A stretch of DNA of 64,000 bases from Nereocystis luetkeana (lineage: Eukaryota > Sar > Phaeophyceae > Laminariales > Laminariaceae): contig JARUPZ010000009.1 in NCBI GenBank assembly GCA_031213475.1, forward strand, positions 7,225,601 to 7,289,600, read 5' to 3'. Position numbers and translations under genes: made by a program. Positions 1-64,000 of this stretch are shown here, in pieces; within the stretch, counting starts at the first letter, position 1, and every line of letters begins with the position of its first letter. A model generated the notes under the pieces. It saw only the letters and a program-made list of their open reading frames with translations. It searched no databases and was not told the DNA's origin.

Positions 1-960
1 CTTCGAAACAAAATGGAGCTCTAATTCCAACCAGTTTTGCGCCTTTGAAAGCGGATGTGATACGTTCGAAAACATGGAAAAAAAATCAGGGTTGTTCGCT
101 GGTCCGGTGGTCAAACCTGAAGGGTCTGGTCGGATCGGGTTGTGGGTAAGGGCGACCTGACCCGACCCGTGAGGGTTCGAAAATTTCCTGACCCGAGTCA
201 CATGGTCCACTATAGAACATCGATACAAGAGGCAGTAAGCCGCGCATTCACGAATCAAGGTGCAATCCGCTTCGGTGAAACCTGCATCAACCATTGCACC
301 AACACACCAAACGTCGCGGTGCGACAGTAATACCTCGTCTTCGGTAAATAAATAAAGCACTGACCCTACACACAACAGCCGGGCAAGAACCACACACAAC
401 CCGCTTCGAGTGACGTGTACGTGCGACATCAAGCACAAATAAAACCCCATTTCCGGGGTCATAGGGGCGTCGTTATCAGCATAGAGGCTTAAAAATCGTC
501 GGGCACGCTGCTACTATGGACCAACAGAAAGGTCGCCCTCACACTACAAAAGACCGGCCCCTAAAAAGAAAGCAGGAACTTCGATTTCAAAGCTGGGGAA
601 AAAGCTGTGTTCCGTATGAAATCTCAAAACAATTTCCGCCAACGAATTTCGCGGTTCGCCGGGAAATATTCAGGCTGACTATTGTCTGGTGGGGCCTGTT
701 CTTAAGCCCTGTTTTTCTGCTAACATTTATTTCCAAATTCACCGCCAAGCGCTGCAGGAAAAAAAAATGGGAGAGAAAAAAGTTACGTACGACGTAAATT
801 TTGAATTTGACAGAACACGGAAATTGTGCGTTTGGAAAAATGAACAACTAGCAGCGGACACGCCTCTATGAGAGAGCCGGGAGCGGACCCCACTTCGAAC
901 CAAACAATAGGCAGCATCAACCATTTGGACCTATAGAACAGAGTCGCGCACGAACCGCAC
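1..960. other. No recognisable gene
   Basis: I see no convincing exon here apart from the possible continuation of the minus-strand rotatin-like gene, which must extend to the left of this window if its 3' half is there. The only visible structure is a short run of GACCCGACCC-type words around 120-200. Open frames such as 516-797 have no recognisable domain and lack splice-site support. Confidence 0.5.
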
Positions 961-1050
961 CGGGGTGGAACAGCGAGGCGTCCCCTCCCCTTCCCCAGCC
1001 CGCCCCGCTCCTGTAAGGCCTTCCAGCATGCACAACGCCTGCGAGCGAGC
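961..1050 (-). CDS. Possible rotatin-like exon (tentative)
   Basis: Reads ARSQALCMLEGLTGAGRAG and ends at a GTGCGG donor; acceptor is a gaag after a T-rich stretch. Phase 0 to 0 fits the exon at 1589-1498 upstream. The second half is Gly-rich and weak, so the 3' boundary is a guess. Confidence 0.3.
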
Positions 1051-4000
1051 CTTCGCACGATAGAGTTTACATAAGGTTCGGACAAAAACAGGCAAAAAAA
1101 AACGAGGGGGTAGCGTTATGGAGGCAGTCAAGCAGGGGGGGAGGGGGGGGGCGGGGGGGGGGGGGTGTACTCGACTGCATGCATGGCCGTAGCCGCATAA
1201 CCTATGACCCGGGGGGGAGAGGGGAGGAGTTACTCAATAAAAATGCAGAAAATTAGTTCGAGCGGAACACAAACGGTAAACAAGCACCAGAATCAGAAAC
1301 CACAAAAATGGGTCGAAGCAACCTGCATTTTGGAGCCGAAAGACGAAAGATACATAATAAACGCGTGGACAAAATCCCCGGGGTAGTATCGCAACAACAA
1401 ACCAGAAAAAAATAAATAATAAGCATTCGGGGAAAAAAAAACACTCGGAGCGAAAACGTAACAAAAGAAAACTAAATGCCCGGCCCGGCATGTTTACCCG
1501 TTCTCCGAAGGCTCCCTGTAGCAGCCTCGCCACCAGCGTTGCTCCGGTCCGCTCGGCAGAAACGGCCGATGAGCCTCCTCGAGCTGCGCCTGAGTCGAGC
1601 GAGAGGGAAACAGGTTGGTTGTTGTTGCTGTTGTTGTTCATGGTTGTTGCTGCTTTGTGGTTGTTGTTGCCGTTATTGTTGCAGTTGTTGTTGTTGCTGT
1701 TGCTGTCGTTGTTGTTGCTGTTGTTGTCGTTGTTTTCGTGATTGTTGTTGTTGGTGGTGGTGTCGTGGTGTCGTGCTGTTCTGTTGTTGCTGCTGCACAC
1801 GTCGGATATATCAGACAGATCATCTACAGACAGGTCGGATAGACCACAACCTGGCGTTACGAGACGTAGAGCAATCTGCCTCGCACAGATCCAGCTCAGA
1901 TAACCGTGCGCCCGATCATGCAGCCGAAAGCGACGGTCTGTCTGATGTAGGTATTGTTGCTGTTCCGATGTTCGTCACGTTTCACCCCTCGGGCGCTTTC
2001 GGGTGTGGGAATTCCATACCCTCATGATCAACTTCACGTAACCATAGTCAGAGATAACGCTCCTTGAAGCGGCCAAAACTGTACACCAAAAACAACGCCG
2101 ATATCCATCGAAACCTGTGACCCACATAAGTTAGTCCACAACTGCCCCGCCCAACCCCCCCCCCCCCCCCCCCCCCCACCCCCCCCCTCCTACGGCCATG
2201 GACGGCATGAGTACCCCCCCCCCCCCGCCGCCCTCTTTCTCACGTTGTGCTGCCGTTTCTTGAGGACTGAAGCCCATTGACCCGCCGCCGCCGCCGCTGC
2301 CGCTGCCACCGCCGCTGTTCCAAGAACAGGATGCTTGCGCCGCGGCGGCCCACAGTGCCAAAGCCGCCCCGACCACCCTGGCGTCGTCCACGGCACGGAG
2401 AAGCGGTAACGCGCGTTCAACCTACCTCACCACCATCATCACCACCATCACCACCATCATCACCATCACCACCACCACCACCACCACCACCGTCATCATC
2501 GCCGCGTCCAAGCAATTGTTGACGAAGCGCCGGGAAAAGGAAGGGGGGGAGGCGGGGTCGGTTTCGTAGAGAAGGGTGTCATGTTTTTCATGCGGGATCG
2601 ATGTTTGGCGTACCGAGGCGATTGTCGTGAAGAATGACAGGGGTCTTCTCGATATCATGCATGGCCGCAGTCGTATGATCATAGACCTTCGTCTCCCTAC
2701 AATTCCGGGGACAGAGAGCACGTCGGGTTTTCATCGACCAGGTAGGCATTGCTTGCACCAAGCGCGACGCGAAACGTGAGGTGTAATGGCGAGAGCCGCA
2801 TGAAAGGGCGACCTGCTTCCTCCTAAGAAACCGCCTGTGAGGCGGGCTTGCGTTTTCGGATGACAGCGTCGAATGGATTGGTCTGTTTTCTGGTGTGGCC
2901 AAATCCAGAGACAGCAATGCGTATACTGTGTGCCTGCCTCATGGGTGCCTTGCCATAAAGGTGGGAGGGGGGGGGGGGGGGTTGTTGTGATAAATGCATT
3001 GTGATAGCGGTAGTGGTTAATAAGGATGCACCAATACTGCCACCGCCCCCGCCATAAATGGACGATGTAAGGGGAGGAATGAGGAGGGCCGGGTTTCGTA
3101 GTATTGGGAGTGTTGAAGTATCGGGGTGTTGGAACAAAAAAAAAAAAACGCAAAACGAAGAAAGTGTTGGGAAGTGCTGAAGCGCTGAAGTGTTGGGGTG
3201 TTGGCGTGTGGGAGGCGTTGGAGTGTTGATCAGCTGGAAACCAGATGCGAAACATTAAGATGTCGGGAGCGCTAGAGAGTGCTGGAGTGTCGGCTTGTTG
3301 GAGTGCTACAGTAGAGTGTTGGGAGCGTTGGGAGTGTTGAACTGTCGGAGTGGTGTTTGGGGGGGGGGGGGGGGGGGAATGCAAAAAATAAAAAAAATCC
3401 TCGGAGTGTTGGGAGTGCTGGAGTATCAGAGTGTTAAAGCGTGAAGCGTTCGACCGCTCGGGTCGAGATTTCTCGGCATGCTCGTGCGGTGCATACAGCA
3501 GAGCTCTGCATGAGAAGCCAAAACACTCAACACACGATCACCTGTCCAAGCTGCCCCTCCACCCACCCCCACGCATCGCCCTCCGCCAGCCCCCCATCCC
3601 CGGGGTCCCCGCCGTCACCGCCTCCGCCTTCCACGGTCAGGAGAACCGATGCGGCGTCCGCGACTAGACCCTGCACCAACTGAGGAGAAAGCGAACCGAA
3701 AATAGAGCAGGGACGGAGGTACTCATGCCCATGTATGGCCGTACTCGTGCCTGCGACCACAGACCCTCGCGCCCCTGCAATGCAGGGATGGAGCGAGTCG
3801 GGGTCCACCCGCAGGGCGAGTCACTGTTTGCACCAAGGGCGAGGCACCGTGAAGGGGGAGTTGCATCTTACTACGCAGGGAGGGGGGGGGGGGGGCATTC
3901 CAAAATGAACTGAGTACCGACTTCAACTACTGCATCGCGGATCGAATTCAATTCACATATAGCCGTGCTGCTTGAGTGGAGCAGAGAACGCGCGCGCGCC

Positions 4001-7000
4001 CGACGTTGTCACACTCAGCTTGAAGGGTTTGAGTGACAATCACGCAATTATGGGGCGAGGGTTCACAGCTGACGTATCGGTCACTATTCCATCGAAAGAA
4101 GACGCAAAAAGCAGCAGCAGCAGCAGCAGCATCGACACGCCGTTACTCTAAAAAAAAACAGAAACACTTACCAGGCACCCCCATCGGCATCGAGCGAAAT
4201 TGTTTTATTTATCTTTCTCAGAAACGCGGAAGCAGCCTTCGGCCCTCCGTAATACCTGGGCATGCACGTACGCATACGCAGGCAAACGCCTAAAGCCTGT
4301 CGTCGGGGTCGAGAAACAGAAAGCGAGCTATTGGGGCAGCAGACGACTCCAGCAGCTGGCGTAGTCTACGTTACAACCTCTCCTCGAGGTCGTGCTGCCG
4401 AGCGCTGTACTGCCGTGCTGCTGCTGCTGCTGCTGCTGCTGGGGGGGGCGTACAGGCGCGAGGTGGGGAGCCCGGGCCAGAGGGCCGCCATTGACGGTAA
4501 CGATTCTACCCGACACGGACCTACCTACCGCTGTGGACATGCCCTTGGCCAGGCATGTCCTTCTGTCCTCGACGAGGGAGCCGCTGCCCATGGTGCTACG
4601 ACTGCTGCCACTACCGTAGAACACGTGCGACCGACGCATGGACGCAGCTTGACCGACTTAGCACCGCCCTCTCCTGTGTGGGCATAAAGCCCTCAAATCC
4701 TAAGTGGCTCGTCCCCAAAACGGGACTGGGGTCCTAAAAAGGGTTGAAAAAAAAAACTGCGAGTACCGACCCACGTTTTGGCGGCACCCGCATCGTTGAC
4801 GCATGATGTGGGCAGTGTTCGTCTACACTCGTATCTACATGGTTTAAAAGCAAGGTACGTAGGGATACTACTATACGCCTAAAACGTTTTTCAAAGCGAA
4901 AGAAAAACGGGAAAGCTTCGAAATAACTACGCTAAACGCGCCGAAACATTCTTCAGAGAAAAGCGGGAACGTTTTTCAAGGCGCTAAAGTTAAAGCTTAC
5001 AAAGTTCGGACATAAACGAAGAAGAAGGAGCAACCCCCCCCCCGGGCGAGCAACTAAACCGGCAAAGTTCATACGGACTACGGTAGGTACTCCCTGCGAA
5101 CGTATACCTTTGTTTACGTATCCATACATTAAACAAAAAAAAAAAAAACGATTCAATGCCAGAAACGCCCGCCGGCTACTGCCACCGCCACTGCCACCGC
5201 CACCGCCGCCGCCGCCGCCGCCGCTACCATCACTACAACCGCGTCGCACCTGAAGCAGCCCCGCGCCGCGGGGGTCCGCTCGCGCCACGTACGGCATCAG
5301 CCGCGGTCTGAGCCAGGGCTGGCTTTCGGCGACCGCGGGGTTCAATACCAGCCCCCTCAGGAGGGCGATGAGTTCGGGAGGCAATACGATCGCGAATGGG
5401 TTTGTTGCTGCGAAGTCTTCTGTGTTGTCCTCCCCTGAAGGCGGGAAGGAAGGCGGGGGGGGGGGGGGTAGGGGCAGGAGGAGCGGAGGGGGGGGCGAGG
5501 GGAAGGAGGGGAGGAGGGGGGGGGGGGGGGGGGTATATTCGATAGGAGATATGTACTCGATCTCATGCATGGCCGTAGTCGAAAGACCATAGACCCTCGC
5601 ATCCCTACAATGCCGGGGGGGTAAGGAGGGGGGGGAGGGGGGGAAGGGGGGGGGGGGGGACTTAAATCCATGCGTGGCCGTAGTCGTCTGACAATAGACC
5701 CTCGCATCCCGACAATGCCGGGACGGAGCACGTCGGGTTTTCACCAATCAGGCAAATATTGCTTGCATCAAGCGCGAATCGCCGTGACGTGTTGGGCGAG
5801 TCGCATGAAAGGGAGAGCTGCGTCCTACCGCGAACCGCTTTTTCAGGCGGACGATTCTTGCAAACCGATGACAGCGTCACCGAATTTATTTAATTCGCGG
5901 TGTGGCCACTTCCAGAGACAGCAATGGGTTTTTTTCCCTACGTAAACGCCTCGTGGGTGCCTCACCATATACACGACACACTACGTGATGCGATCACACC
6001 CCCCTTTGTTCGGAGTGAAGGTTCTCCCCTCACAAAAAAAAGTCTAAGGGGAGGAGGGGGGGGAGGAAAATGGAGGAGAGGGGGGCGATGGGGGGGGGGG
6101 GTGGTCAGGGTGGGAAGACGGCGGGGGATAGGGGCAGCCTGAACATCCAGAGGGTCGTCCATTGCTGGACGAATATGCGAAGGAGGAGGACGAGAACGAG
6201 AAAGAGGAGGTTGAGGTGCGTTTTCGGTCAAGGTCCACGCTATTTTTCGTTCTCGCCGGCGCAACCATCCTACGATAGAGATTATTGAAGAACAAAAAGG
6301 GGCCCTTGAAGAAAATACGCATAAAAATCGGGGGCAGCTTCGGGCGCACAAATTGTGCATGCAATTTTCGCACAGCTCACAAGAAAAAGGGGTCAAAGCC
6401 TCGTAAGAGGAGGAAGCAAAAAAGAGAGGTATGTCGACGGAGGAGAGGCGGGCATGGGCTGGGATGGGCGGGCGGGGGGGGGGGGTGTACTCATGCTATG
6501 CATGGTCGTCGTTGCACGACCATACACCTTAGCCCACCTACACTACAATGCCGGGACGAAGCACCTCGGGTACTAAAGCTGATCAGGCAGACATTGCTTG
6601 CCCCAAACGGCGAAGCGCGGTGGGATGTGCGGCGAGTCGCATGAACCGTAAAGCTGCATCCCGCTAAGAACCGCGTGTGAGACAGACTCTCTTGCATACG
6701 GATTGGCAAGGTCGAAGGAATTGCGGCCAAGGGAGGGACAAGTTCGGGAGGCGGGGTCGTCGCCGGCGAGCTCGTTCAAAAGTTCGGCCGCCCTGCCTTG
6801 AAGGAGGACAGAGGTACGTGGGGAGAGGGGGGGGGGCGGCGATGATAATATCGGGAGAGGGTTTCCATGTGCCAGGGGATAGCGGCGTATTTGGGGGGGG
6901 CGGGGCAGGGTATTCGTGAAGGGACAGAGCAGGGAGAGAGGATATATTTGGAATTTGGGAAGGTTCTCACACGGGCAGAAAGAGGGGTCGGCGTAGCAAG

Positions 7001-7932
7001 TGGGGGTGTTATATCATAGGCAGGGAGGCAGGAGGGAGGGGAGGGTGTACTCGATAGGAGAGATGTACTCGATCTCATCCATGGCCGTAGTCGTATGACC
7101 ATAGACCCTCGCATCCCTACAATGCCGGGACGGAGCATGTCGGGTTTTCACCGACCAGGCAGACATTGCTTGCACCAAGCTCGAAGCGCCGTGAGGTGTC
7201 TGGCGAGTCGCATGAAGGGTGAGCTGCATCCTACTAAGGACCGCTTTTGAGGCGGACTTGCATATGGACGACAGCTTCAATGAGTTGATTTAATTTCCGG
7301 TGTAGGCATTTCCAGAGACAGCAATGGGAGTACTATGTAACTGCCTCTTGGGTGCCTTACCTTGAACACTACGTGATACGATCATTCCCAATTGTGCGGA
7401 GTAAAGGTTCTTTACCTCGCACAAATGATCTAACTCGACAACCGGCTGTGGGCGACCGCCAAAAAAAAACAAAAAAAAACGGTACCCTGTTTGTCTAGCT
7501 CACGTAAGTGAGCGGCATGTTTTACAGTGTCGTTGCCAATCGACGCCAACCCAACCTATAAAAAATAGGGGGAGGAGGGAGGGGGGGGGCGGGTAAGGGG
7601 TCTCTCTTGGCCCGGTCGTGAGCAGTAGGCCTCGAAAATCGAAAACACGATCGAAACAAAAACAAAAAAGCCAGAATCGTCGGAAAACCCTCAGTCCTCT
7701 CTCACCCGATACTACGTCCGAGGGAAGAATAGCGAAAAGCAGCCGTAGAGCTATCGCCGCCGCAGGGCTCGGCACACCCTCGCTCCCGATCCCCGTCTCC
7801 GCCAACACGCCTCCGCGCCCACCACCACCACCACAACTACCACCACCACCCGAAATAGACGCCTCGAAACCCTCCCTCCCCTCGGCCACTCCCGTTTCTA
7901 CTGATGCTGCAGCTACTGCTGCTGCTGCTGCC

Positions 7933-7973
<41 letters not shown>

Positions 7974-9536
7974 CGCCGCTGCCACCCCTGCTGCTGCTGT
8001 GGCCGACGCAGGGCCATCGCACGAGCGCGACGTGTTCCCTAGCACCCGACCCATGCTGCACATAAGTTCTTGAATCCGGAGGGCGTCAAGGGGGGAGGCG
8101 ACGCCGACCCCGGGGATGGATTCGTTCCGTCCCCTAGCGGGGATGGGTTTTTCCCGTCCCCACCCGGGGGCGGGATGGCTCCGCGGCTCTAGTAGGAATG
8201 GAATGATCGCCTGAGGGTGGTTGGTGGGGGTGGTGGAGGGGAAGCGAGTATGCAGGCGGTCGGAGAGCAAGGGGGGGTTCAAGGAGGAAGACAAGGACGA
8301 GAGCAAGGGCAAGAAGAGCAACACGGAGAACTCTGACGAGGATCAGAACAAGAGCAACGACAACGTGAACAGCGGAAAGCTATGACGAGATCAACGACAA
8401 ACAAGACGAGGACTAAGGACTAAGGACGAGGACAAGAACAACAACGACACAAACTGCATCAACAAAAGCGATAACCAGAACAACGAGGATGAGAGCAACA
8501 GCAACAGCAACAGCAACACCGAAACCACCACGACCAACACCATCACTACCACCACCATCAACACCAACACCAACTAGACCATCGACACCAACACCAACAA
8601 CGATCGTACCCCCACGAAACGTCAAAGCATACCTGCAGCAGCTCTCCCGCCAAGACCGACACCCTGGAAGGGCGTATCGGCGACCCTGATCCCGCCGCCG
8701 CCACCGCCCCCACCAACACCGCAGGCGACCACTGCTCTCCGACCACCGCCGCCGCTGCCACCGCTTCTTTATGCCCACGGGAGGCACCGCCACCACTACC
8801 ACCCCACCCACAACCGTACCCAAGAAGAGGACAAGCGGACAAAAACAGCGCATAGAGAGCGCCACAAACGCTAATCCCGCCCGCCCCCTGCCCCCCCTCG
8901 AGCCACGCCTCCAACTCCCGCTTTCCCTCTCCAGCCCTAAACCTTCCTTCCGGCCACGCCGGCATAGGGCTACCCCTCCCTTGTCCTGGAGCCCCCTGTT
9001 CACCGCGGCCCCCCACGCCCGAAAGCGCATGCCTCCTGCTCTGCGCGGAAACCCCTGTCGCCCGCCCGCCTTCCGCCAGTTCCCGATCTCGTCCAACAGC
9101 CTCCTCCAACAGCCTCCGATCTCGATATCGGTCTCGCCCGACGGCCGACGGGTAGCCGCCGACACCAGTTGAAGACCCCGCCCTGCTCGTACTTCCCTCA
9201 TCCCCCCCGTCTCCTCGCTTCCCCCCCGCCCTTCCTCCCCCGACCTCTCGGGAAGACGCGGCAGAAGCGGCGGCAGCAGCAGCAGCAGCAGCAGCAACAC
9301 CAGCGGATGCGACAACAGACGCCCTCCCCGACGACTGGGGGTACCTAAACGACCGGAGGGTCGCCACCGCCGCCTCTCCCGGCCCAACCCCAACCCCGAC
9401 CCTGCCCCCCCAGCCCCCAATCCCTCCCTCTCCCTCCCCGCCTCCTTCCCCGGGAGCAACGCGGTGGTAGTCCAAACCCCGGCGAGAACCTCCTATATGT
9501 TCTTCCAATACTGCATGCTTCCGAAGCTCTTGTCCC

Positions 9537-9567
<31 letters not shown>

Positions 9568-12500
9568 ATGCCGATGATGGCAGGGGGGAAAACGGCATCC
9601 GGAGAGCGGGGAGGGGGAGGGAGTGAGGGGCGTCCCCGCCACCATCCCCTTCCCCGCCTCTGCCCCCGTCTCCAACACCGTCGCTTCCGTCCAAATTGTC
9701 GGGTTTACAGGGGGGAAGAAAGGCGTCGTCAAAGTGGAGACGTGCGGAACTGACCAGGCGTTCCAGGAGGCGTTTTGCGGCCGAGAGGGATTCTTCGAGA
9801 ACTCGCTCGCTAGCAGAAGGAGCTCTAGGTGAACGGGAGGGGGTGAGGCGTTGTTTTCGGAGGAGGGAGGGGCGAGGGGAGGCGCGAGGGAAGGGCGGGG
9901 GAAAAGGGGAAGAGAAAGTGGGAGGGAATGTGTGGAGGCACAGGAGGAGGAAGGGAGGGAGGGGGGGGGGAGGGGGGAGAAGTGGGACGTGGTAAGGGGG
10001 TTAGGGCAAGGGAGGTAACTCCGAACGCATCGATCCGAGGGCTGAGCGGCCTGTGCTATCGAACAAAACTACCCACCCACCAAGCGCACCACGCACACAC
10101 CCACGCACAAACACACCCACACGCTCCAGAGTAACAAACAACAAAAACCACAACCTACACTACACACCCAGCACAGACACGAAGAAAAACACCAGCAAAC
10201 AAGAAACAGCAAGGACATGAAAGCAATCGAACATCCATGCTACCCCTCCCCTCCCATCACCTCCCCTCCCCCACCTCAGCAAAGCCGCCAGGTGGCCGAC
10301 GGCACCAGGCCTCTGCAGGAGAGCTTCCGGGGGGAAATCTTCCATGATTTCGTCTCTCAGGCGTTCGATGCAGCCTAGGAGGGCGGCTTCCCCCTGGCTC
10401 GTCGCGCGGAAGCGCACCTCGAAGTCGAACAGCCCGGACTCTTCGGACCTGTTCGAGGCGGCGACATAAAACGGCAGTTACATCGGCAGAAGTTACGTTT
10501 GATTAACCTTTTGCACCAAGTGCATGACGGTTACAAACAAAGTGGCAGATACTTTCGTGCGAATCGGTAGAAGCTGCGGTTGGGCCTGTGACTGGTTCAG
10601 GCGGTTTGGCGGTTACAAAACGTTCGTTCGTCGGTAGAAGGTATGATTTTTAAGCCTGTGCGTGGAGGAATACAAAAGGTCAGTCGCATCGGCAGATGTA
10701 TTGACGGGCAGAGATTGCTCTTGGGCCCGTTCCTGCGCGCGACGGCCGCAACTGCACAGGTTACGCTCGAGCGCGTACGCAGCGAACACGGCAGGGTAAT
10801 TTTGTCGGCAGAAGTTACGCTTGAGCCGGTCGGCGACGGTTATCAAAATGGACCGATACATCGGCAGAAAAATGCGCTCGAGCCTGCTCGCGGCGACTAC
10901 AAAAATGCAGACAGGTACATCCGCAGAATTTCACCATGAGTCTGTCGGGAAGCGGGGACATCGGCAAAAGTGGACCTCGAGTCTGTCGTAAGACGGGCAC
11001 CAAAATGTCGGTTACATCGGCAGAAGTTATTTTTTGCGCTTGTCCGATGCCGGTTACCAGATGGCAGTTACATCGGTAGGCGTTACGCTAGAGCCTGTTC
11101 GTTGCGGACACAATAGGATTTTACGATCGACGGTTGGGTTGGGGCCTCGCTTTAGCTAAAACATATCAAAACAATACCACCACCAGCAACAACAGCACCA
11201 GCAACACCAATGTTCAACAGCAACACCGACACCACCGACAGCACGCCACGTATCTCCCGAGCGAAGTCGTGTCCCGCAGCAGAAACGGAAAGTAGTATAC
11301 GTCCTCTTCTGACTCCCCACCCAGACCATTAACACAGTCGGCGAGAACCAAAATCAGCCGAACCCTCAAGCAACTATTAACGGAACAGTCAGCCGATTCC
11401 TTAAACGTACACCCAACCGAACTGGAATCATAAACCGAATACTCAGCCGAAATGAACGCCCGACGAAGAGATAACCGAGTTCGAATCCACAACCGAACGG
11501 AATCCTCGACAGAAGGGAGTCCCTCATTCGGACCCAATCCTTAACCGAACAATACCAACATCGGTAAAAACTACTTCGAGTCTACAACCGATCCGAATCC
11601 AAAACCGAACCGAATCCACAACCGCACGGAGTCATCAACCGAATCTTCAACCGAACGGACCGAACCATCAACCGCAATAAAAAAAAACACAATGAAACCC
11701 GTTGGAGTGTCACTCACCGAACCAATCGAACTGGGGGGAACCGCCATCCGGCGCATAGGGAGACAACCAGCGTCGCCGGCGACGCCTCCTCCGCGGCCAG
11801 GAGGGGGCCGTCCACCAGCTCCTTGGTCCAGCGAGGCCACCTTGCACGCACACATCGAAGATATCATATTAAAAATCCTCCTTGTGGGGACACCCGGCCC
11901 CCTTCCCCTAGAGAGTCCCGCCTCCTTATACCCCAAGTTTTCTCAAGGGCACACCCCAAGGTCTAGTCACACGACGGACGCGAGGTTTACACGGACCAAC
12001 CTCGGCGTGAACCCCACGCAACCAAAGAGAAACCTGCGTGTGTCGCGTCCGTCCCCCTCACACTGGCGTCGTAGGCAGGTACACCATAGAAATAGGACGA
12101 CGCGTCTTATTATGTAGGTAGGGGGGCAAGTTAATATATAGCGTTCGATGTTTACAGGGTAGAGACTCATCCCACCCTTGCTCGGGGAGGTCTGGATGCC
12201 TCATCCCCGAAAGCATACCTTCCTCCGTCAGAAAGAATAAAAAACAGAGAGTGCGACAAGCCAGACAGACCACCCACAGATCGTCGACTCTCACTCGATT
12301 ATCTATATATTTCGAAGCAGATACAATAGATATCTATAGATCATTTGACGATCTAGATCTTTCGACTTGCCGGGTGGGACCGGTATAATGTGCATGTGAT
12401 CTACTTCTGCTGTAGCACATGTTTCCCGGGTTGAACTTGTACTAGATACAGCTCCTGTACAATCTCATACGACGGCAGAAGAGGAGATGATCTATCTGTA

Positions 12501-15500
12501 GACGATCCATCTGATATATCTGTGGATGATCTATAAGTAGATGGTATATCTGATATATCTGTAGATGATCTATCTGCTCTATCTGGCAAAGATCTACCTG
12601 ATATATCTGCAGACGATGTATCTTATATATCTGTAGATGATGTATCTGTTACATCTGTAGATGATAAACCCGTTCTATCATAGATGATATATTTGATATT
12701 TCTGATCTATCAAGGGGTGATATATCGGATCTATACGAGGATGATCTATCTGATCTATATCTAGATGATATATATGATCTATCTTTGGATTATCTACATG
12801 ATACATCTGTAGATGGTCTATCTGATCTGTCTGTATATGGTATATCTGATCTACGTGTATATGATTTGTCTGATCTATCTGTAGATGACCTATCTGTGGA
12901 TGATTTGCCTGTAAATGATATATCTGATCTATCTATAGATGATCTATGTGATCTATAAGTAGATGATTTATCTGTAGACGATCTAACTGTAGAATATCCA
13001 TCAGTCAGATGTGAGGAACAATGTTGTGGCCGAAAGGTACGCAACGATTACATATTTTCAAAGACAGAAAAAAAAGAAAACTAATTCGGGCGAAAAGTGC
13101 TACCTGGTGTAATACTGTAGTATTGATATGAACAATATCCCCTACCAAGTATATCATCAAATCGCGGGGCGGGTATATCCCGGGGGATCTGTTACGTACG
13201 ACCGGCACGAGGGAGGAGAAAGTAGATATATGACACGGACGGTTCTCGTCTCAAACACGATTCGCCAGGTGAGGGCCGGCGTGGTTCATGCAAACAATCA
13301 TTTAATAACGACAGACAGAAGTCTCTCCAGCAATAGGATGATTGGTCTACAGCTATTAATAGTACATCGCGACGTGTCGGCGGGCGGCGGCGGCGGCAAC
13401 CGTTCTGGTGGAGCGACATTTGCCACACATGTAAACTGTCGTACGTGTTACGCGCATATATATATACATACTGGTAGCACGTAGCCGTGTTGAGGAAGTA
13501 ATTTACTGCAGTCGTTCTGCAAGCGGAAACCACTCTAGCCGAGAGATTTTTTCTTCGAAGCGTCCCGCTCTTGCCCACGACAAAAAATGAGCTCAACATC
13601 AGCACTGAGCTACGCGCTTCATGAGTGTGATCGTTTTTGTTTGTTGCGAGCGGCAGCCACTTCTATTATGTGTACTATACATTGTGTAACGGTTTGCCGA
13701 ACGGAAATATTTTTACGGGGGAGCCGTTTCTGTACGTCCGTCGGCGGCGGGCAAGCGGGTATACAGCTGTTGATGCAGGTACATATGTTTGCTGTTGTCG
13801 CTATACGCTTGTCGTCGAAACAAAGCAGCGCTTTTTTCAAGTGCCGTCACGGCCGCCATTGTCGCTGTTGTTGGCCGGTTGCTCAACCAACGCCGCCGGC
13901 ACCGACCAAAAAAATACGCCAAGGTTGCCATCTCCCCTCACCAAAACCTGAAAACGAGCTCAAGCATCCCAACGCACACCCCCTCACTTCGGCCCCGACC
14001 CGTCCCCACACAGCCAACGAGCCTCCTTCCTTCATGGGAGCCGTCTTGCCCCCGTCTTCCCCTCCTCAACCCGCCTCCTCCAAGTTCCGATCCTCCCGAC
14101 CCCCCCCCCCCCCCACACACACACCACCGCCACCATCCCCCCGCAAAAGGAGGCAACAGGGGCGATGGTGGAGGAAGATCCTCCACGAACCCTCCCCAAT
14201 ACCAGCAGCGGAGGCGACCCAAATTACGTGCCATGACCTCTCCCGTCATCAAAACCCGAACAAAAACGCAACACACCACAACCCATCCTCACCTCGGCTC
14301 CGACCCGTCCCCATACAGCAAACAAGCCTCCTTCACTGGCACCATTTCCCCTCCTTTCTCTCCCCCACCGTCCCCCTCCTCGGCATCCGATCCTCCCCAA
14401 CCTCCCCCCTTACGCACTGCCGTCTCACTGGCAGGGGGCGGAGGGGGGGGGCGGTAGGCCCCCGACCCCTCCCCCCCAGCAGTCGTTTCGGAGGCGGTTG
14501 TAACACCCGGGGTACCGGGGAGGGTTTCAACAAGAGCCAGGGTCTGAGTAAAATTGTACAACACAGGGGGGGGGGCGGTGCGGGGGGGTACTCATGTCGT
14601 GCATGGTCGTAGTCGACCGACCATCGACCCTCGCATCACTACAATGCCGGGACGGAGCAAGTCGGTTTCCGACCGACCAGGCATACACATTGCTTGCACC
14701 GCGGAGGGAAGGGGCCACGAGCTACGATGTTGGGCGAGGCGCACGAAGGGTGAGAGCTGCATTCCACTGAGCAAGAACTGAAGGAAGCGCTTGAGAGGCG
14801 GGTTTCCTTGCCTATGGATGACAGTCAGTGTCGCCTTTACCGACACCAACGAAAATCACAACAACAACAACAACAACTAACCCTGGCGCCAAAAGACTGC
14901 AGAGGCGTTCACCAAGTGAGAGCATGTCTCAATACACCGTGAAACCAGTGCCGCACCTCTATAGCCAGACGGGAGATCTCGGCAGGGTTTCCCGAGGAGC
15001 TGACGATTCTGGACAGGGGACCGGCGGCTCCCCCCCCCGCTAGCAGCGCGCGGCACCGGGAGTCCTGTACAGCAACGAGTCAGGTTAAGGTAAGGACGAC
15101 AAGATGAGATCGCATGAAACCGATGTCTATGTCACATGTGGGGGGGCAGTGTGGGGGGCGTTCTCGGCGGGGGGCCGGCCGTTTCCTCCCCCGTCAACCG
15201 CGCGCGGCAGCCGAGGTTCTACCACTCCGTCTCATAACGTAAGAACCGGTTTCACACTATTTTATTCAATCAAAAGATGCTTATATTTTCGGGACAGAGT
15301 GATGTTGTACTAAACGATATTACGTAAAAAGCCGCCACACATGCATGGGTCTCGTACGCATCATACGAGTCGACAAAGCAGCGACGACGCAGCAGACGGG
15401 GAGTACCTAGGGGGACGAAAGGAATAAAGCATGGGCTGCGTTGGGGGGGGTGTGTTCGTATCGTAGGTGGGCCGTGTGAAGGGGGGGGGTGTGTTCTCGA

Positions 15501-18455
15501 CAGCGGACCGGCCGTCCTCGCGCCCCCGCTAACAGACCGCGACAGACCCCGGGGTCGAACGCCACCACATTGAAACGGTGTCGAAGACACATACCCTGGT
15601 GTATGCGTATGTGCCTGGTATATCATACGCCTCGACTAAACAACGGCGATGTAGTGGATGGAGGGGGCGGGGTTCGAGGATGACGAGAGGAGCTTGCCTT
15701 GCATGAAACATGTTGAACCGGTTAAATAAAGTAGGTGAGCCGTGTAGGGGGGGGGGGGAGGGGGGGGGGGGGGGGTCGAAACGGACCGATGCGGGCGCAA
15801 AGGTAAGAAAGGTGGGAGGAATATGAGTGGGATTGGTTCTACAGGTAGTCAGGCGGTGTGCGGGAAGGGGAACTGCAGCTCCCTGCCCCGCCAACGAGGG
15901 CACGGCAGCCGGGGTGGGGTCTCCCTATTACATATAGCAAAACCGCCATATATGTACATATGCACTACAGTAGGTTCCCATTCTGTGGTGTGGTTGAGTT
16001 GAAAATACCGTGGGTGTCCCGAGTTGAAAAAAAAAAGGGGGGGGCAACATAGGCGCAGGTGTTTCCATATCTATGAGGCAAATTTAGGCTTGCTGGTATG
16101 GTACCGCTGCTGCTGCCACTGCTGCTGCTGCTGCTGCTGTTGCTGCTGTCGTTACCACTGTCGTCCCCTCTGCTGTAGAATGGGCTGGCTGAGGATGACT
16201 AAAAGCTCTGGCATGGAGTCGGTATCGTAAGTAGGTAGGCAGTGTGTGTGGAGGGGGGGGGTGGATAGATAAAACCGACCTTGTCCGGGCTTCGACAAAA
16301 AATGATTGAAACATACAATTTCAAGACTTTCACGCCCCCGACGGATCAGACAGATCATGCAGATCGTCTACAGATATATCATCAACAGATAGATCATCTA
16401 CAGGCAGATAATCTAGTTTCTCACCTGCCGCCGTGAGACGATAAGTTGTGCAGGATCTGCCATATAGGGTTCCACCCGGCAACATGAGCTAGATCTACGG
16501 GGTCCGGGGATAGACGATCTATCTGACCAGAAATACCTAGATCGTCAAATGATCTGTATCATTTGTATGATATCTCCGAGATGTGAAAGCTCTAAAACGC
16601 TAGCCCTGGCGCTAACTCTAACACTTTCCACCCCCCCAAAAACGTTATCGTAATAGATCTGTGTCAGCGGGGGTAGCAGGGGACTTTTTTTTTCAAGTTT
16701 TTTTTGGGGGGCGAAGACAAGAAACAGGATAGATCTCATCGGCAAAATACTTGCGCAAACCTCGTGTCACGAAAAAAAAAAAATCACCACACCCGGAAAG
16801 TACCGCCTACCATCAGGACATCCCGCAGACCCTATAGATCATGGGTATATATATATATATATATATATGAGTTGAAAGATCCAGCTCGTGAACTGAGATA
16901 TGTTGCCGCGAGTTGCTGTGGAACCCGCCGAAACACAAAAATCACCTTCGCCAGCTGGGCGCAGAGAGACAAGAGGAGGCCGTAGACAACGCTCTCCTCC
17001 GTACTTATCGCCCTCCCCGCTGCCGTCGCACCCGCCGACCCGTCCTGCTCAATAGAGGAACGATCCGCAGAAAAATCTGAAGAACGGTCGTCTCTAGTGG
17101 GCCCTTCAGAAAAAGAACGCTCCCCAGGGTATCCGGTACGGTCCGAAGAAGGATGCGAAGAACGATTCCAAGGAAGGCCCGAAGAGTGACTCGAAGAAAA
17201 GGGATCCGAAGACCGACCGGTAGAACGGTTCGCGGAAGGGTTCCAAGAAGGATCCGAGGAGCGATTCGAAGGAACTTTCGACACACGATTGGAAGAAGAA
17301 GGGTCCGAGGAACGGTCCGAGGAACGGCCCGACGTTGCGACGCCATTGAGAAGTGCGATAACATCCGAGAAAAAGGCGGGTTCCGATGCTAGATCGACTG
17401 GCTTCACGAGCCCAAGCGAGAGTTTTCTGTACGCCGGAGGCAGGAGGCGGTGGTACACAGGGGGAGGGGGGGGGGGTTACAGTTAAATATCGTTCGGAGT
17501 ACACCCCGCACGGGGGGTGGGGGGGGGCTCTACCCCGCGCATGAGAGAAGGAGCGGGGTAACCTTAAATTAAAGTAGTTGGTGTGGAACTCCCGCTGGGG
17601 AGACGGTGGGACACGCGGAGGGGAGGGAGTAGGTCGTCAATTTATATTCCATTCGCGGCGGGGGGGGCACTCATTATCATTCATGGCCGTAATATTATGA
17701 CCATAGACGCTTCGCATCGTATCCCGCCAACGCCGGGACGGAGCACGCGTATTTTTCACCGACCAGTCAGACATCGCTAGCAGCACCAAGCGCGAAGCGC
17801 CATGAGTTATTCGGCGAGTCGCATGAAGGGTGAGCTGCATCCTAGTAAGAACCGTTTGTGAGGCAGACTTTCTCGCAAATGGATAGTAGCGTCGAGTGAG
17901 AGAGAGGGGGTGGTGTACTCGACATCATGCATGAGAGGAGGGTGTGCTCGATAGGAGAGATGTGCTCGATCTCGTTCATGGCCGTAGTCGTATGACCATA
18001 GACCCTCGCATCTCTACAGTGCCGGGACGGAGCATGTCGGGTTTTCCCCGACCAGGCAGACATTGCCTGCACCAAGCGCGAAGCGCCGTGAGGTGTGCGG
18101 CGTACGGCAAGTCGCATGAAGGGTGAGCTGCATCCTACTAAGAACCGTCTGTCAGGCGGGCTTGGGGGGGGGGTTACTCATGTTTTGCTTGCCTCAGTCA
18201 TTCGGCCATTGACCACGCATCCCTTTCGAGACGGAGCCCCGTTCCCACTCCTGATTGTTCCCCCTCCAACAGTTGGGCATAAACACCAACAACAAAGTTA
18301 ACAAAAAACAACAACAACAACGACAACAACAACATCGGTCGATGCCCCTATAACGCCAAACAAATAACAGCAGCAGCAGCAGCAGCAGCACCGCTATCTC
18401 ACCCGCTGATGTTGGAGATGGCACGAGCACGCACTTCCGCCAATGGATGCCGGAG
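961..18455 (-). CDS. RTTN: Rotatin-like centriolar ARM-repeat protein, 5' half of gene (multi-exon)
   Basis: Rotatin (RTTN; Ana3 in flies) is a large armadillo-repeat scaffold of centrioles and basal bodies, which a flagellated alga would need. I assembled the gene from exons at 18455-18403, 17426-16946, 11840-11718, 10448-10275, 9824-8633, 8210-7706, 5434-5250, 3679-3542, 2421-2244, 1589-1498 and perhaps 1050-961. Every junction agrees in intron phase (0/2, 2/.., 2/2, 2/2, 2/0, 0/1, 1/0, 0/0, 0/1, 1/0) except 16946 (phase 0) to 11840 (phase 2), where at least one exon is unrecognised. The first exon carries the Rotatin_N signature; 10448-10275 carries a DFPPEALLQRP motif typical, as I recall, of the family. 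Poly-Ala, Gly-rich and Ser-rich tracts swell exons 2, 5 and 6. No start codon was identified and the 3' half is absent on this strand, so the product is partial. Identity is inferred from remembered family patterns, not from a search. Confidence 0.65.
1165..1206 (-). repeat. poly(C)-SINE fragment, 3' end only
   Basis: Only the terminal 40 bases of the poly(C)-tailed SINE (GTGTACTCGACTGCATGCAT on the plus strand) remain, directly abutting a G tract at 1136-1165. Confidence 0.7.
1498..1589 (-). CDS. Rotatin-like exon
   Basis: 92-bp exon between a T/C-rich acceptor ending gactcag and a GTAAAC donor. In phase 1 to 0 it reads AARGGSSAVSAERTG then GATLVARLLQGAFGER, an amphipathic helix as in ARM repeats. 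Another frame is also open (AQLEEAHRPF...), but only phase 1 matches the preceding exon at 2421-2244. Confidence 0.5.
1612..1795. repeat. TTG/CTG-rich trinucleotide array
   Basis: Imperfect GTTGTTGCTGTTG array inside the intron between the rotatin-like exons at 2244 and 1589. It creates long false Cys-rich, Val-rich and Asn-rich reading frames on both strands. Confidence 0.9.
2190..2224 (+). repeat. poly(C)-SINE fragment, 3' end only
   Basis: Reads TACGGCCATGGACGGCATGA then GTAC and a C run, the 3' terminus of the SINE in the opposite orientation to most left-side copies. A 30-base C-rich stretch precedes it. Confidence 0.7.
2244..2421 (-). CDS. Rotatin-like exon with ARM helix
   Basis: Starts after a gaggtag acceptor, reads VERALPLLRAVDDARVVGAA then ALWAAAAQASCSW, a Ser/Gly linker, and SMGFSPQETAAQ, ending at a strong GTGAGA donor. 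Phase 0 to 1, matching neighbours on both sides. The helix pattern is ARM/HEAT-like. Confidence 0.6.
2424..2505. repeat. CAC/CAT trinucleotide array
   Basis: Imperfect (CAC)(CAT) run lying immediately upstream (in minus-strand sense) of the exon that starts at 2421, so it forms the end of that intron. Confidence 0.9.
2644..2958 (-). repeat. poly(C)-SINE, 5'-truncated copy
   Basis: Covers about 315 bp from the 3' terminal region to the GGTGCCTT block; divergent from the consensus. Unlike most copies the G tract at its 3' end is missing, so it may be older or broken. Confidence 0.8.
3542..3679 (-). CDS. Rotatin-like exon
   Basis: 138 bp, phase 0 to 0. Excellent polypyrimidine acceptor (ctttctcctcag) and a GTGATC donor. 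Reads LVQGLVADAASVLLTVEG, then a Gly/Asp-rich linker, then AWGWVEGQLGQ. Matches the phase of exons 5434-5250 and 2421-2244. Confidence 0.6.
3719..3877 (-). repeat. poly(C)-SINE, short divergent copy
   Basis: About 160 bp of the 3' part, strongly diverged. The far end runs into a G tract at 3881-3895. Confidence 0.6.
4692..4746 (+). repeat. Half of palindromic MITE (family D)
   Basis: Right half only: the GTCCCCAAAACGGGACT core and AAAAAGGGTT end. Complete relatives are at 22130, 50405 and 61724, and the same unit is expanded into the array at 45528. Confidence 0.65.
5250..5434 (-). CDS. Rotatin-like exon
   Basis: 185 bp, phase 1 to 0, between a ccgccttcag acceptor and a GTGCGA donor. Reads GEDNTEDFAATNP then FAIVLPPELIALLRGLVLNP and PWLRPRLMPYVARADPRG. 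Typical globular sequence with no repeats, one of the best exon calls on this strand. Confidence 0.7.
5531..5620 (-). repeat. poly(C)-SINE fragment
   Basis: About 80 bp of SINE 3' end next to a G tract at 5516-5532 (plus-strand view), cut off where a second copy follows at 5661. Confidence 0.8.
5661..6045 (-). repeat. poly(C)-SINE, partial copy
   Basis: About 385 bp, tandem to the fragment at 5531 and separated from it by a G-rich run. Carries the CCAGAGACAGCAATGGG block and ends in the GGAGTGAAGGTTC block. Confidence 0.85.
6485..6740 (-). repeat. poly(C)-SINE, 5'-truncated
   Basis: About 255 bp beginning beside a G tract. It has the shorter terminus (ATGAGTAC type rather than ATCGAGTACATCTC), so it belongs to the variant seen also at 14587 and 18532. 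Confidence 0.8.
7047..7571 (-). repeat. poly(C)-SINE, near full length
   Basis: About 525 bp, from GTGTACTCGATAGGAGAGAT on the plus strand to CCAACCCAACCTATAAAAAA. In sense orientation the element starts ATTTTTTATAGGTTGGGTTG and ends GAGTACAC-C(n). Lies in the intron between rotatin-like exons 7706 and 5434. Confidence 0.9.
7706..8210 (-). CDS. Rotatin-like exon with poly-Ala insert
   Basis: 505 bp, phase 0 to 1, acceptor accaccctcag and donor GTGAGA. Begins AIIPFLLEP, continues LDALRIQELMCSMGRVLG, then a long poly-Ala tract from GCT/GCA codons (about 7905-7990), Gly-rich stretch, and ends ALRLLFAILPSDVVS. The opposite strand is also open (poly-Ala) but has no splice support. Confidence 0.6.
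8440..8620. repeat. AAC/ACC trinucleotide-hexanucleotide array
   Basis: AACAGCAACAGC passing into ACCAACACCAAC units, in the intron after the exon ending at 8633. Confidence 0.85.
8633..9824 (-). CDS. Rotatin-like large exon with low-complexity tracts
   Basis: 1192 bp open from an acctag acceptor to a gctgctgcag/GTATGC donor, phase 2 to 0. Starts APSASERVLEE, SAAKRLLERLVSSARLHFDD, then Gly/Asp-rich, poly-Ala (from GCA repeats near 9275 and 9545) and Arg/Glu segments, ending RVSVLAGELLQ. The globular start and end flank a low-complexity insert not expected in animal rotatins. The acceptor is short of pyrimidines, and part of the middle could instead be intron. Confidence 0.55.
10275..10448 (-). 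CDS. Rotatin-like exon with DFPPEALLQRP motif
   Basis: 174 bp, phase 2 to 2. Reads SEESGLFDFEVRFRATSQ, then LRDEIMEDFPPEALLQRP and AVGHLAALL. As I recall, the DFPPE-LQRP stretch is conserved among rotatins after the N-terminal domain. Acceptor cctcgaacag, donor GTGGGG. Confidence 0.7.
10470..11120. repeat. Minisatellite, about 45-65 bp unit
   Basis: About ten degenerate units each containing TACATCGGCAGAAGTTACG and GAGCCTGT-like words (examples at 10482, 10562, 10684, 10803, 10858, 10968, 11013, 11069). Intronic, between rotatin-like exons 11718 and 10448. Confidence 0.85.
11330..11690. repeat. Minisatellite, CCGAACCGAATCCACAA type
   Basis: Degenerate 15-21 bp units (AACCGAACGGAATCC, ATCAACCGAATC). 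Sits in the same intron as the 10470-11120 minisatellite, separated by about 200 bp. Confidence 0.8.
11718..11840 (-). CDS. Rotatin-like exon
   Basis: 123 bp, phase 2 to 2, ending at a strong GTGAGT donor. Reads WPRWTK, ELVDGPLLAAEEASPATLVV and SLCAGWRFPPVRLV. Phase joins exactly to exon 10448-10275. The acceptor (gcaag) lacks a good pyrimidine tract, so the 5' end could be elsewhere. Confidence 0.5.
12300..13010. repeat. GATCTATCTGTAGAT minisatellite
   Basis: Degenerate array of GATGATCTATCTGTA/GATATATCT units over about 700 bp. The same word family recurs at 16340-16530, 20110-20370 and 46262-46540. The Ser/Thr/Asp-rich frames it opens are by-products. Confidence 0.85.
13920..14525. repeat. 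Tandem duplication, period about 303 bp
   Basis: The stretch around CGGCCCCGACCCGTCCCC at 13990 is repeated as CGGCTCCGACCCGTCCCC at 14293, with the flanking ACCAAAACC...AACGAGCC context also repeated. Two diverged units; Pro/Ser-rich open frames arise from it. Confidence 0.75.
14587..14833 (-). repeat. poly(C)-SINE, 5'-truncated
   Basis: About 245 bp of the short-terminus variant next to G tracts at 14563-14587. Confidence 0.8.
14985..15960. repeat. Degenerate tandem repeat (3-4 units)
   Basis: Blocks of the form ACCGGC-GTC-CCCCCGCTAACAG-GCGCGGCA near 15040, 15175, 15510 and 15880, with a second shared block (ATCATACGAGTCGACAAAGC / ATCATACGCCTCGACTAAAC) near 15360 and 15630. Unit about 300 bp, each with an internal G tract. 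Confidence 0.6.
16340..16530. repeat. GATC/TAGA minisatellite fragment
   Basis: CAGATAGATCATCTACAG-type units, the complement of the 12.3 kb array, here much shorter. Confidence 0.6.
16946..17426 (-). CDS. Rotatin-like exon with Ser-rich insert
   Basis: 481 bp, phase 2 to 0, with a long C-rich tract before the acceptor (ggcgtacag). Begins KLSLGLVKPVDLASEPAFF and SDVIALLNGVA, continuing the Rotatin_N domain from exon 18455-18403, then an insert of RSSDPSSN-like repeats (about 17040-17340), then STEESVVYGLLLSLCAQLAK before a GTGATT donor. The insert is a coding minisatellite and looks lineage-specific. Confidence 0.7.
17667..17898 (-). repeat. poly(C)-SINE, 5'-truncated
   Basis: About 230 bp; G tract immediately at 17659-17667. 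It is directly followed by another copy, giving a head-to-tail pair. Confidence 0.8.
17911..18163 (-). repeat. poly(C)-SINE, partial, with duplicated terminus
   Basis: The terminal block occurs twice (17911-17935 and 17940-17985), then a good match until a G tract at 18164. A 3' end of the LINE-type tail follows at 18172. Confidence 0.8.
18172..18285 (-). repeat. LINE 3'-end fragment, poly(C)-tailed
   Basis: Matches the LINE terminus at 35404-35520 (ACCACGCATCCCTTTCGAGA then CGGAGCCCCGTTCC) and abuts a G tract at 18164-18172, i.e. the poly(C) tail in sense. Confidence 0.7.
18403..18455 (-). CDS. Rotatin_N signature exon
   Basis: A 53-bp exon with textbook borders: acceptor gctcgtgttttcag, donor GTGAGA, phase 0 to 2. 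Reads LRHPLAEVRARAISNISG; the H-P-L-x-E-[IV]-R-x-R-A pattern is the start of the Rotatin_N family. It joins in phase to KLSLGLVKPVDLA in exon 17426-16946. Too short for a length-filtered ORF scan. Confidence 0.75.
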
Positions 18456-18531
18456 CTGAAAACACGAGCAGACAAGCACAAAGCACATGAAAACATGCCA
18501 TCGTGCGGAGGAGGGCAGGGAAGGGGGGGGA

Positions 18532-18666
18532 GGGTACTCATGTCATGCATGGTCGTAGTCGATAGACTCTCGTATCCCTACAATGCCGGGACGGAGGACC
18601 ACGTCGGGTTTCCACCGACCGGGCACAAACATTGCTAACGCCAAGCGCGAAGCGCCGTGAGGTAAG
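18532..18666 (-). repeat. poly(C)-SINE, short copy
   Basis: About 135 bp, short-terminus variant, G tract at 18523-18533. Lies just upstream of the Rotatin_N exon. Confidence 0.8.
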
Positions 18667-18989
18667 GGTGTAAGCAGAAGTTTCAACCCTTGCATCATTA
18701 CACTGAGAACAAAACAATCAAGTGTTTTCCTGCCCCTAAAAGCCCAAAACAGCCAACCAAAAGTTATACTACTACAGTAGTACTTGCAACCACAAAACTG
18801 ACTTCAATTATGTTAGTATAATCGCCTTCGTTGGGGGGAGAGGGGATACAGCTCTCTGTATACTCCACAGGGTGCCGCAACCGGTGTGAGGTAAAGAGAT
18901 TGATATTGTGGAAAGGCGGGACGCACTAGGGCGGGGGACGGGGGAGGGGGTGGTGAAATCACAGGTGGCTCTACGACAACGCTTGCCGA

Positions 18990-19470
18990 GCGGGCTGGGG
19001 CTCGCCAATATCAACACCAACACCAACACCGGCGGTGAAGCCACCAACACCACCAACACCCAACACAACTGTAGCACCACCACACCCACCATCACCAACA
19101 CCAGCACCAACACCATTGGTAGCAGCGCCCACCAACACCACTAACACCAACCCCCCTCGCGGCCACCCCCACAAACACCACCCGCACAACCACCAACACC
19201 ACCCCATCCACCAACACCAACATCAACAACCAACACCAATACCACCACCGCCAACACCGTCACTCCCAACACCAACACCATCCCTACCACCATCACCAAC
19301 ACATCCACCAACACCAACATCAACAACCAACACCAACACTAACACCACCACCGCCAACACCAACACCATCACCACCATCATCACCCGACACAACCACTAG
19401 CACAACCACAACTACAACAACTACCACTACCACAGCCGTCACGATCACCACCAACACCACCAACATCACC
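18990..19470. repeat. ACCAAC hexanucleotide array
   Basis: About 480 bp of ACCAACACC-type units, interrupted. Opens false Thr/Pro and Val/Gly frames. A near-identical motif on the other strand occurs at 47530-47770. Confidence 0.9.
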
Positions 19471-19652
19471 ACCAGCATATATATGTATCGTCGTCCCCCC
19501 CCTTCCCGAAAAACCCCCAACAATCCTTGCCTTGTCGGTGAGCCCCCGCAGCCTCTCCCCTCCCTTGCGGGGAGCGACGCCTCCATCCGCATCCCCGATA
19601 CCCTCCCTCATTGACGCACCCCCCCTCGTCGAAACCCGCCCTTCTGTCCGAC

Positions 19653-19816
19653 CTTGGGCAGCATAATCCATAGGTATCCGTCCGCGGTACCAGAAGTTTC
19701 GTTAGGCACAAAATCGAAAGTTGCCACAATTCCGAAGTTCGTTATACACGATACGAGAGACGGAAGAACAACTCTGCGCACAAGTCGTATTGGGTCGACC
19801 TCGCAAATCAGATGCA
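19653..19816 (-). CDS. Unidentified exon upstream of rotatin-like gene
   Basis: 164 bp, phase 1 to 0, with a strong acceptor (ctcctccacctgaaacag) and GTCGGA donor. Reads HLICEVDPIRLVRRVV, LPSLVSCITNFGIVATFDF and VPNETSGTADGYLWIMLPK. It looks like real globular protein. The phase 0 end would join to the Rotatin_N exon, but rotatins normally begin with that domain, so it may be an upstream gene or an N-terminal extension. I do not recognise the family. Confidence 0.5.
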
Positions 19817-19929
19817 CTGTTTCAGGTGGAGGAGGGGGGGGGGGGGGGGGGGCAGAGGAGGGAGGGAGGAGCGGAAGTGGGGGGTGGGGGGGGGGAGGAA
19901 TGAGGGGGGATGGGGCGGCGGGGGGGGAG

Positions 19930-20090
19930 GGGCTCATGGAATACGTAGCCGTAATCCTGTGACCATAGACCCTCGGATACCTACAATGTCCGGGCGGAGC
20001 ATGTCGGGTTTACACGGACCAGGTAGTTAATAGTGCTTGCACCAAGCGCGAAGCGCCGTGAGGAGTTGGGCGAGTCGGGCGAGTCGGGCG
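19930..20090 (-). repeat. poly(C)-SINE, short copy
   Basis: About 160 bp after a G-rich stretch at 19838-19932; ends in a GGGCGAGTC triplication at 20069-20090. Confidence 0.75.
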
Positions 20091-20109
20091 GGGGGGGTGG
20101 GGGCAAAGC

Positions 20110-20370
20110 AAAGGCCACACACGCGTCGGATAGATAGATGAGATAGATGGGATATATCAAACATATCAAATTGATGAGATGGATAACATAGATCAGGTAG
20201 ACCAGATAGATGAGATGCATCATATAGATGATATATATATATATATGTAAGATGGATGAAATAGATCAGATGGATGAGATGGATCAGATGGATGAAATAG
20301 ATCGGATGGATGAGATAGATCAGATATATCAAATGGAGGATATATACATCAGATAGATGATACATACCAG
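20110..20370. repeat. GATAGATGA minisatellite
   Basis: Degenerate GATGAGATAGATCAGATG units. Same word family as the 12.3 kb array. Confidence 0.85.
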
Positions 20371-20527
20371 ATAGCCAGCTCCTGTTCTAGATCATCCAGG
20401 GCAACAAGATCCCCGACCTGCATGAAGTCGTACCTTGCGATTTCCGTAAAAGGATAGCTGAGTAGAGAGAGGGAGAGAAAATGTCTGGAATCCTGCTCTC
20501 GACAGAAAAAATCAGTATCCTGCATAC

Positions 20528-20659
20528 CTCCTGTCTGTATGCTGCACGAGGGAGAAGACCCGGCCCTTCCGCCCCAATGGCGGAAAGTCTACAATAAGAG
20601 ACGAACGGGTCGGCCTTGAATAGGTGTGCAATCAACAGCAGTAGGATATTTTCATTTGC
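20528..20659 (-). CDS. Unidentified ARM-like exon
   Basis: 132 bp, phase 0 to 0, donor GTATGC. Reads ANENILLLLIAHLFKADPFV and SYCRLSAIGAEGPGLLPRAA. The pattern (helix, then L..IGAE..LL) resembles ARM repeats that follow Rotatin_N, but here it lies upstream of that domain. It does not join in phase to 19816, so its gene assignment is open. Confidence 0.4.
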
Positions 20660-20739
20660 CTTGTGATAACCGTGGCCCGAAGAAGGAAGTAGCCGACAAG
20701 ATAGACCATGAGGACGACTTTCAAAACTGAACACATTGG

Positions 20740-22129
20740 GTCATTGTGCACTACCAGTTCGCAGGAGACGAAAAAGATGTACGAAGCGTGCCCATACTCT
20801 ACTGACTAGAAGTTCCTAGTACATCACAACAAGAACAACGCTGGCCGGGTGTCGGGGAAAGACATAAACAACGATAAAACGACCAGGGTACACTTGGCAT
20901 TGTCGGGTAGAGGACTCAACTGACCGGGAGTAGGTTCGTATACCTAGAGTAGTGGCTGCCGTAGCGTGAGGGAGGCGTAAGGTCCGGAGACCAGGAAGGA
21001 GCTGATATATATAGTGCATTACTGGTGAACAAGAAGGTTAAACGAACGATGCACGAGTATACCCTACCAGTAGAGTACAGTGTTCAGAACCGCCCTCTCC
21101 GCGCCCAAAGGCGAAGGGGGCGTCACTTGCATGAGAAGACGGACCCAGGTTTTTGAAGATACGCGTAGGAATACGATAGATAGTGACAATCGCAAGCCCC
21201 AATGTTGGGTGATGTCTTGACATCGGACTACCCTACCCGAAAGCAGTGTGTACGCCGCACCATACACGTTGAGTGACCATGCGCAATGGCCGGGCCGGAT
21301 TTACCATCGCAGGTCGGCCGTGCAATCAGCCACGTACTGCTGTGGCTGAAACCTCGCACGTATCATACGATCCAACGATACGAGATACAGTAAGCACGAG
21401 CAAGAGAGAAAACAAAGGAGAAAACGCATGCAGCAACACAGACAGCTTCCACAGGCAGACACGAAGCAACCAACCACGAGCAGACCACACGCCGAGAGGA
21501 CGAGCGGAATATGACCGGCTTTGTTTCTCGGAATAGCTAGTACAGCCGTACCATGCCAGTCCCGTCTGGGTCTGCCGAGGTTAGCCGCTCCCGGCTACGG
21601 CCCAAATACTACCACTATTCCTACTGGTCACATGGCCTCGCGCGGGCGAGGTCAGCGAACACGCAATGCTCAAATAGATGCTGAGCGTTCCGCGATCACC
21701 CCCTCGTCCTCGCCCACAAGAACCCAAGCCCCAAGCAGGTGGGTACACCCTCGCAGTAAACCAACCAGAGGGCCAAAACGATGCACCGGTGTGCCTCCGC
21801 CCGCACGGAGTGACACATCACGATAAGGAGGCAACACACAACTCTGCGCAGGTGCAATGAGTGATGATGCCAACGCGCGGCGGTGGGGATACTGCTGCTC
21901 GGCACGCTTCACGTACAGGTAGAACCAGCAGGTTGGTGCGGGCCAACGCCAGTATCTGAGACCAAAAACATTAGTGATTCATATAGACCGTAGGCACATA
22001 CCCTGGTACCTGGTACCAGTATATAGCTTTTACGAGCACCTTTTAACAGATACCCCGCGCGTAAAAACTCTATAAAATAGTGTTCTCCCGTGCACGGAAA
22101 ACGGAATTAGAAAGGATACGGGAATTTGA
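20740..22129. other. No gene recognised
   Basis: Short open frames on both strands without splice support. A frame on the minus strand near 21120-21240 (LRLSLSIVFLRVSSKTWVRL) is coding-like but cannot be placed. Confidence 0.5.
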
Positions 22130-22222
22130 ACCCTGTTAGGACTGCAGTCTCATTTTGGGAACAACCCACTAAAATCTCAAAGTAGTTTGTCCCAAAAACG
22201 GGACTGCGGTTTTAAAAGGGTT
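22130..22222 (+). mobile_element. Palindromic MITE, family D
   Basis: About 93-bp near-perfect inverted repeat: ends CCCTGTTAGGACTGCAGTC and GACTGCGGTTTTAAAAGGG, with a central AATCTCAAAGTAGTTTGTCCC. Same family at 50405, 61724 and 4692. Confidence 0.8.
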
Positions 22223-22734
22223 AAACAGATAACATCTCCAACGGACAGAGCAGACACAGATCACAACGGTACAGAGAGCGGGCGCAACCTGCCGCCGGCA
22301 AGGGCCTTCCGGTCCATCTCAAAGCAGCCATGACAGGACACGACGACACAGCAGCCAGGCACGTGCCGTTCGTTGACCTGTTGCACGCGGTGCTACAGAT
22401 TACTCTCGCGCGAGGGCGTAACGTTTCGACGCTCAATCCTAGGTGAAACCCTGTGAAGAATAGATCGACATCCTACTGTTTTGTATTAATAGCTACATTT
22501 CGTTACGATTAATATGACCACACCTACGAGTACGCACGAAAACACGGCAACATTACGAACGAGAACAAAGCGAGCAAGAGAAAGAAGGAGAGGCAAAACA
22601 GATCAGAGAAGCAGCAGTGCCCTCAGATACGCACGTATCAGACATCATAAGAAGGGCAATGCTATCTGCGACACCGCGCCACTTTCGCGGCACATGCCTC
22701 AGGTTGGCCCCGCACCGCCAGGGATGTGATGGCA

Positions 22735-23535
22735 AGGCGCAGGGTCATCAACATTGGAGCCTATCGCACGGCCGAAACGGGCAAGGACTCGAGGACATAT
22801 CTGGCATCCTGGTGCACCCGAAAAACGCCCAAATCGGTGTCGCAAATACCACGGTATTTATGACACCGCAACGCGGTTGCCGCACACGCCCCGGATCGGC
22901 AAAGCGAAACCAGCGAAGTCCCAGCATGGTGTAGGGCTACCATCGGAGCCATTGTGTAGCCAAAACGGGTCAGTACTCGAGGAGGTATGGAGTAGTCCGA
23001 GAATCGTGCACATTGATAAGACACCGTGGTAGTCCTGGTCCAAACGGGGCGCGCGCGACGAGCGCGTGCGATGTCGTCAAATGCGGTTTTACCGACACCG
23101 GTCTGAATATTCATCTGACAGCAGTGCACCGGGATCACCGGGATATCACGCACAGCAGTATCTCCTAGAGCACTGGCCCGTTCTGGCTACACGATGGCTT
23201 CAAATGGCACCCTTACACCATGCCGAGATACAACCGATACGTATTACGGGGGACCATAGTTAACAGGACCAAATATTGTTAGTAAAAATGGTAAAATATA
23301 CCAGGTATCGTTTTTTATGTATACCATAGGTCCTGTAAACTATGGTCCTCCGTAATAGTGCTTTGCCGATCGGGAGCGTATTTGCGACATCCGTGTCGCA
23401 AATAAGGCTTGTTTGGGACACTAGCGAGAAGATTCTGGGGATGCACCAGGAAACCACATATTTCCTCGAGCACTGGGCCGTTTCGGCTACACGATGGCTT
23501 CAAAGGTAGCCCTACACCATGCTGAGGCTCTACTT
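22735..23535. repeat. Dispersed 60-150 bp repeat, four copies
   Basis: Word CTCGAGCACTGGCCCGTTTC then GGCTACACGATGGCTTCAA occurs at about 23165 and 23468 (plus) and 22745 and 22930 (minus). Two copies extend to a TTTGCGACA...GGTGCACCAGGA block. Not flanked by obvious terminal repeats. Confidence 0.7.
23244..23353 (+). mobile_element. TA-flanked MITE, family C
   Basis: TIR TTACGGGGGACCATAGTTAA pairs with AACTATGGTCCTCCGTAA at the right end; flanked by TA on both sides. Contains an 8-bp CCAGGTAT insertion at 23301 absent from other copies. Confidence 0.9.
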
Positions 23536-24204
23536 GTACTGCGTCGCCGATCTACCGCGGAAAAAGCAAACGATCTACAAGGCAGTAGGCTAATTCTTGC
23601 GCAGTCGGGCACGAGGATCGAAAAAGCCGGGCTCCGATCGGGGACCAGACCGTGCTCTATTTTGTACAGTTGAAAAAAGTAGTCTCTTCGGGCCCGATGT
23701 GTCGATCGAGCGATCTCATCCATGGGCATCCCGCGCACGTAGAAAATACTCTAGTTTTTCCGACGGGACTCGTGTATCGGGCTTTGTCTCGATCGACGAA
23801 AAGCATTTGGAGGCCCTCTCCACGCCCCTGTAATAGCACGCGGACGAGCCACACAGCAGCAACCCAAGCACCTCCACGATGTTGGGTTGACTGCTCAACA
23901 GCTGCTGCTCAATAGCTGCTGCTGCCACTGCTGCTGCGGCTCACAGCGAGGCACCTCCTAGACCCCCCGACCAGGAGGCGAAGAAGTTTTCATGATACGT
24001 TCGCCTGCAATACCCCCGAAAGAGCACAAAACCTACAATAAATTCGACCCGACTGACGACATAGGCAAGGCACCCAGGCGCACCCCGTCGAAGCAGTTGT
24101 GGATCGGAAACCGACCTTTTTTTGATCCTTCCAATCCGACTGTATAAAAAAAAGGATTCGCCCAGCTCATTTTTTTATGGAAGAACAATCATTACGAGTA
24201 CGTA

Positions 24205-24290
24205 CGTATGCACTCGGCGACACTTGAACCCACAAAAATTGATCTTAGTAGGCACGCGGACCACCTACCGAGCCACCGGGGACGCTACTG
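24205..24290 (-). repeat. tRNA-like SINE remnant
   Basis: Reverse complement reads GGTGGCTCGGTAGGTGGTCC, a box-A-like block, and GTGGGTTCAAGTGTCGCC, a box-B-like block. The ends do not pair as an acceptor stem, so it is not a tRNA gene. A second copy closes the window at 63885. Confidence 0.55.
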
Positions 24291-25750
24291 CTGTACCCGG
24301 TATTTCGCACGCACGTACAGCAGTCCCAGGTATCATACTCTGTAGATCAGGCCGGGACACGACAGCAGTACAAGTACAGCTATGTATACGTGCTCAGAAG
24401 TGCGAGCACCTCCCAGGTTGGAAGCATTGCCGCGCAAGGCCGAGGACAGGACTAGAATTGGGAGCATCGTATTGTCGTGCGCCTCGCAATGAGCTCTTGG
24501 ATGTCTGCCTGCGCCTTCATTCGACGCAGCCTAGCCTTTCGCTATCTGGATACTCCTCCGCAGCAGACCTTGTGTGTCCTATGCATACCTGTACCACCCT
24601 CGTATCACAGGTGATGCAACACGTGAAGTCTGCCGTCCTGTGTCAGACACACAGGTCAACGCAAACAGGTGATGCAAAGACAACACAAACTTCGGTACCA
24701 GGGGACAAAATATAATCGAAAAACTTCACCATACAAGCAAATACCTGGTAGTAAACAGTAACCTCGACTGAACGGGCTTACCTCAGCCTTTCCCACGCCT
24801 CGATTGCACCACCACTCCAACCAAGTCGACAGTCACGTTCGCTCACACACTCAGCAACAGGCACCGTCACCCTTACTGCCGTCTCCTGCTTGGCACCAGA
24901 GGGATCACGGCGTAAAATTTAAATTACTCAATGGGTTTCCACAAAATTCAAATATTGGGGATGGCGTTTTTGTCAATGAAATTCAAACTTGCGATGCGAG
25001 TCCATGCATGCACCGTCCCAGCCCACACTGCATAGTGTTGATGCGTTGAGGGGCCGAGAAGAACAAGCTGAAGCACAGCCGTGACAGGGACGGACGCAAC
25101 CTGCGGATACGCCGAATTAGGTTAATTGCGGTCACAGCACCTTCCCAAGGAGGCAAAGGTGACGAGTTCTGTTTTTCCTCCCAGGTGCTGCGGGCTTCGT
25201 CTTCGCCCCTTCGGTGTTCGGGCTTTCAGCGTTGAAGGTTGAAGCCCAAAAGGCAGACATGTCATCAGCCTCAATACCTGAGCCCACGAATAAGTAAGGC
25301 GGTAGTGTATAATACAGCAGTAGTGGTGTTCCGCGACCCTCTCAAGGCATTTTGATTCTGGGCATTGATCCATAATCCATACGTAGTGCTGACCGTTTTG
25401 GTCAGGTCTTTTTGGTGTGTGCCGGGTGTCATACCAGGTATAGCACCATGATGCTGACCATTTGTTTTCAGTACCTCGTACTCCTCGGTACTACGTACTG
25501 CTTACCAGTGTGTACCAGGCATGACATCAAAACAGAGATACCGAAATCACCGAAATCCCAGCATCCTGGTATCCTGGTATCCTGGTAGGAGCGCCACGAG
25601 ACATCCGTCCTGGGCAAGCCGACTGTTGTCGATGGACACGCCCGCCGGAAGGCTGTACGCGGCGGCTAACTACGTACGACGTCTCGGCCTTCTTGGCAAA
25701 GTGGGCCGGCTAACCGCTGAAGCGGGTGATACATGTGCTGCCTCATGTTA

Positions 25751-25855
25751 TTACGGGGGGCCATAGTTAATAGGACCAAATATTGTTAGTAAATATGGTT
25801 AAATATATAGGTTTTTATCTGGACCGTAGGTCCTATTAACTATGGTCCCCCGAAA
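25751..25855 (+). mobile_element. TA-flanked MITE, family C
   Basis: Ends TTACGGGGGGCCATAGTTAA and ACTATGGTCCCCCGAAA, TA on both sides. Full length. Confidence 0.9.
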
Positions 25856-26169
25856 TAGGCACAACAGTAGTACGGCCAGGGTCGGAATATTACACACATG
25901 TACCTGGTTTGTCTGGGCTGTGCGAATTCGCGTGCTGCGTGCTGCGTGGCTATCGGTGTCTGTTGTCAACATTGCTGTTCCCTGAGTGATAATGTTCGCT
26001 ATCCAGCGCTATCCTGCACGGTACGAGTACGCACGAGCCGTCTGCGGGTGCCATCTACAGCAAAGGATGCAAGTTATACCTTCCAGGCACCGGGTACATA
26101 ACGCTATGATATCCCCTCTCTCCTCTTGTAGCGGCAGCAAGCGTCCCCTCATCATACCTGGCAGGCGTT

Positions 26170-26840
26170 CCTGGCACGCGTTATCGCCTGCCTTTCTTAT
26201 GCACGCCTCGCCCCGCCGTTTAGAAGATTCATCTGGCGAGGCACATGTGTTGGCAGGAAGAGCCCCGTTAGGACCTCGCGAAGTGACCAACCCAGGCAGC
26301 CTCCCCCGGCCACGCAGACCCCGTGCTGTGCAATCTGCCTGCCTATCTGATGAATGCCTCGCCCCTTCGTTCGGAAGACATCTGGCGAGGCAAGCAGCAA
26401 CTATTACGGGGGGTCATGGTGAATATGACCCCATGTTGTCAGCAAAAATAGCTAAATATATAGGTTTTTGCGTGTACCATAGGTCCTATTTACTATGGTC
26501 CCCGGTAATAATGTAAGAGCCCATACCTCCCAACATCGTCAAGCACCTTGTGTGAGTGCCCAGAGAACAGCCGAAGGCATCACGTGCTATTAATAGCAGC
26601 AGTAGATACCGCCTCACACTTACTGTAACACTGGCGTCGTATACTATTCATATTAATAGGCGCTTTTTGCACCTGTTCGAGGTCTGTTTTTTTTCCCCCG
26701 CCGACAAATTCGGCTATTCTCTCTTGTACATACTATTTCATAGCAAGAATCGCTGGCACATGTGTTGGCAGGAAGAGACCAGTCGGGTACTCGCGCAGTG
26801 ACCAACCCCGGCAGCCTCCCCCGATCACCGCGCCGACCCC
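26170..26840. repeat. Local direct repeats
   Basis: GGCACATGTGTTGGCAGGAA at 26240 recurs at 26755 with about 80 bp of similarity. A second pair (GCACGCCTCGCCCC / GAATGCCTCGCCCC with following TCTGGCGAGGCA) is at 26202 and 26354. MITEs lie between and after the repeats. Confidence 0.75.
26404..26508 (+). mobile_element. TA-flanked MITE, family C
   Basis: Ends TTACGGGGGGTCATGG and CTATGGTCCCCGGTAA, TA on both sides. Confidence 0.9.
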
Positions 26841-26957
26841 GCCGGCCTCTCCGACCGAAGCGGGCCACGCTTTCGCGCGGGTCGACCCAAGCGCCTCGTG
26901 CGGACCGACGCGGACGCCCCTTTTCGGAGGGCCCGCCGCGGATCGTCACAGCTGCTA

Positions 26958-27062
26958 CTACGGGGAGGCATATTAAATAGGACCTACGGTACATACGAAA
27001 AACTAAATATTTCGGTATTTTTACTCGCAATATTTGGTCCTGTTTACGATGGTCCCCCGTAA
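26958..27062 (-). mobile_element. TA-flanked MITE, family C
   Basis: Inverted relative to the other nearby copies: CTACGGGGAGGCATATTAAA at the left and ACGATGGTCCCCCGTAA at the right, TA on both sides. Confidence 0.9.
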
Positions 27063-27064
27063 TA

Positions 27065-28200
27065 GCGACCTTTCGCGGAAGCAGTTTGCACCGCACGGGC
27101 AAACGCATTCTCCAGACGGAGCATATCGAGGTCGTCGGCCCTCATTCGGGCACCGCAGATACGCAGTGCCCGCGTGCAGTCTGCTATATACAGCCTTGCC
27201 TGTTGGTGCATATTTATCACTGCTGTTATTTATGCGCTGCAGCGTTGCAAAGTTGTGCTCTCTGCCTGTTGTCATGTTGTTTGCCTGGTTCGTGTCCGGG
27301 CTGTGTGCTCGTGAAAGACCGAAAAAGATGACGACATTTCACTGATACGTACGTAAAAGATAAGACCTCTCGTGCAGAAACCAAGGAAATCGTCTCATCC
27401 ACTCCCGCCGGAAAAAAAACAACAAATTAGCGCCGCTGCACGACAGCCGTGTACAAACAAATTCGAAATATTTATGCGGATGAAACAAATTGTAATAGTC
27501 GTTGTGCGACACCCGCGGCCCCCGTTTGAAACACGCACAAAAAGTCTACGATACAACGCCGAAACCTTTATAGTTCATTCATGGCGTACGACAAAAGTTT
27601 GAGACATCCGATATCACATACGTACGACAGTTTTGAAAATCGCATCGAATGTGTTCGATATATTTGCCGAAGACAGTAAGCACAACTCGGCTCTGAGGTT
27701 CGAAATTTCTTGCCCAAAAAGTCATCTGGTTCTTGTTGCAAGCTTTCTTGTGTTGAAGTGTCAAGCCGTCGTCGATGTATCCTATCGAGCGTGTTTTTGT
27801 TTTGCGCTCCGTCCGCTGGCATCCTCGTGTGTGTGTGTATTTTTTTTTGTGGTCTCCGCAAATCTGTACCTGCCGTTCGTACGTGACCCCGTTCGTGTGT
27901 TGTCGGACGCCGTTGTTCATCATAGCTCTCCTTCCTCCTGTGCTGATCCTTGCTGAAACGACCTGGTTGCACACCTCAGTTAGGCAATGGATTGTCTACT
28001 GGAGATCGTTTAGCTCTTCGCCTGTCGTGTTGCGAAAGGTTTGTTGGCACAGGATCTGCATACGAGTACAGATCGTACTACCATAGATACCATAGATGAT
28101 ACTACCATATATACCATAGGTCATGCAGGTCGTGCGGGACCCAACCACCCGGCAGTACGAGCAATCGTACAGCAGTAGGTCGATATGTGATCGAGTCGGG
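27065..28200. other. No gene recognised
   Basis: Both strands have 100-130 residue open frames around 27570-27970, but composition is ordinary and there is no domain or splice evidence. Confidence 0.45.
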
Positions 28201-28249
28201 AACCCTAATTTTATGCTCGTACCGTACCCGTTTTTTTTTATATCCCGCA

Positions 28250-28420
28250 CACCAGCAGCAGCAGCAGCGGCAGCGGCAGCAGCAGCAGCGGCAGCAGCAG
28301 CAGCACCGGCAGCAAGAGTGCTCGTAGGAAGCGCGAAAGCAGGGAGAGGAAGGGGAGGAGGAAGGAGGAGGAGGGGGAGGAGGAGAAGGAGTAGTAGTAT
28401 TAGTTGTAACAGAAGGAGGG
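28250..28420. repeat. CAG/GGA trinucleotide arrays
   Basis: CAGCAGCGGCAG array (28251-28312) passing into GGAGGAGGA. Three copies of a GGCTCGGCCAATCAGGTGCG word follow at about 28484, 28671 and 29312. Confidence 0.85.
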
Positions 28421-29375
28421 GTAGTCATGTCGCACGCCTCCCGTCCCCCCAAGAAGAAGCAGAAGCAGGTCCTGCTCGCGACCTGGCTCGGCCAATCAGG
28501 TGCGAGGGTTTCCTATTGTTCATAGATAGCGTGGGCCCATTTCATGATATGGCAATAGAGGATGGGAGGTTGTTGGTCCATGATTTATGAGATTCCTAGC
28601 ACAGCACAGCGATATGGGTGGGAAGTTCTTGGCCCGAAATTCGACGAGTTGTGATATACCCGCCTTATTAGCCCGGCTCAACCAATCAGGCGCGAGAGGG
28701 GTGTAGAGGTACGAACATTTTTTTTTTTTCACCTTCGAAATACAAGTGCGGTAGCCGCCGGCAGGGCCCATCAAGAATCCTGAACCCACAAAAAAATCAC
28801 CGCAATCGTTGACAACAGATGTGTCGTGGGATCGGGTTTTGGAGGCGTGTCTACGATAGAGGTATAGATCACAGTTGGGGAGGGGGGGAAACAAAAAAAC
28901 TTCCTGAGCCACCACCCCGTCCTTGCCGGGCGGCAGTTGAAGGAAGGATGAGCGTATGTAACTTGTGCTCTACATTGTTGGGCGTACGTACGTGCACGTG
29001 CGAGGCTCCTGCCACAGCATCAGTCGTATTCTTATCTTCATCCCCGTTGAACTCCGCATTATACCTTTTAGGAGGACGGAAGGTCCTCAGATTCATTAGG
29101 GCAAACCTCTATATGATGTAGAACGCCTCGTTTCTTGGCAGACCCTGCCGGCGGCTTTATTCAAATTTCTAGATTTAGTTGCAGGGCCCGGGATCCGGGT
29201 GGTTACGGGGTGCAAAGCGGGAGGTACATACAGAGAACGGTAAGGCTTCTGGCCCGTGGTTTGTGACTGCCCATGGGTTGTGGTATATGGCATGTAGCTG
29301 GCTGCCTGATAGCCTGGCTCGGTCAGGTGCAAGAGAAAAACTGCTTGCTTGCGTGGACTATTTCCTGTTTAGAGA

Positions 29376-29405
29376 GAGAGAGAGTAGAGGTTAGAGAGAG
29401 ATATT

Positions 29406-29438
<33 letters not shown>

Positions 29439-29453
29439 GTTAGAGAGAGATAT

Positions 29454-29499
<46 letters not shown>

Positions 29500-29515
29500 G
29501 TTAGAGAGAGATATT

Positions 29516-29602
<87 letters not shown>
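29376..29602. repeat. (GA)n array with higher-order unit
   Basis: Long GA runs separated by a recurring GTAG AGGTTAGAGAGAGATATTAG spacer (three times), so the array has a compound unit of about 60-70 bp. Confidence 0.95.
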
Positions 29603-29605
<3 letters not shown>

Positions 29606-30019
29606 CCACTCACTACTCTGAACTGAAAGGTAAGGAAAACGTTCGGTATTATTATCAATGTCTGCAACCGTCCCTTGTATGTCCGCCCGGACTGGTATTC
29701 GGTGATACCCATTGATTGGTCACAAATACCAAATGGACGATGTTTCGCGATGTTTTTATTTGGTCAAAGCTTTATTTTTACCAATCCGCCGGAGGATAAA
29801 ATAAAAAATAAAAAATGCACGAAACCGTAATGTTTCGCGATATTTTTGATTGGTCAACACACCAGAGTATTTATGTTTGCGCCCTGGGTCCGCTTGCCAC
29901 TCTGGTCCCGCCCCGACCCGGTCTCACTTGGACCAGGGCCTTCGAGTCTCACCGCGGGTTTATAGTTAGCCGGCGGCAAGGCCCACCAAGCATCTCTATT
30001 TTTTCCACGCCGACCGAAG

Positions 30020-30063
30020 CCGAGGGACGGCCAGAGCCGGCAGAAGCGTTTGTCGAATACCTG
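30020..30063 (+). CDS. Possible short exon, unknown gene
   Basis: Acceptor gaccgaag, donor GTGAGC, phase 1 to 0; reads EGRPEPAEAFVEYL. It joins in phase to 30482-30578. Could be a 5' exon of the PIF1-like gene, not proven. Confidence 0.35.
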
Positions 30064-30099
30064 GTGAGCGGTAAGCTACCCTCCTCTGTCGCGCCTTAT

Positions 30100-30365
30100 C
30101 TTTCTGCCCCTCTTCCTCTCTGCTCTCTCTCTGTGCTACCTCTCTCTCTTGGTTGTCTCTCCCTCTTTGTCTTTCTCTGTCTGCCTGTCTGTCGGTCTCT
30201 GCCTCTGCCTGTTTCTGGCTCTGTCTGTCTCTCTGTTTACCGTTCTGTTTTTCTCTGCTTCTTCTCTACCCCCTACGTCTCTGGCTCTATGTCTGACTCT
30301 CTATTTGCCTGCCCCTCTCTCTCTCTGACCGCCTCTCTCTGTCTCTCTGTTTTCTCCTTCTCCTA
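30100..30365. repeat. CT-rich (TCTG/TCTC) stretch
   Basis: Degenerate CTCTCTGTCTGCC units; intronic if the flanking exon calls hold. Confidence 0.8.
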
Positions 30366-30481
30366 TTCATGTTGCCCTCAGGAGGGGGGAGAGGAGGAAC
30401 GGGGTGGGGAGGGGGAAGGGGGGGGGGGGGGGGGAGGGGTGGGGGGAGGGAGTTGGGGTGGAGGACGAGGGGGCGTTGCAG

Positions 30482-30578
30482 GAAACGTCGGCGGTAACGG
30501 GAAGGTTAGTAGCGAGGACCCGTGGACGAAGTACGAGTCGCCGCCGGGGAATCGCCGTTCTGGTGGTGCTGCTGCCGG
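30482..30578 (+). CDS. Possible exon, unknown gene
   Basis: 97 bp, phase 0 to 1, acceptor gcgttgcag, donor GTGAGA. Reads ETSAVTGRLVARTRGRS then RRRGIAVLVVLLP. Looks coding; family not recognised. Phase does not join directly to 31570. Confidence 0.4.
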
Positions 30579-30780
30579 GTGAGAGCCGTTGTTGTCGTTG
30601 CTGTTAAGCTTGGCTTCGTTGATGCTGTTGTTGTTTGTGGTGATGGCGTTGTTGTTGTTGCTTTGTTGTTGTTGTTGTTGTTGTTGTTGGCCTGACGATT
30701 AATCTAGCACGGTTTCACTACAAGGAGAACGATTAATTTCATAGGGCGAGGGGCACAGAAAAAATAGAACCTCAGTCCCG

Positions 30781-30805
30781 TGGGGGGGGGGGGGGGGGGG
30801 GGAGG
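30781..30805. repeat. G homopolymer
   Basis: Run of more than 20 G broken by one A. No SINE end next to it, so it serves as a control for the poly(C)-tail idea. Confidence 0.95.
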
Positions 30806-30889
30806 GGGGGCAGGATGATTGGTGAGTTCCACGGCCTTGCCGTACACCCACCGTACAAACGAAGCAGAACGAGAGACACGCAAAAGCGA

Positions 30890-30993
30890 TTGCGGGGGAC
30901 CATAGTCACTAAGATCAAATATTGTTCGTAAAATTAGCGAAATTTGTAGGTTTTTGTGTGCACTGTAGGTCCTATCTATTTTGTCCCTCAGGT
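30890..30993 (+). mobile_element. MITE family C, degraded
   Basis: Left end TTGCGGGGGACCATAGTC, right end decayed (TTTTGTCCCTCAGG). No TA on the left. Confidence 0.75.
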
Positions 30994-31199
30994 AAAGAAG
31001 GCCGAAGAGCAAATGGTCACGTCACCGGCCGCGCGAAAGCAGCCCGGTCCTATCCAGTGCAATGACATGCCCATACGCATTCGTCTGCTCGGCTTGCTTC
31101 AAGGCAACGCAAGCACGTTTCGACGCGTGTCGCGGTTCTGCGGCCACAGAGCTGGTATCTCCCTCAGGACTCGAAGAATCGGCGCTACACTCGACACTT

Positions 31200-31345
31200 T
31201 TGAGTGCGCTGGATGGATGTCGACGGATAGCAAGAAAGGTTTCGTGTGAAGAACACGCACTCACCCCTAGCCCTGAGTGTGCTTGCTGGATGTCGACGTG
31301 TAAATATATCGGCCTCATGTGACGAACGCACACACACCGCTACAG
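31200..31345. repeat. Short tandem duplication, about 75 bp
   Basis: GAGTGCGCTGGATGGATGTC at 31202 and GAGTGTGCTTGCTGGATGTC at 31276 begin two diverged units. Confidence 0.55.
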
Positions 31346-31569
31346 CGGAGGGGCACGGATGTACGTACGTGGCACCTCTTTTTTTTTTTTTCTTTTTTTT
31401 TCTCCTGAGGCGCCTCACCGGAGGAGGCGTTCGATTTTCTTCCCCCCCCATACATGTCTCTTTTACCCGCGAATGTGATTTCATCTCAGCCCGATATGTA
31501 CGCCCCCTCCCATACTACAGTGGGGGGTGGGGAGGGAGGCGGGGGGTGTACTCAAATAATGAGTACCAG

Positions 31570-31640
31570 GTATAAGTCGATTGCTTTTGAGGGCAAACTG
31601 CAGTCCCGTTCTGGGGGAAAATTACTTGATATTTCGAGTG
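31570..31640 (+). CDS. Possible PIF1-like gene exon (5' part)
   Basis: 71 bp, phase 2 to 1, donor GTAGGT. Reads YKSIAFEGKLQSRSGGKLLD. It joins in phase to 32396-32480. Coding-like and consistent, but nothing in it is diagnostic of PIF1. Confidence 0.35.
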
Positions 31641-34600
31641 GTAGGTCCTCGGGTGAGGGTAGCGGTCGATGAGAAGTCGTTGAGCTACACGTGCTGGTTT
31701 GAAGTTGAACCTCTCTGCCGCGGTGCGTACGGGCCTCCTGGTTTCGTGTGCGAAACGCGGCGGTGCACGACACCGCTCGGACTGCTGCGGGCCTTCCACT
31801 AGAAAAACAAGCTGGTGCGTGCGCCATGTACGACGGTGCGTTTTCGGCGTGATAAAAACACCGTACGAGTACAAAAGTTGGGGGAAAAATGGCGTTGCGC
31901 TGATTTTTATGCAGTTTCCTACGACGGACAGCACTTTAGTACAGTGTCTACCTGTAAGCACCCTAGGGTACAGCTGGGACAGAGGCATGGGAGGGTTTCC
32001 TAGAGAGATATATATATATATATATATATTTTCTTTGTATATTCTGATGACCGCTGCTGCTGTACTTGCGCTACGTAACTCGTCGTCACGCCCCCTCCCT
32101 CCGCCCATCCGCTAACCGCGAGTCGCTGCTTACATCTGCGTGTACCCCATCGTGTCCGATAGATCCCCCCCCCCCCCCCCCCCCCCCCCGCCCCGATCCG
32201 ATAACCGCTACCCCTTACCAGGTACCAGGTTCCTCCTCTTTCGAGGGAACATCGTAATCAGAAATAAATGTGCCGTGTGAACATGTATAGGGGGATACCT
32301 GTTTTGTTTCTGTCGTGGGTTCTGATTCTTATTACATATGCCCACCCGTTTTATTTGTGGCCTTACCCCCGAGCTAGCCCTAACCCTGACTCTAGCCCCC
32401 CAACGCCCGGGAATTTTCTTCGGATTGAACTATCAACCATTCTTGTCGAAGTTATTGAGCCCAGTCGCAAACGCCACCAGGTACTGTATGTAGTCTCGCT
32501 ATGACTACGGCCATGCACAACATGAGTATCCCCCCCCCTCACGTTTCGCGTCGCGCTTGGTGCAAGCAATGTCTGCCTGGTCGGTGGAAACCCGACATGC
32601 TCCGTCCCTCCCGGCATTGTAGGGATGCGAGGGTCTATGGTCATACGACTACGGCCATGCAAGAGATCGAGTACACCTCTCTTATCGAGTACACCCCCCC
32701 CCCCCCCCATATCATAGGCCGCCGCCATGTGGTCCGGCCGTGTCTCATCGTGTATCATCGTGTCCTGTCGTTTCCCGTTGTGTATCGTTCAATCCCGTTG
32801 TGTCCCGAAGTGTCCCATCATGCCCCATCGTGCCTCATCGCTCCCCACTGTGTCTGCTGTGTCCTATAATTTCCCGTCATTCCCCATGGTGTCCCATCGT
32901 GCCCCCGTTGTGTCCCATCGTGTCCCATCGCGCCCCAATCCCATCTCCAGCTCGACCAATCACGGGACTGGGGGAGGGGACTTGAAAAACCCCTACCCCG
33001 CATACCAAAACGCCTACAGCGCGAGAAGCCAAAAAAACAGGGGGCCACCGTCAGTTCAGCCCCGCCCTCTCGCCGCCTCCTCTTCCTCCTATTCGGGTGG
33101 GGGAGGGGGGAGTTCAGCAGCCGCAGGCGCTACCAAAGGGGAGAGGGAGAGGGACTGGGGGAAGGATGGGGGGGATGAAGAGCAGGACACCCCCCTCCCT
33201 GAAGGCGTTGATGAAATTCTTGGTCAGTTTGGGGGCCACGGAGGGGGAAGGAGGCAAGAGGGGGGTAGGGGAGTGGGGTGTACTCGATAGGAGAGACGTA
33301 CGGGATCGCATGCATGGCCGTAGCCGTATGACCGTTGACCCTCGCATCCCTACAATGCCGGGAGGGAGAATGTTGGGCTTTCACCGACCAGGCAGACATT
33401 GCTTGCACCAAGCGCGAAGCGACACGAGAGGTGGTGCGTTAGTCGCGTGAAGGTGTGAGCTGCATGCTACTAAGAACCGCTTGGGAGGCGAACTTGAATA
33501 TATGGGTGACAGTTTCAATGAGTTGATTTGGTTTCCAGTGTAGCCACTTCCAGAGACAACAATGGGAGTGCTATGTGACCGCCTCTTGGGTGCCTTACCA
33601 TGAACACTACCTGGTACGTGATACGATCGATTCCCTTGTACGGAGTAAAAGTTCTCTACCTCTTACAAATTATCTAACTCGACAACCAGCTGTGGGCGAC
33701 TGCCAAAAAAGAAAAGAAAAAAAGAAACGGTACCCTGGTTGTCTAGCTCACGCAGTGAGCGGCATGTTTTACAGTGTCGTTGCCAACCGACGCCAACCCA
33801 ACCTATAAAAAATACGGCAGAGGGTGTATTCATTATCATGCATGGGGGAGACACGGGTTGCTGTTGCTTGGGCCGGGGGTGGGGGGGGGGGTGCACTCGA
33901 TAGGAGAGATGTACTCGATCTCATGCATGGCCGTGGTCGTATGACCATAGACCCTCGCATCCCTACAATGCCGGGATGGAGCACGTCGGGTTTTCACCTA
34001 CTACAGTAGGCCGACATTGCTCGCACCAAGCGCGAGGCGCAGTGAGTTGTTCGGCGAGTCGCATGAAGGGTGAACTGCATCGTACTAAGAACCGCTTGTG
34101 AGGCGGACTTGCGTAAAGGCGACAAGTTTAATGTGTTCATTTTTTTTTCCCGGTGTGGCCACCTCCAGAGACAGGAAAGGGGGTACGACGCAACTGCCTC
34201 TTGAGTGCCTGTCACCCTAAGCACTACTGGTACGTGATACGAGCACTCCCCTTGTGCGGATTGAAGGTTTTCCACCGCGCACAAATGATCTAGCTCGGCC
34301 GCCAGCTGTGAACGGCCGCGAAAAAAGATAAAGAAGGATAAAAAAACAACGGTACGCTGGATGTCCAGCTCACGTAGTGAGCGGCATGTTTTACGGTGCC
34401 GTTGCTACCCGACGCCAACCCAACCTGGGGGAGGGGGGTCGCAGGGGACAGTCAGGTCAATTTTGTGCGGGGAGAACCTTCACTCCGCGCAAGGGGGGTG
34501 ATCGTATCGCTTAGTGCGTACCTGGTATATGGTAAGGCACCCGCGAGGCAGTTACGTAGTGAACCCATTGCTGTCTCTGGAAACTGGCCACACCAGAAAT

Positions 34601-35288
34601 GAAATCAATTCATCGATGCTGTCATCCATACGCAAGAAAATCCGCCTCGCAAAGCGGTTCTTTGTAGGATGAAGCTCCGCCCTTCATGCGACTCACCCAA
34701 CACCTCACGGCGCTTCGCGCTTGGTGCAAGCAATGTCTGCCTGGTCGGTGAAACCCCGACGTGCTCTGTCCCGGCCTTGTCGGGATGCGAGGGTCTGAGG
34801 AAAATAAATAAATACAGAAATACAAGAATACAAAACTGGGCGACGCGGAAGGTGGAGGTAGCGCGGACTCGTGTTTCCCCTTTACCTGTCGGGCAGCATT
34901 GTATAGCACCCACCCCTCTTCGCCCGCTCTCCCCCTCCCCCCTGCGCCCCCTGGCCTAAAACACGCCTCCCACTGCGTGAGCTAGGCTTTTCCCCTGTTT
35001 TTCTTGTCCCCCGATTTCAGTATTTCCCGTCTTTGGTCTGCCCCTGTTCATGTCTGTTGATCGGCCTCTCTCTCTCCGTCTCGCTCTGCATTTCTCTGCC
35101 TCCCTCCCTCCCTCCCTCCCTCCCTCCCTCCCTCCCTTCCCCCCCACCTTTCTCTATGCACCGCCATTGCAGAGGGTCTGTGCGAAGAGCAACAGCATGT
35201 GATCAAGCTCGTGCTGAGGGGAGAATCGGTGTTTTTCACCGGAGCGGCGGGCACCGGCAAGTCCTTCCTCCTCAAGAAGCTTCACCAG
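31570..35288 (+). CDS. PIF1: PIF1-type DNA helicase gene, truncated after Walker A exon
   Basis: PIF1 helicases are 5'-3' superfamily 1 helicases that unwind G-quadruplexes and act at telomeres, mitochondrial DNA and replication forks. Four phase-compatible exons (31570-31640, 32396-32480, 32951-33222, 35173-35288; phases 2/1, 1/2, 2/1, 1/0) give a low-complexity N-terminus followed by the PIF1 entry motif LCEEQQHVIKLVLRGESVFF and Walker A GAAGTGKS. None of the later helicase motifs (the ATGIAA-type stretch, DExx box, motifs III-VI) appear between 35289 and the N gap at 37365, and the next exons on this strand belong to another gene. The gene is either truncated here or its 3' part is in or beyond the assembly gap. 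The 1950-bp intron before the Walker A exon holds three SINE copies. Only the last exon is diagnostic. Confidence 0.7.
32164..32190. repeat. C homopolymer
   Basis: Run of 27 or so C with no recognisable SINE end upstream. Confidence 0.95.
32396..32480 (+). CDS. Possible PIF1-like gene exon
   Basis: 85 bp, phase 1 to 2, acceptor gactctag, donor GTACTG. Reads PQRPGIFFGLNYQPFLSKLL then SPVANAT. Phase joins both to 31570-31640 and to 32951-33222. Confidence 0.4.
32500..32535 (+). repeat. poly(C)-SINE fragment, 3' end
   Basis: ACTACGGCCATGCACAACAT then GAGTATC-C(n). Abuts the next copy. Confidence 0.75.
32536..32710 (+). repeat. poly(C)-SINE, 5'-truncated
   Basis: About 170 bp with a complete 3' terminus (ATCGAGTACACCTCTCTTAT) and a run of C. 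5' truncation begins right after the C tract of the previous copy, as if inserted into it. Confidence 0.85.
32745..32935. repeat. TGTCCCATCG minisatellite
   Basis: About 190 bp of 10-bp TGTCCCATCG units, degenerate. Immediately upstream of the acceptor at 32950 and so part of the intron end. Confidence 0.85.
32951..33222 (+). CDS. PIF1: PIF1-like gene, low-complexity exon before the helicase domain
   Basis: 272 bp, phase 2 to 1, acceptor tcccatctccag and a strong GTCAGT donor. Encodes a Ser/Gly/Pro-rich tail and then EEQDTPLPEGVDEIL, which joins in phase to EGLCEEQQHVIKLV in exon 35173. The two together give a natural helicase entry, so this is the best supported of the three upstream exons. 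Confidence 0.6.
33272..33813 (-). repeat. poly(C)-SINE, near full length
   Basis: About 540 bp, both ends present (plus-strand view: GTGTACTCGATAGGAGAGAC and CCAACCCAACCTATAAAAAA). Has a 7-bp CTGGTAC insertion at 33611. Confidence 0.9.
33826..33850 (-). repeat. poly(C)-SINE terminal scrap
   Basis: GTGTATTCATTATCATGCAT on the plus strand between two full copies; it matches the terminus of the 17667 copy. Confidence 0.5.
33892..34425 (-). repeat. poly(C)-SINE, near full length
   Basis: About 535 bp; G tract at 33880-33891. Carries two micro-insertions (CTACTACAGTAG near 34000 and TGGTAC near 34227) relative to other copies. Confidence 0.9.
34441..34799 (+). repeat. poly(C)-SINE, inverted partial copy
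   Basis: About 360 bp, opposite orientation to the copy ending at 34425, so the two make a large inverted repeat. Its 3' terminus is missing: it breaks inside the GATGCGAGGGTCT block. Confidence 0.85.
35095..35140. repeat. (TCCC)n tract
   Basis: Pyrimidine run directly before the Walker A exon acceptor, likely serving as its polypyrimidine tract. Confidence 0.9.
35173..35288 (+). CDS. PIF1: PIF1 helicase Walker A exon
   Basis: 116 bp, phase 1 to 0. Acceptor ccgccattgcag behind a long pyrimidine tract, donor GTAGTA. Reads LCEEQQHVIKLVLRGESVFF, then TGAAGTGKSFLLKKLHQ. Q-motif-like start and Walker A lysine are intact. This is the most certain protein-coding call of the window. Overlooked by length-based ORF scans because it is short. 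Confidence 0.9.
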
Positions 35289-35403
35289 GTAGTACAAATT
35301 TTTTGTTAATGCTGTGACTGTTATGAGGCCATCAGCAGTAGTTGCTTTTCTTTCAGGTCCGTCTTGGGGGGGGGGGGGTATGAGGGGGGGGGGGGGGGGG
35401 GGG

Positions 35404-36540
35404 AGGGGGTACTCGTTTTTTCCTTGCCTTAGTTATTTGTCCACTGACCACGCATCGCTTTCGAGACGGAGCACCGTTCCTGCTCCTGATAGAGACACCT
35501 CTATCCAACATTTGGGCGCTCATCACGTTGTTTCCGTATACTACATAGGGACCTTTTGCTCAGCTTATCGCCTTCCCGTTTGGCCTGTGGCCACCATCTA
35601 TCTCCCTTAATTGCAACCGTTTTCTCGCTGCTATCTAGTGTACCGAACCCCTCCGTGTCACATTCGTCCATTCCTGTGATCTCCTCTTCTGACAAGTCCC
35701 GTTCCTCCTTGTACTTTTCACATTCTCCTGCTATGTGACTTCTACTCTCTATCGCTTTGCCTCACAGGCACATCTGTGCATCTACTTCCTCGTCCTCCCG
35801 GCTACCGGTATACATCTTGCCTCTTTCTGGCAATTCCAGGTCACCTACACGAAATCGAAGTATCAGCGTTTTCGCGAAGTTCATCGGGCCATACCTTTTC
35901 ATTCCTATCCCTCCGCTCATTTTCCCGCATGTCTCCTGAGTGTTTCTCCGATTTCACCTCGTTTCTTAGCGCTAGCCTTTCCCTTATTTCTCTCCTTTCG
36001 TATACTTGTGGCTTGTTCCTGGCAAACTTCTGTGCGGGCATCATATCTCATTAGTGTCATCCTTGACCCTTCCATACTTTCGAAAAAATTACGCTATCCC
36101 ACCTTTTCCCGGTTCGCCCTATTGTTGGTTTATCCCGAACAGCTCTATCAACTGTGGCTCGCAACCTCTTCCTTGGCATTTTCTTTACTTTATGTTGCCA
36201 TGTTCATCTTTCTCGTGTCTGTTTGTCTTGAGTGGGTACATTGCCGGTTGGTTCTTCTCTTGATCCTGTATTGCCGGTCGCCTTTGAGCACCGTAGGACT
36301 TTTGTTTGGCTGCTGCCATCTTCTGTACTGTTTCCCACCGTTTTGCGAACTTCGCGTTCCCTTCCCATTCTACTCCTGCGCAATCCAGCTTTTGAGCTAC
36401 AGTATCACAGCCACCAGGATACAGCTCTTGATCATCGTGTCGACGTGCGAGTCTGTTCGGATCGCGTCCGTCTTGCCTACGTGTGTTTCACCCTTTTCTT
36501 CTACTTTTGATATGTACACATCCCGAAAAGCAGTCTTTTA
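35404..36540 (-). mobile_element. Degraded LINE (non-LTR retrotransposon), 3' part, poly(C)-tailed
   Basis: Read on the minus strand the region carries the end of a reverse-transcriptase ORF in several frames: VYISKVEEKGETHVGKTDAI, HVDTMIKSCILVAVIL, then GVEWEGNAKFAKRWETVQKM, AMYPLKTNRHEKDEHGN, ALRNEVKSEKHSGD, RFRVGDLELPERGKMYTGSR, a C-L-stop-G...SRSHIAGEC zinc-knuckle whose second Cys codon is TGA, then FGTLDSSEKTVAIKGDRWWP. At least three frame changes and stops make it a dead copy. It is 5'-truncated at about 36540 and ends with GAGTAC and a C tract (a G tract at 35366-35405 on the plus strand), not poly(A). Confidence 0.8.
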
Positions 36541-36757
36541 AGGGGGCGGAGAATCGGATTAAAAAAAAAAAATGTACCCTTTCTCTGGTTGGTCGGAAAT
36601 GGACTCTCCAGGCAATCACACGTTTACAGCAGGGAAATGGGAGGTTTTCATTTCGGCCCACGAAAAAAAAAACTTGAGATAAGGCACTGGTTCAGAAGGA
36701 TTGGCCAGGCATAATTTAGTAGCAACCGATACGGTGTGAGCGTCGTTTTTTGTTGTT

Positions 36758-36808
36758 GCAAAAGCTTCACCAGGTATTACAAAACCCGCTTCCGTGCTGT
36801 GAACCATG
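36758..36808 (+). repeat. Duplicate of the PIF1 exon-end/donor region
   Basis: AAAGCTTCACCAGGTATTAC repeats the AAGCTTCACCAGGTAGTAC of the Walker A exon end (35274-35293), and CTGTGA follows at a similar distance. Remnant of a local duplication, 1.49 kb downstream. Confidence 0.6.
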
Positions 36809-37125
36809 GGGCTCGTATCTTACTACTGCTGTAGTTTATATACCGGGCAGTGTTGTACGTGGTGCTTTGTACTGCTGCAAGATGAACCCCACACGAATTC
36901 CAAGCCGTTTATTCGCAAAACCATTGATGCTTTCACGGCTAAATTACGAATCCCAAGCGAATCCTACTACTTTCGCCCCCCTGGTTATGGGGGCGAGCGG
37001 CTTAGAATTCGTGTGAAATTTTGTTTTTTAGCGGCTATGAAGTATTGTGTTGAAGTTGGGACACGGCCTATGTACGCAGCCCCCCCCCCCCCCCCGCCCC
37101 CCCCCCCCCCCTCCCCTCATTTTGG

Positions 37126-37364
37126 CATGTATTAGATATAGGTTAGGTTGGCGTCGGTTGGCAACGGCACAGTATATCATGCCGCTCACCACTCCAGCTG
37201 CTGCAGGTACCGTTTTTTTTTTTTTTTTGGGCGGTCACACGGTCCAGTTAGATAATTTTTGTGCGCGGGGAACCTTATCTGCTCATAAGGGGGGATGGTT
37301 GTATCACGCGGTGTGTATATGGTAAGGCACCCACGAGGCAGTTACATATAGTAAACCCATTACT
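37126..37364 (+). repeat. poly(C)-SINE 5' half, cut by the assembly gap
   Basis: Starts GATATAGGTTAGGTTGGCGT after a C-rich run at 37080-37112 and runs to the gap edge. Shows the 5' end of the element. Confidence 0.85.
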
Positions 37365-37464
37365 NNNNNNNNNNNNNNNNNNNNNNNNNNNNNNNNNNNN
37401 NNNNNNNNNNNNNNNNNNNNNNNNNNNNNNNNNNNNNNNNNNNNNNNNNNNNNNNNNNNNNNNN
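37365..37464. other. Assembly gap (100 N)
   Basis: Exactly 100 Ns, a usual placeholder for a gap of unknown size. A repeat lies on its left edge and a truncated exon on its right. Confidence 0.99.
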
Positions 37465-37465
37465 T

Positions 37466-37582
37466 CAGGGACTTGAACGGCAGTTTTTCATGGTCGCCTC
37501 CTTGGCGATGTGCACCATCGGAGGGTTTCGAGAAGCACAGGCGGAGGCGTTGCGACTTCACCTGCCGCACCTGCTGTGGAAG
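37466..37582 (+). CDS. ARM-repeat (rotatin C-terminal-like) exon at gap edge
   Basis: Reads GLERQ, FFMVASLAMCTIGGFREAQA and ALRLHLPHLLWK before a GTGGGC donor, phase 0 at the 3' side. The 5' border is at 37469 (cag) or inside the gap. First visible exon of the plus-strand ARM gene. Confidence 0.65.
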
Positions 37583-40500
37583 GTGGGCTGGGCTAAGCAT
37601 TCGTTGGCTTAATGCTTCTTCAGTTTGGTTTTGATGTAGTTTGTAGCTTTTATCATTTTATTTTGTTTCTCATACGTGATGTTTTCTTTAGTTTTTTTTA
37701 TGTATTTTTTGCGCTGGTGTTTTTTTTTTTTTTTTTTTTTGTGTTCGTAGCACGTCGTCGACCCACCGTTATGTGGAGGAACCATCCTTGACGTTGGAAA
37801 TGCATCCCTTTTTCGGTGACATACTTCGTACGAACATTTGCACATTATGCCGACAATTTCTGTTCCCCCTCCCCGCACCCCCTCCCATCCCTTTCCCAAT
37901 CCCCCACCCCACCCTACCTCGCCCCACTCTGTCCCGGGGTTTCAGGGATGCGAGGGTCTACAGCCCTACAACTACGGCCATCCATGCCATGAGCACACCC
38001 CATCCCACTTCACTCATTCCGCCCCCCCTTACAATGTCTACCTGGTCGGTGACCACCCGACGTGCTCCGTCCCGGCATACGGCTTCAATCATGCATGACA
38101 TCGAGAACACCCCCCGCCCCCCCCTGCTTTTCCCTCCCCACCCTCCCCATTCACTCCCTCCCCCCCACCTTATCCCCTTCTGCCACCCACGCCCGAGCCC
38201 CCCCCCCCCCCCCCCCCCCCCCTCCCTAGGCCACCCGCTTCCCGTCCAAACCCACCCCACCCCTCCGCCACCCTGCTTGTTGTCCCTCCGTGAGTGCAGG
38301 CGTGGCCTGCAGCCTTGGCTTCGGAAATCACCTGGTGCTCCTCTCGGAGTAAAGATCACGGCGGGGTGGGAGCGGGAGCGGGGGCGGGGGCGGGGGCGGG
38401 GGGGGGGGCGGAGAGGGGGCAGCGTTCTGCTGCAGGCTGTGCTGGGTCTGTCGGGCTGTCTTGCCAAGGATTTCGCCGAGGGCAAGCGTTCGTTCATCTT
38501 CGCGGGGTCAGAAGGTGAAAAACAACGAACTGTTCGTGTGCTGTGTGTTTCTGAATGTGTGTGCGTGTGTGTGTGTGTGTGTTTTTTTGTTGTTGTGTCG
38601 AAGGGGGCCGTTTCGGAGGCGGATGGTTGAAGTTGAAGTTGAAGTTGAAGTTGAAGTTAAAGAAGCTTGAATTTGAGCTCGAGCGCCGAAATTGACCAGG
38701 AACTCCAACTGACGATAATAAATTTGAAAACTGTTGAACTTTATCTCGAAGTTGGGCTTGGGGTATTGAAATCGGACTTGAAGTTGGACTTCAAAATTGG
38801 CCTTGGAGGTAGACTTGGAATCGGAGTTGAAATCGGAGTTGAAACCGTAGTTGAAATTCGGAGTTGAAATCGGACTTGAGCATGAACTTGAAGTGCGGAA
38901 AGGCGGCAAAGAGGAAAAGGGGCCAGCCTGTGCTGCATGCGGTGTTGTGTCTGTCGGCGTGTCTTGCTCTTGCCAAGGGGTTCACAGAGGGCAGAAGCCG
39001 TCGCTTATCTTCGCAGGATCGGAAGGTGCAATCCTTTTTTTTTGTATTTGATTCCCCTTTCCTGGGCCTTGTGTACACTCCAACAAATATACTTAATAAC
39101 CACACTTGTGTACACTCCAACAAATATAAGTAATAAACCACACACTACTTGCAAGAATGAAAAGCTTTGCCGCTAAAAAAATAAACAGGCATCGGGACTG
39201 AGCATTTGATGAAATTCGTCCGCCCCCCCCCCCTCCCCGCCCCCCCGCCCCCGCCCCCGCATGCTCAACACTTTTTTACGTGAGCGGGATGTTCGATCAA
39301 AAGCTGGGTGATCCCTTGCTTTGCCTTCTAAATGGGTTTCGGGTGGAGACGCGCAAATCTTGAGCCTTGAACTATCGAGTTGAACCTTGTGGGCCGGAAG
39401 AGTTGGCGTGTCTCGAGGATAGTCATACCCCCCCCCCCCCCCCCCCGCCCTCCCCCAGATGCTCTGTCTCGAAGGGGATGCGTGGCCAATGGTCAAATGA
39501 CTATGGCGAGCAACAAATGAGTACGACGCTTCCCCCCCCCCCCCCCCCCCACCCCCCCCGACGCCAAAGCCCTGAAAACATATTTTTCGTGTGTTGTTCC
39601 ATCACTCTGCCCGAAGCACTATGATCCGCGTGGGGGATCCTCCCCCCCCCCCCCCCCGCCCCCCCCCCACGCCAAAGCCCTGGAAATATGTGTGTTGGTG
39701 TGTTGTTCCGCCACTCTGCCCGAAACACTATGGTCCGTAGGGGGGATCATCCACTCCGTCCGAAAATGCACGGGCCGGTAAAGTTTTCACGGTAATACTC
39801 GAGCTGTAGTAACCGTTGCGAGAGAGAATGTGGGTGGTATGTACGGTTGTTTTCGTATCCCGTGACACCCTGTTTTGTCCGTTTTTTTTTTTTTTTTTTT
39901 TTGTGTTTCCGCTTTCGGGTATAGAAAAATAAATAAATAAATAAATAGAAAAAAACGACCGAATAACTCGTTTGTTGAACCGAGGAGGTCGAGAATGGAC
40001 TTCGAGTTGAACTTCAACTTGAAGTTCCGCTTCAAAAAGCTCAACTGTTACGTTTATGAATGTTGAACATCAGCAGTCTGTCCTTACCGGGTACCTGGTA
40101 CATCGTGAGGGCCACCCCGAGGCACCGCCAATCCCTTGACTTTTTGATGTATCACCTCCCCCCCCCCCCCCCCCCCACACTCCCTCCCTCCCTCCTCAAA
40201 ACCCACCTCTGGCACGTTTTTTTTTTTTTTTTTTCCGGAAGGATCCCCCGAGGTACCGGGAGAGTGGCCGAAATCCAACCGATCCTTGCTTCACCGTCTC
40301 GCGTCGCTGGCGCTAGCAGGGTCTCCAACTGGAGGCGGAGGCGGAGGCGGGGGGCGGGGTGGTGAGTGCCGTCTTGTCACTGGTTTTTCCTGGGCACACG
40401 ATGGATGGTGACGCACGCTTACACCCTCAATTCGTGAGCAGCGCACCAGGCATAGTTTGGACGGGAGCGTGTTTGCAGCGCTGCCGCTGTATATAGAGGC

Positions 40501-43500
40501 GTTCTACGATAAAGGTTCACCCTAAATTTTCTGAGGCCCCTCGCTTAAGGAGCTCCATACCTCACCAGAAACCTGACTACAGCGACAAGCAAACGGCATC
40601 CCGACGAGTAATCCCATGGCCCAAGCACACAAAAGCGTCAGTATTCGCAACAAGAATGGCATTTCGACGATTTTGGGTCAAGAAACCCCGCCATTCAGAA
40701 ACAAAATCAGCGGAAATGTGCTATACCTCTATCGTAGAACGCGTCGCCTCCGGGGATATGCGGAGGCGATAGAGGTGTGTTCGGGGTAAGCTTCGCAGTG
40801 AAAATTTGGTCGTGTCTCGTGATACATGATACTTCAAGGCAAGTCTTACGACACGTAAAAATCCCTTTCCAAGCGTAGTATATCGGGGGACCACAGTAAA
40901 TAGGACCAACTATTGTTCGTAAAAAGTAGATACACATATAGGTTTTGGTGTGTACCATAGGTCCTGTTTACTGTGGTCCCCCGCAATAGTGAGCGCTCGA
41001 CTCTGTTTCCGAGTAGGTTTCGTTCGGCCCGGAGTGTCGGTTAGTGTAATCGTTCCTGCCGCCGCGATCATCAAAATATTCCTTTTGGGAAACAGTGAGT
41101 ATCACTTGGTGTTTATTTTTCTGTTCGTTTTATTCATTTTTTTTGTGAAAGTTTGTGTAATATTTTGTTGGGCTTATTTATTTACATATTTTTTCATTTC
41201 ATTCCACGTCATTTTCGATTCTCTTGTTTTCTGGCTTTGTTTTCACTGCTGTCCTGCATATCTAGGTGAGCCTGTTGCTCCCCCCCCCCCCCCCCCCCCC
41301 AAACCCTATTTTATATAGGTTGGGTTGGCGTCGATTGGCAACGACACTGTAAAACATGCCGCTCACTACGTGAGCTAGACAACCAGGGTTCCCTTTTTTC
41401 TTTTTCTTTTTTTTTTGGTGGTTACCCACAGCTGGTTGTCGAGTTAGATCACTTGTGCGAGGTAGACAACCCTTACTCCGTACATGTGGGAATGATCGTA
41501 TCAAGTAGTGTTCAAGGTAAGGCACCTAAGAGGCAGTTACATAGTACTCCCATTGCTGTCTCTGGAAATGCTTACACCGGAAATTAAATCAACTCATTGA
41601 AGCTGTCATCCATATGCAAGCCCGCCCCACAAGCGGTTCTTAGTAGGATGCAGCTCACCCTTCATGCGACTCGCCAGACACCTCACGGCGCTTCGCGCTT
41701 GGTGCAAGCAATGGCTGCCTGATCGGTGAAAACCCGATATGCTCCGTCCCGGCATTGCAGGGATGCGAGGGTCTATGGTCATACGACTACGGCCATGCAT
41801 GAGATCGAGTACATCTCTCCTATCGAGTACACCCCCCCCTCCCGCCCAACCCCTCGTGCTTGTCAAATACCAGGTACTTGGCACGCTTATTTTTCTTGTA
41901 TAAGTATATTTTTCTTTTTACCGGGGACCGTAGTAAATAAATAGGACCTACAGTACACACGAAAACCTACCATATTTACCTACTGGTATTTTTTTTTCGA
42001 ACAATGTTTTGGTCCTGTTTACTATTGCCCCCCCCCCCCCCCCCCCCCGGTAATAGTACCGGTCTGATCGCGTGCAGTTGCCTTTTTCGCGCGTTCATCG
42101 GCGCAAGCTTCTTATGGTTGACGTGTGCTCGTTAAATTTCGTTCGTGCTTCTCCCCACATCTCAGGCTACCTGGGGTACGGCCGAGCGGCGAGCGAGGGG
42201 GCGTGCGACGTGGTTCGGAGCTGCGTCTTGTCGGCCGAGTGTCGGTCGGTCCTTTGGCAGTCGGGGTTCTTCGCGGATGCGGCGGCGCAAGTCAGGTGCG
42301 CGGGGGACAGGACCGGAGCACACGCCATGTGGGGGTGGCGCCTTACCTTTTTTTTCTCACCGGAAAAACACGCGTTTCGAATAAGTTTGTTTCGCGCGGC
42401 AGGACACCCGCTCTCACCGCAAAAACACGCGCTTCGAATAAGTCGTTTCGCGCGGCAGGACACCCGCGTTTGTCTGCGCTGTGCTGCAGGTGGAAGTTCC
42501 TCACTCGAGGAGCGGAGTCGGTCACAAAGCTTTCATTCGGCCTTCTGCCGTGGAAGGTGTTTATAGTGGCGGCGGCGGCGGCGGTGGGGGAGGCTTGGGT
42601 GCAAGCAATATCTGCCTGGTCGGCGAAAACCCTTTCGTGCATGCTCCGTCTCCGCGTTGTAGGGATCGAGGGTCTATCTATGGTTATACGGTCATACAAC
42701 TACTGTACGACCATTAATGACATGAGTGCACCCCCCCTCCCCACCCTCACCCCCGCCAATGGCTGTACCCGCTAACCACTACCACCCACCCCTTTACCAC
42801 CCACCCCCACCCCCACACCCCGGTGTCCTTTCGACCCCCTCTCTTTTTTGGTTTGTGTGTGCGCGCATGCGCGTGCGCGGGCGTGCTGTGGCGCTTTTTG
42901 ATCGATTGTTTGTTGGTTTGTTGGTTTGTTTGTTTGTTTTCTTTTCTTCCTTCGCGTTTTTTTTTTTTTTTTTGTGACACGCAATGACTGTTAGTTAGTT
43001 AGTTTGTTTGTTTGTTTGTTTGTTTGTTTGTTTGTTTGTTTGTTTGTTTGTTTTTGTTTTGTTTTTTATTTCGCCATTTTTTCGTGACACGCAATGGTTG
43101 TTTGTTTGTTGGTTTGATTGTTGTTTTCTTTGTTTGATGGATGGTTTGTTCGTTTGTTTTCTTTTCCTTTCGCGCTTTTTTTTGTTTTTGTTTTTTTTTT
43201 TGTTTTTGACACGCAACGACCCAGCTTGCTGTGTGGGAAGCCGGGGACGAAGGGAGAATCCGCAGCGTTATCGAGGGCGGGGCAACGAGCGGGAGACCTC
43301 GTGGGGGTTCTCGTTAACGCCTCCTTGCAGGCAGAGGGCCAGAGGGCCTTGACGCAGGTGTGTGTGGCACGCGTCTGTTTTTTTTTTCCGGATGTTTTGC
43401 CGGTGTTAGGTGTTACAGGTTGATGTCACCGAGAAACATGATTGTCCCCAAATCGAAAAAAAACAAACTTTTGTCAGGTCCGCTGACAGGGAGCTGTTTT

Positions 43501-43870
43501 TTTGGCGTGTTGCTACTTTCGCTGATTATGCCACTTGAAATCGTTGATGTGATTGGTCTGGTAGAAATTGCGGAAGGACCCAACCCATGATTTCCCCCCC
43601 CCCTTCCTTTCATCCTTCCCCTTTCCGCCCTCCTCCTTTCCCTCCGCCCCCCCCCCCCCCCGCGCGCGCGCGAAAACCCAACATGATCCATCTCGGCATT
43701 GTAGATATTCGAAGGTCTATCGTCATGCGACTACGGCCATGTTTGGCAGGAGTATACCCCACCTGTTCCGTTGAAGCCCGACGTGCTCACTCCCAGCGAT
43801 GCGGGGATGCCCCTGGTCTATGGCAAAAAGGCCGAGGGCCGTGCATGACACCAGTATACCTCCCACCCCT

Positions 43871-43908
<38 letters not shown>

Positions 43909-45150
43909 CCCGTGTTGTCCCATTCCCCTTTCCCATCCCCTAACCTATCCCCTCCCGTTTCCATCTTACCTTCCGTCCCGAACGTCAAGCTGGACGGGAT
44001 AGGGGACATGCTGGGGAACCTCCTCGACGTTTGCCTCCGAGCTACTGCTTGCGAGGGGGACGGCTCGAGTCCACGCGACGTCGCTCCGTGCCCCGCCGTC
44101 GTCTCTCGGACGCTGCTGCTGCTGCGGAACCTCTCGCTGGCTCCGAGCACGGGACAGGTACTGAAACCCCGCGTGAGGGACGCCCCCCCCCCCCCCCCGC
44201 CCTCGACCAGCCATGAGAAATAGGACGACAGGAATGAAGGCGTTGCTACGGTATACCAACAGCTCCGTTCCCAAACATTGCGGACGTTTAGACTACCTAT
44301 CAGAGTCGAACTGGTCCTTGTGTTTCTGGACGTAGTGATATACTTGGTATGTATTTAGGGGCAGCGCGTTTTGCCCTCCAAGGCGAAAAAAAATTTTGCT
44401 GACGAGACGCCCCGCCCCTGATAAAGCTACCCGGTACACATACGGCAGTATAGCTCATTTCTGTTCCAACATTCTTGTTTTTGTTGTTGTTGTTGTTGTT
44501 GTTGTTTCGTCAGAGCTTAGTCGGAGAGGGGGAACGTCGTGGGGGATTTTGTTTTTGGTCGGTTTAGAGCCTAAGATGTCTCCTCCAAAAGTCAGTTTTG
44601 TGTGAGATATTAGTGAACATATATTGTGCTAGTGTGGAAGTCCTCAGACGAGTTTGGTGGGGTGAGGCGCAAGTCGATGCGAGGGACGACCAAAAACAAA
44701 ACGGACCGACCGAACTATTCTCGCGATAAAATGCGTGGAGAGGAGGAGGAGGAGGAGGAGGAGGAGGAGGAGGAGGAGGAGGAGGAGGAGGAGGAGGAGG
44801 AGGAGGAGGAGGAGGAGGAGGAGGAGGAGGAGGAGGAGGAGGAGGAGGAGGAGGAGGAGGAGGAGGAAGGAGAGATACGAGCCTGCCTTGTGTCCCCCAT
44901 AGCTGAGTCAACCAAAGAAGGGCGAAAGTGAGGAATGTGACGGAAAAATTAACGGGGGGGGGGGATAGGAAAAAAAAAGAACATAAAAAGTGACAAAGTT
45001 GGTGCTATACACGTATCACACCTGAATCGTAACCCCCGTCGCGTATCATACCTCTATGTTTGGATCCAGGGTGGCAAAAGAAAAGCGACACTAAGCCGAT
45101 CCGTAGTCAAATCTTATCGAGCATCGAATAAGTTGGAGGAGCGTGCGTGC

Positions 45151-45186
<36 letters not shown>

Positions 45187-48023
45187 AACAAGTACGAGTA
45201 CCAATTCATCAGCCCCCCATGGAAAGTTGAAAAAAAAAAACGTAAACATATTAGAAAAAAAAACGTCGTTGAGAAAAAAGAGGGACCGATTAAAAAAAAA
45301 AAAGTGAAACCTGTTATAACCAGACGAGCGTCTGTGCATTCGCTACTGGAGGACGAGTAGCGTCCAACTATCACGGGGGACCACAGTGAATAGGACCTAA
45401 TATTGTCTGTAAAAATAGGTGAATGTATAGTTTTTTGTGCGTACCGTAGATCCTGTTAACTGTGATCCCCCGTAATTATTTTCATCGTCCTGCGACTACG
45501 GTAGCATTGTCCCGGCATAAATGGGATGCCGGGTATGTTCCCCCCGAACCAGTTAGGTTCCAAGCAGTTTAACCCTATACGTAGCACTTGAATTCCATGT
45601 ATATATATATTGCCCCCAAACCAGTCAAATTCCAAGTAGTTCGTCCCCAAACCACTCCAATTCCAAGTAGATTGTCCCCAAACCACTCAAATTCCAAGTA
45701 GATTATTCCCAAACCACTCAAACTCCAAGTAGTGTGTACCCAAACCGGTCAAATTCCGAGTAGTTTGTCCCCAAACCGGTCAAATTCCGAGTAGTTTGCC
45801 CCCAAACCAGTCAAATCTCTAGTAGTTTGTCCTCAAACCAGTCAAATTCCGAGTAGTTTGTTCCCAAACCAGTCAAATCCCTAGTGGTTTGTCCCTAAAC
45901 CGGTCAAATTCCGAGTAGTTTGCCCCCAAACCAGTCAAATCTCTAGTAGTTTGTCCCCAAACCAGTCAAATTCCGAGTAGTTTGTTCCCAAACCAGTCAA
46001 ATCCCTAGTGGTTTGTCCCCAAACCGGTCAAATTCCGAGTAGTTTGTTCCCAAACCAGTCAAATTCTTGATAGTTTGTCCCCAAACCGGTCAAATTCCGA
46101 GTAGTTCGTTCTCAAAACGGGAGTGCAGTTTTACCCTAGATGAGGAGCCCCATTCCGCTCATAATACTTTCGCACCAAAAAAAAAAGCTGTCACGCCCGT
46201 AGTACCTAGTGGTCGGCATTTTTTTCCTTGTCTTTTCCGTTTTTGTTTCTACCCCTTTGAAGGCTCTGTATCATTTGTATGATCTGTATGATCTGTATGA
46301 TCTGTATGGTCTGTATTATCTGTATTATCTGTATGATCCGTATGATCTGCATGATCTGTATGATTTATTTGATCTGTATGATCCTTATGATCCGTACGAT
46401 ATGTGTGATATTAGTGATCTGCATGATCTGTGTGATCTATATGATCCTTATGATCTGTATGATCTATATGATCCGTACGATCTATATAATCTGTACGATC
46501 TGTATGATCAGTACGATCTGTATGATCTATGCAGCTTATGATGCCGCCGTGCGGCCTGCATCTACCAGGAGGACATGTTTCCTTGGTTGGATCTGTACTG
46601 CACAGGTTCTGCACAGTATCTGCACCTCCTGTTATACGGGAAGGTTAGGAGGTCGTAGTCTATGCGACGTGTCAAACGTTTCGCTTTTCTCCTCCGCCGT
46701 AAAAAAAACTGACCTTTCTCTAGGAAGCTCTTTTACTCTAGTGCCACTGTAGGTAGAGTACTCTCCCGTCGTATCAGCATCCGCCAAACGGTTTTCCTTT
46801 TGTCGTGTTTTATTTCTGATGTGCTTTTCTCCAATGACAGCTTGAACACGACCTTTTGCTTCAAGATGTATTCATTCAGTTCTTCCTCAGAGAGAGAGAG
46901 AGAGAGAGAGAGACTCTTGCGGCGGTCGAAGATCGGACTCCGGCCAACCACTCGGCGTGTTAGCGATGAGTGACCACGGCAACAATTACCATCAGGAACA
47001 ACAGCAACAGCGACAACACCTAAAACAACAACAACAGCAACAACGACGAGAATAGCCTCACGACCAAGAACACATACAGCACCTACCGTATCTTACATAC
47101 CTTGCAGCTGCTGATTTCCAGCAGCCCCTAACCCCAGCCCTACCCTTTTACGAACTCCTGCTCACGGGTGCCTCGCCCCCCCCCCCTTCCCTTCCCACCA
47201 ACCCCCTCTTTCCCCTCCTAATCCCCCCCCGTCCCCTCTTTCCAACCCCTACTTTGAAATACGGTTCGCCGGGAAAGGTTGTAGCCCATCGTGATCCCAT
47301 GGTAAAACTCATTTTGAGGGCGATTGGCAGGGCGGATCCAGAGTTGGCTCGAGCCGCCGCGTCCTGTCTAAGAGCTGCCCTGCGAGGGAGTTGCCGCGAT
47401 GCAGGCGGTAAAACGGCGGTGGGGGTTGGGGAGTGGGGGGCGGCGTTGGGTGGAGCGGTCGACTCGTGCCTGTCGGCGACGGCTTGGGCGTCTTCCACTG
47501 CGAGATCGAGGTAGACCTCTGGAGATTATTTTGTCTCGTGGTGGTGTTGGTGTCGATGGTCTAGTTGGTGTTGGTGGTGATGGTGGTGGTGTTGGTGGTG
47601 GTGTTGGTGGTGTTGGTGATGGTGGTGGTGGTGGTGGTGGTGGCGGTGATCGTGTTGGTGTCAGTGTTAGAATTGGTGGTGGTCGTGGTGGTGTTAGTGG
47701 TGTTGGTTCTGACGAGATGATGTTAGTGGTCGCTTGGTGTTGGTGGTTGTTGTTGTGTTCTTGTTGGTTGTAAAGGTGTTGGTGGTGGCTCTTCCCTCCC
47801 TCCCACTCCCCTCCCATCGTCTCCCGCATCTCCGTATTTCCCGTCATTCATACCTGTTTCTCTTGGACTCGTCCTCTTTCCGGAATGCCCTCTGTCCACG
47901 TGAAACAGCGGCTCCTGCGAGGAACAGAGCGGCCGATACAGCAGGAGCGGCAGAGGGGCAGAACGGCAGCAGATACTTCTACTGCGAAAGGAGCTACTGG
48001 CGGCCAAGGAACTTCTTGTGTAG
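37466..48023 (+). CDS. RTTN: ARM-repeat protein, 3' half of gene, probably rotatin C-terminus
   Basis: Ten exons: 37466-37582, 38300-38365 (tentative), 38436-38514, 40242-40361, 42166-42295, 42490-42556, 43253-43357, 43990-44157, 47278-47510, 47909-48023. All nine junctions agree in phase (0/0, 0/0, 1/1, 1/1, 2/2, 0/0, 0/0, 0/0, 2/2), which is unlikely by chance. The product is a chain of amphipathic helices of ARM type (LLHRLASLALAG, LVGVLVNASLQAEGQRALT, TLLLLRNLSLAPSTGQ) ending in a helical RQQILLLRKELLAAKELLV and a stop. I recall the LVNxSxxxEGQRxL and LLRNLxxxxxxK patterns from the C-terminal half of rotatin; another large ARM protein is possible. Introns hold SINEs, a MITE, a (GGA)n array and a satellite. 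The 5' half is not upstream on this strand. Confidence 0.6.
37928..38012 (+). repeat. poly(C)-SINE fragment
   Basis: Last 85 bp of the element, diverged, ending CATGAGCACACC. Confidence 0.65.
38030..38115 (+). repeat. poly(C)-SINE fragment
   Basis: ACAATGTCTACCTGGTCGGT to GACATCGAGAACACC-C(n); an internal part of the consensus (the GATGCGAGGGTC block) is deleted. Confidence 0.65.
38300..38365 (+). CDS. ARM-gene exon (tentative)
   Basis: Acceptor gtgagtgcag; reads AWPAALASEITW, which follows HLLWK of the previous exon in phase and fits an ARM helix. A G-rich (GAGCGG)n run follows. To reach the frame of the next exon an intron of about 70 bp must be assumed, short for such genomes, or the frame differs. 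Confidence 0.4.
38436..38514 (+). CDS. ARM-gene exon
   Basis: 79 bp, phase 0 to 1. Reads AVLGLSGCLAKDFAEGKRSF then IFAGSE. Acceptor ctgctgcag, donor GTGAAA. A frameshifted duplicate of it is at 38929-39031. Confidence 0.6.
38622..38900. repeat. TTGAAG hexamer array, degenerate
   Basis: (GAAGTT)n at 38627-38660 and looser TTGAAGTTGGACTT/TTGAAATCGGAGTT units to 38900. It lies between the exon and its duplicate; a further patch is at 39985-40040. Confidence 0.8.
38929..39031 (+). pseudogene. Frameshifted duplicate of the 38436 exon
   Basis: Nucleotide alignment to 38424-38520 is continuous (TGTCTGTCGG, TGTCTTGC, AGGGCA...TCTTCGCAGG), but a 3-base and a net 2-base insertion split the frame into VLHAVLCLSACLALAKGFTE and SLIFAGSEG. 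The donor GTGCAA remains. It sits in the intron after the intact exon. Confidence 0.7.
39447..39530 (+). repeat. LINE 3'-end fragment, poly(C)-tailed
   Basis: Matches the LINE terminus at 35404-35500 (CTCTGTCTCGAAGGGGATGC then GTGGCCAATGGTCAAATGAC), and ends ATGAGTAC followed within 10 bases by a C tract. Confidence 0.75.
39531..39755 (+). repeat. C-tract-flanked tandem repeat, two units
   Basis: ACGCCAAAGCCCTGAAAACA at 39559 and ACGCCAAAGCCCTGGAAATA at 39669, each ending CACTATG(A/G)TCCG and GGGGATC, each with a C run in front. Unit about 110 bp. Confidence 0.8.
40242..40361 (+). CDS. ARM-gene exon
   Basis: 120 bp, phase 1 to 1, a T(20)-rich tract before the acceptor ccggaag, and a GTGAGT donor. 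Reads SPEVPGEWPK, SNRSLLHRLASLALAGSP, then a poly-Gly tail. Phase fits 38514 and 42166. Confidence 0.6.
40494..40746 (+). mobile_element. TIR element, family M (about 250 bp)
   Basis: Begins GGCGTTCTACGATAAAGGT and ends ACCTCTATCGTAGAACGCGT, about 20-bp terminal inverted repeats. A second copy is at 49763-50010 and a lone end at 28843. Non-autonomous. Confidence 0.75.
40881..40986 (+). mobile_element. TA-flanked MITE, family C
   Basis: Ends TATCGGGGGACCACAGT and ACTGTGGTCCCCCGCAA with TA on both sides. Compensating A/G changes keep both ends paired. Confidence 0.9.
41308..41840 (+). repeat. poly(C)-SINE, near full length
   Basis: About 530 bp with both ends: starts TATATAGGTTGGGTTGGCGT just after a C tract (41280-41300) and ends ATCGAGTACACC-C(n). 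In the intron between ARM exons 40361 and 42166. Confidence 0.9.
41918..42053 (-). mobile_element. MITE, family C, with C-tract expansion
   Basis: Inverted copy: TTACCGGGGACCGTAG at left, CTATTGCCC-C(n)-GGTAA at right. The five-C of the TIR has grown to more than 20 C. Confidence 0.85.
42166..42295 (+). CDS. ARM-gene exon
   Basis: 130 bp, phase 1 to 2, acceptor ccccacatctcag, donor GTGCGC. Reads YLGYGRAASEGACDVVRSCV and SAECRSVLWQSGFFADAAAQ; the CR..L...GFF pattern is ARM-like. Confidence 0.7.
42490..42556 (+). CDS. ARM-gene exon
   Basis: 67 bp, phase 2 to 0, acceptor gtgctgcag, donor GTGTTT. Reads WKFLTRGAESVTKLSFGLLP and ends WK. Joined to the previous exon at AG/G (Arg). Confidence 0.6.
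42593..42738 (+). repeat. poly(C)-SINE, 5'-truncated
   Basis: About 145 bp ending CATGAGTGCACC-C(n). Has a TACTGTA-type insertion near 42703. Confidence 0.8.
42905..43200. repeat. (TTTG)n arrays
   Basis: Three runs of TTTG interrupted by TTTTTTGTGACACGCAATG, which recurs at 42971, 43082 and 43206, so the unit is a higher-order repeat of about 110 bp. Confidence 0.85.
43253..43357 (+). CDS. ARM-gene exon
   Basis: Phase 0 to 0, donor GTGTGT. Reads GESAALSRAGQRAG then DLVGVLVNASLQAEGQRALT. The acceptor is either gaag at 43252 or gaag at 43240 (both phase 0); the stronger-looking cccag at 43224 would give the wrong phase. Confidence 0.6.
43673..43865 (+). repeat. poly(C)-SINE fragments, two in tandem
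   Basis: Two diverged 3' ends, 43673-43763 and 43765-43865 (GTGCATGACACCAGTATACC-C(n)). The second is followed by a 40-base C tract at 43870-43905. Confidence 0.65.
43990..44157 (+). CDS. ARM-gene exon
   Basis: 168 bp, phase 0 to 0, donor GTACTG. Reads LDGIGDMLGNLLDVCLRATA, an acidic linker, then TLLLLRNLSLAPSTGQ. The 5' border (cgtcaag) lies behind a long C/T-rich tract. Confidence 0.7.
44738..44867. repeat. (GGA)n array, about 43 units
   Basis: About 130 bp of uninterrupted GGA; opens poly-Glu or poly-Ser/Pro frames. Intronic in the ARM gene. Purity suggests recent expansion. Confidence 0.95.
45140..45186. repeat. (TGCG)n array
   Basis: TGCGTGCG tetranucleotide run of about 45 bp. Confidence 0.9.
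45371..45475 (+). mobile_element. TA-flanked MITE, family C
   Basis: TCACGGGGGACCACAGTGAA to AACTGTGATCCCCCGTAA. TA on the left, TT on the right. Confidence 0.88.
45528..46137 (+). repeat. 31-bp satellite grown inside a family D MITE
   Basis: About 18 units of CAAATTCCGAGTAGTTTGTC plus CCCAAACCGGT, period 31 bp. The unit equals the centre of the family D MITE, and the array ends at 46137 with the MITE's own right end (CAAAACGGGAGTGCAGTTTT then ACCCT). Confidence 0.9.
46262..46540. repeat. TGTATGATC 9-bp array
   Basis: About 30 units of CTGTATGAT with drift. All three frames stay open (Tyr/Asp/Leu, Ile/Cys/Met), which is a repeat effect. Confidence 0.9.
46888..46912. repeat. (GA)n
   Basis: Short dinucleotide run. 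Confidence 0.9.
47278..47510 (+). CDS. ARM-gene exon
   Basis: 233 bp, phase 0 to 2, acceptor ccgggaaag downstream of a C/T tract, donor GTAGAC. Reads VVAHRDPMVKLILRAIGRAD, PELARAAASCLRAALRGS, a Gly-rich link, and LGGAVDSCLSATAWASS. Good ARM helices. Confidence 0.7.
47530..47770. repeat. GGTGTT/GGTGGT array
   Basis: Complement of the ACCAAC array at 19 kb. Lies in the last intron of the ARM gene. Confidence 0.9.
47909..48023 (+). CDS. ARM-gene terminal exon
   Basis: 115 bp, phase 2 into stop. Acceptor cacgtgaaacag. Reads SGSCEEQSGRYSRSGRGAE then RQQILLLRKELLAAKELLV and TAG. The frame is the one not listed by long ORFs here; it was found from phase 2 continuity and the Leu-rich helix. Confidence 0.6.
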
Positions 48024-48800
48024 CTATCACAGCAGCCGGGCCTAAACCGCATCATGGTACACGCTTTTTTTCGTGCATTTCTCGAGAAACGTTTCCAGAA
48101 CGCTGCCGCTCGTCGTGGTATCCTTTTGTGCTGTAGCTGTACGTGAGAGCTTACTGGTATTTATTCGGTTAGTACCGCCTACTGCAGTACCGTTACATGT
48201 TTTTATTTTTATTTTTTTGTTGTGTCAGGTACATGGGCTGGTACTCCTTCATTTTGTTTCTGACGCCTGGCTTAAGGTTGGGCGAGACCGGGGGTTTGTA
48301 GTGATTGTGGTTGTATGTACTTAAACGTGGTCGGTATATGGCGTGGTATGGTAAATAATATGATGTGGTATTCTATTGTACCAGGGTATAGTGTAGTGTG
48401 ATACGGGTTGGTACGGTATGTTGCGGTATGGTATGGGATATTACGGTATGATATCGGGACTAGTATGGTTTGGTATGGTTTGGCATTGTTTGGTATTGTT
48501 TGGTATGGTGTGATACAGTCCTTACTTTCAGGAGGGTAGTTGTTGCTGATTCCACATTATTTAAAGTTCACTGCAGCAATCTAACGATCGACAGAAGGCG
48601 TGGCCAGCCGTCTGCCGGAGGTGTTGGAGCGAAGGTCTTCCACCTTTTACATGGTGCCAACGCGATACCCTTGTTGTCGCTGTCAGCGTCGGGCTCGTTT
48701 CACCCCGATCGATCGCTCGTTTATATCTTTTCCCTTTAGGAGGGAGCCTCCCGTTGCCCCGGTGACAGGTCGTTCGTCCCCCCCGCCCCCCCCCCCCCAA
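48024..48800. other. Downstream flank of ARM gene
   Basis: No gene seen. Contains degenerate GGTATGGTTT repeats (48330-48520). No clear polyadenylation signal could be chosen. Confidence 0.4.
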
Positions 48801-48856
48801 CCGTGGTCATTCGACTACGGCCATGCATGAGATCGAGTATATCTCTCCTAGCGAGT
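48800..48856 (+). repeat. poly(C)-SINE fragment, 3' end
   Basis: ACTACGGCCATGCATGAGAT then CGAGTATATCTC...GAGTACC-C(n). A C tract also lies just 5' of it. Confidence 0.8.
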
Positions 48857-49092
48857 ACCCCCCCCGCCCTCCCCACCCAACCATGTCCCGTCACGCTCGA
48901 GAGATGCCTTCTATGCTTTCACCTCACTGTCACAGAACAAGTAGGAGGAGGTTTTCGTTCTTTCTGTAGACACGAAAAAAAAATGGCCGTGCCCAAATAA
49001 ATGCAAGGAAGTTTTTTTACTGTAGCTTTCGTTGTGTTTGGGAGTGATTTTCTTTCCCCACGCCAGATACGTTTATATGTGTTCCCCCCAAG

Positions 49093-49210
49093 GTTTCGTC
49101 GGTGGAGGAGTATCTCAGACGTTCCGGAGGGAGATGTGCCCCGGGTCGAGCATGGTACTCCCACCGCAGGGACTCGCTCATGCTGTGTTTTATCGGGCCC
49201 ACGCTGCTGT
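49093..49210 (+). CDS. Possible exon, unknown gene
   Basis: Acceptor ttccccccaag, strong GTAAGC donor. One frame reads VSSVEEYLRRSGG and SHRRDSLMLCFIGPTLLC, another SQTFRREMCPGSSMVLPPQG. I cannot choose between them or name a family. Confidence 0.3.
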
Positions 49211-49762
49211 GTAAGCCCTCAGTTCTCCCCTCCTGCGTTCAAGCTCCACAGCTGGGCTTCCAAAAACAGGACATCTATTTACTGTTGAACTCCTTCAATC
49301 GAAATCTGCGGTAAATTATGTCCCAACCGTTTCTAAATGCCCTCCTCGGCGCTTCTTTGGCTATTACCTGCACTTGAAAACAAAAAACCTCCCCCTGTTT
49401 TTCTTTGTCCAGGCTTTTATCTCTTTCATCTCCGGGCACTTCCTTTCCAGTGATGAGTGTACCGCTCGGTGGATGGGCAGCGCCTGTTCTCTCTCACACC
49501 CACCACGCGCTTGGTAGAATCCGAGTCGCTTGGATGGTCGCCGTCAACGCTATCCCTGATATCTGGGTGGCGGAACACCGTGGGCGACGATAGGTTGGTT
49601 GCGGGTGGCGTAAGAAGACGATCGTTTTTTTTTTCTTTCTCCCGTTCCAGGCGCGACCATCGGCGGCATAGGCACCCCCGAGTCGGGGGACGCGAGTCGC
49701 GCACGAACCACGAAACACGCGCGCATTTTTATTCGGGGGGGGGGGGTCATTTGTGAACTGAG

Positions 49763-50010
49763 GAGGCGTTCTACGACACAGGTTCACCCTAAAAATTCTG
49801 AGGCTCCTCACTTGAGGAGCTCCATACCTTGAACACCCGAAAACTGACTTCGGCAGAAATCAAGATGCATCTCGGCGAACAATCCCATGGCCCAAGTGTA
49901 CAAAAACGTTTTTTTTTTCATTTTTTTATAAATCAAGATTGACATTCCGAAGAATTGGGATCAAGACAAAATAGCGGAAATGTGCTGCACCTCTATCGTA
50001 GAACGGGTCA
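49763..50010 (+). mobile_element. TIR element, family M
   Basis: GGCGTTCTACGACACAGGTT to ACCTCTATCGTAGAACGGGT; colinear with the copy at 40494 (shared blocks GAGGAGCTCCATACCT and AATCCCATGGCCCAAG). Confidence 0.75.
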
Positions 50011-50404
50011 ACTTCCTTGGCAGAATCGGGCAGGCCGCTCCACCTTGGACTGTCGTACCATAGACGGTCTACCAGGCCCCGCATACATTAATAATGGGGT
50101 GCGCCTTGGAGCGGATGGACACTGCTGGGGTTACACTACCCGACGAGATAGTATGCACACCGGGACGATGCCGTGCTATCCCGTAACCCCAAGGCCTTCG
50201 TTGGCGGGCGTTGGTGGCGGGCCGTGCAGGGAAAAGAGGCGATCGGCGTCGCCGCGAGTGTGCCGCCGTTTTTGCTGTTATCGCTTTCACCGGTGCAGTG
50301 ATGGCACACACTCTAGGTATGACCCAATGCTTCGAATTCTTACCTATGGGCAAGGCAGAGCCGAGTAGATAGGAAAACGCACATAGCTCTGCAGTTAGTT
50401 GTAA

Positions 50405-50492
50405 TGTTTGGAACCGCAGTCCGGTTTTGGGGACACACTACCTGAAATTTGAGTAGTTTGTCTCCAAAACGGGACTGCGGTTCTAGAAGGGT
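50405..50492 (+). mobile_element. Palindromic MITE, family D
   Basis: GGAACCGCAGTCCGGTTTTG and CCAAAACGGGACTGCGGTTC, with ACTACCTGAAATTTGAGTAG between. Nearly perfect hairpin. Confidence 0.85.
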
Positions 50493-50997
50493 ATTGGGGA
50501 CGGGCCCACGTCGGGGCCGAGGGTGGGATTTGTGCTTGCTGCAGAGTGAGGGCTGACCAGCGCGTCATGGGCACCGCATCGGTTTGCTGGGGGGGGCCGA
50601 CTACACGGCGCGGGCTGTAGGGACCAGCTTAGTGTGCACCTGTTAGGAGTTGAACGTTGAAATGTGTTTTCACTCGGCACGGAGAGGGGCTGGCAGCTGG
50701 TAACGTTTGTACGATGCCTTCATGCTTTCGGGCACAAGAGTGCGAGCGGAAAACAAGCGCGTCTTAATCCACCGTAGAAACTATATCGGCTCTCTCAGTC
50801 GTCTTGGAGTTGAGTGGAAAGCGCGCACAACTCACGTATCGCATACTTGTATACATTTGTTTTTTCCTTTTTTGTCCGTTCGTCTTCATACCCAGAGAAA
50901 ACACACGCACGAAAGGTTAGTTTATATTCGTCTCTTATACTGCAGTGTATGCCAAACATTTTGCCCAACAAGTAGCAAGCCCCCCACAAGCCCCCCC

Positions 50998-51075
50998 CCC
51001 CGCGCATCCCTAAACGCAATGCCGGGACGCAGCACACGCCACATCGGGTTCCCATCGACCACCCAGGCAATCACT
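50998..51075 (-). repeat. poly(C)-SINE internal fragment (weak)
   Basis: GCATCCCTAAACGCAATGCC and GGGACGCAGCACACG match the consensus loosely. Confidence 0.4.
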
Positions 51076-51694
51076 CCAGCGAGCAAATATAGTTTCACTT
51101 CTCGAAGACGAGAGCACAACTTACGTATCGCATACTTGTAAACAAACTTTTTCCCTGTTTGCCCGTTCGTCTTCATACCCAGAGAAAAAACACGCCCGAC
51201 AGCTTATTCCTCTGTACAGACGGCGCTTAAGCTGCCAGTTCGTCTATCGTACCGAGTGGTAAACATGCACAGCTTGTTCATCGCACGAACGACCACGAGG
51301 GCTTCGTCCCGGTGGGCTGACGCACGCCTACGGCTCCACGTGCATATACAGGTATCGATCGAGGATGTCATAGGCAAACAATGGCAGCAAATGCGACACT
51401 ACGTACTTTGTTAAGGAAGGGGTCCACACTAGCAAATCAGGGTTGAGCTAGCTGTAGGAGACGAAGCACAAAAATAACACAAATACACCACACTCCCAGA
51501 GATAAAGAGGCCAGAGAAAAACACAGACTATAATACCAGGGACGCGTTTCAAGCAAGTCACGGTTGAGTGCAGAGGACACTATCACTACAGTAGGTCTGG
51601 ATACACCTGGTCGCAAAGGGGAAGAGGGTTAAGGAACAGTCGGTAAAAATAGGCGAATGTGAAGGTATTTGACATACGGAGTTATAGGGGTAAA

Positions 51695-52010
51695 ATATCG
51701 ATCGATTACCCAGCCCACGGTAATCCTCGTAACACTTCCCCCCCTCTGAACGGTGGGGTCTTTGGGGCGTCGATACCGTATTTGGACGTACGCTGACCTA
51801 CCCGATTCGTTTCAATATATATATGGGGAAGCGGCAAGATGCATGTTTGGGGAGACGCACGCGCAAGGGTTTGTATAAATTGGAACATTCGAAGTGAGAT
51901 TCGAACCAGTGTTCACGACGACGTCAAGTTTGATGGTTCTACCTACTGAGCTAAAGAGGCAAACCACCGATCGAATACCCAGCCCAGGGTGATGCTTATA
52001 ACACGAAGTC
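51695..52010 (-). repeat. tRNA-derived SINE-like element with direct flanks
   Basis: Reverse complement at 51965-51885 reads CTCTTTAGCTCAGTAGGTAG (box A) and CTGGTTCGAATCTC (box B). The acceptor ends do not pair, so it is not a tRNA gene. Related 35-bp sequences GGGCTGGGTATTCGATCG and GGGCTGGGTAATCGATCG flank it about 270 bp apart. Confidence 0.6.
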
Positions 52011-52091
52011 GATGATCATCGTACATCGAATCTCCAGATTGGCATGACGGATGCATATGTAACTTTGAAAACCAGCCGAATTGTTACACTA

Positions 52092-52252
52092 CTAGAAAGG
52101 GTCGATCTTAACGACACGGATTGTATTTCGTTTTTCCTGAAATTTCGGCATTTATTTCACCAAATTCAGCGAGGGTTGAATCTTATCGAGTAAGTGCCTC
52201 AGTTGGCTCGGGAAATAATCGTCCACCCGGCACTCGTCGTTAAGATCGACCC
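52092..52252. mobile_element. MITE-like element with perfect 18-bp TIRs
   Basis: AGGGTCGATCTTAACGAC at 52098 and its exact complement GTCGTTAAGATCGACCCT ending at 52247; CTACTAG also mirrors AGTAG outside. About 150 bp, one copy seen. Confidence 0.75.
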
Positions 52253-53456
52253 TAGTAGGCGGTTCTTTTTATTTTTCGTGGGAAACCACCTGATTGGAAG
52301 GACACCGTTTCAATGCTATTTCCAATCGCTATCTGGCAGGTTCGATTGTACTGGGACTTCCAAGCGACAGGCTCGTTCAAAACTCTCCATTAAAAAAAGT
52401 TGAGATCTGAGCAGTTCGACTTTATCACCCTTTTCGTACTGCGTAAAAAAAGAAGAGGGGCCTGTTGTGTTTTTCTTACTCCGTAAGTTCCACTCAGATC
52501 GTTCTGCTGTAGCGTCAGAAACAGCCTTATTGCCAATGAATGGCAGAATCTAGATGCATATATATACGGAGTACGATCTATTACACCATTGATCGCCGAA
52601 ACTACTACTATATACCACTTCTACTTCTTGCTACGTAATTGTTTTCACAATCAATCGCATTGCCCATGTTCCTCCCTAGGTACACAATACACAAGGCTTT
52701 CGTTCGTAGGAGTATCTCTCTACTGCTAAGCACAGACAAATCGGAAAAATGGGAACGAAGCCTAAAATGAGAACCAAGCCGTATCTCCAGAACCATGTGG
52801 TGTATCAGATAATAACCAAAATGATCCTGCGAAACCCCTTGGCCAGCCCTGTGAGAGGAGCTCGTCAGAACGGTCATGCTCCATCGCGTGCCTTCGGGTG
52901 GGCGCAAAAAGCGATATACGCTGGCTCTATTGTGATTTCTCTAGATAGATGCTGGCTACCGCGGCGATGCCGAGGACTTCCAGCCTGAGCGACAGCTCAT
53001 TCGAAGGCTGCTGTACAGCCCCACAGGACTGTCAACTATTTTTCTTGGAGTTGTACACAACTGGTTTGCTTTTTAAAAATGAATGTCCGTTCTCATTTTT
53101 TGGTTCGTTCCCATTTTTCCGATTTATTTGTGTGTTTGCTGCACGAAGCGCCATCACGGGCATAATAGGGGTGTGTTGGACGCCCATCGGAAGGGACGCA
53201 TGGCATGGGAAGAAACGGCCGTTTTTATGCGAAGCACCCAACCTACATGTTTGCGTATGCTTACTTACTTGGCAAACAAAAGTGGTAGGTACAAGTAGAA
53301 AATCGCGCATTCATTCGGCGTTGGTTTCGTACGTGCATACATACATACATACATGCTGCAGTTCGTTCGTGCAATTCACGCTGTTGTTGTCTTGTGCGTA
53401 GTTGCTGCGGCCGTGTTCGCGGCCTCTCTCCGTTCGGCGTGAGGAGAGAAGACTAA

Positions 53457-53747
53457 GGCACAGTTACTATCCCCCCGCTCCCCTCGCGATATGTCACCCT
53501 GAAGGACTGGTGTCGGAAGGTTTACCCGGCGGCGGAGCTGGTCGAGAAGACGATCGAGCTGGCGGACGAGATCGGCAACGAGTCACCGCCCGTGACTCTG
53601 TTGGCCAACGAAGCGGTGAACGCGGCGGCCGAGGGGTCCCTCGCTGGCGGTCTTCACCTCCTCGAGCGCAGGCTGGTCCACTCCGCCTTCGCGCTGAGCG
53701 GCAAATGGGTGTCTCTCCGGAGTGAACAGAATCACGGTGGCCCTTAA
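53457..53747 (+). pseudogene. Enoyl-CoA hydratase C-terminal fragment, frameshifted
   Basis: Reads KVYPAAELVEKTIELADEIG then NEAVNAAAEGSLAGG and LLERRLVHSAFALSG, the C-terminal third of a mitochondrial-type enoyl-CoA hydratase/isomerase (fatty acid beta-oxidation). GLVS, which should precede KVYP, lies in another frame (53504-53515) with one extra G at 53516. The family's closing D-x-x-E-G-M segment is replaced by KWVSLRSEQNHGGP and a stop, or is on a further exon after a GTGTCT donor. No catalytic-half exons are visible upstream. Probably a pseudogene; a sequencing error at 53516 is possible. Confidence 0.65.
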
Positions 53748-53779
53748 CATACAGGCCCAAAACGGGAGCAGGAAGGCTT

Positions 53780-54149
53780 CTCAAAGCACCCCTGAAGGAC
53801 ACAGATGCACCATCGATGGGAAGCCTGTCCCCAATCGCGCAGAGTAGTACCCAGACATATGACCTCGGATTCACGCAGTAGTTTCTTGAGATACGCGTAA
53901 TAAAGTCGGCGTTTTTGGTCGGTTTTTTTTTTCACTACTACTGTACGAGCATCCGTGATACGTACTCAAAGCACCCCTGAAGGACACAGATGCACCATCG
54001 ATGGGAAGCCTGTCCCCAATCGCGCAGAGTAGTACCCAGACATATGACCTCGGATTCACGCAGTAGTTTCTTGAGATACGCGTAATACAGTCGGCGTTTT
54101 TGGTCGTTTTATTTTTTCACTACTACTGTACGAGCATCCGTGATACGTA
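53780..54149. repeat. Recent tandem duplication, 185-bp unit
   Basis: 53780-53964 and 53965-54149 are almost identical (a few differences, such as AATAAAGTC against AATACAGTC and the length of a T run). Starts 33 bp after the enoyl-CoA hydratase stop. Confidence 0.95.
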
Positions 54150-54266
54150 CTGCTGTGGTATCGTGTGAGATACCGCTGCAGTATCCCCTGTCTGCGTACA
54201 CCAGCCTCGAGTGCCACCAATGCTATGGGCCATCATGACCCTTGAAATCGTCATACCCCCATTCTA

Positions 54267-54383
54267 TTACGGGGGACCATAGTAAACAGGACCAAATATT
54301 GCCGGTAAAAAATGGTAAATATATAGTTTTCTGCGTGTACAGTATTATTAATAGGTCCTCCTGTTTACTATGCCCCCCCGTAA
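54267..54383 (+). mobile_element. TA-flanked MITE, family C
   Basis: TTACGGGGGACCATAGTAAA to TTACTATGCCCCCCCGTAA, TA on both sides. Carries a TATTATTAATA insertion relative to other copies. Confidence 0.9.
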
Positions 54384-54419
54384 TAGCTGCAATATCTACA
54401 GTAATATATGTTTGCGGTG

Positions 54420-54543
54420 TTACGGGGGACCGTAGCTAAGAGGACCACGCAGTGTGAGTAAAAAAATTAATGGTGAAGTAGTGTAGAGGTTTTTATGTAT
54501 ACCATAGCCATAGGTAGGTCCTATTATCTATGGCCCCCCGTAA
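54420..54543 (+). mobile_element. MITE, family C
   Basis: TTACGGGGGACCGTAGCTAA to TATCTATGGCCCCCCGTAA; only 36 bp from the previous copy, in the same orientation. Confidence 0.88.
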
Positions 54544-54549
54544 TAGTAG

Positions 54550-56055
54550 TGCCGGTATGCTTTGCCAGGCAACAATACCGGCACTGGGTTGTAGCGGCAA
54601 CCGACCGGCAGTAACTACTCAGCACACCGCCACGCTGCTTGATCCCATATGTATCATACGACTCCGCCGGCACTATAGAGGGCAGGCGGCATTATTGAGG
54701 GACCACGACTGAATTTTAGGGGTACGTGACCGTTTTTTTCCCCCACCCGACAATGTGTACTACCACTGCTGCTGTAGGTGGTAGGTGGTGGCGTGAGTGT
54801 TGACCGAGTGCGCGACTACATCACGGGGAAAAATTGGACCACGACAAACAGAAGGGAGAAACGATGTAATAAGCAACGACCGAAAACTTGGAAGTCTACG
54901 CGAGACGGACAGAGGGACTTTCCTGCCCTTCGTCTCCAGGTGATACCAGTAGTAGTAGTCAACAACAAAACTCATGTATGTATTCTTCTTGTGTTGGCTA
55001 TTTTCCTATGCGCCGAATGAGTTTCGCTAAGTAAGGTGGAATGCCCAGACTAAAACCTTATCACGGCAAACAAAACACGAATGTGTTGGGAAGGGCGGGG
55101 GGGGTGGGGGGGGTGGGGGGGGTTGTTAACTTTCGAGGGTCGGTTTAAGCTACTTTATTGTGATCGGAAAACAACGAAGCGAAAATATCGAACATCGAAG
55201 CGTCGGAGACGAATTCAGCCTACGATGAAAGAACCTCTGCGGAGTGTTTGGACCTCGAGAGCGCAGGCTGTTCTACTCAACGGTTCACGCTGATGAGGGC
55301 GATGGGCTAAACCGTACCGCGCGATACTGCTTTTTCGCAGGTTGAAGCGTCTTCCCTCAGCAGGATGCAGATCAATCCACGGTGACATGTTAATAGTGCG
55401 TGTGTACGCGATGCGGTTTCGACGTTGTTCGTGGATGGACACATACATACGCTGCCAATCCTGTAGCAGCGTTGGAAACGAGTTGACTCCCTTTTCGCAG
55501 CTTTGCCGACACGTTCGGGCCTCTATGCCAGCCTCTCTTGGGGTTCGATGGAAGCGTTCACCGTTCCCCTGGAAGCTCCCCACACACCGGTACCACCCAT
55601 TCATTATTGGGAAACGAGAGTTGAAACACATCGGCCGCAATCTATACATACGCGTTTGTATGTTTCGTTCAGTGTGGTCGTTCCACTCCGCTTGCTAGAG
55701 ACCAGCCCGCGCGCTCCTGCCACACAACAGGGTGGGGACAGGCTGTAAGACACGAGAGTACCATTGCACCAATCCTGCTCGACCCATAGTTATGCGCACG
55801 TTCGGTTTTTTCCTGTTTTTGGATGACGAGAAGGAAGGTACGGTGGCGTTCGGCGAAGGGCGCGACCCGGTGTGGACCCACCAGTAAACAGCACGTGGAC
55901 CCTAGACGAACGTTTTTCGAGCCCTCGCGAGATTTTTGAAAGGGCGGAGGCAAGCACACGGCCTCACGCCGCTGCTATCAAGCTATGCGGGGGGTGACAC
56001 GCCGCTGCTGCTGTCACGCAGTGACATCACGCAGCAGCTATATATAACGGCACTG

Positions 56056-56087
<32 letters not shown>

Positions 56088-58640
56088 TCCGCTGATGGTG
56101 ATATGCTGACGCCCAAAACGAAGGAGTAGAGCTCCCCACCAGTAGTAACCGCAATAAAATCGAAGCCGTAGCCTCGTGGATGCTCGGCCCTTGTGTACAG
56201 TGATGATAGAGATCCTCACCCAACGTTGGTGACCGTTTAGAAAACCCGGTTCTTGGTAGTCGTTAGCCGAGCGATGTGGAGCGCGCCGGTGATGCCGTAG
56301 AGTACTGGTGGCGTCGGGCAGGCTGGGTTAGATGCCAGTGGTTGATGCCTCTTGATATCTTAGAAGTTTATTTCCTCGTTTCGCTCTTTCTTGGGGTAAC
56401 TTATTCATAGCGATCCGGGATGCATCATTTTGATGTTCGTTTCGAGATAGTACTCGGAGACACACTCGGCCAAGGGGGGGGACTGCATGGTCAATATTCC
56501 ACCACACGGTCGGGTCTTTCAGGTGTTTACCGGGTAGTCATAATGGTCCTGCTGTACATACATAAAAAATCTTACTGTTCTACCGGTGTGATTAGCCGTT
56601 GCTATTCTAGGGCGCGTCCAGCTTTTCTGTGACAACATGGAATCAACCGGGTCGAGAGCCACCACTCTATCACGTGTTTCGTTTTCGTTTTCCTCGATAG
56701 AGAGACAGAGAGTGTGTTCTTGCCGTGGCAGCAGCAGTAGTAGTAGACGAAGTTAACGGTAAGTATAGCCTTATTCAGCGCATCGATCGTTCGATAACGT
56801 GTGGTTTCACCCTTCCGTTGGGAGTGCTTTGGGAAAACACTGGTCTCCGAGGTTTGGGCTTACGTTTTGGCCCCCTTGAAGGTGTTAGGCCGTCTGAAAC
56901 GTGCTCGTAATTCCTCCCGAGTCGCCGGCAGTGTTTTGGAATACTCGACCTCATGATTGTACCGCTTCTCGTGGTCTCGCGAGGTGTGATCGATTGTTGT
57001 TGCTGTTTGTTTTTTGGGATTGGTGTGTTGGTGCTGTGGGTCACTTGTGATTGGTATGTTGGTGGTGTGAGTCCCACCGTCGACATGATATCGTTGTCGA
57101 TGAACACACAATCAATGCCAATACAGTTTCAGCCTCTCCCCCAGCAGTTAGTTACCGTGGGTACGTTTACTGCAGATGTACGCCGAACACTCTTCTCCGG
57201 ATTAAGCGGATCAGGTTTTCATCTGGTTGGTGCAACCGCACACGCTAACGTTTCAGGAGCCCCGGCGCAACTAAACCCTCTACTCTACGTATGATATGTG
57301 GTGCAATGGATAGTACAACGACTCATCCCGTACGTTTGAGCGGCCCGGCATAAGTAATACCTGGTATATCTACAAAATCGAGATGATACTCGTAGCCGAA
57401 GAGACATATGGGAGATGCAAGCCTGAAGTAGAGATTATATATAACAAGGAAAAGGCTAACAACGCTAATATATGACGTGAAGACGGAAACACATTTATTT
57501 AGATGTGTACGGATGGTTCGTCTGTCATGTGGCGCAATAGTCCGGCTGAGCTTTTTCAAAGGGCACAAAAAGTACATGCGGTGTCCGCGCGGTGTTTCCC
57601 GGACGCATGCAGGGGGGGACCACTGTTCGATGCTCAAGTCTCTCTGCAGCCGTGGCAGCTTTATCCACCCTGTGTGAAATTAGGAATGCTGATCGGTGGC
57701 CCTCTCTTTCTGTATGGGCCCGAAGGCAGACCACGACGCGTGGTTCGCGCCCTCCGTCAAAAGGTTTAGGCACCGCGCCTCTCTTCGTGAGGCGTTTCGA
57801 CGAATCGCTCTAACCAATATACAAGGTATACGAGATAGCTGCGAGGTAGGTGTGGTTTGCTTGCGAACACACGAAGCCCGCGATCGGTCGGGGTCAACGC
57901 ACGTACATAATCTCTCCGGTGCGTGCGCCGTTTTAATGTGAAAAACGTCGGCACACATGAACGCCTCCACCACAAACTTCGGGTGTTGTTGCAGGCTGCG
58001 GCGCTCTGCTGCAGTGCTTTTGAGGGAGCGTCAGCGGGTAGACGGTATGCGCAACTCCCTGGATCGCTTCAAGAAGACCATGTATGTGGAGAGGGCGGTG
58101 GCATGGCGGCACTGTCGTTGTGACACGCATATATATGGATGTGCGCGGCAGTGCGGCATTGCCTGACCATGAGCCCCGTAGGCTCCACAAACCCTGATGC
58201 ATGCCCCTTCAAAAGTTGTTCGGTTTCCTCGGAGAAAGCGCGGCCTTCTGACCCGGGGGTATATATACTCCACCGCTCCCGCTTGTCGGCCCCCCCTTCT
58301 GTGACTGGTGCCACGGTGACAGAAGGCCGCTTTTTTTTATCCTACATTCTTTGTCGGTGAGAGCCACCACTGCCGGCTGAGTGACCATCACATTCCTTGG
58401 CATTCTCGACTCTTCGAGCTTTTTTTTTTTTCGCCCGACAGGGAGATCGTTTGCTACTCTGCAACAACGAACTATTTTGCGTCCAACAGCAACATCCCGT
58501 CAAGTAAGTGCCGCGAAAAAGGGAAACGTGTCACGGGTGGAGGCCGATTTTTTAGCTCTTTTCCGTTTTGTGGCTTTTGTGGTCGACGGCAATCGGCCGT
58601 GCCTGCTTGCAGCGCGGGGCCCGAGTTCGAGTTCCCCTTA
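54550..58640. other. No gene confidently recognised
   Basis: Contains coding-like but unplaced frames: 57110-57294 (QFQPLPQQLVTVGTFTADV, ends in a stop), 57747-57829 (ADHDAWFAPSVKRFRHRASL) and 57995 onwards (VLLRERQRVDGMRNSLDRFK after a good ttgttgcag acceptor). Their phases do not chain. A CTG array is at 56050-56090. Confidence 0.4.
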
Positions 58641-58758
58641 TTTCGGGGGACCAGAAGCAAACAGGACCAAATAGGCCAAATAGGTTGAGCGAAATTAAGT
58701 GAATATATAGTTTCTTGTTTGTACTGTTGTAGGCTTTAAGTACAATGGTCCCCCGTAA
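58641..58758 (+). mobile_element. TA-flanked MITE, family C, diverged
   Basis: TTTCGGGGGACCAGAAGC to ACAATGGTCCCCCGTAA; TA on the left. A duplicated CCAAATAGG near the left end. Confidence 0.8.
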
Positions 58759-58759
58759 T

Positions 58760-61720
58760 GTGTGATATATATTTACTTCTTCTCGTAGGCAGTAAAACGG
58801 GCGGACTCCGAACTCAGTCTCTTCGCGCGGGCTCGTCGCTTTCGTTTTTTGCATGCACTACAGCACCATAACGCCAACATAACCCCGCCGCTCGTTTGTT
58901 TGGGGAATATGTTGTTTAAGTCCTCTCCGAAAAGCGGTACACACGGACGGGCGTGCGCAAAACGCAACCCAACCTGCTCTAGCGAATAGGGCGTCCGTAC
59001 CAACCAGCAGTAGTAGCTGTGCAGTGCGTAGTACGTCAGTCCCGGGGGCAAGACGTCAAAACTTTCCTTTGTCTCCATCCTTCACAGGCGCTCGCCAACA
59101 ATTCCCTCGCGCTCGGCGTATGTATGGTAGCAATGCCAGCACGCGCACACGCACGGCATTGCCCTCCACGTTTCCAACACGCACACACACGCGGACAAAA
59201 TAGTGTAACACGAATACTTGGTAAACCGCTTGCACTCGCGATCTCGACGCGGTATATCCCCGTTTCCCCCCTCCATCGTTGCGGAGGCGGCGCCAATAGT
59301 TAATTTGCTGTAGTACTACGTTAGTATTCCCGGACGAAACCTTATACTCGTACGCATCCGCTCGGTGTAATCGGGCTTGTCCCGATACAGCCAGCCGTAT
59401 GATGGTCTCTAGCGGGGACTTCGTAGCTTCACAGTGGCGTCGACGTCAGAGGCCATGGCATGATTCTCGCGCTCGATGCCGCCGTTCCCGCTAGCTAGGG
59501 GGATCGTAGCTTACTGCAACTTTGCGAATGTCGTGCAGCTTGAGTATCAAGAAATAATGCGTGAGGCAATTCTGGAGTCACCTTGGGGGCCGTGGTTGTC
59601 GGCATGTAAACTGTAACGGGGCATCCCCCGCAAAGGTATGCACTTACTTGTTCGTCGTAATGTCCGCGGTGTATTCAGCCCCGAATTCGGCCCAAGAAAC
59701 GGTGCACATGGCGGTGCGCCGACTGAAATGGTCGGTGAGGAGGAGAGAATATATCAGGTCTCTCTTGGCCTCGGAAGAAATAGAGAGGCGTGGGAGTGGG
59801 TTGTGAAGCGCCGCATTTTTCATCCATTCTTCGAATTTTCCGGAGGGATTTCGTGCCCTCCTTCTGATTGTTGGAGTCCTTCGAGGTGGGCTACCTACAG
59901 CAACAAATTGTGTAATAATCCTGCTGCTGTGGATGCGTTGCTCTGCACAGGTACCAGATATAGTATCCTTCATGGAAGAGGATTGCTTGCCCTTCCTCCC
60001 AAAAGCATCCATCTCTGGAGAGGTACATCGCGAAAAAAAGTAGCATTGACATGTATGTGTTAAATAATAGATTATTGAGTGCAACGCAGTTTCACGCAAT
60101 GTAGTGGTTATTATGTACTGTGCAATAACTCCCTGGTGCGTCAGCAATAAATAAATAATAGTTGTTGTACCACATACCGTACTTTGGGAGCACTCCCTTT
60201 TATTTCTTCGCGATTGCCATCATTTGTACGTGCCCTGGTACAGCATAGTTGTCAGTATAGTCATTCATATTAGTAGGAGGGGGCTGAGTTGATGCTGGTA
60301 AAAGCTTTCGACAAGTATTCAAGTCTGGTTGACAGCACCTTTCATGTTTGTTAGGCTCTGGGTCACACAACATTTATTTACTGGTCATTCTTATCGGAGG
60401 GCTTTTCTCCCATAAATCCCATGTTATTTTCGCGCAATTTTTTCAATCTTCCATATTATCCTGTTTTTTTTTCTTCCAAATACGTACGTGAAATTTAACA
60501 GACGATTTATTTTCGCTTCTTTCTGGAGACAATGTCACGTATAGTGACAGAACGCCTCCGTATCTTGATACATATCTACAAATAAATGTTGAAAACTCCG
60601 GGGGGAAAGCTGTCGGACACGAATGAATGAGCTTTTTATTTACCCCTTTGCACATAATATACCGGACATATGTGTGGGTGTGGTATGATTGGAATATTAT
60701 GTGCTGCACATATATATATATATATATATAATATGTGGTCAGACGGCAAATAATGGAATAACAACGTGAGGTTGTAGGTATACTAGGTACTTGAAAAGTT
60801 TCGTGACTGCTGTTGAGCCCGTGGTCATGGGCCACGAACGACAATTACGATGCATGTATATATATGTATCTGTCATTTCCCCTGTCTGTGGTATGCCTTG
60901 ACTTTGTATGGGTTTGGGAATATCTGCCCATTCCCCGTATGTATGTATGTATGCACGGAGAGATGTAGACTAAAAATGTTACGTAACAAACGCCACTCGA
61001 ACTTAAAATGCTTCAAAACTCACTTTCCACCACAAATACGATGGGGTTTTGTATCACGTATTATTATTGAGGCATTCTTTGATATATTCGTCGGGAGTCG
61101 GGAGTCGGGAGTGTGGAGCTCTGCCTTGCGGGGCAGTCTGATGAACGGGAGGGTACGCCCGGGCTACGCGACACGATGGTACGTTCGACGAAGGTCTGTT
61201 CCACTACAGATATCGGTTAATTCATGCACGTACGTCATGTGTGTTCGTGAAGCCGGTGACAATGTTGGTGCGGATGACCTCATGTGGTGTGCTTGTTTTG
61301 ACAGTAGTAGTGGTGGGTGTACCAGGTACGTACGTGGTTTGATATGTATGTATCTGCTGCCGTTCTTCTCCGCACACGTGTAACCATCAGGATATAAATA
61401 TTGATTCGCTCGAGTTTCAACGCTCCTTACATTTAAATTTGCTCCTGATATAGGGACGCTCCTACTACACATCGTATAATTATTAATGATGGGAACCGGT
61501 ACAAAGCAGATCAACCATACGTACTATTAATACTACCATTTTTTATTGGCCACGTGGGCTGGAGTAATAACCAATAAACCAGAATTTGATACCTAATGTG
61601 GTACAATATATACCACTCTGTATCTATCTCAATAAGGACGGTTGTTTTCGTATAAACAAAATTGTCGCTATGTAATATTGCGGTGCAGAGTGGGATTTTT
61701 TATCACAATTAATTGTCAGT
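58760..61720. other. No gene recognised
   Basis: Composition becomes more AT-rich. A 141-codon frame at 59638-60063 has no recognisable domain. (AT)n at 60711-60731. Confidence 0.45.
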
Positions 61721-61723
61721 ATT

Positions 61724-61821
61724 AACCCTCTTAGGACCTCAGTCCCGTTTCGGGGACAAACTACTTATAATTAGAGTGCTTTGTCCCCACATACATACGG
61801 GTGTGCGGTGCTAAAGGGGTG
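61724..61821 (+). mobile_element. Palindromic MITE, family D
   Basis: TAACCCTCTTAGGACCTCAG and CCGTTTCGGGGACAAACTAC on the left arm; right arm AGTGCTTTGTCCCC and GTGCTAAAGGGGT. Right arm more decayed. Confidence 0.75.
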
Positions 61822-61824
61822 AAT

Positions 61825-63880
61825 ATCATTAGAAGCAAGCGTTGCCATAATAGTTGTTCCTATTTTACGAGCTATGGAACGAACTGGTGGCTCGTGGGGT
61901 GTTGATGTGGATGATGCACAGCAGTACTGTAGTAAGTCAGTGAAAATTGAGAAAAGTGAGCTTCGACATCTATCTAGAAATAATAGATAATATGTATACG
62001 TGCTACATTCCCTCGGCAGGTATTATATACCAGAGGTGTATATGTACGAAGTATGTGTGCCCCTCTTTTCTCCCCGGTGCTTTCGGACGTCAACCATTTT
62101 GAAGGTCCATCATCAGTGATGGCGGATGTCATCGACCGGACGTTAATTGGTCAACGCATCTTCTTCGTGGTTGACATTTATTTGTGATCGGAGATTGACG
62201 GCATCTACGTGCGTACCCTGCCCTCCACATACCATGGTACCTGGTATAATACCTGACACCAGGTATGACTTTATGCAATGCCTCAACTTGCCTCACCTGG
62301 CCCTCCCGCCGTGGGGGTGGGGGGGCGCCAATTCTCCCTAGTACTTTGATACGTACGAAGAGGAATAATTTAAAACGCAAAGGAAGTCACCTGAAACATG
62401 ACAAGCTGCCTTCCAAGCCACAGTTCCTGCATTCCATTCCCTTGCCTCTACGATATACTCTCAGACTCTTACTTCAACTATTATTATACGAGACCTAATA
62501 CACGACTTCGTACAAAAACATCGGAGAAACCACAGGCACGGGCCAACAAGGGAGTCGAAACTATACGATTTTATGTTATCACATTATTAACCTACGTATT
62601 ATATGTAGGTCCAACATAATTAGTCCGTGGTCACAGGACAAGGTCCCGAAAACTATTATTAATCATAGAAGAGAGCTGAAGAATACTCCGGAAAAAGTAT
62701 TACGTCAAATCGAACAACAAAAAATATTCAGATACACGTCATGGCTGACATGGTACAAACCCTCAAACAGGAAGAAATCAAAATCCTCGACCGAGTTGCA
62801 ATCTACTGCATGCGGTATAATCCAGTACGACAACTAACTAACGGAAAACAAAGCGAAATGGAAGACTGAACAACAGAGGAAATCGGCCCCCGCCCCCGCT
62901 ATGTGCAGGAGCGGCTGGCACAAACCTTTGTGCAGTATGTATGTGTGCGTGTCGTCGATTTCAACCTCGCGCGTCGGCCCAGACCAACCCGACCCAAAAG
63001 GCGTTTTACCCTATTATTCTATCCCTAACCCGAACCCGAGCACACCAACCCAAGCCAAGCCTATTGGGGGGTTCGAGATTGGGAGGGGTATAGTCACGCG
63101 GCTCCGCCGCGTGTTCGTTCACCCCCCCCCCCCACAAAACGCCGGGGGGACGAATTAGCCGCCTTGTGACCATGCAAGAAGACCCGCATCCTGCAACATA
63201 GATAGGGCGAGTCGAGGACATCTATCTGGGGTTGTCTGTCGAGAGGTTTCGAATCGTTGAAAAGAGGGCCTGTGCAAGACGATCATGTTTATTTATAGAG
63301 TTAGTTGACGACGGATTCAGTGAGTTGTGAACTGGGTTGACGACAGACAGAGGCAGGGAAGAGGTTGGGGAAGAAAGACAGAATGGAGAAAAATTGCAGC
63401 AGCAGTACCTCGTAGTAGTAGTAGTAGTACCTCGTAGTAGTAGTAGTAGTACAGAGCTCTACTCGTTGGTGTCGACGAGCAGGGTGGGTACGGGTATTAT
63501 TAGCCGTATGTACCTGATATGTATTTAGGAGGTTAGCGAGGTGAAAAGAAGCAAAACAAGACGAGAACAAAAAAAAATCGAAACGAAGAAATATATAATA
63601 GTAGTGAAGAAGTTAAAAAAGATGAACTGAGATGAAACAAAACGCATCATCAACTCAAAGCAAAATAAGTCAACAACTCGAATCGCAGGGAGAGCAAAAA
63701 AAGCTACCAGGGGTATTATTAATAAGAGCAACCTGATAGGTGCACGCACGCGAATTATAACAAACAAACGTAAAAGAAAGAAAATGAAAAAAAAACGAAT
63801 ATATCGCGGTATTCTTTCACACATCACACACGTACGTATGTATGCCGTCTTCCAGACCTTGGCGTTGTACCGTCATAGGC
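61825..63880. other. No gene recognised
   Basis: AT-rich, with TACCTGG/CCAGGTA words clustered at 62230-62265, a GTA trinucleotide array at 63410-63452 and no splice-supported frames. Confidence 0.45.
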
Positions 63881-63884
63881 CGGC

Positions 63885-64000
63885 GCCCCCGGTGGCTTGG
63901 CAGGTGGTCCGCGTATCCACTGCGTACAGAAGGATCAATTTCGTGGGTTCAAGTGTCACTGAGTGCGTACTCGTAGGGAAACTTTCTCGTGGAAAAAAAA
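63885..64000 (+). repeat. tRNA-like SINE with A tail, cut by window end
   Basis: CGGTGGCTTGGCAGGTGGTC and GTGGGTTCAAGTGTCACTG match the element at 24205-24290; here it ends in an A run at the window edge. Confidence 0.6.

Follow-up and report, generated by a model that had tools for sequence, protein, structure and literature searches.

Two interrupted genes point to a misoriented 61-kb contig in the genome assembly of Nereocystis luetkeana

On chromosome-scale sequence JARUPZ010000009.1 (C9) of the Nereocystis luetkeana assembly GCA_031213475.1, two exon chains that resemble the two halves of one rotatin-like gene lie on opposite strands around an assembly gap, and the question is whether this arrangement belongs to the alga or to the assembly. 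The window, by which we mean the whole stretch of 64,000 nucleotides analyzed (C9:7225601-7289600), was extended by the flanks C9:7105601-7225600 and C9:7289601-7329600, and whole-genome searches covered 465,085,209 bp in 1987 contigs. The gap between the chains is a run of 100 N at window positions 37365..37464 (C9:7262965-7263064; no strand). A second 100-N gap was found left of the window, at C9:7201861-7201960 (window -23739 to -23640), and no further N run lies between the two. The 61,004 bp that they enclose (C9:7201961-7262964, window -23639 to 37364), here termed contig X, are therefore a separate piece held between two 100-N joins. The sequence at its right end belongs to a repeat that has further pieces (14 matches including itself in the 224 kb studied), and the end of the left flank lies inside another repeat (10 matches including itself in the same 224 kb). 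When contig ends of 6 kb were compared, many short repeat matches appeared, and no clean end-to-end overlap stood out among the matches listed. A dispersed repeat occurs in both orientations at 7320-7560, 33572-33815, 34192-34426, 37137-37364, and 41307-41557; contig X ends within its copy, and the copies are 69 to 74% identical to the one at that right end.

To the right of the gap, the plus-strand chain opens at the fifth base past the N run, after four intron bases, and spans 37469-48023. A protein search with this part (E<=0.01, 7985 scored candidates) returned three relatives, all brown-algal and unnamed: P0001 of Scytosiphon (749 aa, partial), P0002 of Ectocarpus (2172 aa), and P0003 of Undaria (1880 aa). 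The first exon (37469..37582, beginning GLERQFFMVASL, phase 0) matches P0003 1535-1560, P0002 1828-1864, and P0001 330-366. It is followed by the exon AWPAALASE...EGKRSFIFAGSEG (38300..38514), in which the relatives reveal that the frame shifts within a run of G near 38390-38420, and by EGSPEVPGEWPKSNRSLLHRLASLAL (40238..40350, ends approximate), which is 76% identical to P0003 1660-1680. The remaining exons are ACDVVRSCVLSAECRSVLWQSGFF (42166..42295), LLCGKPGTKGESAALSRAGQRAGDLVGVLVNASL (43225..43357), LDGIGDMLGNLLDVCLRAT...LLLLRNLSLAPSTGQ (43990..44157), VVAHRDPMVKLILRAIGRADPELARAAASCLRAALRG (47278..47510), and the last exon, ERQQILLLRKELLAAKELLV, which includes the stop codon (47909..48023). 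Seven chosen plus-strand exons give a stop-free frame of 323 aa to the terminal TAG. The initial annotation had described this chain as phase consistent; its open frame to the TAG holds, but it lacked the exons at 38300-38514 and 40238-40350 that the relatives show. Within the gene, positions 38936-39025 are a decayed tandem duplicate of exon 38436-38514 with a broken frame (85 of 115 aligned positions identical, 9 gaps), and a long GGA-type simple repeat occupies 44737-44865, in the intron before the exon at 47278.

To the left of the gap, minus-strand exons with AG/GT ends run in the window from 18455 down to 961. The first one detected, LRHPLAEVRARAISNIS (18403..18455), has an AG acceptor and a GT donor and fits the next exon in phase, and profile position 1 of the Pfam family RTTN_N falls here; no start exon was identified upstream of it. 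The second exon (16946..17426) is interrupted within the RTTN_N region by an insert rich in Ser. A tentative third exon, beginning DSRCRALLAGGGAAGPLSRI (14936..15064), is preceded by GTACAG and has an unsettled end; when it is added, the RTTN_N match grows from 1-56 to 1-77. Further along the minus strand are LFDFEVRF...EDFPPEALLQRP (10275..10448), a long exon with a low-complexity insert (8633..9809; open frame, AG/GT ends, fitting phase), and exons at 7706..8210 and 6700..6796. Since the join from 6700..6796 to the next exon, ELIALLRGLVLNPAVAESQPWLRPRLM (5250..5434), is out of phase, an exon may be missing between them. The exon at 3542..3679 corresponds to P0003 13-60 (tblastn E 2e-4, 54% identity) and that at 1498..1593 to P0003 80-111 (E 4e-4, 56% identity); a candidate exon at 2244..2421 is proposed from its open frame and AG/GT ends, and the last exon of the chain in the window (961..1038) reads GGDASLFHP, where Undaria has GGDASPFHP. 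Phase agreement along this chain, as first proposed, was not reproduced at every join, although the exons and their AG/GT ends were: the exon placed before 10448 is a tentative one, phase fails at the 6700/5434 join and at those around 2244-1038 with the exons as chosen, and the relatives add 1593-1498 to the set.

The proposal that the minus-strand chain leaves the window was borne out. The middle of the protein lies in contig X on the same strand and in order, up to P0003 1369 at window -23066, and the gene extends to C9:7202080 (window -23520). There the linker exon ends and a GT follows, 119 bases short of the left end of contig X. This exon contains a frame change in a C/G run at window -23079 (C9:7202521), its last residues are SKDGQGE, and a codon boundary falls at the donor. 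The frame changes at this site and at 38390-38420, both in G or C homopolymer runs, are likely sequence errors and possibly real.

Whether the two chains belong to one protein was judged by comparison with the relatives. In a tblastn search of the window, P0003 13-60 and 80-111 matched the minus strand and seven other segments, from 1535 on, the plus strand, and no match covered the residues between 111 and 1535 (9 of 10 matches listed); the middle therefore had to sit left of the window. With the flanks included, all P0003 matches within 13-1369 fall on the minus strand of contig X and those within 1535-1878 to the right of the gap, on the plus strand, so that the halves are consecutive, non-overlapping parts of one Undaria protein, as would be expected if the left contig were inverted. 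We then counted tblastn matches at E<=1 in the sequence as assembled and with contig X flipped. As assembled, P0003 has 18 matches on the minus strand, all in contig X, and 8 on the plus strand, all right of the gap. After the flip, every match lies on one strand and in order (P0003 26/26, P0002 16/16, P0001 11/11), with zero order violations. C-terminal exons on the minus strand farther left, which would have spoken against the initial annotation, were absent among the matches in the 120 kb left of the window. At the junction that the flip creates, SKDGQGE|GLERQFFM, the chosen splice sites give phase 0 on either side, and Undaria reads RKDGRGKALERQFYM unbroken across the equivalent point; the exon nearest the left gap of contig X and the exon right of 37464 are therefore neighbors in the relative. 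The P0002 and P0003 models leave most of the N-terminal exons at 18455-5250 without a match, and for this reason they look incomplete.

A PIF1 helicase gene offers an independent test, because with contig X reversed, the PIF1 fragment that heads toward the right gap must resume beyond the left gap, on the minus strand. The later PIF1 exons were found exactly there. The fragment in the window is the Walker A exon, FFTGAAGTGKSFLLKKLHQ (35166..35288, plus strand; tblastn with P0005, E 2e-16, 82% identity), which is severed from the rest of PIF1 as the initial annotation had noticed; a possible N-terminal piece, DPWTKYESPPGNRRSGGAA (30517..30573, plus strand), matches weakly (P0005 44-62, E 0.03; P0004 34-52, E 0.06). 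In a motif scan, Walker A (GAAGTGKS) lies at +35241, and Walker B (DEISMMEADLFDKL), GDFFQLPP, and YVALSR follow on the minus strand at -25621, -26282, and -35363, so that Walker A, Walker B, and the later helicase motifs occur in the order of a PIF1 protein. P0004, the PIF1 of Ectocarpus fasciculatus, also matches in order, with residues 152-187 at 35190-35297 on the plus strand and 226-601 from -25552 to -35473 on the minus strand. After the flip, 12 of its 13 matches (E<=1) and all 5 of P0005 come to lie on a single strand. The remaining P0004 match, a stray located to the right of the gap on the plus strand (50565-50690, E 0.39), accounts for the 2 order violations in 12 for P0004. The proteins P0006 and P0007 match wholly in the left flank and are uninformative on the flip. 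In comparison with brown-algal PIF1 such as P0004, in which PF05970 is present, the pieces found here are 54 to 96% identical and stand in the same order, but residues 188-225 of the relative have no match between window -40000 and 40000; they are probably hidden in the left gap, C9:7201861-7201960.

Contig X thus has a gap on both sides, genes cut at both of its ends become continuous on reversal, and flipping it in place puts both the rotatin-like gene and PIF1 in order by one change. From these sequence comparisons, we regard it as almost certain that contig X was placed correctly between its two 100-N joins and oriented wrongly; the arrangement as assembled is an assembly artefact. The left end of contig X would then lie in the intron of the rotatin-like gene that is followed by the first exon right of 37464, and the right end would lie inside PIF1, with the later PIF1 exons left of the left gap. 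In the corrected order, the two would be divergent neighbors, with PIF1 (minus strand) running leftwards and the rotatin-like gene (plus strand) rightwards. Counting against the flip, the linker exon and exon 38300 each need a homopolymer frame change, P0004 188-225 was not found, and one of the 13 P0004 matches is a stray.

The assembled sequence, taken at face value, would mean that the sequenced individual truly carries an inversion of some 61 kb that broke PIF1 and the rotatin-like gene, but both of its breakpoints would need to coincide with assembly gaps. Only four intron bases precede the exon at the right gap and its partner lies 119 bases from the other end of contig X, a layout that a gap-bounded flip explains with no further assumptions, and the fragments retain open frames and splice sites, the two homopolymer frame changes excepted. 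When 37465-38560 was searched as DNA against the whole genome (best 40 of 1365 candidates scored), 42 matches resulted: the locus itself, matched along the entire query, and 41 others that fall within query 462-763, an intronic repeat. With all outside matches confined to this repeat, neither a second near-identical copy of the exons past the gap nor another contig across the right join was found among those best 40 of 1365 candidates. We therefore hold it very unlikely that the alga carries a genuine 61-kb inversion that disables or re-wires PIF1 and the rotatin-like gene. Less probable again are two separate armadillo genes, one per strand, each running into an unsequenced gap. The 100-N gaps are arbitrary in length and sequence may be missing in them, as for the unfound PIF1 stretch, but the chains correspond to successive stretches without overlap in single relatives, P0002 and P0003, which join them, and at the junction the exons are compatible in phase and consistent with the join seen in Undaria. 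That contig X is misplaced as well as misoriented and belongs elsewhere is the least credible reading, for which no supporting point was found, since both of its ends fit both neighbors via two different genes.

A misoriented contig is a known kind of scaffolding error. The scaffold was probably built from Hi-C data, as we infer, and the scaffolder may have picked the wrong orientation because contig X is short and ends in repeats. Passages in two reports (PMC7672694, PMC6719893) document orientation errors of short contigs by Hi-C scaffolders: that on HiC-Hiker puts the orientation errors of 3D-DNA at 4.3% in its benchmarks, and that on SALSA2 states that for short contigs, wrong orientations carry similar link weight. 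The present case resembles the orientation (inversion) errors described there for 3D-DNA, HiC-Hiker, and SALSA2 in that a short contig stands at its proper position in the wrong orientation, but it differs in being diagnosed from two interrupted genes and not from contacts or a reference. The scaffold as deposited breaks two conserved genes and would falsely suggest an inversion when synteny or populations are compared, and the precise correction is to reverse C9:7201961-7262964. Interrupted intron-rich genes can thus expose orientation errors without read data.

The identity of the protein is a separate matter. It is probably rotatin, the centriole-building armadillo-repeat protein, an assignment that we make from sequence with moderate confidence. 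The RTTN_N match reaches 20.8 bits over profile positions 1-77 of 97 when the Ser-rich insert is omitted and the tentative third exon included, 19.3 bits without insert and third exon, and 14.7 bits with the insert kept, all below the Pfam curated cut-off of 25. No named rotatin appeared at E<=0.01 among the 7993 candidates of the N-terminal homologue search, or in the C-terminal search, which returned the three unnamed brown-algal proteins. P0002 and P0003 have no Pfam family at E<=1, and the C-terminal part gave nothing useful in Pfam (one G2BR match under its cut-off) and no PDB match, an alignment query yielding eight at E 0.5-8. A single-frame RTTN_N search of the whole genome gave no signal, and because its controls were silent too, it is uninformative. 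The structure model of Scytosiphon P0001, with helices and zero strands, is too poor to use (mean pLDDT 47.6, 3 sequences), and the papers listed by a literature search on brown-algal rotatin were unrelated. Given the RTTN_N score below the cut-off and the absence of a named rotatin from these searches, we call the protein rotatin-like; the rotatin reading of the initial annotation is thus moderately supported. The motif EDFPPEALLQRP presumably resembles human rotatin and serves as a lead only. Compared with rotatin (RTTN), the protein scores below the Pfam cut-off, has large low-complexity inserts, and found no named rotatin or solved structure by sequence here, but the two share great length (2172 aa in the Ectocarpus model) and a weak RTTN_N match that starts at profile position 1 in the first exons.
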